Position numbers and translations under genes: made by a program. 44,006 bases of DNA, taken from the IMG/VR virus record IMGVR_UViG_3300024999_000182, positions 1 to 44,006 of that record, one strand, 5' to 3'. The DNA is from a virus. Below, piece by piece: positions 1 to 44,006 of the stretch. The first letter of the stretch is position 1, and each line of letters begins with the position of its first letter. Below the pieces are notes generated by a model. That model saw nothing but the letters and a program-made list of their open reading frames with translations. It had not been told where the DNA came from and made no database searches.

Positions 1-2698
1 CAGCAATCTTAATCAAGTCAAAACCTAACAAAATACAAGCTTGCTCACCATTAACGCTCGTACTAAATGTCGTAACAGTGCCATCCTGAACAAACATCTT
101 AGCATATTCACTCGTAATCAATTCATTAACAAATGCACTAGGAGCAGGATTATTTGCTACAATTCCACTTAATGTCTTAGCAATATTCGGATTCTCCCAT
201 GTGCGTCCACTAACCTTATTAGCATAATCACTAACAATAGTCTGATTAGCATACGGTAATCTGAACCCTGCTTCACCCATCAAAGTAATCGTAGTAGGAA
301 CACTCAAAGCAGGTTGACCTGCTGGCATAATCATTGAATAATCAATCTGAATATCTTGAGTTGTAAGCCCTGCATTTGTGCCTAGGGTGAATGTTGCTAC
401 ATTAGTTCCTAGTGTTGCCCATGTTCCTACCACTGCTGTTTTGACTCCTGCTACCATGTGATAAGCAAGAGGTACAGAGGATGACGCAGTGGTTTCAAGA
501 ATTTTCCCGTTAATCCATGTTGAATAGGTCAATTTTTTAATTGTAAGACCGATATCTTGATATAGTTCAATAATTTTATTGGTGGCATCAATAACTTTTA
601 CATACACTCCTGTATAGGAAGGCGACATGTCACTTAAAAATATGCTAACCACATCATTATCACTTATGGCGCTCAACGTATCCAAAGTGATTGTATTATT
701 GGTGGTATCTGCGCTAACAATTCTAGCCAAAGCAGTATCCGCATCAAATACACCACTAATCAATTCTCCTGCCATACCTATGATCGTTATTGTATCAGCA
801 CTAGTCCAACTTCCACTCGCACGTGACGTAGTCAATCCTCTGTTACTACCTGTAGTACCTACTTTGACAATTCCACTCGTTGTTTGTGTCGTCTGAGATT
901 GCGATAAAATGCGTCTTTGGTCGGTGTATGCTGGCATGATTATAGCATCACCTGAGATGAAGTCGGGTGGGAGTTGATAATCTATAACTCCTCTGTCGAT
1001 GTTAGAAATTGAAAAATCTGCCATTGTTAATACAGTCCCAGATGATGACCAAGCTCCTAACCCTACTCTGGATGCCCCTAAAACTAACTGGGTTGGTTGT
1101 ATCATTTGTAAGGTATACGAAATTGACCCAAATAAAGTGTTGTCAATAATAACCTTCATCGTTCCATTCAGTGTCCATGTTAATCTAACTTTGTGTGATC
1201 CTAATAAATTGGTTGTATCAACTTGAATAACTGTGTTAGTTCCTAATGTACTAGAATATATATAAAAATTGAGTTTCTTATTACTAGCCTGATTCACTGC
1301 TAAAGCAGAATAACCATTAGAATCAGCAAAAGTACAAATCCTATTAGCTATTGTTGAATTAAAATCCGTAAAATTAACAAGTAAGTCAATAGTTCCACTT
1401 ATAGCACTCAACCCACTAACTTCAATAGGAGTAACACTATCTCCATTAAACTTATATCCACTTCCTGTAGGCATCGGCTTAAATGATCCTGTACCAAGAT
1501 TCATAGCAGAACTAGCTAGAGGAAATTCAGGAACTAATGTCGCATCCAAACTAGCATAAAAAACAGTGTTAGCATCCACTTCACTCTTAGGTATTCCATG
1601 ATGTGTAGCAAGCAGTTTCTTAGGACTTAATTCTCCACGCTTGAATTGGTCATCTGCTTTTCTGGCAATGTAATCATAATTATATTGAGCTTTTGTTTCG
1701 TGTCTCAAGTCTGTGATGTCGCGTGAGTCGATTACGTTGGAGTAGGGGGATTGGGGATGGTCTGAGACTACATTAAAATTTACATTATTATAAGTTCCCC
1801 ATCCGACATTAGTAAAAATAGTTATTTTGTTACTTCCATCTTTAGATAGTATTTTTACAGGAAATCCACTAAACAAACTATCTCCAACATTAACACTATC
1901 ATAGTCTATTGTATTAACAAACGTCCATTGAGCGGTATATCCAGATGACACAGTTACAATGTTAATAGGCATTAATTTAAAGGTTTTCGCCCCATTCGGA
2001 TTAGCAGGACTAAAACCCGATGAATTCCGTCTTTTAACCCTAAATAGTGGAATTGCGTAGGAGTAGCCATCGTAGGTTAGGAAATAACTTTTGGAAACAG
2101 AAGTGCCATCTCCTGCGATAAACAATCCCTTATCATTTTCATTAAAATTACTAACACTTGAATAATTAGACAAAGAACCATCTGCTTTATGAAATGTGTT
2201 TTGTGCTCTAGTTGTCCACGTCGTTAAAGTAACAGGAACTACTGGTTGAGTATTCCCGCCTTGAGGTCTTACGCAACCATCCCCGTAAGCATAAGGGTCA
2301 AGTTCAATAAAGCCTTGTGGATAGGTAATAAAATTAACATTTGATACGGTACGATATCGTCCTGCCATAGTGTATCCATTTCCAGTCGATGGAAAATAGG
2401 TTTCAAGGAATACTAAATCTTCCCATGTTCCAGTAGTCGGGGCAGTAGGCAATGTTACTACCGTCAAAGGCATTTTTATTTCATATCCATTTACTGGATA
2501 TGTTGTTTCAGGAATTGTAATGGAGTTAAGATTTGTTGTTGAACCTGTTGTAATAGGGAGATAATTAACTACTCCTGAATGTCTTTGATTTCTTATTATA
2601 TCTGCTTTTGCTTTATCAATGTCATTTAGCTGTAACGCATTATCAGCCTTATGCGCATCAATATATTTCTTTGCTCGGATAAAATCTAAGAGTCCCAC
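1..2698 (-). CDS. Large tail fibre / appendage-like structural protein with a LamG-like domain (C-terminus beyond window)
   Basis: The minus strand reads open from a GTG at 2698 to the window edge: 898 complete codons in one frame, with no stop seen. The start follows the upstream stop by one base and has GGTGGTGAT as a weak Shine-Dalgarno. The N-terminus is a short helical stretch rich in Lys/Asp/Ala. Long beta-rich, Thr/Ser/Asn/Gly-rich sequence follows, as in phage fibres and baseplate appendages. Residues about 365-565 look like a concanavalin A/LamG jelly roll (VFYASLD start, FNGDS, INGTIDLLVNF-like strands). No signal peptide or enzyme motif is visible. Position next to the terminase genes fits a virion gene. 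The exact role (receptor binding, baseplate or head decoration) is inference. Confidence 0.75.
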   Translation of the reverse strand, partial: MGLLDFIRAKKYIDAHKADNALQLNDIDKAKADIIRNQRHSGVVNYLPITTGSTTNLNSITIPETTYPVNGYEIKMPLTVVTLPTAPTTGTWEDLVFLETYFPSTGNGYTMAGRYRTVSNVNFITYPQGFIELDPYAYGDGCVRPQGGNTQPVVPVTLTTWTTRAQNTFHKADGSLSNYSSVSNFNENDKGLFIAGDGTSVSKSYFLTYDGYSYAIPLFRVKRRNSSGFSPANPNGAKTFKLMPINIVTVSSGYTAQWTFVNTIDYDSVNVGDSLFSGFPVKILSKDGSNKITIFTNVGWGTYNNVNFNVVSDHPQSPYSNVIDSRDITDLRHETKAQYNYDYIARKADDQFKRGELSPKKLLATHHGIPKSEVDANTVFYASLDATLVPEFPLASSAMNLGTGSFKPMPTGSGYKFNGDSVTPIEVSGLSAISGTIDLLVNFTDFNSTIANRICTFADSNGYSALAVNQASNKKLNFYIYSSTLGTNTVIQVDTTNLLGSHKVRLTWTLNGTMKVIIDNTLFGSISYTLQMIQPTQLVLGASRVGLGAWSSSGTVLTMADFSISNIDRGVIDYQLPPDFISGDAIIMPAYTDQRRILSQSQTTQTTSGIVKVGTTGSNRGLTTSRASGSWTSADTITIIGMAGELISGVFDADTALARIVSADTTNNTITLDTLSAISDNDVVSIFLSDMSPSYTGVYVKVIDATNKIIELYQDIGLTIKKLTYSTWINGKILETTASSSVPLAYHMVAGVKTAVVGTWATLGTNVATFTLGTNAGLTTQDIQIDYSMIMPAGQPALSVPTTITLMGEAGFRLPYANQTIVSDYANKVSGRTWENPNIAKTLSGIVANNPAPSAFVNELITSEYAKMFVQDGTVTTFSTSVNGEQACILLGFDLIKIA

Positions 2699-2699
2699 C

Positions 2700-3539
2700 T
2701 TATATCACCACCCAATTCGTTCCATCGCTTTGCCATATTTCCTGTGTCGCTACGGATTGAAAGGCAAATCCTATTGGCACAGCAGTTGCCAACGGTCTAG
2801 TTGCTACAGTTGCACCGAAGCCCTCCATGCTAGACTTAACAGGAACAGCCTTTCCGACTGGCCCATCCCCTTGAAACTGCTTCAATATCCCACCCAATCG
2901 CGCCGTAACACTAGCGGAGGCAGTTGGGTCAGTTACAGGGGTTTCGTTTTTGACTCCTAGCGTAACATTAAGCCCGTCAGCTACCATTGTAGGCATTACA
3001 CCTACTCCCTGAGTGTAATGATTTAATATAAATTCAGTTTGAGCTACGGCACCATTTACAAACTTAAATCTCGTATATTGTTTAGTTAATGTTGACCATG
3101 CCATTAATGCTGAAACTGTAGCTGATACATTTACAGTTGCAAGAGTCGTCCATCCGGCATCAGGATTATCGGGATTATAATTGTTATGTTCCTCTAAATA
3201 TAGAACACCAGTAGAACTTGATTTTACCCACAATCGTGTCATTCCATCAGGGGTATCTTGTCTAGGCCTGTCTATGACTTCTGATTTGTAAGTCTCATTA
3301 GCGCCTAATAAGTGCGTTGGGTCAATGCCTGAATCCCTCATCACCATAGCCACGTCACCATGCATCATTATTGCACCTATGAGGTTGCCGCCCGATGGTA
3401 AACTCCCATTTAGTACACATGGTACTGGCGTGGTACCTGCGAGGATATTTGCAATTATATTTGCTAGATTGATCACTGTATCGTCCTCAAGTAACATTCT
3501 ACCTGTTTCGGGGGATAGAGTTTCAATACGTTTTGTCAA
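2700..3539 (-). CDS. Hypothetical virion structural protein, 279 aa
   Basis: The frame starts with TTG behind GGGAGG and ends one base before the next gene, so both are probably cotranscribed. The protein has no motif I recognise. It is rich in Ala/Val/Thr with short beta-like segments, and the last 20 residues (around QEIWQSDGTNWVVI) resemble C-terminal segments common in phage fibre and tail proteins. Between TerL and the LamG-like protein it is most simply a structural component or a fibre-associated protein. The assignment rests mainly on context. Confidence 0.6.
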   Translation of the reverse strand: MTKRIETLSPETGRMLLEDDTVINLANIIANILAGTTPVPCVLNGSLPSGGNLIGAIMMHGDVAMVMRDSGIDPTHLLGANETYKSEVIDRPRQDTPDGMTRLWVKSSSTGVLYLEEHNNYNPDNPDAGWTTLATVNVSATVSALMAWSTLTKQYTRFKFVNGAVAQTEFILNHYTQGVGVMPTMVADGLNVTLGVKNETPVTDPTASASVTARLGGILKQFQGDGPVGKAVPVKSSMEGFGATVATRPLATAVPIGFAFQSVATQEIWQSDGTNWVVI

Positions 3540-3560
3540 TTTATTAACCTCCCACTACAA

Positions 3561-4949
3561 TTAACCTACATCTCTTCCACGCCAATAACTGCCCGCAATT
3601 GAGTTAATACCAATAGGAACTGCCGCAAAGTTGGCTTTACTAGCTAGCATGCGGTAAGCACCACTAAGTCCGTCTAATTGGTCATCATGATTAACATTGG
3701 GGTAAGCTTCCAATTCATCCAAGAAGTCTGTGTTCCATACTCCGCGGACAATTCGCACTAAACCTCGTTCAGCTGCGGAACTAACCGGAGCTGCTCTAAG
3801 GTGCTTAGCACCTGTTTCGCGATTACCCCAAAAGGCAAAACCTCGAAGAATCTTACCGTAGTTGTAGGTGTTATTCTTACCCGAGCTACCTGGCTCTTCT
3901 TCCATGTAGATCTTGGTATCATAACCATCAATACGCGCCGTTTGATATACCAATTTCTCAATTTCACCCGGTGTTTTCTGGGCTCTACGGACATCTTCTA
4001 TGTAGTAGATGCCATCGGCTTCACTTAGCTTTAATCCGACTGTAAAGTCAGGATCTTTTCCTGGTTTAGGCTCAGTAGCTGCCAAATCCCAATAGCGAAC
4101 GCTACGGGCTCCCGCAGGAACTCTGTCAACAACTTTGAACCACGTTCTATCGAACAAGGAACCCCCGTGCTTTACATTCCAGTCACCTTCTTGTAATTGT
4201 GCTCGGGTGATAGGATCAAGTTCTGCCAATGACTCCATATACTCTTGAGCATCCAAGAAAGGGTTATCCACAATGGTTGCAGGAATGAATAATCTTCCTT
4301 TGGCGGGACCCTCAATGAGAAACCGCTGTTTAACCCAATCGTGGCCTGCTCCACCTGGATTACTAGCTGAACGAACGCGCAGCGGGATCTTAACACCCTT
4401 GAGTCGGCGAAGCCTACTGAACATGTAAGTGTACGCCCTCATATTAATTTGTGTTAACTCATCGAATCCGATGAATTGTAACTCAGCTCCCTGGTAACGA
4501 TACTTGTCGTTCTCATTCTCCAAGTAGCCGAACGTCAATGTCGCCGTTCCCCCACCGGGACATTGGAAGACATATGTTTTCTCCTTATCGATCCACCGAA
4601 CCTCTCCTGTTTGGACAAATGGGCGAAGCCACTCAGCTGCACGATCCATCAATGCCCCGGGCAAGGTTAAGTCGGCGTAGGTCCGTCTAAAAAGTAATGC
4701 CGAATAGCCAGGGACATCCACATATTGAAGCGCCGCCATCAATAATGCGTCGGACTTGCCGCCTCCAGCCGCGCCCCCGTAGAATGCTTCCCTATTATTA
4801 AGAAGAAGAAACGCGGATTGTTTGGCTGTTGGTACGTGAGGGATATACTTATTCAACTTCGGTGCTAATAGCTTCTGGAGCGCTTCCATTTCGGAACGTG
4901 GCATTTTATCAAGATCAATATGAGCCAAATCTATCAAGTTAAAGTCCAT
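3561..4949 (-). CDS. terL: Terminase large subunit (DNA-packaging ATPase/nuclease)
   Basis: TerL pumps DNA into the prohead and cuts the concatemer. Visible motifs in this 462-residue protein: Walker A GGAAGGGKS at about 58-66, Walker B-type hydrophobic strand ending FDELTQ at about 160-168, and an RNase H-like nuclease half with RYWDLAATEP (first Asp) and a late DDQLDGLSGA acidic motif. I chose ATG 4949 because GGAGG followed by a poly-G run lies 7 bases upstream. The frame stays open to 5021 but has no Shine-Dalgarno there, and the extension is low complexity. The ribosome-binding site is merged with a 12-G homopolymer. The TerS-like gene is 72 bp upstream, separated by a dispersed repeat. 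Confidence 0.95.
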   Translation of the reverse strand: MDFNLIDLAHIDLDKMPRSEMEALQKLLAPKLNKYIPHVPTAKQSAFLLLNNREAFYGGAAGGGKSDALLMAALQYVDVPGYSALLFRRTYADLTLPGALMDRAAEWLRPFVQTGEVRWIDKEKTYVFQCPGGGTATLTFGYLENENDKYRYQGAELQFIGFDELTQINMRAYTYMFSRLRRLKGVKIPLRVRSASNPGGAGHDWVKQRFLIEGPAKGRLFIPATIVDNPFLDAQEYMESLAELDPITRAQLQEGDWNVKHGGSLFDRTWFKVVDRVPAGARSVRYWDLAATEPKPGKDPDFTVGLKLSEADGIYYIEDVRRAQKTPGEIEKLVYQTARIDGYDTKIYMEEEPGSSGKNNTYNYGKILRGFAFWGNRETGAKHLRAAPVSSAAERGLVRIVRGVWNTDFLDELEAYPNVNHDDQLDGLSGAYRMLASKANFAAVPIGINSIAGSYWRGRDVG

Positions 4950-4956
4950 TGAAAGG

Positions 4957-4968
4957 CCCCCCCCCCCC
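4957..4968 (-). repeat. G12 homopolymer in the terL ribosome-binding site
   Basis: Twelve C on the plus strand read as GGA(G12)CCTTTCA-ATG on the coding strand. The run forms part of the terL Shine-Dalgarno, so its length sets the distance between GGAGG and the ATG. Sequencing or assembly error in the run is possible. Confidence 0.7.
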
Positions 4969-4970
4969 TC

Positions 4971-5008
4971 CGTACCAGTGGTGTTTGTGGCGAAGCAAAG
5001 TCGCCGCG
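4971..5008 (+). repeat. Dispersed element R1 (CGTACCAGTGGTG type) upstream of terL
   Basis: CGTACCAGTGGTG is followed by a GGCGA-loop-TCGCC hairpin. It fills most of the gap between the TerS-like gene and terL, and its CGTACC end touches the terL Shine-Dalgarno. Member of the family described under findings. Confidence 0.7.
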
Positions 5009-5021
5009 ATTGAGGCACCAT

Positions 5022-6038
5022 TTACGATACCTCATCACTGTGTATATCAATTATTTCAGGCACTACGCATTCTATCTCTTGTGGCTTAGTGCCGTGTGCT
5101 GCATCGAAGGCACCGCTGCGACCTAGCACGTTAAGTATATCTCGTAAGTGCTGAGTTTCTTTCGCTTGGCCGGCTCCATTCGTGTTTCCTAGGGTTCCCT
5201 GCCCGTTTCCACCACCTGGCCCGTTTCCGCTGCTTGACCCACCTACCAGCATGGCCCCATTACCTGAATTGTTTGCAATGGTTATGTTCGTTTGGTTATT
5301 TCCTGTGTTGTCGTTTCCATTGCCGTTCCCGCTGCCAGGTTTATCGGGGTTAAGGCCAATAGCCAATCTACCGGCTTTCATGGCCATTTCTACTAATGTT
5401 ATTGCATTCTTGGTCGACATCTGTTCTGGATGTGTTTCCAAGTAATCAACAGCTTGATCTAATAGCCGACTAGACACCGCAGAATGTTTACTCTCTAGTT
5501 TCTCAGCGGCTGCTTGTCTTGACAGCTGGCGTTCAATCTCTTTGTATATATCGTAACATCTAACACGAAGTTGCCAGTGGTACACACGCGCTAATGCATT
5601 CAAGTGTCTACCCGGCATATTACTCCTGTCGGCTACCTTGGCAATAGCCCGTTGCCCAATGCCACCCACATATCTCAGGTCCCTATACTCTTTAAACAAC
5701 TTGTAATAGGGAATTGGCTCACCATCTAACCGTTCCCATAGAGGAATTCCGCCAACAGTAGGAAAGCCCTCATGAAACTCAATGGGCTGTGTAGCTTCAC
5801 GTACTGTGTCGTCAGGTACATCATCTGGACCGTCGACGTCCAACAGTAAAGGGGCAATTATTGTGGGATCAATGTAACTTATGGGCATATTATCCATGTT
5901 AGTAGTTATGCCAGCCTGAAAGTATTGTACTAATTCCCCTAACTTCTGTTGCTGTCCCGATTTAATTGGATCCCATGTTGTTAAGTCACTATCTGCCGCC
6001 GTGGGTGCTGTCATTGCTCCGGTGCTAGTTATGGACAT
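5022..6038 (-). CDS. Probable terminase small subunit / DNA-recognition protein, 338 aa
   Basis: Residues about 85-165 carry the pattern seen in many TerS-like proteins: PLWERLDGEP, then YYKLFKEYRDL, a helix-turn-helix-like segment, and HWQLRVRCYD. This resembles the 'W..R..EP..Y..F..YRD' DNA-binding region of small terminases. A helical middle follows, then a Gly/Asn-rich low-complexity linker (about 235-300) and an acidic tail. ATG 6038 is chosen because AAAGGAGG precedes it by 9 bases; an in-frame upstream ATG at 6125 lacks a Shine-Dalgarno. Directly upstream of terL in the same direction, as TerS usually is. A phage-type promoter lies at 6247-6285. Larger than a typical TerS (150-200 aa), so the call is probable, not firm. 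Confidence 0.65.
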   Translation of the reverse strand: MSITSTGAMTAPTAADSDLTTWDPIKSGQQQKLGELVQYFQAGITTNMDNMPISYIDPTIIAPLLLDVDGPDDVPDDTVREATQPIEFHEGFPTVGGIPLWERLDGEPIPYYKLFKEYRDLRYVGGIGQRAIAKVADRSNMPGRHLNALARVYHWQLRVRCYDIYKEIERQLSRQAAAEKLESKHSAVSSRLLDQAVDYLETHPEQMSTKNAITLVEMAMKAGRLAIGLNPDKPGSGNGNGNDNTGNNQTNITIANNSGNGAMLVGGSSSGNGPGGGNGQGTLGNTNGAGQAKETQHLRDILNVLGRSGAFDAAHGTKPQEIECVVPEIIDIHSDEVS

Positions 6039-6246
6039 TTGTGCAATACCTCCTTTCTGTGGACACAAGGAAATACCTGAATCTGTGCAGTTAGTGCAGT
6101 TAGTGCTAGTAGTAGATAATAGCACCAGTGCCGACAGACAGGTATTTCCCTTTAACCTAGTATAAGCCTAGTGTTTCCATTCGCGCGTGGCAGTTTTTGT
6201 CCTGCTTCTCACGAGGAATCCTGGGCTCATGTGTTGGTATTGTGTC

Positions 6247-6285
6247 TATATTAATATAATATCGGTTTGTATTTCCAAATGAACG
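6247..6285 (-). promoter_or_regulatory. Class A phage promoter PA1 for the TerS-like/terL operon
   Basis: On the minus strand CGTT is followed by 17 bases and then CGATATTATATTAATATA, the exact layout shared by seven sites in this window. It lies about 210 bp upstream of the TerS-like start. Confidence 0.7.
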
Positions 6286-6584
6286 TGGAGACACGAACTT
6301 ATTTTGTTAGTATCTCTCTCTCTTATTAGTGCCTTTCTCCAGACTTGTTAGTTTTCCATGAATTTTGGGATTTTGCCCCTGTGTTTTTAGCGCATTTACC
6401 TTCTCAGTTGACAATAAGGCCTGTGTCGCCTTGAAAGACGAGATGTTTCCCCCCGAACCATGTCTCCTGGAGGTCCCAAATCCCTGACTTCCTCCGTGTA
6501 GGGTATCTGTTATATCAGTATAGGGCGATGCTTTTCTAAGAATCTATAGCTACTAAGAATTGCTCTTAATAACGAGCGAAAAGA

Positions 6585-6606
6585 AAGATGCGATTTCTCG
6601 CATCTT
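6585..6606 (-). terminator. Rho-independent-type terminator of the 66-aa gene
   Basis: Perfect 9-bp stem (AAGATGCGA / TCGCATCTT) with a 4-base loop, followed on the minus strand by TCTTTTC, 13 bp past the stop at 6619. Confidence 0.75.
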
Positions 6607-6618
6607 AGAATGATTCTT

Positions 6619-6819
6619 CTATTCGATTGTTACGAAGTTAATATTCGTTTGTACTTTAATCTTATTCGCTAATGCGATATATTCTTCTATTAACGTAACT
6701 TCAAACTCGTCTTTGTTCCTGATACATCGTAGCTCATCTACTTTATCTTTGATACTACATAACAGATACTCTACTTCGCATTGCTCTAGCTCTAACTTCT
6801 TCTTCTCTAACATTCTCAT
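6619..6819 (-). CDS. Small helical hypothetical protein, 66 aa
   Basis: Highly charged, Glu/Lys/Leu-rich sequence (MRMLEKKKLELEQCEVEYL...) that should form a coiled coil or helical hairpin; no family recognised. The start has only a weak GAAAGAAG ribosome-binding site, and the second Met at residue 3 is equally possible. It has its own sigma-A-like promoter at 6868-6896 and terminator at 6585-6606, so it is a monocistronic unit. Its neighbour upstream is an HTH regulator. Confidence 0.6.
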   Translation of the reverse strand: MRMLEKKKLELEQCEVEYLLCSIKDKVDELRCIRNKDEFEVTLIEEYIALANKIKVQTNINFVTIE

Positions 6820-6867
6820 CGCTTCTTTCGTCTTACATATTTAGAAGATTTACTCTCTTCTATCTAT

Positions 6868-6896
6868 ATTATATAGCATCCCCTTAAGGGGCTCAA
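6868..6896 (-). promoter_or_regulatory. Sigma-A-like promoter with palindromic spacer
   Basis: On the minus strand TTGAGC, 17 bases, TATAAT. The spacer contains the perfect 12-bp palindrome CCCCTTAAGGGG at 6880-6891, well placed to be an operator between -35 and -10. Confidence 0.65.
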
Positions 6897-6940
6897 GTGT
6901 CTTAGATAAATAAGAAACATTCTAAATACCACACAGTAGT

Positions 6941-6980
6941 AAACTAATACCGATTACTTACTTGTAATCGGTATTAGTTT
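6941..6980. terminator. Strong 17-bp hairpin after the HTH gene
   Basis: Perfect inverted repeat, 17-bp arms (6941-6957 and 6964-6980) with a 6-base loop. It begins 11 bp past the stop of the leftward HTH gene; TTTACT follows the stem on the minus strand. Probably the terminator of that gene. Confidence 0.7.
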
Positions 6981-6991
6981 GCAATGTTTAT

Positions 6992-7357
6992 TTACTTCGC
7001 TTGTTGCTGTTGTTGTAATGCGTATTCCTTAATAATTTTGTAAACGTAATTGTAATTGGTTTTTAATAACTTGCTAATGGTAATATTAGTATTACCTTCG
7101 AGGTATAATTTAATTACCTCGGCCTTTTTACTTACTTTTACCTCGCTTACTACCTCGACCTCGTTAATGTTAACGTAATTACTTACTACGTTGTAAGCGA
7201 ATTGGTAACGTACCCCCATTACCTCGCTAATGGCTTTTACCTCGAGGCCTAATGTAAATAATGCCTTAATTTTAGCGCTTTTACTTACCTCGCTAGCCAT
7301 TACCTTGGTTACCGCTGCCTTTAAGTTTTTTACCTCGCCCGCATTTGCAATACGCAT
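6992..7357 (-). CDS. Tandem helix-turn-helix protein A, 121 aa
   Basis: Two HTH-like repeats are visible. Repeat 1 (about 24-63) is SKSAKIKALFTLGLEVKAIS then RYQFAYNVVSNYV. Repeat 2 (about 77-112) is KKAEVIKLYLEGNTNITISK then NYNYVYKIIKEY. The order 'K..L...G....I......Y.F.YNV..NY' recurs in the proteins at 8058-8771 and 9685-10098, so these are paralogs. A poly-Gln/Ala tail ends the protein. AAGGCGG precedes the ATG by 7 bases. It has its own promoter region at 7383-7430 and terminator at 6941-6980. Most likely a small DNA-binding regulator or architectural protein; the target is unknown. Confidence 0.75.
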   Translation of the reverse strand: MRIANAGEVKNLKAAVTKVMASEVSKSAKIKALFTLGLEVKAISEVMGVRYQFAYNVVSNYVNINEVEVVSEVKVSKKAEVIKLYLEGNTNITISKLLKTNYNYVYKIIKEYALQQQQQAK

Positions 7358-7382
7358 GTTAATACCGCCTTATTAATTTATT

Positions 7383-7401
7383 TAAGGTTTTACTAACCTT
7401 A
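7383..7401. promoter_or_regulatory. Inverted repeat in the leader of HTH gene A
   Basis: TAAGGTT-TTACT-AACCTTA, 7-bp arms, lies between a TATAAT-like box (TTATATAATAAGG on the minus strand, around 7402-7412) and the ATG at 7357. The position suits autoregulation by the encoded HTH protein; this is inference. Confidence 0.4.
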
Positions 7402-7445
7402 TACCTTATTATATAACAAATATGCGGAGAATGCCAGCCTTTGGA

Positions 7446-7462
7446 CATACGAAATTCGTATG
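7446..7462. promoter_or_regulatory. 17-bp palindrome between divergent genes
   Basis: CATACGAA-A-TTCGTATG is a perfect palindrome with one central base. It lies between the leftward HTH gene A and the rightward 42-aa gene, just upstream of the latter's -35 box. Confidence 0.5.
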
Positions 7463-7471
7463 GAGATTCGC

Positions 7472-7500
7472 TTGCAATCTCTCTTAGGATATTATATAAT
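7472..7500 (+). promoter_or_regulatory. Sigma-A promoter of the 42-aa gene
   Basis: TTGCAA, exactly 17 bases, TATAAT, then a start codon 27 bp downstream. This is a near-consensus host housekeeping promoter, so the gene is likely expressed early without phage factors. Confidence 0.75.
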
Positions 7501-7526
7501 ATTAATATAGGAAGGAGGGATTAATT

Positions 7527-7655
7527 ATGGAAACCAAATACCAGGATATGCAGGACCGTATAACCGACATCGCATTGGATTACCTGCAGGAGGTAATTAC
7601 CCTCGAGGATGCGGTTAACCAATTCCGCCAAGTATTAACCAATATGGATAAATAA
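7527..7655 (+). CDS. Small acidic helical protein, 42 aa
   Basis: Frame METKYQDMQDRITDI... ending LTNMDK; no recognised family. The start is supported by AAGGAGGGA 7 bases upstream and by the consensus sigma-A promoter at 7472-7500. Composition is amphipathic helical with several acidic residues. The stop is followed within 4 bases by a G12 run. A small, strongly expressed early protein next to regulators could be a host-takeover or anti-repressor peptide, but nothing in the sequence proves that. Confidence 0.6.
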   Translation: METKYQDMQDRITDIALDYLQEVITLEDAVNQFRQVLTNMDK

Positions 7656-7658
7656 CGC

Positions 7659-7670
7659 GGGGGGGGGGGG
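7659..7670 (+). repeat. G12 homopolymer
   Basis: Twelve G just after the stop of the 42-aa gene, followed by CCTCCCC and, 19 bp on, by a second run of eight G (7689-7696) preceded by CCC, so the strand can fold on itself. Confidence 0.7.
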
Positions 7671-7742
7671 CCTCCCCTATTCCTTCCCGGGGGGGGAAGA
7701 TGTGAAGACCGGAGCCTAGGACCTTGCTCCCGCCGCCTCCCC

Positions 7743-7894
7743 GGGTTACTCCGCTAAACCGTTAAACGATTAACGCGTTAGCAGGTTGGTCGGGTAACCC
7801 GTTAATCGATGACCGTCCGGCGCAGTGTCACTGAGTAACCTGTTAACCGCCTTAACCGGTTACTCGGATAACAGTTTCCTGGAGTAACCCGTTA
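7743..7894. repeat. Iteron-like cluster of GAGTAACCCGTTA boxes
   Basis: Copies: 7743-7751 (minus, GAGTAACCC), 7792-7804 (GGGTAACCCGTTA), 7833-7845 (GAGTAACCTGTTA), 7854-7865 (minus, GAGTAACCGGTT), 7882-7894 (GAGTAACCCGTTA). Both orientations occur within 150 bp. This is typical of a multi-site protein-binding region. Confidence 0.6.
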
Positions 7895-7934
7895 CTTGAG
7901 CGGCCACCCCGGTGCAGCGGCGGCCCAACTCCCG

Positions 7935-8013
7935 GCCCATTAAAACGCCTAGCCCCCGCATGGGTTGCCCTATAAAACACCCAGATTCCACAAGAGCAGC
8001 CCTATAAAACGCC
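7935..8013 (+). repeat. Three 15-bp direct repeats with 32-bp period
   Basis: GCCCATTAAAACGCC at 7935, GCCCTATAAAACACC at 7967 and GCCCTATAAAACGCC at 7999. The 17-bp spacers are unrelated. The 32-bp period equals about three helical turns. A fourth copy (GCCCAATAAAACGCC) is at 9156-9170, and weaker ones are near 12403, 12454 and 14742. Confidence 0.65.
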
Positions 8014-8021
8014 ATAAAAGA

Positions 8022-8039
8022 GGAACCCTTACGGGTTCC
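8022..8039 (-). terminator. Terminator of HTH gene B
   Basis: GGAACCC-TTAC-GGGTTCC hairpin, followed on the minus strand by TCTTTTATGG, 19 bp past the stop at 8058. Confidence 0.7.
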
Positions 8040-8057
8040 AGGTGTGTGTGTTGTATA

Positions 8058-8771
8058 TTACTCGCGACTCTTTGCACGCCTAGCAAAGAAAGCGGATATA
8101 CCTGCACGAGTATCGGGTTGTGCGGATTTCCATAGCTTTTGTTCAACTGGAGGTCTACTGGAAACTGGAGGCTCTTCCCGCGGTATGAACTCCTCTTCCT
8201 CTTCCTCTTCCTCTTCCACTTTCTCCTCTTCTTCTACTTCTTCTATAGTAGCGGCTTGTTCAGTTATTACCGGATCATCTGGAGCTATCTCCTCAATAGG
8301 TTCTATCTCGGGTTCAATCATTGGCTCCTCTGGTTCTATCTTCGTTTCCTCAATGGGAGGCTCCTCAGGTGCTATATTGGCTTCCTTGACCTCGTTAACC
8401 AATACCCGAGCAGCGGCTGCACTCTGTTCCCCAAATTCGCGAATCACCTTGTATATATAGTTGTAATTCAATTTGAGCTCTTTGGCAATTTCCTTATTCG
8501 TCTTTCCTCCCAAGAATGCCTCAATAATGGCACTCTTCTTGGATTCTCCAGTAGTCTTAGATGTTGGAATGTCGTGGATATTCACATAATTACTAATAAC
8601 ATTATACACGAAGTTATATCTAACATCCATTACTTCTGCAATAACCTTAATGTCAAGACCCAAATCAAACAACTGTTTCATCTTCTGACTTTTTGATACA
8701 TCCGAAGCGAAAATCTTCTCTACGTTGGGTTGTAACTGTTCCTCATTTACGATAACATCTGCTCTTTGCAT
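8058..8771 (-). CDS. Tandem helix-turn-helix protein B with acidic tail, 237 aa
   Basis: Paralog of HTH proteins A and C. Repeat 1 is at about 26-66 (SKSQKMKQLFDLGLDIKVIA, RYNFVYNVISNYV) and repeat 2 at about 80-113 (GKTNKEIAKELKLNYNYIYK). A long acidic, proline-containing tail follows (Glu-rich about 130-198, with a run of ten or more Glu broken by Val/Lys), then a basic C-terminus. ATG 8771 is chosen over an in-frame GTG at 8783 because AAGGAGT sits 10 bases upstream of the ATG. A promoter is present at 8827-8856 and a terminator at 8022-8039. The acidic tail suggests a DNA mimic, activator or multimerisation segment; the function is unknown. Confidence 0.75.
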   Translation of the reverse strand: MQRADVIVNEEQLQPNVEKIFASDVSKSQKMKQLFDLGLDIKVIAEVMDVRYNFVYNVISNYVNIHDIPTSKTTGESKKSAIIEAFLGGKTNKEIAKELKLNYNYIYKVIREFGEQSAAAARVLVNEVKEANIAPEEPPIEETKIEPEEPMIEPEIEPIEEIAPDDPVITEQAATIEEVEEEEKVEEEEEEEEEFIPREEPPVSSRPPVEQKLWKSAQPDTRAGISAFFARRAKSRE

Positions 8772-8826
8772 ATATTTGCACACTCCTTATTAATGGGGGA
8801 AATTCACATTCCCTCTTTATATATAT

Positions 8827-8856
8827 ATTATATAACAGGGGGCTTAAGTCAATCAA
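8827..8856 (-). promoter_or_regulatory. Sigma-A-like promoter of HTH gene B
   Basis: On the minus strand TTGATT, 18 bases, TATAAT, about 55 bp upstream of ATG 8771. The spacer contains GACTTAAGCCCCC, related to the palindrome in the promoter at 6868-6896. Confidence 0.6.
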
Positions 8857-8875
8857 CAGAGAAATTTCACATATT

Positions 8876-8918
8876 TTCTAGAAATAACAAGAATTTGAAA
8901 ATTTTCAAAATTCTAGAA
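8876..8918. promoter_or_regulatory. Nested palindromes upstream of HTH gene B
   Basis: Two copies of the palindrome TTCTAGAA (8876-8883 and 8911-8918) flank the perfect 16-bp palindrome TTTGAAAATTTTCAAA (8894-8909). The cluster lies just upstream of the -35 box at 8851-8856. It looks like a regulator-binding site. Confidence 0.5.
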
Positions 8919-9035
8919 GCACCCAGAACTTCCGTTACTACATCGACCTTGAGAACATCCCGCCCGGGCAGAGCGCTGGCCCAACTCGTACTCCCTAATA
9001 GTTTTATCTACGGAGTTCGATGTATCTGGATGTCG

Positions 9036-9044
9036 GAGATGGGC
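9036..9044 (+). repeat. GAGATGGGC element, copy 1
   Basis: GAGATGGGC is followed by CTTACGCTTTGCCCGCG. The same 9-mer followed by a G+C-rich hairpin is at 12257-12265 and (minus) 43974-43982. Confidence 0.45.
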
Positions 9045-9181
9045 TTACGCTTTGCCCGCGTCGGCGGAACATGGAGGATGCCTGCAAGGCCCAACACAGC
9101 CGACCGGATAGATGTCGCAGGGTTCCAATATGGATACCAGACACCATCAGGAATTGCCCAATAAAACGCCGGGGTGTTCTA

Positions 9182-9209
9182 CGTACCAGTTGGTGTGTTG
9201 CTGCGTAGC
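9182..9209 (+). repeat. Dispersed element R2 (CGTACCAGTTGGTG type)
   Basis: CGTACCAGTTGGTGTGTTGC followed by TGCGTAGC. A CTACG / CGTAG stem (9179-9183 with 9203-9207) encloses the core. Confidence 0.7.
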
Positions 9210-9266
9210 GCGATGACGAGTCCGATTGATGGAAGAAAAGAAAAATTTAATTTATCGCCCTAAAGA

Positions 9267-9299
9267 CCTAGATTTCTTAAGGACCGTTGTTATATAATA
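9267..9299 (+). promoter_or_regulatory. Class B promoter for the 9355-12145 operon
   Basis: CCTAGATTTCT starts exactly 24 bp before TATATAATA. The same pair at the same distance is found at 25789-25821 before the sigma factor gene. A TATAAT box is present but there is no consensus -35. Confidence 0.55.
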
Positions 9300-9354
9300 A
9301 TAACAATAGAGGGAATCAATTTCCCACTATCAAAATTTGAAGGGGGTCTGTATT

Positions 9355-9636
9355 ATGAGTCTTTGCGATGTGTGTCCTCAACCAAAGTCAGCTCGACCAT
9401 GTATTAATTGTTTGGAAGTGCGTATGGAAATGAACAAGAGTGCCGTTGCGTTGGAACAGAAGTGGGATTTTCGCCACAAGCATGTGAATGGGATCCAAGG
9501 GGATGGAGAGTTAACACTGTATCCTGATATGGAAATAAACATTTTGTCCATCGATCCGGAACAGGTAGTTAAGTATGGTATCTATGATGGTCAGATACTA
9601 GCCGGTGGCCTTGCCGTGGTGGCAATCGAGGATTAG
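9355..9636 (+). CDS. Small Cys-motif protein, 93 aa
   Basis: N-terminal CDVC...PCINC (residues about 4-20) is a four-cysteine pattern that probably binds zinc. The rest is a short alpha/beta region ending GLAVVAIED. ATG 9355 is preferred because GAAGGGGGT lies 7-8 bases upstream; an in-frame TTG 18 bp earlier overlaps that site. First gene of a rightward operon. No family recognised; such proteins are often nucleic-acid-binding or protein adaptors. Confidence 0.65.
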   Translation: MSLCDVCPQPKSARPCINCLEVRMEMNKSAVALEQKWDFRHKHVNGIQGDGELTLYPDMEINILSIDPEQVVKYGIYDGQILAGGLAVVAIED

Positions 9637-9684
9637 GGACCAGAGGTGCTGGTACCCAAGTAAAGAAAGCGAGTGTGTGTTTGA

Positions 9685-10098
9685 ATGAAGGTTTTAAATG
9701 CAGGTAAAGTTATGAGTTCTGAGGAAACGGCAGCATTGTTGGCTGATGACAAGATGAGTAAGAGTGCCAAGGTCAAGGCATTGTTTGATCAGGGGTATGA
9801 AGTTAAGGTCATTTCGGATATGGTCGGGATTCGGTACAATTTTGCGTACAATGTGATTCGGAACTACATCGTTGTGAGCGATGTTGAGGTGGTTACAGAG
9901 AAGAAGGAAACCAAGAAGGATTCGGTGTTCAAGTTGTTTGACATAGGTAAGACCTTGGCTGAGGTGTCCAAGGAGTTGAAGATGAATTATAACTACGTTT
10001 GGAAGCTCCACAAGGAGTGGGAGCGGGAAATCGCTAAGGAAGCAGCCGCTGCAGAAGCTAAGGAGGCAGCAGTAGGAATAATATCGCTAGCGAAGTAG
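9685..10098 (+). CDS. Tandem helix-turn-helix protein C, 137 aa
   Basis: Paralog of A and B. Repeat 1 (about 24-62) is SKSAKVKALFDQGYEVKVIS then RYNFAYNVIRNYI. Repeat 2 (about 76-112) is KKDSVFKLFDIGKTLAEVSK then NYNYVWKLHKEW. An Ala/Glu-rich helical tail follows. The start has only a weak ribosome-binding site (GCGAG). Transcribed with the Cys-motif gene and the small downstream genes. Likely a DNA-binding regulator of the same type as A and B, but in the opposite operon. Confidence 0.75.
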   Translation: MKVLNAGKVMSSEETAALLADDKMSKSAKVKALFDQGYEVKVISDMVGIRYNFAYNVIRNYIVVSDVEVVTEKKETKKDSVFKLFDIGKTLAEVSKELKMNYNYVWKLHKEWEREIAKEAAAAEAKEAAVGIISLAK

Positions 10099-10105
10099 TT
10101 GATAT

Positions 10106-10186
10106 ATGTCGATGGACGATAACGAGAAGTTCTTGTATAGCGTGATTGTGATGTGCCTCTTGTATACGTACCTCACAACACGCTGA
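10106..10186 (+). CDS. Tiny membrane peptide, 26 aa
   Basis: Frame MSMDDNEKFLYSVIVMCLLY plus TYLTTR: an acidic head, one hydrophobic segment long enough to span a membrane, and a basic tail. It sits in the 104-bp gap between two genes of the operon. The ribosome-binding site is weak (AAGTAG), so translation may be coupled or poor. No homology call possible. Confidence 0.4.
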   Translation: MSMDDNEKFLYSVIVMCLLYTYLTTR

Positions 10187-10202
10187 GGAGGGAGTCAAGG
10201 TA

Positions 10203-10406
10203 ATGGAAGATATGTTAAGGGAATTAATCAAGGATCAGTTGAAGAATGATCATATGGTAACTGACGATGAATCATTAGAATTGATGGTAGCGGTGGCATA
10301 TCGCCAGGCAGAACTTCGTGACTTAGCAACCATCTTGGATACCATCGTAGGTACGGCAATTGAGGCTTATATACCAAGATTACGTCATGAAAGGAGGCGA
10401 AGGTAA
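10203..10406 (+). CDS. Hypothetical helical protein, 67 aa
   Basis: Starts behind GAGGAGGGA. Fully helical-looking, acidic N-terminus and very basic end (RLRHERRRR). Its stop overlaps the next start (TAATG). Unknown function; conserved operon position suggests coupled translation with the 133-aa protein. Confidence 0.6.
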   Translation: MEDMLRELIKDQLKNDHMVTDDESLELMVAVAYRQAELRDLATILDTIVGTAIEAYIPRLRHERRRR

Positions 10407-10807
10407 TGTTAGAGGTAACTACGGATAAGCCATTGAATCAGTTGAATGTATCGGAATACTTGGAGGACTATAAATTGTACCTAACTGCAGATGACATGCC
10501 AGCGGATCAACGGAATCTAACCACGTACTTTGCGGAGTTCGAACATCAAGAGGGTGAGATTGCTACCTGGAAGAAACGCACAGTGGCACATAGAATGGCG
10601 GCAGAGTATCGGAAACCATTTCACGAGGCGATGGGTGAGATCGAGACCAAGGTACACGCGTTTATTCTCAGTGTTACTCGTAATGAGTGTGACACATACA
10701 AGGGAGATAAACCGGTGCCTAGGAGTTGGAGTCATGAGGAGATTCAGGTATGGGTAGAAAAGTTCGTGGACTCAATGATGCGAGGGGTAGAGAAAGGCGG
10801 GTTTTAA
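10406..10807 (+). CDS. Hypothetical protein, 133 aa
   Basis: Helix-rich, charged sequence without recognisable motifs (EYLEDYKLYLTADDMPADQ..., WSHEEIQVWVEKFVDSM). Starts inside the stop of the previous gene behind GGAGGCGAAGG, so translation is coupled. The next gene begins two bases after its stop. No signal peptide or membrane segment. Confidence 0.6.
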   Translation: MLEVTTDKPLNQLNVSEYLEDYKLYLTADDMPADQRNLTTYFAEFEHQEGEIATWKKRTVAHRMAAEYRKPFHEAMGEIETKVHAFILSVTRNECDTYKGDKPVPRSWSHEEIQVWVEKFVDSMMRGVEKGGF

Positions 10808-10808
10808 T

Positions 10809-11294
10809 ATGGAAGCAGTGCAAGGTAACTTATTGGATTATGTGTGTGAATACCATAAGGAAGACTACGTGATTCTTCGGATGAAGCATGATGAGGGAAC
10901 TACGTTAGGGGATCCAGTAGTGGATTTTAGGGATTTGCCAATGCAGAGGGTCGTGGCAGAGATTAAAGTATCAGATCTGGAGGTAGTTATTACTACTGGT
11001 GAGTCATTTGTGCAAATGTTGGATGATGGCAAGAAGGTAACAATATCCAAGTTGGTGGCAGAGGACATGTGCCAGGAGTACAAGGAGGCACACTTTGATG
11101 AGTACGAATACGAGGAGGAGATGGTGGAACGCTTTGATGGTATTATGGAGTGTATACAAGATGGGATACGGGAGAGGTTGGATGATAATCGCATCAATTC
11201 GGTACAAGTGGCAAAGTGGTCGGCTAAGTGGATGAAGATACTGGTAGATATGGAGGATCTCGTAAATCAGGAGGACGGAGCGCGAGAAGAATGA
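10809..11294 (+). CDS. Hypothetical acidic protein, 161 aa
   Basis: Acidic throughout, with an EYEYEEEMVERF stretch near residue 100 and a helical C-terminus. AAAGGCGGG precedes the ATG. Ends in an ATGA overlap with the 60-aa gene. No motif recognised. Very acidic small phage proteins are sometimes DNA mimics that inhibit host nucleases or polymerase; that is a guess. Confidence 0.6.
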   Translation: MEAVQGNLLDYVCEYHKEDYVILRMKHDEGTTLGDPVVDFRDLPMQRVVAEIKVSDLEVVITTGESFVQMLDDGKKVTISKLVAEDMCQEYKEAHFDEYEYEEEMVERFDGIMECIQDGIRERLDDNRINSVQVAKWSAKWMKILVDMEDLVNQEDGAREE

Positions 11295-11473
11295 AGTTAA
11301 CATATGCGGAACACAGTACTATTCATTGTGCGTTGGGGCTCTATATGAGCTCCATCGACGCTACCCTAAAAGAGGGTATCTTGCAGGATCCCGACGAAGT
11401 GGAACTACTTAAGAGTATCAAGGAAGAAGTTCTAGCGTTGAGCAAAAGATTTGGAAGGCGGTATGGCGAATGA
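11291..11473 (+). CDS. Hypothetical helical protein, 60 aa
   Basis: ATG 11291 overlaps the previous stop (ATGA) with AGGAGGACGGAG upstream. The longer in-frame extension to 11228 would overlap the previous gene without a Shine-Dalgarno and is rejected. Sequence MKLTYAEHSTIHCALGLYMS... is amphipathic helical. Ends in an ATGA overlap with the next gene. Confidence 0.6.
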   Translation: MKLTYAEHSTIHCALGLYMSSIDATLKEGILQDPDEVELLKSIKEEVLALSKRFGRRYGE

Positions 11474-11862
11474 AATTTGAAGGAATGCAGTTCACAGGTG
11501 AGGAACTAGAGGTGATCTTCAATGGGTTAGAAGTAAACAAGTTGGTAATTGGCACGGAAATGAAGCAGGACTATAATAGTATCCAAATGCGGGGGGAGTT
11601 GCAGGCGGAACAAGATATAGTGCACAGTTTGATGGTGCGTATAGCGGAATATTGGGCTAGGAAAGAACGGTGGGAGTTAAATACCAAGGCAGATGCATTG
11701 TTCAAAGAGTGGCAGGACATGAGTGTGGCCAAATCAAATGGGGCATGTAGGCACATGTCAATCAGTCAAGTCTTTGCATATGACGATAAGATGGTAGCAC
11801 CGCTGAACAAGGCAAGGGAGCTCAGAGCACAGGCAATGGCAATTACACCAAGATATAAGTAG
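11470..11862 (+). CDS. Hypothetical helical protein, 130 aa
   Basis: Begins MKFEGMQFTGEELEVIFNGL; long amphipathic helices with many Glu/Lys/Met. The ATGA overlap with the 60-aa gene indicates coupled translation. No family recognised. The N-terminal 'F.G.QFT..EL..I..GL' pattern resembles the paralog-like start of many small phage operon proteins, but I cannot name one. Confidence 0.6.
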   Translation: MKFEGMQFTGEELEVIFNGLEVNKLVIGTEMKQDYNSIQMRGELQAEQDIVHSLMVRIAEYWARKERWELNTKADALFKEWQDMSVAKSNGACRHMSISQVFAYDDKMVAPLNKARELRAQAMAITPRYK

Positions 11863-11883
11863 AAGAAAGGGGGTGAGTTGGGT

Positions 11884-11991
11884 ATGTTGAAAAAGGTTGG
11901 GAGTGTTGCCCTTGGTGCAATAATATTGGCTACTGGAGCGTTTGTAGTATTGGTAATCATTAAGTTGTTTATAGCAGTAATAAAGGCATAG
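11884..11991 (+). CDS. Single-pass membrane peptide, 35 aa
   Basis: MLKKVGSVALGAIILATGAF followed by VVLVIIKLFIAVIKA: a positive head and 25 or more hydrophobic residues. GAAAGGGGGTGAG lies upstream with suitable spacing. Unlike the tiny peptide at 10106 it has a good ribosome-binding site. Could be a membrane-disturbing or signalling peptide. Confidence 0.6.
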   Translation: MLKKVGSVALGAIILATGAFVVLVIIKLFIAVIKA

Positions 11992-12010
11992 GGTAGAAGG
12001 AGGGAACGTA

Positions 12011-12145
12011 ATGTCATTACTTGTATTGGACATCACTATGGAGGAATTAGACAGTACGGAAATGCGGAAACTTACTCAGGAACTGCATGAATTGTTAGTC
12101 AGTAAAGGTATCTACGTGGAAGAGATACATTGGAATCTTATTTAG
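12011..12145 (+). CDS. Small acidic protein, 44 aa
   Basis: MSLLVLDITMEELDSTEMRK... ending HWNLI. AGGAGGGAACG precedes the ATG. Last gene of the operon, followed 8 bp later by a terminator. Unknown function. Confidence 0.6.
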   Translation: MSLLVLDITMEELDSTEMRKLTQELHELLVSKGIYVEEIHWNLI

Positions 12146-12152
12146 TAGAAGA

Positions 12153-12176
12153 AAAGGACGCAATGCGTCCTTTCCT
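12153..12176 (+). terminator. Terminator of the 9355-12145 operon
   Basis: AAAGGACGC-AAT-GCGTCCTTT perfect 9-bp stem followed by CCTTATG. The T-rich 3' arm serves as the U-tract. Confidence 0.75.
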
Positions 12177-12256
12177 TATGTACCAATCTGGTCAGCTGTG
12201 TCGGGCGCCAATCGATGCTGGACGGACGGTGCACACTAAACACACATCGGATGGCT

Positions 12257-12342
12257 GAGATGGGCGAACGCTTCGCGGGCAGCCAGCAAGCTGACATCAC
12301 CCTATCCGGAACGTACCGCCGCGGCGCAGGCAGGCCCATCTC
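12257..12342. repeat. GAGATGGGC ... GCCCATCTC inverted repeat with internal hairpin
   Basis: GAGATGGGC (12257-12265) pairs perfectly with GCCCATCTC (12334-12342). Inside, GCGAACGCTTCGC folds on itself directly after the first arm. A further GCCCATCTC is at 12362-12370. Could be a structured RNA or a cruciform. Confidence 0.5.
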
Positions 12343-12554
12343 GGCATCCCGGAGACATACGGCCCATCTCGTCAACCTAAGAGACATTGTGTTGCCCGTC
12401 TCTATAAAACGGAGAGTGTCTCCCATTCCTGGAGAGTGTCTCTCGACACGATACATAAAACACCATTAAAACCCTGCCAAGGTACCATGTGGTGGGCGAC
12501 TGCTGCCCAAGGATCTGGGCTTTAAAACAACGATGGCGTACACTTCCAACCCTA

Positions 12555-12962
12555 TTAGGCATGAATCTTGACTAAGGACCTCTATGACTGGTATCAGGGC
12601 CTTTCTCCTAAATATGCGGACTTATCTCCTCCACTGTTTATGTGCTGGAGATAAGATGACAGAATGCCCAAGTCGATTGCCTCATCTGCCGCATCATATG
12701 AATATTATATATATATACATTATTTGTTATTCCTTATTGGGACCATCATAAATTTATTGGAGATACAAAAAAAGTCTCTCCACATATTTTTTTTTTGGTT
12801 TATCTTATAGAATATTCATTTGATTAGTCATAGTAGTATAAATAAAAGTTCAATTGGTCAACTTATCTCCAGCACATCTACGTAAGAGGAGACAATTCCC
12901 ATAAATTTGGAGACAAGTACTATGCCCAGTCATAAGGGTCCTTAGTCATAGCTTGCCTAAGT
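12555..12962. repeat. Large imperfect inverted repeat flanking an A+T-rich core
   Basis: The outer arms share TGACTAAGGACC and TATGACTGG (12569-12592 versus minus 12924-12950). The inner arms share a perfect 16-mer, ATGTGCTGGAGATAAG (12643-12658 versus minus 12862-12877). The two arms align without gaps over about 75 bp between these blocks, with conserved TCTCC boxes. The 200-bp core is very A+T-rich. Confidence 0.65.
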
Positions 12963-12995
12963 CCCGAAGCGACACAACACCATAAATAACAAAAA

Positions 12996-13036
12996 AGGCA
13001 TAACTTAGTGATGCAAAAGCAACAAAAGTTATGCCT
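12996..13036 (-). terminator. Terminator of the 223-aa gene
   Basis: Stem AGGCATAACTT / AAGTTATGCCT (11 bp). On the minus strand it is followed by TTTTTTGTTATTT, 28 bp past the stop at 13065. Confidence 0.8.
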
Positions 13037-13064
13037 ACTCGTTAAGTTGTACCCAAATACGTTA

Positions 13065-13736
13065 TTACTTTTCTGCAAAGGCTTTCTCATCGATAGTATA
13101 GGCTAGTAATGATGCACGTACCACCTCTACCAATTCTAAGGTAGGAAATAGCCCAAGGATGCATGATCTCTTATCCTTGGCGTTATAGGAATGTACATCA
13201 CTGTGCATTGTATATAAGCTAAAACCCCCATCACGTTTATATTTCTTAAACTCCACATCCTCCGCCAATAGTATTGTCATGTACTGCGAAAAGATTCTTG
13301 ATGTGGGCAACCATGATTCGGGTACCTCCCCAGAATCAACAAAGGGACGTAAAAATAGCTCTATCAATGTTTCCCCCATAAATAGTAAAGTTGTACCGGA
13401 TCGCTTAGACTTCTCCTCCCTAATTGCAGTATCTGCAGGCCTATAATACTTGAGTAGATATTCATGTGCCTTAACTTGCCACCATTGATCTCCATCATTA
13501 CGCATTCGTGGAGCTTCGCGTATATAGAATAGCTCTTCTTCCCTATAGAAGGCACTAAAGGTTGATGGATTAGGAATTCCACGCAATAAATGCTCTCTGC
13601 CTAATACTTTATCTAGGGTTTTCTGTTCTCGACGCTCAACTAATACGAATATTTTCGCCCAGGCCGTCTGTAGGGCAATCCGTAGCTCCTTCTCGTTCAT
13701 GTCCGCAATTGATTTAATTTGACCTTTACCTACCAT
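13065..13736 (-). CDS. Hypothetical protein, 223 aa
   Basis: Mixed alpha/beta, charged, no recognised domain. Segments such as RNDGDQWWQVKAHEYLLKYY and the conserved-looking C-terminal half suggest a folded cytoplasmic protein. GGGAGC precedes the ATG by 10 bases. It has its own class A promoter (13780-13818) and a strong terminator, so it is a single-gene unit in the phage regulon. No enzyme motif seen. Confidence 0.65.
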   Translation of the reverse strand: MVGKGQIKSIADMNEKELRIALQTAWAKIFVLVERREQKTLDKVLGREHLLRGIPNPSTFSAFYREEELFYIREAPRMRNDGDQWWQVKAHEYLLKYYRPADTAIREEKSKRSGTTLLFMGETLIELFLRPFVDSGEVPESWLPTSRIFSQYMTILLAEDVEFKKYKRDGGFSLYTMHSDVHSYNAKDKRSCILGLFPTLELVEVVRASLLAYTIDEKAFAEK

Positions 13737-13779
13737 TTAACAATCAGCTCCCATTCTTTCAACTTTGTTTATTTTGCCT

Positions 13780-13818
13780 TATATTAATATAATATCGAAA
13801 AGACAAGGATTTTAAACG
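13780..13818 (-). promoter_or_regulatory. Class A phage promoter PA2
   Basis: Minus strand CGTTTAAAATCC..., 21 bases from CGTT to the perfect 18-mer CGATATTATATTAATATA, about 40 bp upstream of ATG 13736. Confidence 0.75.
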
Positions 13819-13888
13819 ACTTGTCAAAAATATATTTATTTTCTAGTCATTTAGACATTCTAGGCACCTAGACCGGATGTGCCGCTCC

Positions 13889-13924
13889 GTCGAGAAGTAT
13901 TACACAGGTCGAGAAGTATTACAC
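13889..13924 (+). repeat. Tandem 17-bp direct repeat
   Basis: GTCGAGAAGTATTACAC occurs twice (13889-13905 and 13908-13924) separated by two bases. Lies just upstream of the PA2 promoter relative to the leftward gene and before a terminator. Confidence 0.6.
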
Positions 13925-13942
13925 TACAACATACATAAATAA

Positions 13943-13971
13943 AAGCGTAGCCTACACTATAGGCTACGCTT
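13943..13971 (-). terminator. Terminator of the leftward small-gene operon
   Basis: Perfect 12-bp stem AAGCGTAGCCTA / TAGGCTACGCTT with a 5-base loop, followed on the minus strand by TTATTTATG. Confidence 0.75.
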
Positions 13972-14317
13972 GATGACTGAGAATTATAAAGCTAGTGAGA
14001 CATTAAGTTAGGTAGCACGGACACATGCTTCATGTGCATTTCATTGAGCTATAGAAGCCCTCCTCCCGGTGCATATTTAGGTGTTTTGTGTTTTTGTTGT
14101 TTACACAGTGCTATCAACTGCTTTACATAATGAATGGTTGTTAGTTTCTGCATTCATGTTTGGAGCTGTTATTCAATTTGTAGTGCCAAGCAGGCCGTTA
14201 TATGTTAGAGCATTGAGCAATCACCTCCTTACACCCAGCCGGTTAGTTAAACCCTATATGACATCACCTCCTTTGCCTTGCGCTAAAGCGTGTTGTCTAG
14301 CCGGCACAACTGGTTCG
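13972..14317. other. Leader-like remnant with orphan ribosome-binding sites
   Basis: On the minus strand there are two perfect Shine-Dalgarno sequences (AAAGGAGGTGAT-type, around 14223-14230 and 14268-14277) and a third (GGGAGGAGGG near 14062), but each leads only to a reading frame of a few codons. This looks like decayed genes or very short peptides. A plus-strand frame starting GTG 14081 is hydrophobic but has no ribosome-binding site. Element R6 closes the segment. Confidence 0.4.
14294..14317 (-). repeat. Dispersed element R6 (degenerate)
   Basis: Minus strand CGAACCAGTTGTGCCGGCTAG, directly after the stop of the 49-aa gene. One mismatch in the CGTACCAGTTG core. Confidence 0.5.
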
Positions 14318-14467
14318 TTATGATTCTGCACGAATTCGAGCTTCAGCATACGTAATGGCTTCTACTTCCTTACGAAAGGCTACTTGTCGACGACCTGGTT
14401 GACTATTACGAATGTCCATCAGTAACCGTAAACAACATATTAAAAGTTCCACAATGCATCGTTGCAC
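14318..14467 (-). CDS. Hypothetical protein, 49 aa
   Basis: GTG 14467 is chosen because AAAGGAG lies 8 bases upstream, just past the stop of the previous gene. The longer frame to 14536 would overlap that gene. Sequence: hydrophobic, Cys-containing start (QRCIVELLICCLRLL), then a basic helical part ending IRAES. Unknown function. Confidence 0.45.
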   Translation of the reverse strand: MQRCIVELLICCLRLLMDIRNSQPGRRQVAFRKEVEAITYAEARIRAES

Positions 14468-14472
14468 ATAAC

Positions 14473-14658
14473 CTACTCCTTTCGCATCATTAGGCAACCG
14501 TCCAGTTGATACGCGGCACATTCTCTTTTGATGCATGGTAAGAATGCTTCCGTTTTAGTGGTGTTAGTTGCGATGGTATGCTCATAAAACGTCTTCCAGT
14601 CTGTGACTCGCTCTACCGTAACCTTCCTAAATGGGCACAATTTGGGTTTATCTGGCAT
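14473..14658 (-). CDS. Small CPF/Cys-motif phage protein, 61 aa
   Basis: LCPFRKVTVER near the N-terminus and CIKRECAAYQLDGC near the C-terminus give four cysteines, as in a common class of small phage proteins of Bacillota phages that probably bind zinc. AAAGGAGG precedes ATG 14658. The ribosome-binding site directly abuts element R3. Function unknown. Confidence 0.65.
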   Translation of the reverse strand: MPDKPKLCPFRKVTVERVTDWKTFYEHTIATNTTKTEAFLPCIKRECAAYQLDGCLMMRKE

Positions 14659-14673
14659 TGCGTAACCTCCTTT

Positions 14674-14702
14674 GCGTACCAGTTGTGTTTCTTGCGGTAG
14701 CC
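14674..14702 (+). repeat. Dispersed element R3
   Basis: GCGTACCAGTTGTGTTTCTT then GCGGTAGCC. Its CGTACC end sits 2 bases from the Shine-Dalgarno of the leftward 61-aa gene. Confidence 0.65.
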
Positions 14703-14788
14703 AGGGAAGATGGCATTTGACCGCTTGGTCTGTAGTAGGACGTTATAAAAACGCCATATGTTTGTCATCCACCGGATTACATAGTCCC

Positions 14789-14956
14789 TTACTTGGACAT
14801 ACCTGACGATAACATTGTATGTTGAAATGCTAAGGTAAACTGCAACGCTTCTTCCCTAGTGAACCCTTGAGCTACCAATCTGAGAAAATGTTCATGCAAT
14901 AATTTAGCCAAGTCTCGCATACCTGCTTGCATCTGTTCAACATCCTGAGAATTCAT
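14789..14956 (-). CDS. Hypothetical protein, 55 aa
   Basis: Frame MNSQDVEQMQAGMRDLAKLL... ending LSSGMSK, helical, with the pattern 'LVAQGFTREEALQFTLAFQH' typical of small helical phage proteins. Overlaps the stop of the upstream 75-aa gene (ATGA) with AGGAGT as ribosome-binding site, so translation is coupled. Confidence 0.6.
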   Translation of the reverse strand: MNSQDVEQMQAGMRDLAKLLHEHFLRLVAQGFTREEALQFTLAFQHTMLSSGMSK

Positions 14957-15180
14957 CTGCGACTCCTGTCCGGATCGACGCCACCGTTAGGTCTTAATTC
15001 AAACGCACTTTCGTTGTGCGCTCCACGTAAAGCACTATAGGATGTTTCCCTCACTACTGTGCGCACTTCGCGTAACATCTTGACAACTTGCTTGCGTGTA
15101 TACACCTCAGGTTCACCATCGTAGATCTTGTCCGTAAGTCTTTCAATCTGAACTTCCAGACGCTTCTTTAATTCTTCCAT
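14953..15180 (-). CDS. Hypothetical coiled-coil protein, 75 aa
   Basis: MEELKKRLEVQIERLTDKIY is a clear amphipathic helix; an Arg-rich middle and a short polar tail follow. GGAAGG is upstream of the ATG. ATGA overlap with the 55-aa gene. Element R4 lies in its leader. Confidence 0.6.
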   Translation of the reverse strand: MEELKKRLEVQIERLTDKIYDGEPEVYTRKQVVKMLREVRTVVRETSYSALRGAHNESAFELRPNGGVDPDRSRR

Positions 15181-15210
15181 ATCTTACCAGCCTTCCATTA
15201 AGGGTATCAT

Positions 15211-15233
15211 GCTACGCGGCACCAACTGGTACG
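15211..15233 (-). repeat. Dispersed element R4
   Basis: Minus strand CGTACCAGTTGGTGCCGCGT followed by AGC. On the minus strand it is preceded by a CATGTATCGCGGT block also found before R5, and followed by ACCCTTAATGGAAGG, the leader of the 75-aa gene. Confidence 0.65.
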
Positions 15234-15263
15234 ATGAGCTGTATACCGCGATACATGAGTCTA

Positions 15264-15524
15264 TTAAAACAACCAATTGACAAACTTAATAGTGCACGCA
15301 CCCATAGCAATTATAAAACATGCCTGGGCCACCGTAGTAACTAGCCAAGCTCCAGCTGATGGCTTATACGCAGGAACCTTTAAAACTTCTTCCTCAACGT
15401 CGTATATTGCAATAATGTTCCCTTCCGCGTCAAAGGAGACAACTTTCTGACTATCGCTGTATATGGCACAGTGCTCCCGCTTTGAGTTAATTTCCGTCCC
15501 TTGTACCATATCATTCATATCCAT
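15264..15524 (-). CDS. Membrane-anchored hypothetical protein, 86 aa
   Basis: Soluble N-terminal part with short beta-like segments (HCAIYSDSQKVVSFDAEGNII) and one C-terminal transmembrane helix (about 62-84, WLVTTVAQACFIIAMGAC). ATG 15524 is chosen; the upstream ATG at 15545 lies within the AAAGGCGG ribosome-binding module. Nineteen bases of this leader (15527-15545) are identical to the leader of the next gene upstream (15968-15986). Confidence 0.6.
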   Translation of the reverse strand: MDMNDMVQGTEINSKREHCAIYSDSQKVVSFDAEGNIIAIYDVEEEVLKVPAYKPSAGAWLVTTVAQACFIIAMGACTIKFVNWLF

Positions 15525-15554
15525 TTTAACATGACCGCCTTTCATTAATCGTGT

Positions 15555-15968
15555 CTATTTACTAATCCAATGAGGATGTTCTGGACATGTGCATTGCATA
15601 CATAAGGACTTTCTATCCTTGGTTGAATACGTGGTATCATCTTCATGTCCGCAGGTAGTGCAATATCGCGTATTCCAAAATGGATCTACGAGATATTCAA
15701 TGCGCTTGCCCTTAATTGTAGCATAGCCAATCTCCTCATAGGTGCCACGCCCCATGTATCCATTAAAGTTAAGAATAAGGACTCTATCCGCCATATCCAT
15801 CTTAGCCTTGTGTAAATCCATTAACTTGGTGACGCCATCTTCGCCATGCCCTTGAGGATGAGATAAACAGGGTAATAATACAATATGCCCCTGAAGTGAT
15901 AGTTTGTTATATTCCTCCATAATCTGTGCTTCGAATCTGATTGGACTCACAATAGCAATGATTGACAT
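15555..15968 (-). CDS. Nucleoside 2-deoxyribosyltransferase-like protein, 137 aa
   Basis: The fold pattern is that of the nucleoside 2-deoxyribosyltransferase/DUF4406 group: a first strand IIAIVSPIRF, a helix, a strand HIVLLPCLSH, MADRVLILNFNGYMGRGTYEEIGYA (the Asp-then-Glu region with a conserved S/T..EI.YA) and KGKRIEYLVD. A C-terminal CTTCG...CMQC zinc-ribbon-like tail is added. Start at 15968 with AAAGGCGG 8 bases upstream; the longer start at 15989 is inside that site. May act in nucleotide salvage, or bind a nucleotide ligand; catalytic activity is not certain. Confidence 0.6.
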   Translation of the reverse strand: MSIIAIVSPIRFEAQIMEEYNKLSLQGHIVLLPCLSHPQGHGEDGVTKLMDLHKAKMDMADRVLILNFNGYMGRGTYEEIGYATIKGKRIEYLVDPFWNTRYCTTCGHEDDTTYSTKDRKSLCMQCTCPEHPHWISK

Positions 15969-15995
15969 AACATGACCGCCTTTCATCAATTAGTA

Positions 15996-16184
15996 TCACC
16001 ACCGTTTTACTAGTTCCCATGACGCGTGTATGTGTTTTACACTTGTAGCCCACTGAGCGACTTCCACCATTTGCACTGGATTGATGCGATCCTCCGGCTT
16101 GGCCTTAGAATTAATGTGCGATATACCTACCTTATTCTGGAGTTGTTCCTACTGTTCCTTGGATATACGTTCACCAATTTGCAT
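15996..16184 (-). pseudogene. Reading frame interrupted by one in-frame amber codon (11 + 50 codons)
   Basis: From ATG 16184 (GAGGAGTGG ribosome-binding site) the frame reads MQIGERISKEQ, TAG (16149-16151), then EQLQNKVGISHINSKAKPED and on to ...ELVKRW-TGA at 15996. Both halves look like one helical protein, and the frame is otherwise open for 62 codons. The stop replaces what would most simply be a Gln codon (CAG TAG GAA CAA). Other genes here end in TAG, so amber is a real stop. Either a recent nonsense mutation or a readthrough gene. Confidence 0.5.
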
Positions 16185-16186
16185 AA

Positions 16187-16297
16187 TTACCACTCCTCAT
16201 CATCACTGTTTCCGAAATGAATAAACTTACCTACCAAAGAGGCAAATACTAAATAGAGGAGCACCCAGCCAATGGCATGTAATATTGTATCCGTCAT
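16187..16297 (-). CDS. Small single-pass membrane protein, 36 aa
   Basis: MTDTILHAIGWVLLYLVFAS continuing LVGKFIHFGNSDDEEW: one transmembrane helix and a short acidic tail. Ribosome-binding site AGGA followed by a 14-G run, 5 bases before the ATG. Stop is followed two bases later by the next ATG. Confidence 0.6.
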   Translation of the reverse strand: MTDTILHAIGWVLLYLVFASLVGKFIHFGNSDDEEW

Positions 16298-16302
16298 GAG
16301 TA

Positions 16303-16316
16303 CCCCCCCCCCCCCC
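16303..16316 (-). repeat. G14 homopolymer in a ribosome-binding site
   Basis: Coding strand AGGA(G14)TACTC-ATG upstream of the 36-aa membrane protein. Same arrangement as at terL (4957-4968). Confidence 0.7.
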
Positions 16317-16318
16317 TC

Positions 16319-16597
16319 CTAAGCCCCCATCTCTGCCGCCATTAATTCCACAACAAGAAACGACATTAATCGAACCATATCCTTTGCCGTGTGTGCATGG
16401 GCTACATACGTCCAAATCATATTGGGCCTCTCGCCATTCATATCCAGGATACCACCTCGGCCATCATCAATAAGGAAACCTTTCTCCCACTCGCCCTCTT
16501 GCACTCTTTGAAACTCACAAGTAGAAATACTTGATTCCCAAGTACTTGGAGTAAGTAACGTGGGCTTCGAATCCATATCCACCAGATTAACAGGCAT
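16319..16597 (-). CDS. Hypothetical protein, 92 aa
   Basis: Starts MPVNLVDMDSKPTLL; alpha/beta with a central WEKGFLIDDGRGGILDMNG segment and a helical hydrophobic C-terminus (MVRLMSFLVVELMAAEMGA). AAAGGAGAC precedes the ATG. The leader contains ATTAATGAAAGG, a sequence shared with neighbouring leaders. No family recognised. Confidence 0.6.
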   Translation of the reverse strand: MPVNLVDMDSKPTLLTPSTWESSISTCEFQRVQEGEWEKGFLIDDGRGGILDMNGERPNMIWTYVAHAHTAKDMVRLMSFLVVELMAAEMGA

Positions 16598-16646
16598 ATC
16601 TTAGTCTCCTTTCATTAATGGGTGTTACCATCGCGGCTATGCTTAA

Positions 16647-16674
16647 GTTACTTCGTAACACACCAACTGGCTCG
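16647..16674 (-). repeat. Dispersed element R5
   Basis: Minus strand CGAGCCAGTTGGTGTGTTAC followed by GAAGTAAC, in the leader of the 92-aa gene. Upstream it shares a CATGTATCGCGGT block with R4. Confidence 0.6.
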
Positions 16675-16745
16675 TCTTCATATTAGTGTGGGTTAGCTGA
16701 TAACTTTTCGGTAACCGCGATACATGGTCCCTATTTGGAATAGAT

Positions 16746-16970
16746 TTATCCCAATTCAGGCACGGTGTAAACTTTCTTATCTTCCTCAGGTATTGGTTTT
16801 ACCTCAGCATCTAAATCTGCTGTGAAATCAATCATGTGCGTTAGATCATTTGTCCCTGAGTATGATTTTGGTATATGCACAACTATACCAGGCAAACCTA
16901 ACCAATTTGTACCCACCTCAACTTTTACAGGTACCATCATACCCTTATGCCAAACAACACCCTCTTGCAT
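16746..16970 (-). CDS. Hypothetical protein, 74 aa
   Basis: Beta-rich: MVPVKVEVGTNWLGLPGIVV..., then HMIDFTADLDAEVKPIPEED. AAGGGAGA precedes the ATG, 1 bp after the upstream stop. No recognised family. Confidence 0.6.
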   Translation of the reverse strand: MQEGVVWHKGMMVPVKVEVGTNWLGLPGIVVHIPKSYSGTNDLTHMIDFTADLDAEVKPIPEEDKKVYTVPELG

Positions 16971-16971
16971 A

Positions 16972-17625
16972 TTAAAATCTCCCTTGCAGTGTTACATATT
17001 CTTGCCATAGATTGGCCATCTTCTGATCGTGCATGGCCAAATTGGCATACACTGTAGTATCTTCTAGTTGAATCCGCCTAACCTCCAGCTTTTCCCGAAG
17101 TGCCAACAATTTAGCTTCCTTGGCAATACGAGCTTGATGCTGAGTCATATCCACTTTCTCAATTACCCAACGTGTAGCTTTAAGACTGCGGCCATCAGTG
17201 ATATTGGTATTAGAAACTATAGCTACTGTAGCCCCATTAGTGGAAGTATCTACAACAACAATATCTCCGGCGTTGAGATTAAGGCTGGTTTTGAATGAAT
17301 AGTCCTTGCTGAGGTTACCAAATTTGTCCTTGAATTGTACCTGCACGACAGTATTGACCGCTTTTAAGTTTAATTCCATTTTCTTTTCCCCCTTATTAAT
17401 TTGTGGTGTCCATTGGCTAGGTTCTCCATTCACTAATACACCGCACGCGTTACAATGCTGCATCTTTAGCGCTGTGTTATTAGGGTAATTAAAGCAGGTA
17501 CCGCATTTCTTTTCGGTGCCCTTTTCTACCCAATTAGCACCTCCACAACAATTAATGCACTTAACATGCATGGTAAAATCATTAGGATCCTGTTCATGCG
17601 CACAGGTATTACACTTCTTTTCCAT
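16972..17625 (-). CDS. Zinc-ribbon protein with a second in-frame start, 217 aa
   Basis: The N-terminal 60 residues hold two zinc-ribbon-like pairs (CNTC...CINCCG and CGTC...CNACG). A middle beta region (LNLNAGDIVVVDTSTNGATV) and a helical C-terminus follow. At residue 83 (Met encoded near 17379) there is a strong internal ribosome-binding site, AAGGGGGAAAAGAAA-ATG, which could give a 135-aa product without the zinc ribbons. The gene overlaps the GHKL ATPase end by 17 bp, which suggests coupled expression. Function unknown; zinc ribbons suggest nucleic acid or protein binding. Confidence 0.65.
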   Translation of the reverse strand: MEKKCNTCAHEQDPNDFTMHVKCINCCGGANWVEKGTEKKCGTCFNYPNNTALKMQHCNACGVLVNGEPSQWTPQINKGEKKMELNLKAVNTVVQVQFKDKFGNLSKDYSFKTSLNLNAGDIVVVDTSTNGATVAIVSNTNITDGRSLKATRWVIEKVDMTQHQARIAKEAKLLALREKLEVRRIQLEDTTVYANLAMHDQKMANLWQEYVTLQGRF

Positions 17626-18742
17626 AATTTTCCTCCTCTATTTCGTGGAATATTTGATGGAATTCATCTTTTTGATAGGTATCAAGATTATCCTTAATAC
17701 TCTCAAACCAGTTCAATAGTTTTCCCATTGGGGTTATATTCTCCGACACTTCTTTGGGTGGATCTTGATATTCGGGGCAAGATGTAATAAGGTGTTTACT
17801 ACTATTGGATACAATAATGGGAACAGCCTTGGAAGAGTTTCTTTTAGTTTCATCCACCCCACTTTGATCCGTAACCGGAACAGCATTTTCTCCATACTGT
17901 TCGCGAAAATCTACATATGCTGTTGATGTCGGAGTTAAAGATGTGATAGTTTGATATTGAATATGTGCTACGTCTGGAGCATTCTGTCTAGCTAGTTCGG
18001 CAATCTTATTAGAACCAGAAGAGGCCCACATCTGTGAGGCAAGCCACTGAAGATCCCAATCAGATACTAACTTACGATCACGGTCCAATTTGAGATATTG
18101 AGGTAAGAAGTCATACCCATGTATATATTTGGTAGGGCATACAAAGAGACCATTTACATACATGCGCCCTTTGTATTTGTCATCTAATAAGATTCGACCT
18201 TTCGGGGTTTGTATAATTTCTCCCATGTCTTCAATATTTTGACAATGCAGATTGGATTCAACAATCTCTTCCCATTCTTCTGGGGTAATATCATCAATTA
18301 TGATGATCAGATTGTTATTTGGTGGCCTCTTCCAAAAGACTTTATCTACCACAAAGGTAAGAACTTCGGCACCCTCATACTTTCTAGATTTAACCATACG
18401 AGGTTTCCAGGTTTCTTTCTTACCGTAGTTGTAGAAAATAATTTGCTTACCTGCACGCAGAGCCACTAATGTTGCCACTTTATAGCCTTCACCAAATTGC
18501 CCAATAGTATTTGTCTCATTACGTTTAGTGGATGTACCCAGAAGTAATGTTTTAGCAGACAGTACAGATGATTTATTACCAATCTGTAACATGTGTACAC
18601 CATCATAATGGAAGAACATTTCATTGTCTTCTTGAGTGGTTTGTTGGTCTAGTGCGTTTTGAAAGAACTCTCGAACTGCATCTACTAGTGTCCAATTTGG
18701 TACATAGTCACTGGATAAACTTAGTTCATACTTAGTGGCCAT
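17609..18742 (-). CDS. GHKL (HSP90-type) ATPase, 377 aa
   Basis: Residues about 22-34 carry VREFFQNALDQ (N box, Glu and Asn for Mg-ATP), about 83-93 IGQFGEGYKVA (the glycine-rich lid motif), and TFVVDK further on, as in the GHKL superfamily of HSP90, MutL and gyrase B. The usual DxGxG box is represented only by LQIGNKSS, so it departs from the standard. The C-terminal 130 residues are polar and probably disordered. GTP/ATP-dependent switching in complex with its neighbours (18732-19277 and 16972-17625, both overlapping) is plausible. Phages of Bacillota often carry such a gene; its role is not settled. Confidence 0.75.
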   Translation of the reverse strand: MATKYELSLSSDYVPNWTLVDAVREFFQNALDQQTTQEDNEMFFHYDGVHMLQIGNKSSVLSAKTLLLGTSTKRNETNTIGQFGEGYKVATLVALRAGKQIIFYNYGKKETWKPRMVKSRKYEGAEVLTFVVDKVFWKRPPNNNLIIIIDDITPEEWEEIVESNLHCQNIEDMGEIIQTPKGRILLDDKYKGRMYVNGLFVCPTKYIHGYDFLPQYLKLDRDRKLVSDWDLQWLASQMWASSGSNKIAELARQNAPDVAHIQYQTITSLTPTSTAYVDFREQYGENAVPVTDQSGVDETKRNSSKAVPIIVSNSSKHLITSCPEYQDPPKEVSENITPMGKLLNWFESIKDNLDTYQKDEFHQIFHEIEEENYGKEV

Positions 18743-19277
18743 CCTTGGTCATCTCCTTCCATTGATCATGATAGAACATAGCAGTTAGTGCTGCCGCTTG
18801 GTTTATGATCTCTTGGGTTCTGGGTACGCATGCTTTGGATTTACTTATAACATTTTCTGCCCTTTTTAATTGCTTGGTTGTGATGCCTGGGCGATTACCC
18901 ACCATAGCGTCCATGATCTCATTCTCAGCTTCCATTGCTAATTTAGCTAGCTCTTCGGCTTCCATCATAACATCAACTTCGAGGAGCCAGTACATAATAG
19001 TTTCCCAATGTTTGATCTTACCCATGATACCTCGAAACTGCGCAATGGTGGGTTGATCACATGCTTCGTAGTCCTCATTACCAAAGCGATTTGCATGTGC
19101 GTACAGGCAATCAATATATTCCTGTGCTTGTGTAGATACATAAGCTTTCATCATCGTATCCATCCGCGCAATAACCTTAGCAGCGTCTTGGAATTTCATT
19201 TCATATAATGACCTAGCGGAATAAGACTCCAGTGGTGCTGCAGTTACATGAAATCGTACTTTCTTGCCTGTACCCAT
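18732..19277 (-). CDS. Hypothetical helical protein, 181 aa
   Basis: All-helical, Met/Ala/Glu-rich, with a basic N-terminus (MGTGKKVRFHV). AAGGGGGAA precedes the ATG, and class A promoter PA3 lies about 40 bp upstream. Its 3' end overlaps the GHKL ATPase by 11 bp, so it is the first gene of that operon. No motif recognised; could be the partner of the ATPase. Confidence 0.65.
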   Translation of the reverse strand: MGTGKKVRFHVTAAPLESYSARSLYEMKFQDAAKVIARMDTMMKAYVSTQAQEYIDCLYAHANRFGNEDYEACDQPTIAQFRGIMGKIKHWETIMYWLLEVDVMMEAEELAKLAMEAENEIMDAMVGNRPGITTKQLKRAENVISKSKACVPRTQEIINQAAALTAMFYHDQWKEMTKDGH

Positions 19278-19318
19278 TTTAATTCCCCCTTAAGATTGGA
19301 GTTTATAAAGAAACTCCT

Positions 19319-19357
19319 TATAATAATATAATATCTAAAATGAAGCGCAATTTAACG
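19319..19357 (-). promoter_or_regulatory. Class A phage promoter PA3
   Basis: Minus strand CGTT, 17 bases, AGATATTATATTATTATA: two mismatches to the consensus 18-mer, spacing unchanged. Confidence 0.7.
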
Positions 19358-19389
19358 AGGAAATAAAAAATTTCATTCATACCAGCCAC

Positions 19390-19632
19390 CTACTTAGGTT
19401 CCTTATATACATAATCCAATCCTTTAGCACTTATGATGTAATTACACAAACTACAGTAGGTAAAACTCTTACCCTCGATACCTTCAGATATATGTCGAAA
19501 CTTGGGCAAATGAGTACAAACATTTGGATTATTCCCTAATACTTCTCTCTGTGCTTGAAGACTTTCAATGTATATTCCCAAATTATCATACATCTGTTGA
19601 ATATCAATACCTACATTGAATTTCATATCCAT
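19390..19632 (-). CDS. Hypothetical protein, 80 aa
   Basis: MDMKFNVGIDIQQMYDNLGI..., with CTHLPKF and CSLCNYIIS near the C-terminus, which may form a small metal site. GGAGG lies upstream of the ATG. It follows the 100-aa gene by 3 bp and ends the primase operon. Confidence 0.6.
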   Translation of the reverse strand: MDMKFNVGIDIQQMYDNLGIYIESLQAQREVLGNNPNVCTHLPKFRHISEGIEGKSFTYCSLCNYIISAKGLDYVYKEPK

Positions 19633-19635
19633 GAT

Positions 19636-19938
19636 TTAACCTCCTAAATGATATACCTCTTTGATTGTTTCTAGTGACCATCCACTGGATATACACTTTT
19701 GCACTAGCTCTACAGATTCAAGGAAAGAGTAATATGTATGCGTAGATATTAAAGCAACTACCCGTTGTTGAGGTATAGTCATATCATGATAGCCACTCTG
19801 CTCCACTCTATGCATGTGTTCCTTTAAATATAACTCATATCTACCCAATACACACATCTCCAATCCCTTAAGTAAGCCCCTGAATAAAATCGCAGAGTTT
19901 GGACTCAGCTTCAGCAGCTCCGTATCCTTTAAAGGCAT
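19636..19938 (-). CDS. Hypothetical protein overlapping the primase end, 100 aa
   Basis: Begins MPLKDTELLKLSPNSAILF inside the last 71 bp of the primase-helicase gene in another frame. AAAGGAGAGG lies 7 bases upstream and supports the overlapping start. Helical sequence, no known domain. Confidence 0.6.
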   Translation of the reverse strand: MPLKDTELLKLSPNSAILFRGLLKGLEMCVLGRYELYLKEHMHRVEQSGYHDMTIPQQRVVALISTHTYYSFLESVELVQKCISSGWSLETIKEVYHLGG

Positions 19939-22351
19939 CTACCATCCTCTCCTTTAGGTCATGATCTTTAAGGTCCAGGGTAAGTCCTAAGAAGCATTGT
20001 TGCTTGTTGTCCCCTTTAATGATACACGTACCCTTATCCTTGGCGTAACCCTTCTCCTTATGGATACGCTCAGTGAAGTTTCTTTGTACCATCTTGAGTT
20101 GTCTGGATTTCTCTCCATAGTTATCTTCGCACCAAAATTCGTAGACTTTGTATAAAAGAGCAGTAGACAAACCGACACGCTTAGCTTCTTTACCTCCAGG
20201 ATAGTCTTTATCGATCATTGCTCTAGTACATTCACGCAAGAAGCCTTCCAGTGGATCATTGATTGCCTTAAATTCTTCCAGATTTTGTTGAACACTCTCA
20301 GGAACAATTAAATCCCCGCGAGACATAACTCTACGCAAACCTTCAAGCATCCAGTTAAAGATGCCAGACGTCTCCTGTATCATGTTATACTCCATCTCAC
20401 GGGCCTTGTTCATATCTTTGTCGAATCGATTAGGAAAGTTGATAATGATTTGCCTGCGGTACCATCCGTGCGTACGATCTCGGGTTTTGGGAATATTGTT
20501 GGTGGCAAAGATAAGCCTAGCAATGTTTCTAAATTTGAATGGGTCCTTTCCCTTGTACTCTGCGACCATTTCTTCTCCAGATACAAGAGCTTTGATCTCG
20601 TCAGTATGTTTGAGGTATCCATTTTCTCCCTCATCCTCCGTACATATATTTACCAGTTTGCCTTGAAGTGTAGCTTTACCAAAGCGTTCGGTCATTTTAG
20701 CTGTACTTAACGAAGAACAGCAGTCTTTAAATAGACCCTTGAAGAAGTTCAGTAACATAGACTTACCATTACTACCACTACCCGTAAGAATTAAGAAGCT
20801 CTCTAATTTAGTATCAGGTATTAAGCAATACCCTAAAAACTCTTGCATGAGATTCCGTGAGCCTTCATCAGGTAACCATTCTTGCATATATGATAACCAA
20901 TGCGGACATTCTGCATCTGCATCGAAATCAATGTCAAAGTTAATAGTTGCCCTATATTCCGGATTCCATGGTAATAACTCACCCTTTTTCCAATCTAATA
21001 ACTTACCATTAATTACGATATACCTCTTTAACGCCTCTTGATTGTCGTGCAAATCGAAAGAATGTTCAACTCTCGCACTGTTACTAAGCATCAAGTCTTT
21101 CACGGCTGCTAGAGTCTCATTAATGTAGTGTTCCTTATCCCACGAAGGATCACCGTACTGGGGCAATCGAATATACTTACGTACAATAGCTCTTATAGAT
21201 TGTAGGTAAGCACCACTACGAATAATCCAAGGGCCTTGGTTAGGATTACAGGTATAAAAAGTGTTTGACTTAAGCTCATAGTCAATCATCAATAATTCTT
21301 GGTCTTTCATGAGATTCATTATCATGTGTGCTGTATTGGACGCCTGAAACTTGCGTTCAGATTTTTGATCCTTGTACATAGCGGATTTCTGTGCCTCAAT
21401 CTCGGAAAAGTAATTCACCTTGACTGTAACAGCTTCGTCTTCTAGCATAGGATCCATATATCTGTGATTATAGTCATGCATAAAATTCATGAACACGTCT
21501 TTTGGCATTGCACGATACTCAGGTTTAGATAGAAAATGCCCAACAATCTTTGTCATGGCATCATCTCTACCACCAGCAGAAACTATCTGATAAAGTATGC
21601 TATCTACAGAACTGGTGGATGATTTCTTTTGTGCCTTAACTTGGGTTTCCTTGATATCATACAATTCTTCGGGTATAAAATCGCTAAATTGGTCAGGTTC
21701 GAATTCTTCATCGAAATTTAACACTTGGGCCTTTGGTGCTGCTCCCGCGCTCTTACTTATTTGTGAGACATCAAGTTTAATTAGAGACATCAACCATTTC
21801 GGCGCTGGAGCACAATCCATAACATCCGGACTATGTCCTTCAGTCCATGCATAGATGGCACCAGTATAGTGTACTGATGGTGGTAATACCGTTTGTTGCC
21901 CAGTAGCTAATAGTGCACACTCATCGTGCTCACCCTTGACCCCAGACTTCTTGAATTTCTTTGTGGGTATGCCAATAGGTATAGAATATAATAGACGCCG
22001 CCCACCCCCCGTAGTAAATTCCCAAGTATCAGGTAGTTCTCCTTTAGACATCTCTTGCAGTAATGATTCTCCCGAAGTTCCATCGATATCAATGCCACAA
22101 TATCCAGAAGCCTCTCCCATTGGAAGACCTATATTAAACTTCTTGAACTGGGATAACCATTCACCTACTTGTGCCTCAGTAGTATCCTTTCTACTCTGCC
22201 ATGATGCAATAAGAGGTATCTTACCTGGGCAGTTACACATGGTATTATGCTTCGGTGTGGTAAACTCATGATCATGACTACAAATAGGTATGATGGGAAG
22301 TCCCTGATCAACATAATAATGGGCAGCGGCAACTACGTCCTTATAGGGCAT
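19868..22351 (-). CDS. PrimPol-SF3 helicase fusion (primase-helicase), 827 aa
   Basis: Makes primers and unwinds DNA at the fork. Residues 1-195 match the bifunctional primase-polymerase domain: GIDIDG metal-binding motif near 90, then TTGGGRRLLYSIP, and LLATGQQTVLPPSVHYTG. Residues about 440-680 form a D5-N/SF3 helicase: Walker A GSGSNGKS near 527, a Walker B-like segment LVNICTEDEG near 570, and IARLIFATNNIPKTRDR (sensor/motif C) near 640. GGAGGTG precedes the ATG. Operon order primase - 100 aa - 80 aa, downstream of the ligase. Confidence 0.9.
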   Translation of the reverse strand: MPYKDVVAAAHYYVDQGLPIIPICSHDHEFTTPKHNTMCNCPGKIPLIASWQSRKDTTEAQVGEWLSQFKKFNIGLPMGEASGYCGIDIDGTSGESLLQEMSKGELPDTWEFTTGGGRRLLYSIPIGIPTKKFKKSGVKGEHDECALLATGQQTVLPPSVHYTGAIYAWTEGHSPDVMDCAPAPKWLMSLIKLDVSQISKSAGAAPKAQVLNFDEEFEPDQFSDFIPEELYDIKETQVKAQKKSSTSSVDSILYQIVSAGGRDDAMTKIVGHFLSKPEYRAMPKDVFMNFMHDYNHRYMDPMLEDEAVTVKVNYFSEIEAQKSAMYKDQKSERKFQASNTAHMIMNLMKDQELLMIDYELKSNTFYTCNPNQGPWIIRSGAYLQSIRAIVRKYIRLPQYGDPSWDKEHYINETLAAVKDLMLSNSARVEHSFDLHDNQEALKRYIVINGKLLDWKKGELLPWNPEYRATINFDIDFDADAECPHWLSYMQEWLPDEGSRNLMQEFLGYCLIPDTKLESFLILTGSGSNGKSMLLNFFKGLFKDCCSSLSTAKMTERFGKATLQGKLVNICTEDEGENGYLKHTDEIKALVSGEEMVAEYKGKDPFKFRNIARLIFATNNIPKTRDRTHGWYRRQIIINFPNRFDKDMNKAREMEYNMIQETSGIFNWMLEGLRRVMSRGDLIVPESVQQNLEEFKAINDPLEGFLRECTRAMIDKDYPGGKEAKRVGLSTALLYKVYEFWCEDNYGEKSRQLKMVQRNFTERIHKEKGYAKDKGTCIIKGDNKQQCFLGLTLDLKDHDLKERMVDAFKGYGAAEAESKLCDFIQGLT

Positions 22352-22381
22352 TCAAACACCTCCAATCTTCCCATATTATAT

Positions 22382-23413
22382 CTAGTGCAGTTCCCAAACA
22401 CATGCCTCTGGGGCCTTGCCTGGGTGAAGTTCTAAATATTTGGGATGTCTAGGAAAACCCGCGTCTGTTTTTTGCATATAACCCATTTTGGCTACTTTTC
22501 CTACATACTTATCAGGGTTAGCCGTCATATCGGCTCGGGTTTGTTCGTCCATCCCTGATGAGGTGCAGATTCGTGTTAGTGTGCCGTTTATATAAGCACT
22601 AAGTATAATGGAACCAATCCATCCAAAGTAATAGGGCTTACTTACTGGTAGAGTTACTCCATTTTCGTCTCTCCAGTATGGCCAATTGTCGAAATCCGAC
22701 CCACTATACTCTTTAGTGCATGGCTCAAATCCTGTTATGATAAGATCAGTCTCTTCACTCTGTTTAACTTTCATCCATACCCATAACGGCTTCTTCCCCA
22801 TAAGATAATAGCTATCTAACTTTTTGAGAACGATGCCTTCTAATCCTTGGGATAACAAACCATCAAGAAATTGCTGCTTATGCTCTGTTACCATCTGTGT
22901 CATGTGTATATATGGCTCTAAAGCAGAACCTTTAACGAAGGTATCATAGAAATGTTGCAATATTTTACGCCGCACATGATAAGGTTCCTTCATTAACCAG
23001 GTACCCTTAGGTGTTCGAAGCATATCAAACATAGTGTAGTGAATAGGACCATCATTACCCTTCTGAAAGTTTATCGCTGTACTAGGATCTGCTCCTGTTA
23101 CATGTGTACAATACTGGCTTGTGCGCCCAGGATAATTAATCTCTCCATCGATGATCAAATTTGGCATTTCTAAATTACGAAAGAAGTTATGTAGATGTGG
23201 AAAGTTGTCGGTTTTCTCTATGTGTTCTGCACTAAAGAATAAACTGGCAACTTGAATATAGTGACATCCATCAATCTTCTCTTCTGCAGCATATTCAGTT
23301 GACTGGATTATTTGCTCCATTTTTAACTTCTGTTTGATATTATCTTCCTTAATATGATTCGGCTTCATCACCCCAAGCTTACTTACTAGATTGTATACAA
23401 GCTGTTTATCCAC
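22382..23413 (-). CDS. ATP-dependent DNA ligase, 343 aa
   Basis: Nucleotidyltransferase motifs are clear. Motif I is EKIDGCHY with the AMP-accepting Lys at about 46. Motif III is IIDGEINYPGR; FDMLRTP follows; motif IV is LEGIVLKK; motif V is WMKVKQSEETDLIITG. A C-terminal OB-like part ends the protein. The GTG start overlaps the stop of the RHH gene by one base, with GAGGAGGAGAGG upstream. Seals nicks in phage replication and repair. Confidence 0.92.
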   Translation of the reverse strand: MDKQLVYNLVSKLGVMKPNHIKEDNIKQKLKMEQIIQSTEYAAEEKIDGCHYIQVASLFFSAEHIEKTDNFPHLHNFFRNLEMPNLIIDGEINYPGRTSQYCTHVTGADPSTAINFQKGNDGPIHYTMFDMLRTPKGTWLMKEPYHVRRKILQHFYDTFVKGSALEPYIHMTQMVTEHKQQFLDGLLSQGLEGIVLKKLDSYYLMGKKPLWVWMKVKQSEETDLIITGFEPCTKEYSGSDFDNWPYWRDENGVTLPVSKPYYFGWIGSIILSAYINGTLTRICTSSGMDEQTRADMTANPDKYVGKVAKMGYMQKTDAGFPRHPKYLELHPGKAPEACVWELH

Positions 23414-23580
23414 TAAACCCTCTCCTCCTCGAGTGTAATATCAATGTAAATTCTGGCGGCATGAGCTATGGCTTCTTGCATTGACTCACCCCGCTGGAGC
23501 GCCGTGATCTTAAATATCCTGTGTAGTTCTTTAGGAACACTAGCCCCCAAAAACTTCTCATCTTTCTTTTCTTCATCCAT
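23413..23580 (-). CDS. Ribbon-helix-helix DNA-binding protein, 55 aa
   Basis: The sequence FLGASVPKELHRIFKITALQ followed by RGESMQEAIAHAARIYID has the beta-strand (ASVPKEL), helix, Gly-turn, helix layout of RHH (MetJ/Arc) repressors. AGGAGG precedes ATG 23580. It is the first gene after class A promoter PA4, so it may regulate that promoter or the divergent PA5. Confidence 0.7.
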   Translation of the reverse strand: MDEEKKDEKFLGASVPKELHRIFKITALQRGESMQEAIAHAARIYIDITLEEERV

Positions 23581-23622
23581 AGTAGTACCTCCTACAGTTT
23601 AATATTTCCAGTAAAATTAGCG

Positions 23623-23661
23623 TATATTAATATAATATTCTAAAATCAGAGATTTTTAACG
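23623..23661 (-). promoter_or_regulatory. Class A phage promoter PA4
   Basis: Minus strand CGTT, 17 bases, GAATATTATATTAATATA: one or two mismatches to consensus, 43 bp upstream of ATG 23580. Drives the RHH-ligase-primase operon and is divergent from PA5. Confidence 0.75.
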
Positions 23662-23696
23662 AGGTATCCAAAATAAATTTTGAGCCACTGCGCTAT

Positions 23697-23724
23697 CGTA
23701 CCAGTTGTGTGTAGCCGCGAAGCC
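23697..23724 (+). repeat. Dispersed element R7
   Basis: CGTACCAGTTGTGTGTAGCC then GCGAAGCC, located between the divergent promoters PA4 and PA5. Confidence 0.7.
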
Positions 23725-23876
23725 GAAGCCACTTTTTGAAAATTCAACGTTTTAACTTTCAAAGCCTAAGAGAAGGGCATCAGCTGACGCGGGAGGGCTT
23801 TCCGATGTGGGTTTGTGTGTGCGGATAACTATTTCGGAGACATTGTCGAGCTCCAAAATTTTTATTTTTTAAAAGT

Positions 23877-23915
23877 CGTTAAATACATGTTTTGAAACGA
23901 TATTATATTAATATA
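23877..23915 (+). promoter_or_regulatory. Class A phage promoter PA5
   Basis: CGTT at 23877, 17 bases, then the perfect CGATATTATATTAATATA (23898-23915), 46 bp upstream of ATG 23962. Confidence 0.75.
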
Positions 23916-23961
23916 AGATGTTATACAAACATCAAATAAATTGAAATTGGGGGATTTAATA

Positions 23962-24804
23962 ATGGATGAGAACTTAATGGGCGAAATGGAAGCAACACCA
24001 ATCGAGGGTGTAGAAGTACCTGAATCCGTAGTAGGAACAGTTGGCGAGCAGGATGAGCGTAAATGGTTTGACGCCGAGGGTAATGAGGTTTCCAAAAGTG
24101 CTTTCATTCGTGGACAATTCAATGTAGCTAACATGAGCCGCAAGGAAATTTCCGAGGCTTACGATATCCCTTATCGCACAGTATACGGAGCAACAGTGAA
24201 CATGATTAACGATGCCGAACCAGCTACGCGTGGCCGTGGAGTAGTTAATTCCAAAATTGATGTAACTGCGAGTGGACAGGTTCTTACTGTCGTCGATGGT
24301 AAAACATTCCTCGACGGTGTAGAAATGGGCGAAGGTCAAGTCCATGAAGACTTTACTTCGGTAGATCGTAATACCTGGGTGAAGGAACAAGTGGCTGCGG
24401 GTAAAGATCGTGGTGCCGTGGCTAAAGCACTTGGATTGTCTTACGGAGTCATTTATGGTCTGACTAAGGAAGCTGATGGCACTCGCCAGAAACATGAGGT
24501 CGAAGTTGACGGGGTAATGGTATCCCGTTCAGAATACATCCGCCAGCAAATCGCTGCAGGTAAAACTAAAGCCGAAGTCGCTAAAGAGCTGGATGTAGAA
24601 TATTCAGTTGTATGGCAGAGCTGTAAACAAGTTAAGACGGCACAGGAGAAATTCGATTCTGCCCTTGAGATTTTAGCTAAGTTCTCTGATAAGGTTGTAG
24701 ACCAACCAGCATTTGCGTATATTATGGCCCTTCTGCAGGATGTACAAATTTCCCAAGAAGCTCCAGCAGACGCAGTGATGGAAGAAGTACCTCCTGTAGA
24801 ATAA
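23962..24804 (+). CDS. Three-repeat helix-turn-helix protein D, 280 aa
   Basis: Three HTH-like repeats: about 33-76 (SKSAFIRGQFNVANMSRKEI, PYRTVYGATVNM), about 128-163 (WVKEQVAAGKDRGAVAKALG, SYGVIYGL) and about 180-213 (SRSEYIRQQIAAGKTKAEVA, EYSVVWQSCKQV). They resemble the repeats of proteins A-C ('GKT.AEV.KEL....Y..VW...K'). A short acidic tail follows. ATG 23962 has TTGGGGGA upstream; the longer in-frame ATG at 23941 lies before that site. The gene is monocistronic, between PA5 and a strong terminator, which suggests high expression. Likely an abundant DNA-binding protein. Confidence 0.75.
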   Translation: MDENLMGEMEATPIEGVEVPESVVGTVGEQDERKWFDAEGNEVSKSAFIRGQFNVANMSRKEISEAYDIPYRTVYGATVNMINDAEPATRGRGVVNSKIDVTASGQVLTVVDGKTFLDGVEMGEGQVHEDFTSVDRNTWVKEQVAAGKDRGAVAKALGLSYGVIYGLTKEADGTRQKHEVEVDGVMVSRSEYIRQQIAAGKTKAEVAKELDVEYSVVWQSCKQVKTAQEKFDSALEILAKFSDKVVDQPAFAYIMALLQDVQISQEAPADAVMEEVPPVE

Positions 24805-24847
24805 TGCGGTGATTCACCACCATAGTGTGAAGGTTTAATGCTGAATG

Positions 24848-24887
24848 TAAAATAGGCTGAGCGCGTAAATGCCCTCAGCTTATTTTA
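24848..24887 (+). terminator. Terminator of HTH gene D
   Basis: 14-bp stem with one G-T pair (TAAAATAGGCTGAG / CTCAGCTTATTTTA) and a T-rich 3' arm. Confidence 0.8.
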
Positions 24888-24942
24888 CGCCATGAGTTGG
24901 AGAGACTTTAGTTTACAAACTTCAATATAGGAGGAATTGTTA

Positions 24943-25749
24943 ATGTCGGAAAAAGAAATCAAAGAAGTGGTTATCGCACGTCCTTCGAATGAAATCATTC
25001 TTGAAAGACTTACACTTGCGGGTATAACTATGAGAAAGACAGAAGAGAAGAAATATCTGGACAAACCGGATGATCTGGGACCTTTCATTGAGGGTATGAT
25101 AATCCCGGATGGATATAAGAAGTGTGGCAAATGTCATCACGTTATGAAGTTCTTCCTATTCAATAAGAATAGCGGATCTAAAACAAATACTACGGGTAAT
25201 TGCAAGGCATGCCAAAAAACATGTGCTGCGAAATCCTACGACAAGACGAAGTCTAAACGGAATTATAAGAAGTATTATGCCGAAAACAAAGAGCGAAAGC
25301 AGGCACATTCCAAGAAGTATTACGACACACATAAGGATACACTGACGGCCAAGCACAAGGTTTATCATACCTCTGCCAAAGGGAGAAAGGTCATGCAAAA
25401 GGCACATGCAAAACGTAGAGGATTAATGTCAGCCAATCAGGGTATTCCCTATACACGCGAACTGGTAATCGACAGAGATATGCAGGGAAAAGAGTTTCCT
25501 ATCTGCTATTATTGCGTTAAGCCTATTAAGGATTTGTCAGGAAGTTCGTTGCATATAGACCATGTAATTCCTGTAGCTATTGAAGGTAGTGATTGCTTTA
25601 CTAATGTGGCATGTATGCACGACAAATGCAATTTGGTTAAGAAGAAAGATGCCAGTGATGTAACTGCCATTATGATTGCCAATGTGCGTAAGATGTCAGA
25701 AGAGTATATCGATATGCACCCGGAGAAATTCGGCCTAGATGTCAAATAA
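24943..25749 (+). CDS. HNH endonuclease, 268 aa
   Basis: The C-terminal 80 residues hold a zinc-bound HNH motif: CYYCVKPI, then LHIDHVIPVAIEGS (the HxxxH/IDHxxP core), then N..C....CNLVKKKD. The N-terminus has another two-Cys pair (CGKCHH...CKACQK) and a Lys/Tyr-rich helical region with repeated KYY motifs, probably a DNA-binding linker. AGGAGGAA precedes ATG 24943. Free-standing, not inside an intron, so probably a homing-type or packaging-type nuclease placed between operons. Confidence 0.85.
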   Translation: MSEKEIKEVVIARPSNEIILERLTLAGITMRKTEEKKYLDKPDDLGPFIEGMIIPDGYKKCGKCHHVMKFFLFNKNSGSKTNTTGNCKACQKTCAAKSYDKTKSKRNYKKYYAENKERKQAHSKKYYDTHKDTLTAKHKVYHTSAKGRKVMQKAHAKRRGLMSANQGIPYTRELVIDRDMQGKEFPICYYCVKPIKDLSGSSLHIDHVIPVAIEGSDCFTNVACMHDKCNLVKKKDASDVTAIMIANVRKMSEEYIDMHPEKFGLDVK

Positions 25750-25788
25750 TATAATTGGGGGACAGAAATAAGGAGATTCATTCTTATT

Positions 25789-25821
25789 CCTAGATTTCTA
25801 AATGCCCTTTATTATATAATA
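25789..25821 (+). promoter_or_regulatory. Class B promoter before the sigma factor gene
   Basis: CCTAGATTTCT begins 24 bp before TATATAATA, exactly as at 9267-9299. Confidence 0.55.
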
Positions 25822-25898
25822 GTATTATAGAAAGTTGATTAATTCCAAAACCCAGATTTTTAAAATTGAATAGTGTTCAAAAAGAGGAGTGTGTGGAG

Positions 25899-26741
25899 AT
25901 GTTAGAATTAGAATTGGGATTAGAATTAGAATTAGAAGTTACCGCCGAAGAGGGAGACATCGATGAGGATACAGTCAAAGTAGAGATAGATGAGGCTGCG
26001 GAACTTGTTACGGAAGTCATAGTCGAAAACACCGAAATGGGTGAACTCAAAAACAGAACGTCTCAATTATTTGAGTTAATAGCCTTTGACCCTAATAACA
26101 CTCAGATCTATCGTAATGAAATCATTGAACTTAACATACGTTTAGTACCGCATGTCTTAAAGAAGTATAAACCATTTGGTGATGACGAATTTCAAATGGG
26201 ATGTATCGGATTAATCGTCGCTACTAATTCATTTGATCCTGCCCGAGGAGTACCATATGCCAGCTATGCATGTTTTTGTATAGCACGTGAGCTACACAAG
26301 GCACATAACCACCACCAACATCAATTCGAAGGAGCTATGGGTGAAGGATTAACTTCATTGGATGAGTATTCTGTAGTAGATGGGGAAATGTTTAATAGGC
26401 ACGAAAACATTGCAGATGAAGTATCTGAAGCTGATTTCGAGAAACTACTACAAGATTTCAGCTTGGATGGGCTATTTGACAAAATTATAATGCCTTCCAT
26501 TGAAGGTATATCGAAAGCCACTAAAGGGCAAGATTCAACAGTAGACTTTGATCATTGGAAAGCATTGGAGATGCAGTACCTCATCGAGCTAGCTGAGATA
26601 GACTCACAGAAGTCGAGATTATCACTAACATCCATGGCGAAGAAACTGGGAGTATCTACACAAAACATACGGATGAGGCATAAGCGAGTAATTCAGCAGA
26701 TCAGGCAACGGTGTGTGAAAGCCGGCTATGCAATAAGCTAG
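25899..26741 (+). CDS. Phage-encoded sigma-70-family RNA polymerase sigma factor, 280 aa
   Basis: Region 2 is visible at about 60-140: LVPHVLKKYKPFGDDEFQMG, GLIVATNSFDPARGVPYASY, ARELHKA, the core-binding and -10-recognition part. Region 4 is at about 235-275 with the HTH SLTSMAKKLGVSTQNIRMRH KRV. There is a unique acidic N-terminus starting with a Leu/Glu repeat from a TTAGAA hexamer array. ATG 25899 is preferred (AGGAGTGTGTGGAG upstream). Redirects host RNA polymerase to phage genes; the class A promoters are the obvious candidates. Confidence 0.85.
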   Translation: MLELELGLELELEVTAEEGDIDEDTVKVEIDEAAELVTEVIVENTEMGELKNRTSQLFELIAFDPNNTQIYRNEIIELNIRLVPHVLKKYKPFGDDEFQMGCIGLIVATNSFDPARGVPYASYACFCIARELHKAHNHHQHQFEGAMGEGLTSLDEYSVVDGEMFNRHENIADEVSEADFEKLLQDFSLDGLFDKIIMPSIEGISKATKGQDSTVDFDHWKALEMQYLIELAEIDSQKSRLSLTSMAKKLGVSTQNIRMRHKRVIQQIRQRCVKAGYAIS

Positions 26742-26753
26742 GAGGAAATTATT

Positions 26754-27278
26754 ATGAAGTACAAAGAGATACTCGAAAAAGTTTATCATGGGGATCCATC
26801 CAGGATCCCTTCTCGTCTGCTCTGTTTAGATCCAGGAGAGACCACCGGCTGGGCGTTCTTTAATCAGGGGGAACTTGATCAGTGGGGACAAATTGAAACA
26901 GTAACTATGGATAAACAACCTAATTGGAATGAGCTAGAGAACCTGATATATAACAGTTGCCCCTCCCATGTTGTATGTGAAGACTATCGTGTATATGCCC
27001 ACAAACTTGAAAGACATTCAAATAGTCAAGTAGTTACATTACGCCTCATTGGTGGCATTGATCTTTTGTGCCATCAAAACTATCGCATCGAAAGTTATCC
27101 TAATAGATCTTCCATACCAATTCATTACCAGATGGCTGCGCAGGCAAAAGGGTTCATTACAGATGATCGTTTAAAGGCCTGGGATATGTGGAAAGATGGA
27201 ATGCGTCACAGCCGCGATGCCATCCGGCATGGGTTATATTACTTAATCATCACCAATAGGCCGGGGGCGAAGAAATGA
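26754..27278 (+). CDS. RuvC-like Holliday junction resolvase, 174 aa
   Basis: RNase H-fold acidic residues are in the expected places: CLDPGETTGWAFF (first Asp), HVVCEDYRVY (Glu), and GMRHSRDAIRHGLYYL (last Asp with His). This pattern defines phage RuvC-like resolvases. GGAGGAAA precedes the ATG. It would cut branched DNA before packaging or act in recombination with the Sak4-like protein downstream. Confidence 0.8.
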   Translation: MKYKEILEKVYHGDPSRIPSRLLCLDPGETTGWAFFNQGELDQWGQIETVTMDKQPNWNELENLIYNSCPSHVVCEDYRVYAHKLERHSNSQVVTLRLIGGIDLLCHQNYRIESYPNRSSIPIHYQMAAQAKGFITDDRLKAWDMWKDGMRHSRDAIRHGLYYLIITNRPGAKK

Positions 27279-27418
27279 GCTTACAACAACTAGACGCATT
27301 TATTTGGGCATTTTGTAATCAGTGTGTAGATAAACACCAATGTGTCTCGTGCCATGTATCGGAATTATTAACATTTGCCATGCGGGGAGGAATATGCAAT
27401 GAAGTTAAACGAGATTGA
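27275..27418 (+). CDS. Small four-Cys protein, 47 aa (copy 1)
   Basis: Frame MSLQQLDAFIWAFCNQCVDK then HQCVSCHVSELL...; FC..C.D...C..C.V.E pattern, likely zinc-binding. ATGA overlap with the resolvase. Paralog of the next gene, which it overlaps by 20 bp. Confidence 0.6.
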   Translation: MSLQQLDAFIWAFCNQCVDKHQCVSCHVSELLTFAMRGGICNEVKRD

Positions 27419-27566
27419 AGCGTTTTGGGCTAGGTTTTGTGATAAGTGCCAAGATAAAAGGGATTGTACCTTCTGTTATGTAACAGAATTCATGACAAAT
27501 CTTCAGATTGATTGGCAGTTGCAAGAGATGGGGGATATTGGGAGGATCTTAGATGCTGAGGGATAA
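27399..27566 (+). CDS. Small four-Cys protein, 55 aa (copy 2)
   Basis: MKLNEIEAFWARFCDKCQDK then RDCTFCYVTEFM: same FC..C.D...C..C.V.E frame as the preceding gene, so a tandem duplicate. GGGGAGGA lies 8 bases before ATG 27399. Overlaps the helicase start by 14 bp. Function unknown. Confidence 0.65.
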   Translation: MKLNEIEAFWARFCDKCQDKRDCTFCYVTEFMTNLQIDWQLQEMGDIGRILDAEG

Positions 27567-28989
27567 ACTGCGGGATTATCAGAAGGAAGCACACGATCTT
27601 ATGGTTAAGAACAAAGCATTTCTTGAATATGACGATATGGGATTAGGGAAGAGCCTAACAACATTAGCAGCATTGGATACCCTCGAAGGTTATCCATGTC
27701 TCATTGTGGTACCTAAGTTCGGTCTGATGGTATGGCAAGCAGAGATTGAAAAATGGTTGGGCGAGCCTGCTATTATCTATTCAGGCAAACCAAAAGAACG
27801 GGATCAACAGTGGAAGGACTTTCTCGAATATGGTGTCCGCTATCTAATCACTAACTACGCGCTACTTGCAGAAGTGGCCCTAAAAAGCGGCATCCAGGTG
27901 AAAAATGTGCGTACCGCCAATACCACAACTGGTACGTTCAAATGGAAAGCTATTGTGTGGGATGAAATACACATGGGAGGTTTATTTAATCATAAGAACG
28001 ACACCTTTAAGGTATCCGCCAAGTTGTCGCGTGATATACCAATTAGATTTGCTTTAACTGGAACTCCTTTCCGTCAAGGGGTAGTTGATTTATTTGGCCC
28101 ATTACATCTAGTTAGTCCTAAGCGTTTTGACAGCTATTGGTCTTATGTGGGAAAGTATTGCATTCGTATAAAAAGTGCGTTCGGCACCTCCATCGAGAGA
28201 AACCCTGCGGATGTGGCAAGTTTCCGGGCAATGCTGAGTGAATTTATGATTCGTAGACTAAAAGACGAGGTGGCAAAAGAGTTACCAGGTAAGTGGAGAC
28301 AGTCTCTATGGGTGAAGATGGATGAAGAACAGCAGCAGGTTTACGATGAATTAACTAGCCAATTAATAGCGGAGATACCCGAATCTGGAGACTTACTCAT
28401 AACGCCTAATCAGATGACTCTACAGATGCGCCAGAGACAGATATTAGCTTGCCCGAAAGTATTGGGGCTTAAAACACGTGGAGCGGGGCTTGATGCTATC
28501 ATCGAACATAGTCACACTAGCCTTGATGAGGATAAACCTATTGTAATCTTCACACCATTCAAGAAGGGAGTAGCAGATATTGAACAAGCTATACACGAAG
28601 AATATCCAAACGCTTACGTGTATAAAATCACAGGAGGACTTACTGCAGAAGAATTCGGGCGACAATGGCAAAGCTTCCAAAAAGATCGATACAAACACAG
28701 AGTACTCATATGTGTTATCAAATCCGGAGCTTCATTTCAGGCTACAACAGCAGCTACAGCTTACTTCCTCGGTTATGAATGGGACTTCAATCTCAATGAA
28801 CAGGGGGAAGATCGACTCTACCGAATTGGCCAGAGTAACTTCGTTAATATCTTCTATGCCATGCATAAGGGAACGGTAGATGAAGCCGTGGCAGCCCGCT
28901 TAAATGAAAAGAAGAGCGCCAGTGACTGGGTTGTGGGAACGTCACTTCAATATCAAGCCAAATTAAAAATGTTACAGGGCAAAAAATAA
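27553..28989 (+). CDS. SNF2/SF2-type DNA helicase, 478 aa
   Basis: Helicase motifs in order: Q-like LRDYQKEA, motif I DDMGLGKS (27-34), motif II WDEIHMGG (DEIH, about 136), motif III LTGTPF, motif V IKSGASFQATTAA, and motif VI EDRLYRIGQ. The last is the RIGQ box of SNF2 proteins. GGGAGGA precedes the ATG. Probably remodels or melts DNA during replication or recombination. Confidence 0.9.
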   Translation: MLRDKLRDYQKEAHDLMVKNKAFLEYDDMGLGKSLTTLAALDTLEGYPCLIVVPKFGLMVWQAEIEKWLGEPAIIYSGKPKERDQQWKDFLEYGVRYLITNYALLAEVALKSGIQVKNVRTANTTTGTFKWKAIVWDEIHMGGLFNHKNDTFKVSAKLSRDIPIRFALTGTPFRQGVVDLFGPLHLVSPKRFDSYWSYVGKYCIRIKSAFGTSIERNPADVASFRAMLSEFMIRRLKDEVAKELPGKWRQSLWVKMDEEQQQVYDELTSQLIAEIPESGDLLITPNQMTLQMRQRQILACPKVLGLKTRGAGLDAIIEHSHTSLDEDKPIVIFTPFKKGVADIEQAIHEEYPNAYVYKITGGLTAEEFGRQWQSFQKDRYKHRVLICVIKSGASFQATTAATAYFLGYEWDFNLNEQGEDRLYRIGQSNFVNIFYAMHKGTVDEAVAARLNEKKSASDWVVGTSLQYQAKLKMLQGKK

Positions 28990-29001
28990 ATTTTATTAGC
29001 C

Positions 29002-29040
29002 CGTTTATAATCTAGAATTTTTCGATATTATATTAATATA
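29002..29040 (+). promoter_or_regulatory. Class A phage promoter PA6
   Basis: CGTT at 29002, 17 bases, perfect CGATATTATATTAATATA (29023-29040). The upstream 20 bp are almost identical to those of PA7 (TTTTATTAGCCCGTTTA). Confidence 0.75.
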
Positions 29041-29083
29041 GAGCGAAAAGTAACATTTTCTTCTATACACACACTTCTTTCTC

Positions 29084-29127
29084 GGATTTGTCATCATCAT
29101 TTGGATGGGGACAAATTCATTTTTTTG
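29084..29127 (+). terminator. Hairpin plus T-run between promoter PA6 and its gene; possible attenuator
   Basis: Stem ATTTGTC / GACAAAT (29086-29092 with 29110-29116, extended by G-T and G-C pairs) followed by CATTTTTTTG. It lies after the promoter and 60 bp before the TTG start at 29187. Confidence 0.55.
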
Positions 29128-29186
29128 CCGTATAGTGGGAGATACAAACTTCCATAATATATAGGAATAATAAAGGAGGGGAGAAT

Positions 29187-30635
29187 TTGTCAGAACTTAG
29201 CATTGTTCCAAAGGGATGGAAGACCGCTGAGATTGTGTCGCGCGAGTTAACTACTAAGTTCAACATTCGTACAAGCGGACGCAGAACCTTTAGAAGGTGC
29301 CTACGTAAGTGGGGATTCCAATCATCCATGCGTAGTAATCTAGAACGTCGAGGATCCGAAACAAACATCCATTTCTGGTTTGGTTCAGCTATCCATTTTG
29401 CTATGGAGGATTACTTCGGTTACAACAGATTCGGAGATCCACGTAGAGCCTACAGGGCTTATTATGGTGCCTTCAAGGAGAGGCCAGAAGCCGCAGACAG
29501 TTATTATGATTTAGGATTAGCCATGCTAACGTATTTCTTAGAGTGGTATCCGAAACATAACAACGACCTGGAATTTGAAACATTGTGGCTGGATAAAGAC
29601 AATCAACAAACCATAGCTCACAGTGAGGGAGCTCGCCCGGCTATTGAGGAGTCATTCACATTGGACTTAGGTCTCAAAGTAATCGTGAATGCTAGAACGG
29701 GTAAATTAATCGAGAAATTAACTATCGACTCAGAGAGACGTTTAATACGTCCCAAAGCTCCATTGCCAAACGAATTTAATGTACTGGCAAGCGCAGGATT
29801 GCTAGAAGAAGAACCGATTAGATATATGCACGATGATGAAAACTCGGAAATTATTGATGTAGTGATTGTGCCGATATGTTATCATGGTACAATGGACCGA
29901 ATTGTAATTGACAAATATGGACGCTGGTGGATCTTGGATTACAAGACGGCTAAGGGAGCTGACACCAATAAGCTAGATACGGATGATCAAATTAGCTCCT
30001 ATTGTTGGGGGGCAGAGCAATGGTATCAGCACAAGATTCATGGATTTGTGTATCTACAGTTAACAAAGGACGTAGCTAAGCCACCGAGACGCCTTAAGTC
30101 GGGTGACCTGTCTGTTGAGAAGAAACAGAAGACTACGTACCAGTTGTTTAGGGCTGAGGTACTCAAGGATTATGGGGAAGTCAAAAAAGCACCCTCTAAG
30201 ATCATCGAGATGCTTAATCATTTAGCCACACTAGACACACCCGAAGGTGACAGATTTATCCGATGGGATTTAGTCACACGTAACGATGCGCAGAAGATAG
30301 CCACATATCACCACATCATGGGTGAAGTTGAACAGATGATCAATCCTAACTTGTATCTATATCCCAATCCTACACGAGATTGTATGTGGGATTGTGACTT
30401 CCGCAGTACCTGTATTGAGATGGATAGTGGTAACATAGACGAGGCTATCAATGCACTAATGCTAGACTACCAGGAACGTTCTGATAGTAACGAGAGCAAC
30501 CACGACGATTGGAAAAAGGATATCGTGTGGCCGGATTCACCGTTGGAAGCTGCTAAGCTAGACGATGCAGAATTACGTCCTGACCTATTCAATATTATCC
30601 TGCCACCAGAATACGATGAACCGGAGGGTAAATAA
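29187..30635 (+). CDS. PD-(D/E)XK nuclease of the RecB/Cas4-like type, 482 aa
   Basis: TTG start behind AAAGGAGGGGAG. Motifs: HFWFGSAIHFAMEDYF near residue 67 (the conserved G.a.H...E), GTMDRIVIDKYGRWWILDYKTAK near 236-258 (catalytic Asp and D-x-K), QISSYCWGAEQWY, and C-terminal CMWDCDFRSTC, Cys spacing typical of iron-sulphur nucleases such as Cas4/AddB. A 5'-3' exonuclease for recombination or DNA end processing is likely; it is followed by a recombinase and an SSB-like gene. Confidence 0.85.
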   Translation: MSELSIVPKGWKTAEIVSRELTTKFNIRTSGRRTFRRCLRKWGFQSSMRSNLERRGSETNIHFWFGSAIHFAMEDYFGYNRFGDPRRAYRAYYGAFKERPEAADSYYDLGLAMLTYFLEWYPKHNNDLEFETLWLDKDNQQTIAHSEGARPAIEESFTLDLGLKVIVNARTGKLIEKLTIDSERRLIRPKAPLPNEFNVLASAGLLEEEPIRYMHDDENSEIIDVVIVPICYHGTMDRIVIDKYGRWWILDYKTAKGADTNKLDTDDQISSYCWGAEQWYQHKIHGFVYLQLTKDVAKPPRRLKSGDLSVEKKQKTTYQLFRAEVLKDYGEVKKAPSKIIEMLNHLATLDTPEGDRFIRWDLVTRNDAQKIATYHHIMGEVEQMINPNLYLYPNPTRDCMWDCDFRSTCIEMDSGNIDEAINALMLDYQERSDSNESNHDDWKKDIVWPDSPLEAAKLDDAELRPDLFNIILPPEYDEPEGK

Positions 30636-30820
30636 TGCACATCTATGTATCTGTTTATGCCGAGGATTATCCAGATAAGAATTCCCAGGAATATGCAGTA
30701 GCGCAAATTATACCTAACCTCGAGTTGAGAATGTTTGCGGGAGGCGCGGAAAACTTGTTTCGGATGAAAATGGCAGCGGTGGTAGAAAAACTAATACTGG
30801 AGGGTAAAATTAATGGCTGA
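30635..30820 (+). CDS. Hypothetical protein, 61 aa
   Basis: MHIYVSVYAEDYPDKNSQEY... ending LEGKING; beta-alpha pattern. The ATG overlaps the nuclease stop (TAATG), and the end overlaps the recombinase start by 8 bp. Unknown, translation coupled. Confidence 0.6.
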   Translation: MHIYVSVYAEDYPDKNSQEYAVAQIIPNLELRMFAGGAENLFRMKMAAVVEKLILEGKING

Positions 30821-31739
30821 TGCACCGGTTATTCCTTTAGCGGGACCTTTATTTACTATGCGCCAGATGGAAGAAATCTTTGACTGGCAGAACATTCTCA
30901 TTTATGGTGACTTTGGTGATGGTAAGACTTGGTTAGCTGCTTCGGCGATATTTGTGCCGGATATGTGCGATGTGCTCTATCTTAACCTTGAGGGTGGAGA
31001 AAAGACACTGAAAGAAATTGCGCGTATTTGCCGCAAGAACAATATTGACCCTAATCGTATCATGGTTATTCCTGTTGAATCTTATCAGCAATATGCCTAT
31101 GTGTATGAGTTTATGAAGATTCACATCAGGGCCCGAGACGCTAACGATGAATTGACCCTACGTAAACTCGAAGCTCAGGTGAGAGGACTCTTACCCCAAG
31201 TCGTAATTAATGGGGTACTTGATGAGAGTAAGTTAATGGAACTGATCCCTGTACCGCGTAAGTTCCGTACAGTAATTACCGACTCATTAACAGAGGCTCA
31301 AAAGTATTGCATGTACCAGATCTTAGGTATTAATCCGTCCACACAAAAATTGGATGCAGAACCCGACCAGGCTCAATTTCAGGACTGGGGTAAATCGAGA
31401 GAAATGATTCAATTTCTCATCAGAAGGTACCGCGATTTGCACATTAATTCCATTTTCATTTGTGGTCAAGCAATCGAACAAGATGCGCGTAAAATGTTCC
31501 ATTACGAACCCATGTTACCGGGTAAGTTATCCAACGATGTACGTGGACTAGTGGACACAGTTGGATATTTACGCAAAATTCCTCAAGAAGGAGGCAAAGT
31601 TGTACGTCGACTGATCTTGGAGGGTGGAGTACATGGCGGTGCACATTATGCCGCTAAACATCGATATGGCAGTAACCTTACTGGTTTGTATGTGGATGAC
31701 CCAACTATGGCAATTTTATATAAGATGGGATTGGACTAA
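30813..31739 (+). CDS. Sak4-like RecA-fold recombinase/ATPase, 308 aa
   Basis: Walker A is GDFGDGKTW near residue 31-39, with an initial strand NILIYGDFGDGKT. Walker B-like FRTVITDSLTEAQ is near 148-160. The order matches phage AAA/RecA-core proteins (Sak4 group), which anneal single strands together with an SSB. GGAGGGTAAA precedes the ATG. Neighbours are an exonuclease (upstream) and an SSB-like gene (downstream), a common recombination module. Confidence 0.82.
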   Translation: MADAPVIPLAGPLFTMRQMEEIFDWQNILIYGDFGDGKTWLAASAIFVPDMCDVLYLNLEGGEKTLKEIARICRKNNIDPNRIMVIPVESYQQYAYVYEFMKIHIRARDANDELTLRKLEAQVRGLLPQVVINGVLDESKLMELIPVPRKFRTVITDSLTEAQKYCMYQILGINPSTQKLDAEPDQAQFQDWGKSREMIQFLIRRYRDLHINSIFICGQAIEQDARKMFHYEPMLPGKLSNDVRGLVDTVGYLRKIPQEGGKVVRRLILEGGVHGGAHYAAKHRYGSNLTGLYVDDPTMAILYKMGLD

Positions 31740-31785
31740 TCTAATTCCTTCGCTAATTCTGCCTTAAAGAAAAGTTTTATTAGCC

Positions 31786-31824
31786 CGTTTAAAATCTTGA
31801 ATTTTACGATATTATATTAATATA
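31786..31824 (+). promoter_or_regulatory. Class A phage promoter PA7
   Basis: CGTTTAAAATCTTGAATTTT then the perfect CGATATTATATTAATATA (31807-31824), 82 bp before ATG 31907. Confidence 0.75.
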
Positions 31825-31906
31825 GGAAGAAAACTTTCTATACTGTTCGCGTTGGGTGGAGGAGGGCGAATGGAAGGAGAAAATGTAAAGGGAGCGTGTT
31901 TTAAAC

Positions 31907-32410
31907 ATGGACGGATTCGATTTAATGGGTACCCCCGCAGTGAAAGATCAAGTAGGAGTAGGGGCAGCTTCAGATGCTGGCGGAATGACATTCGACCTCA
32001 CGGGTGTGGAGGAAAACAAAGCTTTTGAGATCATCCCAAAGGGAACGTATGATGCCGTAGTTGATGAGCTGGACTTCGGAGATTCCAAAGCGGGCAATCC
32101 TATGGTAACCGTCAAGTATGCCATTACATCGCCTGAGTTTGAAAAGCGTGTTATCTTCGACTATTGGGTATTACGCGGTAATGGATCAGAGTTTGGTCAG
32201 GCCAAATTGAAAAAGTTCCTCGTGCGTTGTTGCCCAGAGGTAAATCTTTCCGCTTTCACCCCGAAAGATTTTGCCGACGCGGGGATTGCTGTAGGTCGCC
32301 AATGCCGACTTATCTTAGGAATTCAAGTCCAAAAGCAGGGTGAGTACAAAGGGGAAAAACGCAATACGGTCAAAGATGTATTGGCTATGGAAGCTAATTC
32401 TTTCATCTAG
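31907..32410 (+). CDS. SSB-like protein (DUF669-type), 167 aa
   Basis: IIPKGTYDAVVDELDFGDSK then AGNPMVTVKYAIT and EFEKRVIFDYWVL are the beta-barrel signatures of DUF669-like phage single-strand-binding proteins. AAAGGGAG precedes the ATG, 16 bases upstream, so it is somewhat distant. It has its own promoter PA7 and terminator 32430-32460, suggesting high expression. Confidence 0.75.
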   Translation: MDGFDLMGTPAVKDQVGVGAASDAGGMTFDLTGVEENKAFEIIPKGTYDAVVDELDFGDSKAGNPMVTVKYAITSPEFEKRVIFDYWVLRGNGSEFGQAKLKKFLVRCCPEVNLSAFTPKDFADAGIAVGRQCRLILGIQVQKQGEYKGEKRNTVKDVLAMEANSFI

Positions 32411-32429
32411 GACCTATTAATAGAGGTAG

Positions 32430-32460
32430 GGACGTGAGATAAACTCGCGTCCTTATTTTT
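32430..32460 (+). terminator. Terminator of the SSB-like gene
   Basis: GGACGTGAG / CTCGCGTCC stem (one T-G pair) followed by TTATTTTT. Confidence 0.8.
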
Positions 32461-32507
32461 GATTCCTGCTGGAGACAAACCATTAATAGATACAGGGAGG
32501 TAGATAT

Positions 32508-32978
32508 ATGTCAGATGTTTTTATAACAGCTACTAAGGAGTTCTCATGGGACATGAGCCACATATTAGCCGAACATGAAGGATTATGTTTGAATTTGCAT
32601 GGGCACACTTACATCATGCATGTAACAGTCTTTCATAAGCCGCCACATAAATTGGAGCCAAAAGGTCCTGCACAGGGTATGATAGTTGACTTCAAGGGAT
32701 TGAAGGAAGTTGTAAAAAATCTAATTGTGGATCCGCTGGATCACGCCTTTATGGGATGGGAGCATTCACCGGATGGATGCGAACAGATGATTATTGCTAC
32801 ATTGCGCAAGTACAAACGTAAACATCAATTGGTAGGTTATAGACCCACTGCCGAAAATATGGCAATCAATTTCCTCCTGATGATCAATTCCGAATTGGAA
32901 AACATTAACGCTCCGTATAGAGCCAATTGCGTCAAGATATGGGAGACACCCACTAGTTACGCGGAGGCAATACTATGA
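32508..32978 (+). CDS. queD: 6-carboxy-tetrahydropterin synthase QueD, 156 aa
   Basis: Converts dihydroneopterin triphosphate to 6-carboxy-tetrahydropterin in 7-deazaguanine synthesis. Motifs: CLNLHGHTY (zinc-binding His pair with Cys near 27), IVDFKGLK, LDHAFM, RPTAENMA, WETPTSYAE. The ATG has AGGGAGG upstream and overlaps the queE start by 4 bp. First gene of the modification cluster, which runs to 37010. Confidence 0.92.
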   Translation: MSDVFITATKEFSWDMSHILAEHEGLCLNLHGHTYIMHVTVFHKPPHKLEPKGPAQGMIVDFKGLKEVVKNLIVDPLDHAFMGWEHSPDGCEQMIIATLRKYKRKHQLVGYRPTAENMAINFLLMINSELENINAPYRANCVKIWETPTSYAEAIL

Positions 32979-33565
32979 TGGGGCAATTACCTGTAATGGA
33001 AATATTTGACAGCATTCAAGGTGAGGGGGCATACGTGGGTTTTCCTGTAACTTTCATCCGCTTGGCAGGATGCAATCTCAGATGCCCATGGTGCGATACT
33101 AAAGAGTCCTGGGCGGGGGAAAATATGGTGAGGATGCTGCCGGATGAGATTGTAGCCAAGTGTTCTTGTTATATAGTAGTCATAACTGGTGGAGAACCTT
33201 GTATGCACGACATACAAGAATTGGTGGATATGTTGCATGAGAAGGGTAAGTTTGTTTGCATTGAAACAAATGGTACATTACCCACTCCGCTTGGAGCTGA
33301 TTGGGTAACATGCTCACCTAAACCCCCCATGTACAATATTGACACGGCATGTCGATTTGATGAACTGAAGTATGTGGTAGATGATTCCTTTGAGCTGAAT
33401 ATTATTCCCGAAGTGCATAGATCACTAGGGTCTAAAGTAATGGTTTCTATACAGCCACAAGCATTCGATATGGAAAATTCAGTGAAAAAAGCGACTGAAT
33501 TGGTAATGTCAGTTAACTATCTACGTATGGGAATCCAAATGCATAAAGTAATCAACGTCAAATGA
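32975..33565 (+). CDS. queE: 7-carboxy-7-deazaguanine synthase QueE, 196 aa
   Basis: Radical SAM enzyme forming the deazapurine ring. GCNLRCPWCDTKESW holds the CxxxCxxC iron-sulphur motif, ITGGEP the SAM-binding motif, and IETNGT follows. The N-terminal DSIQGEGAYVGFPVTFIRLAGC is characteristic. ATGA overlap with queD. Slightly short (usual length 200-240). Confidence 0.93.
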   Translation: MMGQLPVMEIFDSIQGEGAYVGFPVTFIRLAGCNLRCPWCDTKESWAGENMVRMLPDEIVAKCSCYIVVITGGEPCMHDIQELVDMLHEKGKFVCIETNGTLPTPLGADWVTCSPKPPMYNIDTACRFDELKYVVDDSFELNIIPEVHRSLGSKVMVSIQPQAFDMENSVKKATELVMSVNYLRMGIQMHKVINVK

Positions 33566-33580
33566 AAAGGAGAAAAGTTG

Positions 33581-34156
33581 ATGAATGAATCAGTCGAACA
33601 CAATCAGGGTAAAATTATGAATGCTGTTTGTAAATTGTTAGAAAGTATTGGGGAGGATTCCCACCGTGAAGGATTACTCGATACTCCTGCGCGTGTGGTA
33701 AAAGCCTACACTAAATTCTTCGAGGGATATGGTATGGATCCCCACGAAATTTTAGGGAGGGTGTTCGAGGATGACCCTCATCAAGAAATCGTTATTGTTC
33801 GTAATATCCAATTTTACAGTCATTGTGAGCATCACATGGTACCCTTCTTCGGTAAAGCACATATCGCCTATATACCTAATGGTCGGATTGTTGGTATTAG
33901 TAAGTTGGCCCGCCTTGTTGAATGTTTTGCTCGTAGATTACAGGTACAAGAACGACTTACCTCCCAAATTGCTGACACACTTAGCGGGGTTTTGGAACCA
34001 TTAGGAGTTATGGTAGTTATGGAAGCAGAGCACATGTGTATGACATCACGCGGAATCGAAAAGCCCGGTACCTCAACTGTTACATCGGCTGTTCGCGGAG
34101 TATTCAGAGACAAGCCAGAAGCTCGAGCTGAAGCATTAATGTTAATTAAGGGGTGA
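33581..34156 (+). CDS. folE: GTP cyclohydrolase I FolE, 191 aa
   Basis: First step from GTP to dihydroneopterin triphosphate. [18 protein letters not shown] carries the zinc-binding Cys/His and catalytic His, with [20 protein letters not shown] and HMCMTSRG following, all standard for FolE. ATG 33581 is chosen; a TTG 3 bp earlier is also in frame. AAAGGAG precedes it. Confidence 0.95.
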
Positions 34157-34160
34157 CAAT

Positions 34161-34481
34161 ATGCAAAGAGTAATTGTGATTGACGAAAATCCAGACGGTA
34201 CGCGTAAAGTAACCTTACACAACATGGAAAAGGTTGGCCAGATAACAGTAATTAATCGTGCGCGTACCCACTTTGCTTGCGAACATGCATATAAAAGTGT
34301 CGCACTACAACAAGCACGTTTTGCCTTAACCATCGAGTGCCTACCGGATGAAGAAAATGCATTATTTACGCACTATGATCCTGAGAGAGATATTCGTCAA
34401 TGGAGTGATGTAGAATTATTTGAGGAACTCCGCAAACGAAAATGTCTGGTAGAAGAAACTATCTATAAGATTAAGGGTTAA
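34161..34481 (+). CDS. Hypothetical protein in the modification cluster, 106 aa
   Basis: MQRVIVIDENPDGTRKVTLH..., beta strands then a helical C-terminus (SDVELFEELRKRKCLVEETI). It starts 4 bp after folE with AAGGGG as ribosome-binding site. No family recognised. Position between folE and mazG suggests a link to nucleotide handling, but nothing in the sequence confirms it. Confidence 0.6.
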   Translation: MQRVIVIDENPDGTRKVTLHNMEKVGQITVINRARTHFACEHAYKSVALQQARFALTIECLPDEENALFTHYDPERDIRQWSDVELFEELRKRKCLVEETIYKIKG

Positions 34482-34531
34482 AGAGAAGGGCGTAAGCTAG
34501 CCCGGGCTGGAAAGAGTAAGGAGGGTTTGAA

Positions 34532-34936
34532 TTGGAATTTGAAGGGTATCAAAGAGCCGCTTCCGGAACGTTCAAAGTGCATGAGATGTTAACTCCAGAG
34601 CAGGCGGAACTGTTAGATTGGTCTATGGGTTTAGCCGGCGAAACAGGTGAGGTATGTGAACTTATAAAACACCACGTATTCCATAAGGAGCCACTTGATC
34701 GGATGAAGGTAGCCAAAGAGTTAGGCGATGTATTATGGTATATTTCCGCAGTAGCTAAGAGCTTGGGTATATCATTAGACGTCATAGCAGAATTGAATCT
34801 CTCCAAGTTGGCACATAGGCATTTGGGTAAGTATTCCCACACAAATAGTGCAGATAGACACGGCAAGGAGAATCGATTTGAAACTACTGAGCATTATTTA
34901 GCACTACGCAGCGTTATTGAAGGGGATGTTAAATAA
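34532..34936 (+). CDS. MazG-like nucleotide pyrophosphohydrolase, 134 aa
   Basis: GLAGETGEVCELIKHHVFHK followed by AKELGDVLWYISAVA gives the EXXE...EXXD metal-binding pattern of MazG/dUTPase-like all-alpha NTP hydrolases. TTG start with AAGGAGGG upstream. May remove non-canonical or excess (d)NTPs. Overlaps the next start (TAATG). Confidence 0.82.
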   Translation: MEFEGYQRAASGTFKVHEMLTPEQAELLDWSMGLAGETGEVCELIKHHVFHKEPLDRMKVAKELGDVLWYISAVAKSLGISLDVIAELNLSKLAHRHLGKYSHTNSADRHGKENRFETTEHYLALRSVIEGDVK

Positions 34937-35385
34937 TGGGATACACCTTCATGATTGACGATGAGCGGGAGGAAAGAGAAAAGATGGAAAAAGAAGCGGC
35001 ACGTACCAGTGGTGGTTTGGTGGACGGAGGCCAACGGGAAAACTTCGAAACTGGAGCCATGAGGGAACCTGCTACGGGTAAAGGGCGATACGATTTGATA
35101 TCGCCGTTTGCTCTACACCGTTTAGCGCAACACTACGAGAATGGTGTCGCTAAGTATGCTGAACGCAACTGGGAGAAAGGACTTCCTGCGTCGCGTATGA
35201 TTGATAGCGCTAAGAGGCATCTTAATCAGTATATGATGGGCAATGCAGATGAAGATCATCTCGCTGCGGCAGCGTGGAATATCTTCTGTGTGTTACACTT
35301 TGAAGAGTGCTTACCTAAAATGTTAAAAGATTTACCTATGCGCTGGAAACACGATGCTAATAAAGGGGAGGATGTATTAAAATGA
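34936..35385 (+). CDS. dATP/dGTP diphosphohydrolase-like protein (DUF5664), 149 aa
   Basis: Conserved landmarks: RENFETGAMREPATGKGRYD, SPFALHRLAQHYENGVAKYA, ERNWEKG, DSAKRHLNQYM, DEDHLAAAAWN. This matches the dATP/dGTP diphosphohydrolase-type phage family; it is related to the enzymes found in base-modified phages. A CGTACCAGTGGTGG match inside the gene (35002-35032) is translated as RTSGGLVDGG. The ATGA overlap with queC ties it to the cluster. Confidence 0.8.
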   Translation: MGYTFMIDDEREEREKMEKEAARTSGGLVDGGQRENFETGAMREPATGKGRYDLISPFALHRLAQHYENGVAKYAERNWEKGLPASRMIDSAKRHLNQYMMGNADEDHLAAAAWNIFCVLHFEECLPKMLKDLPMRWKHDANKGEDVLK

Positions 35386-36119
35386 AAGCAGTAGTCCTAT
35401 TAAGCGGAGGCTTGGATAGTACAACGTGCCTAGCTATGGCTTTGGAGAACTATCAACCAGATGAGGTTTTAGCCTTATCCCTCATCTATGGACAGAAGCA
35501 TTCAAAGGAATTAGATTGTGCTGTTACCATAGCCGAGCATTATGGAGTTCGTCACGTTATTCGTGACTTAACGGGTGTCTTCGATCTGGCAGGAGATAAT
35601 CCATTACTCAAGGGCGGTAAGGATATCATTCACGAATCCTATGCCGAACAGCTTCGCAAACAACCTGGTACGGTAGATACCTATGTACCATTTCGTAATG
35701 GTTTACTTCTTTCTTATGCAACAGCTATTGCATATAGTGTCGACGCGAATATTGTTGTCTATGGTGCTCACGCAGATGATGCAGCAGGAAGAGCTTATCC
35801 AGACTGTACTCCGGAGTTCTATATGGGCATGCACAATGCCATTAGGTATGGTACTGCGGGTAAAGTTAGCTTATTTGCACCACTTATTAATATGAATAAA
35901 GCAGCCGTAGTTGGGGCCGGATTAGTATTGAATGCTCCGTACGAGCTCACCTGGTCCTGTTACGAAGGAGAGCAAGAGTCATGTGGTACTTGTGGTACCT
36001 GTATCGATCGTCAAGCGGCGTTCGGCATTAATGATGTAGAGGATCCAATCCCCTATACGCAGAGATTATCTTTCGGTGCCGAACGGCAAAAACGCATCGA
36101 TGTAGGTAAGGCCAAATGA
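35382..36119 (+). CDS. queC: preQ0 synthase QueC, 245 aa
   Basis: ATP-dependent conversion of 7-carboxy-7-deazaguanine to preQ0. PP-loop motif VLLSGGLDSTTCLA at 5-18, YGQKHSKEL, the ADDAAGRAYPDCTPEFY region, and zinc-binding WSCYEGEQESCGTCGTCIDR with four Cys near the C-terminus. GGGGAGG precedes the ATG. With FolE, QueD and QueE this completes the path from GTP to preQ0. Confidence 0.95.
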   Translation: MKAVVLLSGGLDSTTCLAMALENYQPDEVLALSLIYGQKHSKELDCAVTIAEHYGVRHVIRDLTGVFDLAGDNPLLKGGKDIIHESYAEQLRKQPGTVDTYVPFRNGLLLSYATAIAYSVDANIVVYGAHADDAAGRAYPDCTPEFYMGMHNAIRYGTAGKVSLFAPLINMNKAAVVGAGLVLNAPYELTWSCYEGEQESCGTCGTCIDRQAAFGINDVEDPIPYTQRLSFGAERQKRIDVGKAK

Positions 36120-36196
36120 GGGTGTAGAGTTTGCTTGGTATGTTTTGATCGGAGCTCACCTGTCTGCGAACATCCAGATTATTATTAAGGCGTTCC

Positions 36197-36220
36197 GGAG
36201 GCATCGCATGAAGAGCCTCC
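36197..36220 (+). terminator. Hairpin before the DpdA gene (partial terminator/attenuator)
   Basis: GGAGGC-N12-GCCTCC followed by TATTAATTTATTT. Lies between queC and the dpdA-like gene, so may tune its expression or end the queC transcript in part. Confidence 0.55.
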
Positions 36221-36245
36221 TATTAATTTATTTGGGGGAAGAGAG

Positions 36246-37010
36246 ATGCAAGTCGCCACTATATTACCCACACACTATTTATCGTTAATTAAGGATAAGC
36301 CATACCATATGGCATTAGCGCATCTAGTCGGCGTAGATAAGACGTACACGGAATTCTACATGCGTATGGCGACTGAAGGTAAATTTGTCAATCTGGATAA
36401 TGGGGTAATTGAGACCGGGGTACCTATGAGTATTGAACGAATAGTTGCGAAAGCTAATCTGATTGGGGCACATGAACTAATTCTTCCGGATACCTTGGAT
36501 GAAGCAGAAATAACGCTAGACGCTGCCTGCGAAGCCATACCCTATGCACGGGAACACTTTAAAGGAAAACTCATGGGTGTGCCACAAGGTAAAACTATGG
36601 AAGAGTGGATTGAATGTGCTAAGCTTATGTTGGAAATGGATATCGATACCATCGGTATACCTAAGCGCCTAGTTAAGAATTGTGAACGCGATGCGCGTCT
36701 TGCAGCTCTGCATCTTTTGGGATGGTCTCTACGCGGTAGAGATGTGCATCTGTTGGGATGTCAGGAGACTCCCATTGAGTGTACGATGATTGAGAAAGCT
36801 GCCCAAGCTAAACATATTGTTCCTATACGCGGAGTAGATAGTGCTATTGCCTATGTGTATGCCAGAGAGAATATGCTTATTAGTCAGGGACCAAGACCTA
36901 GTGGGGAAATAGACTTCAGTGCTCACGATGCACATATGGATAAGTTGTTACGTAATATTGAAATTTGGGAATCTGCCTGCACACTATCATCAGGATACCA
37001 ACTCTATTAA
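36246..37010 (+). CDS. dpdA: DpdA-family 7-deazaguanine DNA transglycosylase, 254 aa
   Basis: TGT-like protein that exchanges guanine in DNA for a 7-deazaguanine. Visible landmarks: ILPTHYL start, FVNLDNGVIETG (48-58), ILPDTLD (79-85), LMGVPQGKTMEEW (109-121), TIGIPKRL, HLLGCQE and IRGVDSAIAY (194-203). These correspond to the phage DpdA group, not to tRNA TGT (no zinc-binding Cys cluster). GGGGGAAGAG precedes the ATG. Substrate is presumably preQ0 from the adjacent genes. Confidence 0.82.
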   Translation: MQVATILPTHYLSLIKDKPYHMALAHLVGVDKTYTEFYMRMATEGKFVNLDNGVIETGVPMSIERIVAKANLIGAHELILPDTLDEAEITLDAACEAIPYAREHFKGKLMGVPQGKTMEEWIECAKLMLEMDIDTIGIPKRLVKNCERDARLAALHLLGWSLRGRDVHLLGCQETPIECTMIEKAAQAKHIVPIRGVDSAIAYVYARENMLISQGPRPSGEIDFSAHDAHMDKLLRNIEIWESACTLSSGYQLY

Positions 37011-37021
37011 GGAGGAAGATT

Positions 37022-39553
37022 ATGTCAGCTTGTAACGATTGCCTTACCTGTCCCTGTAGAGTTTATCCTCAGCTAATAAGACCTCTATCGGTGGGACAGC
37101 GCGACATAATGGTTATTGGGGAAGCCATAACTGCCGGTGAAGCACGTAAGGGTGAGGTCATGACGGGACCTGGAGCGGATATACTTAAGCAGACAATGGC
37201 AAAGGTAGGTCTCCCAACCGATACAAGAATAGTGCATTACACAACTGCTATTGCTTGTGCAGTTCCTAGGAAGAAGGGTAAACAATTTCCTAAGGAGCCA
37301 ACGGTATATTGTAGAGACAGATTACTTAGAGAGATAGCTGCTGTTAAGCCTAAGTATGTTATTACTTTGGGAAAGGTTGCTTTCCAAACATTGTCGGGTA
37401 ACTACAATGTAAAGATCACGGAGGAGTACGCAAGACCTCGGGAGTTTAGCGTTGATAGTAGTGGGTTTATCACAAAGACTACGGTGATTCCTATAATGCA
37501 TCCAGCATTGATTATCCGTGCCCCGGGGGATTTTAAACCATTTCTAGCTTCGTTGTTCTTGATAGCCAATCTTTATTCGGGGGGATCTGCCCATGATACA
37601 GGAGAAACAAAATGGCAAATCTTGGACACCGAAGCAAAGATCGATCAAGCATTACAGTTCCTGCCTAGATTTTCACGAGTTGCGGCAGACATTGAAACTA
37701 CTGGCTTGGATTACAGGATCGTCGATTTTCTGGTTCTTGGTATATGTTTTGGTAAGAACAAGGTTCTGGTAATTCCGCGTGAAATGATGCATCGTATCGC
37801 TGAGTTCTTTGATTTACCCAACATCAAATGGACTTGGCAGGGGGGTAAATACGACAAGAAAGTATTGTGGCGAAGAAAGTTAGGCACCGTATCTATTGAT
37901 ATGGATACGATGTACATGCATTGCGTGTTAGATGAAACTTCTTCGCATGATTTGGGTTCCTTAACTAGGAACTATCTTCAAGCTGCTGAATATAAGTACA
38001 AGATGAACCAAAACTGGAAGGTTGTCACCCTGGACACATATCCTCAGTTCTTTGAGGCACTTGTTGAACGTGTGGCCGTAGACGCAGACTACACATACCA
38101 GCTAGAAGATGTACTGATGGAAGAGATTGACCGACCAGAGAATGCATGCCTGAAGAAACTATATCACACGCTTATAGTGCCTGCATCGAATTTCTTATCG
38201 CGGGTAGAACAAAACGGTATGCTTGTGGATAAAGATTATTTGGACGAGATGAATGGCAAGTATGATGTATTAATTGCCGAGATTAAAGACGAAGTAGAAG
38301 AAGCCGCTGCACCTTATTGGAATCGTGATCTATATATGGCAGAATCTGGTGCGAAGAGTGCCCCTGTACGATTTAATCCAGCTAGCCCAAAACAGATGGC
38401 GTGGATGGTATTCGATCGATTGAAACTTAGACCCCGACGTAAGAAGGGTAGAAGTACGGACAAAGATATCCTAAATTCCATCGAAACGGATCTTCCACTC
38501 ATTAAAAAGGTGCTAGAATATCGCAGTACACAAAAGGAACAGTCTACGTATATTGAGGGTACCTTGAAAGCTCGAGATACTGATGGGCGAGTTCGTACCA
38601 CATTTAGTTTACACATTGCAGCTACCGGTCGTTTAACTAGTAAGGAACCCAATGTACAAAATGTGACATCCGCTAACGGAGTAGGAAATGTTCGTAGAGC
38701 GCATATACCAAAAGAGGGTTTTATACTAGGGGAGATTGACTATGCGGGAGCAGAATTGCGATGGCTGGCATTTCTAAGTAGATGCCCCGTAATGATGGAT
38801 GTTTTCAAGACCGACAGAAATTTACACGTGGAAACCGCCACAGCCCTATATGGTCCACATTTCACGAAGCAGCAAAAGTTACGCGCCAAAGCAACTAATT
38901 TCGGTATTCCCTACGGAAGGGAAGACCAATCATTTGTGGACGAGTTTAACATGTCCCGTGAAGATGCACACGAAATGCGTATGGGATGGTTAAACAAGTA
39001 CTACGGTTGCCGAGATTATCTACAATGGTGTGCCGATCAGGTGGCTTTGGGAAATTATTTAGAGACACCTTGGGGAAGACGTAGACGATTTGGTCTCGTA
39101 ACACCTGAATCGCTGCATAATCTCCAGAATGAAGCTAGAAACTTTCCCATTCAAAGTTCCTCTTCTGACTTATTACTATATTGTGCCATGAAGATGGAAA
39201 AACCATTAAAGAAAGAATTCAATACGAGTATCACCGATTTGGTTCACGACTCCGCACTGATGGAAATTCCCAATGATGTGGAGATCATAAAGGCTGTAGG
39301 AGAATATGCTGCCGGAGTGATGGCGCAAGCACCTATCGATTTATTCAATTGTGATGTGCCATTTAAAACAGACTTTGAAGTGGGAGCAGATTGGGGTAAT
39401 TTAGTCGGATTCAATACGGACACCAAACAAGTATTTTGGGAAGATAAGGTGACTGATAAAGATGTATTTATGGACTATGGGGCATGGGTCAAAGATGCAT
39501 ATCATCACCATATCTACAAGACGGAGTGGTATAAATCATTACGTACGCTGTAG
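37022..39553 (+). CDS. UDG-like / 3'-5' exonuclease / PolA polymerase fusion, 843 aa
   Basis: Residues 1-195 resemble family 4/5 uracil-DNA glycosylases: CNDCLTCPC and a later Cys pair (iron-sulphur ligands), GEAITAGEARKGEVMTGPGA (motif A) and MHPALIIRAPGD (motif B). Residues 215-370 are a DEDDy 3'-5' exonuclease (AADIETTGLD). Residues 390-800 are PolA: EIDYAGAELRWLAF near 570, RAKATNFGIPYGR near 620, LVHDSALMEIP near 740. ATG 37022 has AAGGAGGAAG upstream. Main phage replicative polymerase. Confidence 0.93.
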   Translation: MSACNDCLTCPCRVYPQLIRPLSVGQRDIMVIGEAITAGEARKGEVMTGPGADILKQTMAKVGLPTDTRIVHYTTAIACAVPRKKGKQFPKEPTVYCRDRLLREIAAVKPKYVITLGKVAFQTLSGNYNVKITEEYARPREFSVDSSGFITKTTVIPIMHPALIIRAPGDFKPFLASLFLIANLYSGGSAHDTGETKWQILDTEAKIDQALQFLPRFSRVAADIETTGLDYRIVDFLVLGICFGKNKVLVIPREMMHRIAEFFDLPNIKWTWQGGKYDKKVLWRRKLGTVSIDMDTMYMHCVLDETSSHDLGSLTRNYLQAAEYKYKMNQNWKVVTLDTYPQFFEALVERVAVDADYTYQLEDVLMEEIDRPENACLKKLYHTLIVPASNFLSRVEQNGMLVDKDYLDEMNGKYDVLIAEIKDEVEEAAAPYWNRDLYMAESGAKSAPVRFNPASPKQMAWMVFDRLKLRPRRKKGRSTDKDILNSIETDLPLIKKVLEYRSTQKEQSTYIEGTLKARDTDGRVRTTFSLHIAATGRLTSKEPNVQNVTSANGVGNVRRAHIPKEGFILGEIDYAGAELRWLAFLSRCPVMMDVFKTDRNLHVETATALYGPHFTKQQKLRAKATNFGIPYGREDQSFVDEFNMSREDAHEMRMGWLNKYYGCRDYLQWCADQVALGNYLETPWGRRRRFGLVTPESLHNLQNEARNFPIQSSSSDLLLYCAMKMEKPLKKEFNTSITDLVHDSALMEIPNDVEIIKAVGEYAAGVMAQAPIDLFNCDVPFKTDFEVGADWGNLVGFNTDTKQVFWEDKVTDKDVFMDYGAWVKDAYHHHIYKTEWYKSLRTL

Positions 39554-39554
39554 G

Positions 39555-39579
39555 CGTACCAGTGGTGGGAGGCGGAGCC
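39555..39579 (+). repeat. Dispersed element R8
   Basis: CGTACCAGTGGTGGGAGGCG then GAGCC, starting 2 bases after the polymerase stop codon. Confidence 0.65.
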
Positions 39580-39601
39580 AATTCGCTGCGATTATTTCAA
39601 A

Positions 39602-39877
39602 TTGGTACCTACGGGACATCAGGAGTGTTGTGGCAGCTGTATTCGTTGGAAACCCTTTAAACAATATTGCTCATGGCAACATGTTGATTGGGTAATTAGA
39701 AAAGAGATGGTTGTTGTTGATGAGATTGAGTTTCTGTACGATCGTAATGGCATTGTTGTTGGTAAGTTTAACATCAGGCGTTCAGGAAATCAAATTACCC
39801 GCATCACAGAAGGTCCAACACATTACTCCAATAATTCTAACAGATCTTATACCTCGAGTTCTTCTGGGCGTGCCTGA
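39602..39877 (+). CDS. Possible Cys-rich protein overlapping the 3D gene (tentative)
   Basis: The frame is open from the polymerase stop codon onward. From TTG 39602 it reads LVPTGHQECCGSCIRWKPFK, QYCSWQHVDWVIRKEMVVVD, and EIEFLYDRNG. The first half looks protein-like with clustered Cys, the last 50 codons (Ser/Thr/Arg-rich) do not. No good ribosome-binding site. May be a remnant or a small protein ending within the 3D gene. Confidence 0.25.
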   Translation: MVPTGHQECCGSCIRWKPFKQYCSWQHVDWVIRKEMVVVDEIEFLYDRNGIVVGKFNIRRSGNQITRITEGPTHYSNNSNRSYTSSSSGRA

Positions 39878-40190
39878 GGTACCCATTAAGAAAGAATTAC
39901 CACACAAACAAGTAAGTCGTGGTAATTCCGGTAGAAAAATGTTTGTGGAGGTCACCGCGTACAACTGGACAGGATATCGATGTGCTAATATGGAGTGGCC
40001 AATTGATGGTACAACAATTGCCATGAATGATTTACCCTTTGGTACACATGTGTATATTCCTGGAATTGGTGAACGTATTGTGCAAGATCGTCCAGATAAC
40101 AAGACCCAATTAGATATATACATGGGACATCGTAAGCAGGATGCCATGCAATTTGGTAGACAAAAATTGAAAGTAATAGTGAGGGATTAG
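39720..40190 (+). CDS. Secreted 3D-domain protein (lytic transglycosylase-like), 156 aa
   Basis: The N-terminus MRLSFCTIVMALLLVSLTSG is a signal peptide or membrane anchor. Residues about 75-155 are a 3D domain: VEVTAYNWTGYRC, GTTIAMNDLPFGTHVYI, QDRPDNKTQLDIYMGHRKQD, the three-aspartate fold of MltA and Rpf-like cell-wall enzymes. ATG 39720 is preferred, AAAGAGATGG upstream; TTG 39711 is an alternative. Probably acts on the host cell wall, for lysis or resuscitation-like remodelling. Confidence 0.75.
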   Translation: MRLSFCTIVMALLLVSLTSGVQEIKLPASQKVQHITPIILTDLIPRVLLGVPEVPIKKELPHKQVSRGNSGRKMFVEVTAYNWTGYRCANMEWPIDGTTIAMNDLPFGTHVYIPGIGERIVQDRPDNKTQLDIYMGHRKQDAMQFGRQKLKVIVRD

Positions 40191-40191
40191 T

Positions 40192-42396
40192 GTGGAAGTA
40201 ACCAAAAATGCAATGACTATTTTGGAACGAAGATATCTAAGACGAGAGAAAGGGCAAATTGTGGAGAGTCCAACAGAGATGGCATGGAGAGTTGCTCAAT
40301 TTGTAGCTACTAATGATAACAATCCAGAAGAAGCACGCGGCTTATTTTTTGATGTGATAAACAATCTTGAATTCTTACCCAACTCTCCCACGTTGATGAA
40401 TGCAGGTAAGAAGGATGCGCAACTTAGCGCTTGTTTCGTTCTTCCCATTGAGGACCATATGGAGGGGATTTTCGATGCGATCAAAAATATGGCTTTGGTA
40501 CAAAAAACTGGAGGAGGGACCGGTTTTTCCTTTAGTCGCCTTAGGTCAAGTGGTTCTAGCGTCAGCTCCACCTACGGTGTGGCGTCTGGTCCCGTCAGCT
40601 TTATGCGTGTTTTTAATGCTGCTACGGAAGAGGTCAAGCAAGGGGGAACCCGGCGTGGTGCAAATATGGGAATTCTTCGTGTGGATCATCCGGATATTGA
40701 GGAATTCATTACGTGCAAAGAATCTGGAGGAATAACCAATTTTAACATATCAGTGGCTATCACAGACTCCTTTATGCGAGCTTTGAAGAGTGGGTATACC
40801 TATCCCCTAATTGACCCCTCCACAAAAGTTGTAGTTAGCTACGTGTCAGCAAAATATATTTGGGAACTACTAGTGCATCATGCCTGGAAATACGGAGATC
40901 CTGGAATTGTATTCATTGATGAAATCAACCGCCATAATCCTACTCCGCACATTGGTGCAATAGAAGCAACTAACCCATGTGGTGAACAACCTTTGCTTCC
41001 CAATGAAGCTTGTGTCCTCGGCTCCATCAACCTCAAATTAATGGTCATGGAAGATATTGTTGATGATATTGTGCTAATTAGATGTATTGATTGGGATCGT
41101 CTTGCACGTGTAACCAGGATAGCTGTACGATTCTTGGATGACGTCATCGATGTGCAAACATATCCATTACCTGAAATTGAGTTGATGGTTAAAGGGAACC
41201 GCAAAATCGGCTTAGGAGTAATGGGCTGGGCAGATATGCTAATTCAATTAGGGATTCCTTATGCTAGTGATGAGGCGGTAACATTAGCTGAAACTGTATC
41301 TAGTTTTATCCAATGTACAGCACATCAAGCGTCCGCAGATTTAGGAGCATCACGTGGATATTACCCAAATTTCATCGATGCTGTTCCGACGGTTACTCCT
41401 AAGCGGCGAAATGCTACGGTTACCACCATCGCACCAACTGGTACGATAAGCATGATTGCAGGTGCAAGCTCCGGTGTAGAGCCGCTATTTGGTGTGGTGA
41501 CCGAAAAACATGTAATGGACCAAGATGTAATGTACGAATTCGTTCCATTATTCCCGAAAGACAAGTATTCTTCTGAGGTTATTGCACGCATCATAGAGCG
41601 TGGTTCGGCTTTTGTTGATGGAGTTGAAACGCAAGATGCACATCTGTTTGCAGGTGCCATGGAGATAGCGCCTATGTGGCACTTAAAGCATCAAGCTGCG
41701 TGGCAAAAGAATGTACACAATGCCGTTAGTAAGACGATTAATCTTCGTAGTGACGCCACAGAAGAAATAGTCGGTGACATCTATCTAGAGGCTTGGAAAA
41801 TGTCCTGTAAGGGGGTAACAATTTTCCGAGATGGATGTAAAGGAGATCAGGTCATTTATGTGGGTGGAAAGAAAGATCCCACAATTGCTACATCAGATAT
41901 AGTGACACCCGCGACATCACGTATAGCTATAGTAGCTGCACGTCCGATGATTCTTCCAGGTAAAACAGCTAAGATACTTACAGGGATGGGCAGTTTATAT
42001 GTAACATTGAATTGCACAGAAGAAGGAAATCCATTTGAATGCTTTATTGAAATGGGAAGAGCTGGTAGTGATATCAAGACTTTTACAGAAGCCTTAGCGC
42101 GTCTGATCTCCATCTCAATGCGTGCGGGCTTGCCACTAGAAACTATCGTACATCAGCTGAAAGATATACGCGGAACTGTGTACGGATTCGGGCCAGACAG
42201 AGTACAATCAGTTCCCGACGCAATCGCCAAATGCTTGCGCGAACTCATGTCCGGCAACATCCAACCAATTGAAAACACACAGGAAGTATCAACCAAAGTA
42301 CATTATGAACTCTGCCCTGAGTGTGGGGTAGCTGCCCTTGTTAGAGAATCTGGGTGTAATCATTGTACCAATTGCCCATTTTCCGAATGTGGATAA
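40192..42396 (+). CDS. nrdJ: Adenosylcobalamin-dependent (class II) ribonucleotide reductase, 734 aa
   Basis: Makes dNTPs from NTPs without oxygen. LPNSPTLMNAG, LSACFVLPIEDHMEGIF, KTGGGTGFSFSRLR, NPCGEQPLLPNEACVLGSIN (catalytic Cys/Glu), APTGTISMIAGASSGVEPLF, and a C-terminal zinc region CPECG...CNHCTNCPFSECG are all diagnostic for class II NrdJ. GTG start with GAGGGATTA just upstream, immediately after the 3D gene. Requires vitamin B12 from the host. Confidence 0.93.
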   Translation: MEVTKNAMTILERRYLRREKGQIVESPTEMAWRVAQFVATNDNNPEEARGLFFDVINNLEFLPNSPTLMNAGKKDAQLSACFVLPIEDHMEGIFDAIKNMALVQKTGGGTGFSFSRLRSSGSSVSSTYGVASGPVSFMRVFNAATEEVKQGGTRRGANMGILRVDHPDIEEFITCKESGGITNFNISVAITDSFMRALKSGYTYPLIDPSTKVVVSYVSAKYIWELLVHHAWKYGDPGIVFIDEINRHNPTPHIGAIEATNPCGEQPLLPNEACVLGSINLKLMVMEDIVDDIVLIRCIDWDRLARVTRIAVRFLDDVIDVQTYPLPEIELMVKGNRKIGLGVMGWADMLIQLGIPYASDEAVTLAETVSSFIQCTAHQASADLGASRGYYPNFIDAVPTVTPKRRNATVTTIAPTGTISMIAGASSGVEPLFGVVTEKHVMDQDVMYEFVPLFPKDKYSSEVIARIIERGSAFVDGVETQDAHLFAGAMEIAPMWHLKHQAAWQKNVHNAVSKTINLRSDATEEIVGDIYLEAWKMSCKGVTIFRDGCKGDQVIYVGGKKDPTIATSDIVTPATSRIAIVAARPMILPGKTAKILTGMGSLYVTLNCTEEGNPFECFIEMGRAGSDIKTFTEALARLISISMRAGLPLETIVHQLKDIRGTVYGFGPDRVQSVPDAIAKCLRELMSGNIQPIENTQEVSTKVHYELCPECGVAALVRESGCNHCTNCPFSECG

Positions 42397-42414
42397 TAGG
42401 AGGAGGAATTTATT

Positions 42415-42705
42415 ATGATGTCACCCATGAATCAACCGCTAAATGCCCTAGCCAAGAAATTTAGTATACCGGCACCTCAACCCGCGGCAGTAAATCGTCA
42501 CGATTGCCCATGTGGATGTATCTTAGAAGCCCATGTGGAGTATAAGAAGAAATATAAACGTAACCGCCCCAAAGCACGTTGTCCCCGATGTGGCCACGAG
42601 TTTATGTTTAACAATATACCTAAGGCTAAGAGCGGTGCTTATATGTTAGTAATGAAAGTATTAGAGGAGGCTGAAAAAGATGCAAGCAATAAAACCAGGA
42701 TTTAG
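42415..42705 (+). CDS. Zinc-ribbon protein, 96 aa
   Basis: CPCGCILEAHVEYKKKYKRN then RCPRCGHEF: two Cys pairs forming a zinc ribbon, with a very basic stretch between. GGAGGAGGAA precedes the ATG. Overlaps the ThyX start by 26 bp. Probably binds nucleic acid; role unknown. Confidence 0.65.
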   Translation: MMSPMNQPLNALAKKFSIPAPQPAAVNRHDCPCGCILEAHVEYKKKYKRNRPKARCPRCGHEFMFNNIPKAKSGAYMLVMKVLEEAEKDASNKTRI

Positions 42706-43363
42706 TATAGAGTTCCCTACTAATGATACTACTATCACGGAGATGATGGAACTAGTTGAAAAATCTGCACGTCTTTGTTATAAGGCAGAAGGGCATATGG
42801 GAGATACATTCAATCCACAGTTTCTCCGCAGTAAGATTGATATGGGGCATGAAAGTGTTATTGAACATTCATTAGTGTCGGTAAGAGTTATATGTGACAG
42901 GGGTGTATCACATGAGATAGTGCGCCACCGTATTGGTGCTTCCTATTCGCAGGAATCGACACGATATTGCAATTACGGAAACGATAAGTTCGGTAATGAG
43001 ATCACAGTCATTGATATTTTAGGTGGAATAGCTCTTGATTCTCAGATGCAAAAGCTTCCCGCAGAAGTTATCTTTGATATTGTGGCAGAGTGGATACACG
43101 CTATGGAAAATGCTGAGAAGAGTTATCTTCGTATGATTACATTGGGAGCTACTCCACAAATAGCTAGAAGCGTGTTGCCTAATAGCACCAAAACTGAAAT
43201 TATGATGAGTATGAACTTTAGATCATGGCGTCATTTCTTTAGTCTAAGAACCCCAGTAACGGCACATCCACAAATGCGTGAGATAATGATTAAACTCCTA
43301 GCCCACTTCAAGCACACCTTCCCCGTTATATTCGACGATATTGAATTGCCAACAGCGGCATAA
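42680..43363 (+). CDS. thyX: Flavin-dependent thymidylate synthase ThyX, 227 aa
   Basis: Makes dTMP from dUMP using FAD and NADPH. The ThyX signature is EIVRHRIGASYSQESTRY, and HESVIEHSLVSVRV and NFRSWRHFFSLRTP are also typical. GAGGAGG precedes the ATG. Last gene of the rightward operon, followed by a strong bidirectional terminator. Confidence 0.95.
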   Translation: MQAIKPGFSIEFPTNDTTITEMMELVEKSARLCYKAEGHMGDTFNPQFLRSKIDMGHESVIEHSLVSVRVICDRGVSHEIVRHRIGASYSQESTRYCNYGNDKFGNEITVIDILGGIALDSQMQKLPAEVIFDIVAEWIHAMENAEKSYLRMITLGATPQIARSVLPNSTKTEIMMSMNFRSWRHFFSLRTPVTAHPQMREIMIKLLAHFKHTFPVIFDDIELPTAA

Positions 43364-43365
43364 AC

Positions 43366-43399
43366 AAAAGACCCAGGATGCTTAATCCTGGGTCTTTTT
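43366..43399. terminator. Bidirectional terminator between thyX and the SASP gene
   Basis: AAAAGACCCAGGAT / ATCCTGGGTCTTTT, 14-bp stem with a 5-base loop and T-runs on both strands. Serves the convergent genes on either side. Confidence 0.85.
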
Positions 43400-43416
43400 C
43401 TATCCTAACTTTTCTC

Positions 43417-43773
43417 CTACTTCTCTGTCTGTTGCCCTTCTACACGGAGAGGTGTTTGTACCCGCTCACTCGTTAATTCGTGTATCTCATTGCCTGCATT
43501 AGATATGGCACGAACTTGATCCACATCAGGTAATACATCGGGAGGTAATAAATCTTTTTCATGATTTTCATACCTTTTCATTATTGCCCATTCACCTGCT
43601 GCTTGAATTTGCCTTACCATTTCGCCACCAATTGAACCTGCCTGAACTGTTGTTAGTTGTCGAGTATCTGTTGTATCAATTCCTAAGTCATGCGCTACTT
43701 CCATTTTAAATGCATCCATAGCTTGTTCCGCACCCTTAACCAACACAGTTTTACGATTTCCTCGTCTCGGCAT
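43417..43773 (-). CDS. Alpha/beta-type small acid-soluble spore protein (SASP) homologue, 118 aa
   Basis: Residues 9-67 match the alpha/beta SASP family that coats spore DNA: TVLVKGAEQAMDAFKMEVAH DLGI, with the GPR protease site region KMEVA (Glu-24/25), and AGSIGGEMVRQIQAAGE (second conserved block, normally GSVGGEITKRLV..AE). A family-unlike acidic tail of about 45 residues follows. ATG 43773 has GAAGGAGGG upstream; the in-frame start at 43806 is too early. Leftward, with its own promoter. Sporulation-stage expression is suggested by the -10 box (see promoter). Confidence 0.82.
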   Translation of the reverse strand: MPRRGNRKTVLVKGAEQAMDAFKMEVAHDLGIDTTDTRQLTTVQAGSIGGEMVRQIQAAGEWAIMKRYENHEKDLLPPDVLPDVDQVRAISNAGNEIHELTSERVQTPLRVEGQQTEK

Positions 43774-43830
43774 AAAGAACCCTCCTTCAAACGTATTTAG
43801 AGGCACTAATAATTTAATGCTTCTATTATA

Positions 43831-43859
43831 TAGTATGTCTTATTATCAAAAAATTATAA
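43831..43859 (-). promoter_or_regulatory. Sigma-G-like promoter of the SASP gene
   Basis: Minus strand TTATA (43855-43859), 17 bases, CATACTA (43831-43837). CATACTA fits the Bacillus sigma-G/F -10 consensus perfectly, and TTATA fits GHATR in 4 of 5 positions. A TATAAT overlaps just downstream, but no sigma-A -35 is found at 16-18 bases. Confidence 0.55.
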
Positions 43860-43888
43860 CACCGGGTTTGAGATTTCTTTTGGCGTTT

Positions 43889-43916
43889 CGTACCAGTTGG
43901 GGTATTCGCGGAGCGG
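43889..43916 (+). repeat. Dispersed element R9
   Basis: CGTACCAGTTGGGGTATTCG followed by CGGAGCGG and a CGGAG / CTCCG hairpin. Lies upstream of the SASP promoter. Confidence 0.7.
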
Positions 43917-43973
43917 ATTACTCCGTGGCCGCCACAACTGACCCTATTCGGAACGCCAGCGTAGCTAGCGCAC

Positions 43974-43982
43974 GCCCATCTC
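43974..43982 (-). repeat. GAGATGGGC element, copy 3
   Basis: Minus strand GAGATGGGC, followed by GTGCGCTAGCTACGC, a hairpin-forming sequence. Confidence 0.45.
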
Positions 43983-44006
43983 TTTCCCTATAGCCTCTCT
44001 CCACGC

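Follow-up and report, generated by a model that had tools for sequence, protein, structure and literature searches.

What transcribes the genes that lie behind a long motif recurring in the genome of an uncultured phage (IMG/VR record IMGVR_UViG_3300024999_000182; the window is the whole stretch analyzed, 44,006 nucleotides)? A sequence-only reading had placed seven 39-bp copies of the motif on defined strands, with one fixed distance between CGTT and a second box and each copy 40–210 bp from a gene start. All seven sites, here designated class S, were found at those coordinates and on those strands, and the distance from CGTT to the second box was identical in every one. The presence of the full string at all seven places was slightly overstated: five sites are exact, and 19319–19357 (AGATATTATATTATTATA) and 23623–23661 (GAATATTATATTAATATA) carry two mismatches each. 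No match was obtained in 100 dinucleotide shuffles of the sequence, and none is expected by chance. The distance from predicted start site to next start codon ranged from 44 to 211 bp, in agreement with the proposed interval. An Rfam search of the window gave no match. The sites are as follows.

6247–6285, minus strand: putative class S promoter, exact, -35 CGTTCATTTG; upstream of terminase small subunit (5022–6038) and large subunit (3561–5021)
13780–13818, minus strand: putative class S promoter, exact; upstream of 13065–13736 (unknown protein), predicted start site to start codon 46 bp
19319–19357, minus strand: putative class S promoter, two mismatches; upstream of 18732–19277
23623–23661, minus strand: putative class S promoter, two mismatches; upstream of 23413–23580, DNA ligase (22382–23413) and primase/helicase (19868–22351)
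23877–23915, plus strand: putative class S promoter, exact; upstream of an HTH protein (23962–24804) and HNH (24943–25749)
29002–29040, plus strand: putative class S promoter, exact; upstream of Cas4-like exonuclease (29187–30635) and Sak4 (30813–31739)
31786–31824, plus strand: putative class S promoter, exact; upstream of SSB (31907–32410), then the QueD/QueE/FolE/QueC, DNA polymerase A, RNR and ThyX genes

Class S sites hold orthologous positions among related phages. The terminase genes are preceded by a class S site in G015 and G021 and by a GTGCAA variant with TATTAT in G007 and G024, and the G004 orthologue of 18732–19277 has a site ahead of it, at 3236. The divergent pair formed by 23623–23661 (minus) and 23877–23915 (plus) is kept in G004, G007, G015, G021 and G024, the 29002–29040 position in G021 and G024, and the site before SSB in G003, G004, G007, G015 and G024.

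A strict search gave 63 sites across 17 records of related phages, as compared to 2 in 180 randomised genomes, and a consensus was built from these 63. All but one of the 63 lie outside ORFs, in records that are 79–93% coding. The consensus consists of an UP-like A/T tract, CGTTAAAAATC, 13 bp, TATTAT and A(T/A)TAATATA; the UP-like tract was seen even though it was not a selection criterion. Counted from the C of CGTT, the -10 TATTAT begins at a distance of 24 bp. GTT precedes the -10 by exactly 23 bp, a position at which sigma-A-type early promoters of the same phages have TTG. Half-sites (xGTTwAwAAT, n = 84) were also examined with no selection on the -10. The -10 and box occurred at exactly +24 with at most 4 mismatches in 51 of these (at most 2 in 50), and the other 33 had at least 5 mismatches at that position. 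The -35, the -10, the spacing and the UP-like tract fit RNA polymerase geometry, and these sequence features support the motif as a bipartite bacterial-type promoter. The length and near identity of the sites could also point to promoters of a phage-encoded single-subunit RNA polymerase. The bipartite -35/-10 layout with its UP-like tract makes this scarcely credible; the T7-type polymerase domain PF00940 was absent as well, a weak argument since the control genomes were also silent.

The A/T box is conserved to about +3, beyond the usual sigma footprint, a point against a sigma factor as reader. A similar A/T stretch ending in ATA is found in 15 of 29 sigma-A-type promoters that were chosen without using the box, so it is no signature of a phage sigma factor. 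The box region includes a 12-bp palindrome, TATATTAATATA, in six of the seven window sites, and the palindromic core had been put forward as a feature of the motif. It appears to be incidental and not constrained: at that position it is intact in 31 of the 63 sites of the relatives and broken in 32. A dimeric repressor or RHH protein using the palindrome as an operator over ordinary promoters would account for the six window sites, but this was rejected on the broken copies and is very unlikely. Given the similar stretch at sigma-A-type promoters, the box looks instead like a melting or start-site preference, and an operator leaves the -35 box unexplained.

The candidate readers of the motif, and a neighboring gene, are encoded in the same region.

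25899–26741, plus strand: sigma70-family factor with regions 2 and 4 (ATG at 25899), proposed reader of class S
26754–27278, plus strand: RuvC-like nuclease, directly 3' of the sigma gene
23962–24804, plus strand: HTH-repeat protein, HTH_23-like, alternative candidate regulator

The sigma gene had been called from sequence, and protein comparisons bear this out. As a single protein it scored below the curated Pfam cut-offs (Sigma70_r2 7e-5, r4 5e-3), whereas region 2 was above the cut-off in a whole-record scan. It matched PHROG 351, 'RNA polymerase sigma factor', at 5e-14; the closest NCBIfam models were SigK/SigF/SigG/SigB-like, and the best PDB sequence match was SigF (1l0o_C, 1.4e-16). In an AF2 model, regions 2 and 4 had pLDDT values of about 85–90, and the Foldseek matches of the model were sigma factors. 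The best named tblastn matches were SPO1-like phage sigma factors of the sporulation-like kind, and profile comparison with one such protein, Grass_166 of Nitunavirus, gave 97.8% (E 1e-12). No relative of the sigma factor was found among 84,980 species genomes searched to assign a host, and a DNA-level search for named phage relatives found none.

Sigma factor and motif are paired in ten diverged phages, the window phage and nine relatives, and in relatives with the same promoter layout the sigma factors are 37–56% identical. Every record of at least 36 kb with at least two strict sites (8/8) encodes a homologue of the sigma factor. A scan with the motif only led to three new large records, and when the sigma factor was looked for afterwards it was encoded in all three, at E of about 1e-80. 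Sigma searches of IMG/VR, in turn, returned only motif-carrying records. The cultured phage BSP7, which has a related replication module, has neither sigma nor motif. Motif sites with no visible sigma were found in three fragments of 17–37 kb (G010, G017, G030). Eight of the IMG/VR records with a single match to a loose motif were searched for sigma, and none had it; such single matches look like chance hits.

The nearest NCBIfam models raise another option, that the protein has an auxiliary, sporulation-like role in redirecting host genes while something else reads the motif. Sporulation-like phage sigma factors have been reviewed as a class (PMC9429907), and some Bacillus phage homologues redirect host genes (PMC9429907). 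Where such factors have been tested, their targets are sporulation genes of the host, and one proved dispensable; the sigma factor described here is accompanied by a phage-wide class of promoters. Each phage has only one sigma region-2 match, and all relatives retain the gene within the replication operon, tied to that promoter class, which makes an auxiliary role extremely unlikely.

Co-occurrence does not separate the sigma factor from a phage activator. The HTH protein at 23962–24804 is present in G004, G007, G015, G021, G024, G032, G034 and G035, accompanying sigma in all larger records. It co-occurs nearly as well, so co-occurrence alone is insufficient against an activator. This protein, or a small early HTH paralogue, could act at the CGTTAAAAATC box while host sigma-A holoenzyme transcribes, as in T4 MotA/AsiA middle promoters, where a phage box replaces the -35 and the sigma70 -10 is retained. 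In both systems the phage box sits at the -35 position, and a class S site precedes the HTH gene itself. However, the -10 changes here as well: GTT at -23 is combined with TATTAT in 62 cases and with TATAAT in 1, whereas TTG is combined with TATAAT in 20 and with TATTAT in none. The two elements switch jointly, as expected for a swapped sigma factor and not for an added activator, which does not need a different -10. The single invariant spacing also argues against activation, and a phage sigma factor with regions 2 and 4 would need another job. The sequence-only reading had kept an HTH or RHH activator as its alternative. The HTH form keeps its co-occurrence but is the weaker reading and unlikely, given the joint change. 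The proposal that the phage sigma factor reads the motif is upheld by promoter geometry, the joint switch and co-occurrence, including the motif-first prediction. Taken as a whole, a model in which this sigma70-family protein reads class S promoters after sigma-A-driven expression is very probably correct. When -35 changes were compared with region 4, the variant -35 of G007, AGTTCATTTC, had no unique region-4 residue to match it in the G007 sigma factor, the only one of that type found.

The sigma gene was also said to have a promoter of another class, suggesting a cascade. This holds: an exact TATAAT lies upstream of the sigma gene in nine of the ten phages, and a class S site in none. TATAAT precedes 17% of genes overall (p 1e-6, which is optimistic, as are p-values here generally, because the sites lack independence, both inside one genome and from one relative to another). 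This distribution supports a cascade from sigma-A to phage sigma. Predicted TATAAT promoters of the window are listed below, the three early ones being of the sigma-A type.

25791–25829, plus strand: own promoter of the sigma gene, TATAAT at 25815–25820, poor -35 TAGATT, 18 bp
7472–7509, plus strand: early promoter, TTGCAA-N17-TATAAT-ATTAATATA
8818–8856, minus strand: early promoter, TTGATT-N18-TATAAT-ATATATATA; upstream of HTH 8058–8771
6859–6896, minus strand: early promoter, TTGAGC-N17-TATAAT

The sites, their spacing and conservation, the -35/-10 linkage, the sigma co-occurrence and the TATAAT upstream of sigma are read directly from sequence; from them we infer binding, timing, the involvement of the host core and the precise point of initiation. 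Host sigma-A would act first, at the early genes, which encode small HTH proteins, and at the TATAAT promoter of the sigma gene. The phage sigma factor would then bind host core RNA polymerase, with region 4 reading the GTT box and region 2 reading TATTAT; the discriminator and start region that come next (ATTAATATA) contain only A and T. The new holoenzyme would turn on replication, nucleotide-modification and packaging genes at class S sites, and read-through from 23877–23915 into the sigma gene may boost sigma.

The phage-sigma strategy itself is already known from phages such as SPO1 and 7-11; the sigma/promoter pair is new. Phage 7-11 sigma gp47 reads late promoters GTAAtg-(16)-aCTA (PMC8948821). 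Both lytic phages have a sigma factor with region 4, a bipartite phage-only promoter and use of the host core (proposed here), early promoters for host sigma70, and sites that keep their positions ahead of conserved gene blocks. The promoter sequences differ, and the 7-11 sites head late genes only, whereas class S heads replication genes too. The SPO1 late system (gp33/gp34) uses CGTTAGA-(17–19)-GATATT (quoted in PMC3601020). It resembles class S in its -35 box, CGTT(A)xA, in the distance from C to the start of the -10 (24 here, 24–26 in SPO1) and in its sigma cascade. It differs in its -10, GATATT as compared to TATTAT, and class S sites lie ahead of both replication and terminase genes. An SPO1-type register with GATATT as the -10 was rejected because its G varies from site to site and the register is TATTAT. 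Profile comparison of sigma with the gp34 family was weak (39% probability, E 3e-4), and with the SPO1 middle sigma gp28 it indicated no homology (1% probability). The quoted late consensus was not enriched in the SPO1 stretches scanned.

The pair belongs to an uncultured phage lineage without a close named relative, whose diverged members suffice to define every promoter element by sequence alone. Its possible uses are as an orthogonal transcription system and as a model for a phage sigma factor replacing sigma-A at both promoter elements.

In four relatives (G021, G032, G034 and G035) the sigma factor and the adjacent RuvC-like nuclease are fused in frame, and these natural fusions raise a new question on the coupling of transcription and recombination. 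It is doubtful, though conceivable, that the sigma factor acts with the adjacent or fused nuclease and so ties class S transcription to replicating or recombining phage DNA; if true, a sigma factor joined to a Holliday-junction-type nuclease would mean transcription coupled to DNA structure. A model of the fused protein aligned to D. radiodurans RuvC (7xhj_B) with a TM-score of 0.64 by target length.

With as many as three mismatches allowed, the pattern CGTT-N17-CGATATTATATTAATATA was found at precisely seven places in the window, an incomplete, linear record scanned over its 44,006 bases. All seven sites named in the sequence-only reading were recovered, but the full string is exact at only five of them and carries two mismatches at each of the others. 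No match to the pattern occurred in 100 shuffles of the window.

6247 (-), motif site, exact
13780 (-), motif site, exact
19319 (-), motif site, two mismatches
23623 (-), motif site, two mismatches
23877 (+), motif site, exact
29002 (+), motif site, exact
31786 (+), motif site, exact
23962-24804, HTH protein, candidate alternative regulator
25899-26741 (+), sigma70-family gene, proposed reader of the motif
26754-27278, RuvC-like gene directly after the sigma gene

Motif and sigma factor were found together in related phages. Scanning IMG/VR with the exact motif returned two contigs; the sigma protein as query returned one contig whose sigma is identical and two whose sigmas share 54% identity with it, and the contigs found by this protein search also bear the motif with its spacing unchanged. 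A looser motif scan and whole-record searches revealed site clusters in four further records of 57–65 kb (G007, G015, G021 and G024), all four of which encode a sigma sharing 40–45% identity with the window sigma. When the collection was searched with a sigma profile, no records beyond these were found. In a blind test, the motif variant GTTAAAAAT-N14-TATTATAATAATAT was used alone as the query and identified three additional large records (36, 59 and 60 kb), each encoding the sigma (3/3, E about 1e-80). Three fragmentary records (G010, G017 and G030) have motif sites and no visible sigma. The cultured Bacillus phage BSP7 has relatives of the RuvC-like, helicase, Cas4-like, Sak4, SSB, QueE, FolE, QueC and PolA proteins (28–51% identity). 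No motif was found in BSP7, nor any sigma by a profile search that had no positive control within that record but detected sigma in other records. BSP7 serves as a natural negative control for the pairing. The 7-deazaguanine gene set QueD, QueE, FolE and QueC (window 32508-36119), also present in relatives and partly in BSP7, suggests that the phage DNA is modified.

Pfam, PHROGs and NCBIfam detected regions 2 and 4 of the sigma, with SigK/SigF/SigG/SigB as the closest families, and its profile matched SigF in the PDB (1l0o_C, 1.4e-16). The AlphaFold2 model is confident in these regions and poor in the middle. In the PDB, its significant matches are to sigma factors; the low global TM-score probably reflects flexible domain placement. 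Profile comparison linked the protein to Nitunavirus Grass_166 (97.8%) and weakly to the SPO1 gp34 family (39%), but not to SPO1 gp28 (1%). Unexpectedly, sigma and the RuvC-like gene are joined in a single reading frame in four relatives (G021, G032, G034 and G035; loci L090, L140, L141 and L142). The predicted fusion model matches sigma factors as well as RuvC (7xhj). It is well established that phages can encode sigma factors with dedicated promoters (SPO1, T4, phiEco32 and 7-11); judged from sequence, the window sigma is a new example, and its promoter consensus is new as well. When open papers were searched by text, the motif strings were not found in phages.

The main rival explanation is that an HTH activator reads the motif, and the HTH protein at 23962-24804 does co-occur with it. 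Such a reader is disfavoured by the joint change of the -35 and -10 elements. Across all records, GTT was paired with TATTAT 62 times and with TATAAT once, whereas TTG was paired with TATTAT in no case and with TATAAT in 20. When cores were picked by -10 hexamer and A/T box, GTT lay 23 bp upstream of TATTAT in 42 of 58, with each other distance occurring at most twice; TATAAT cores had TTG at 23–24 bp, i.e. TTGxxx-N17/18-TATAAT. Selection on the -35 half only gave 84 half-sites. In 51 of them the -10 and box follow at exactly +24 with at most four mismatches (at most two in 50), and the remaining 33 have at least five. Also conserved, without being selected on, are C at -24, AAAAAT(C/A) after GTT, T immediately before the -10, and, 44–33 bp upstream of the -10, an A-tract followed by a T-tract, which we take to resemble an UP element. 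All but one of 63 strict sites lie outside ORFs, in records that are each 79–93% coding by our own simple ORF caller, and the predicted start is 25–85 bp from a start codon in 41.

The palindromic core described in the sequence-only reading is real, but the 12-bp palindrome is intact in only 31 of the 63 sites, and AATAATATA replaces it in several relatives. Of 29 sigma-A-type promoters picked without using the box, 15 likewise end in ATA at this position. Because of these two observations, the box is less likely an operator than a preference, common to both holoenzymes, in melting and start-site choice.

For the relatives, we set gene boundaries with a script of our own. Orthologous site positions are kept before SSB, the HTH/HNH operon, the Cas4-like gene, terminase and the ligase/primase operon (a divergent pair). 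The sigma gene's own promoter does belong, as had been proposed, to a different class: exact TATAAT lies upstream of sigma in 9 of 10 phages versus 17% of all genes (p 1e-6, optimistic because sites share descent), and no phage-sigma-type (class S) site lies within 300 bp in any of the ten. From this we infer a cascade, timing included, from sigma-A to the phage sigma. TATAAT promoters also lie ahead of small HTH genes in the early region. In the window, the class S site at 23877 precedes the sigma gene as well, and positive feedback by read-through from that site is therefore possible.

Small proteins with repeated HTH units form a family (window 6992-7357, 8058-8771, 9685-10098 and 23962-24804). 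Several of their genes lie behind sigma-A-type promoters in relatives, and they are possible early regulators. The protein at 17609-18742 matches phrog_6077 (function unknown) over its full length (1e-82) and by eye looks like a GHKL-type ATPase. A GTGCAA -35 variant with TATTAT or TATAAT, possibly a third promoter type, was seen at terminase promoters (G007:34092 and G024:37020) and before sigma in a further related record (G003:681). Two phages share a conserved terminase mRNA leader (window 6024-6248 (-) and L008:446-655), for which an Rfam search gave no match. Both versions fold strongly (z -6.6 and -3.8), with two hairpins alike in both. Near the leader's 5' end, CAATACC is able to pair with a GGTATTG that lies at the ribosome-binding site.
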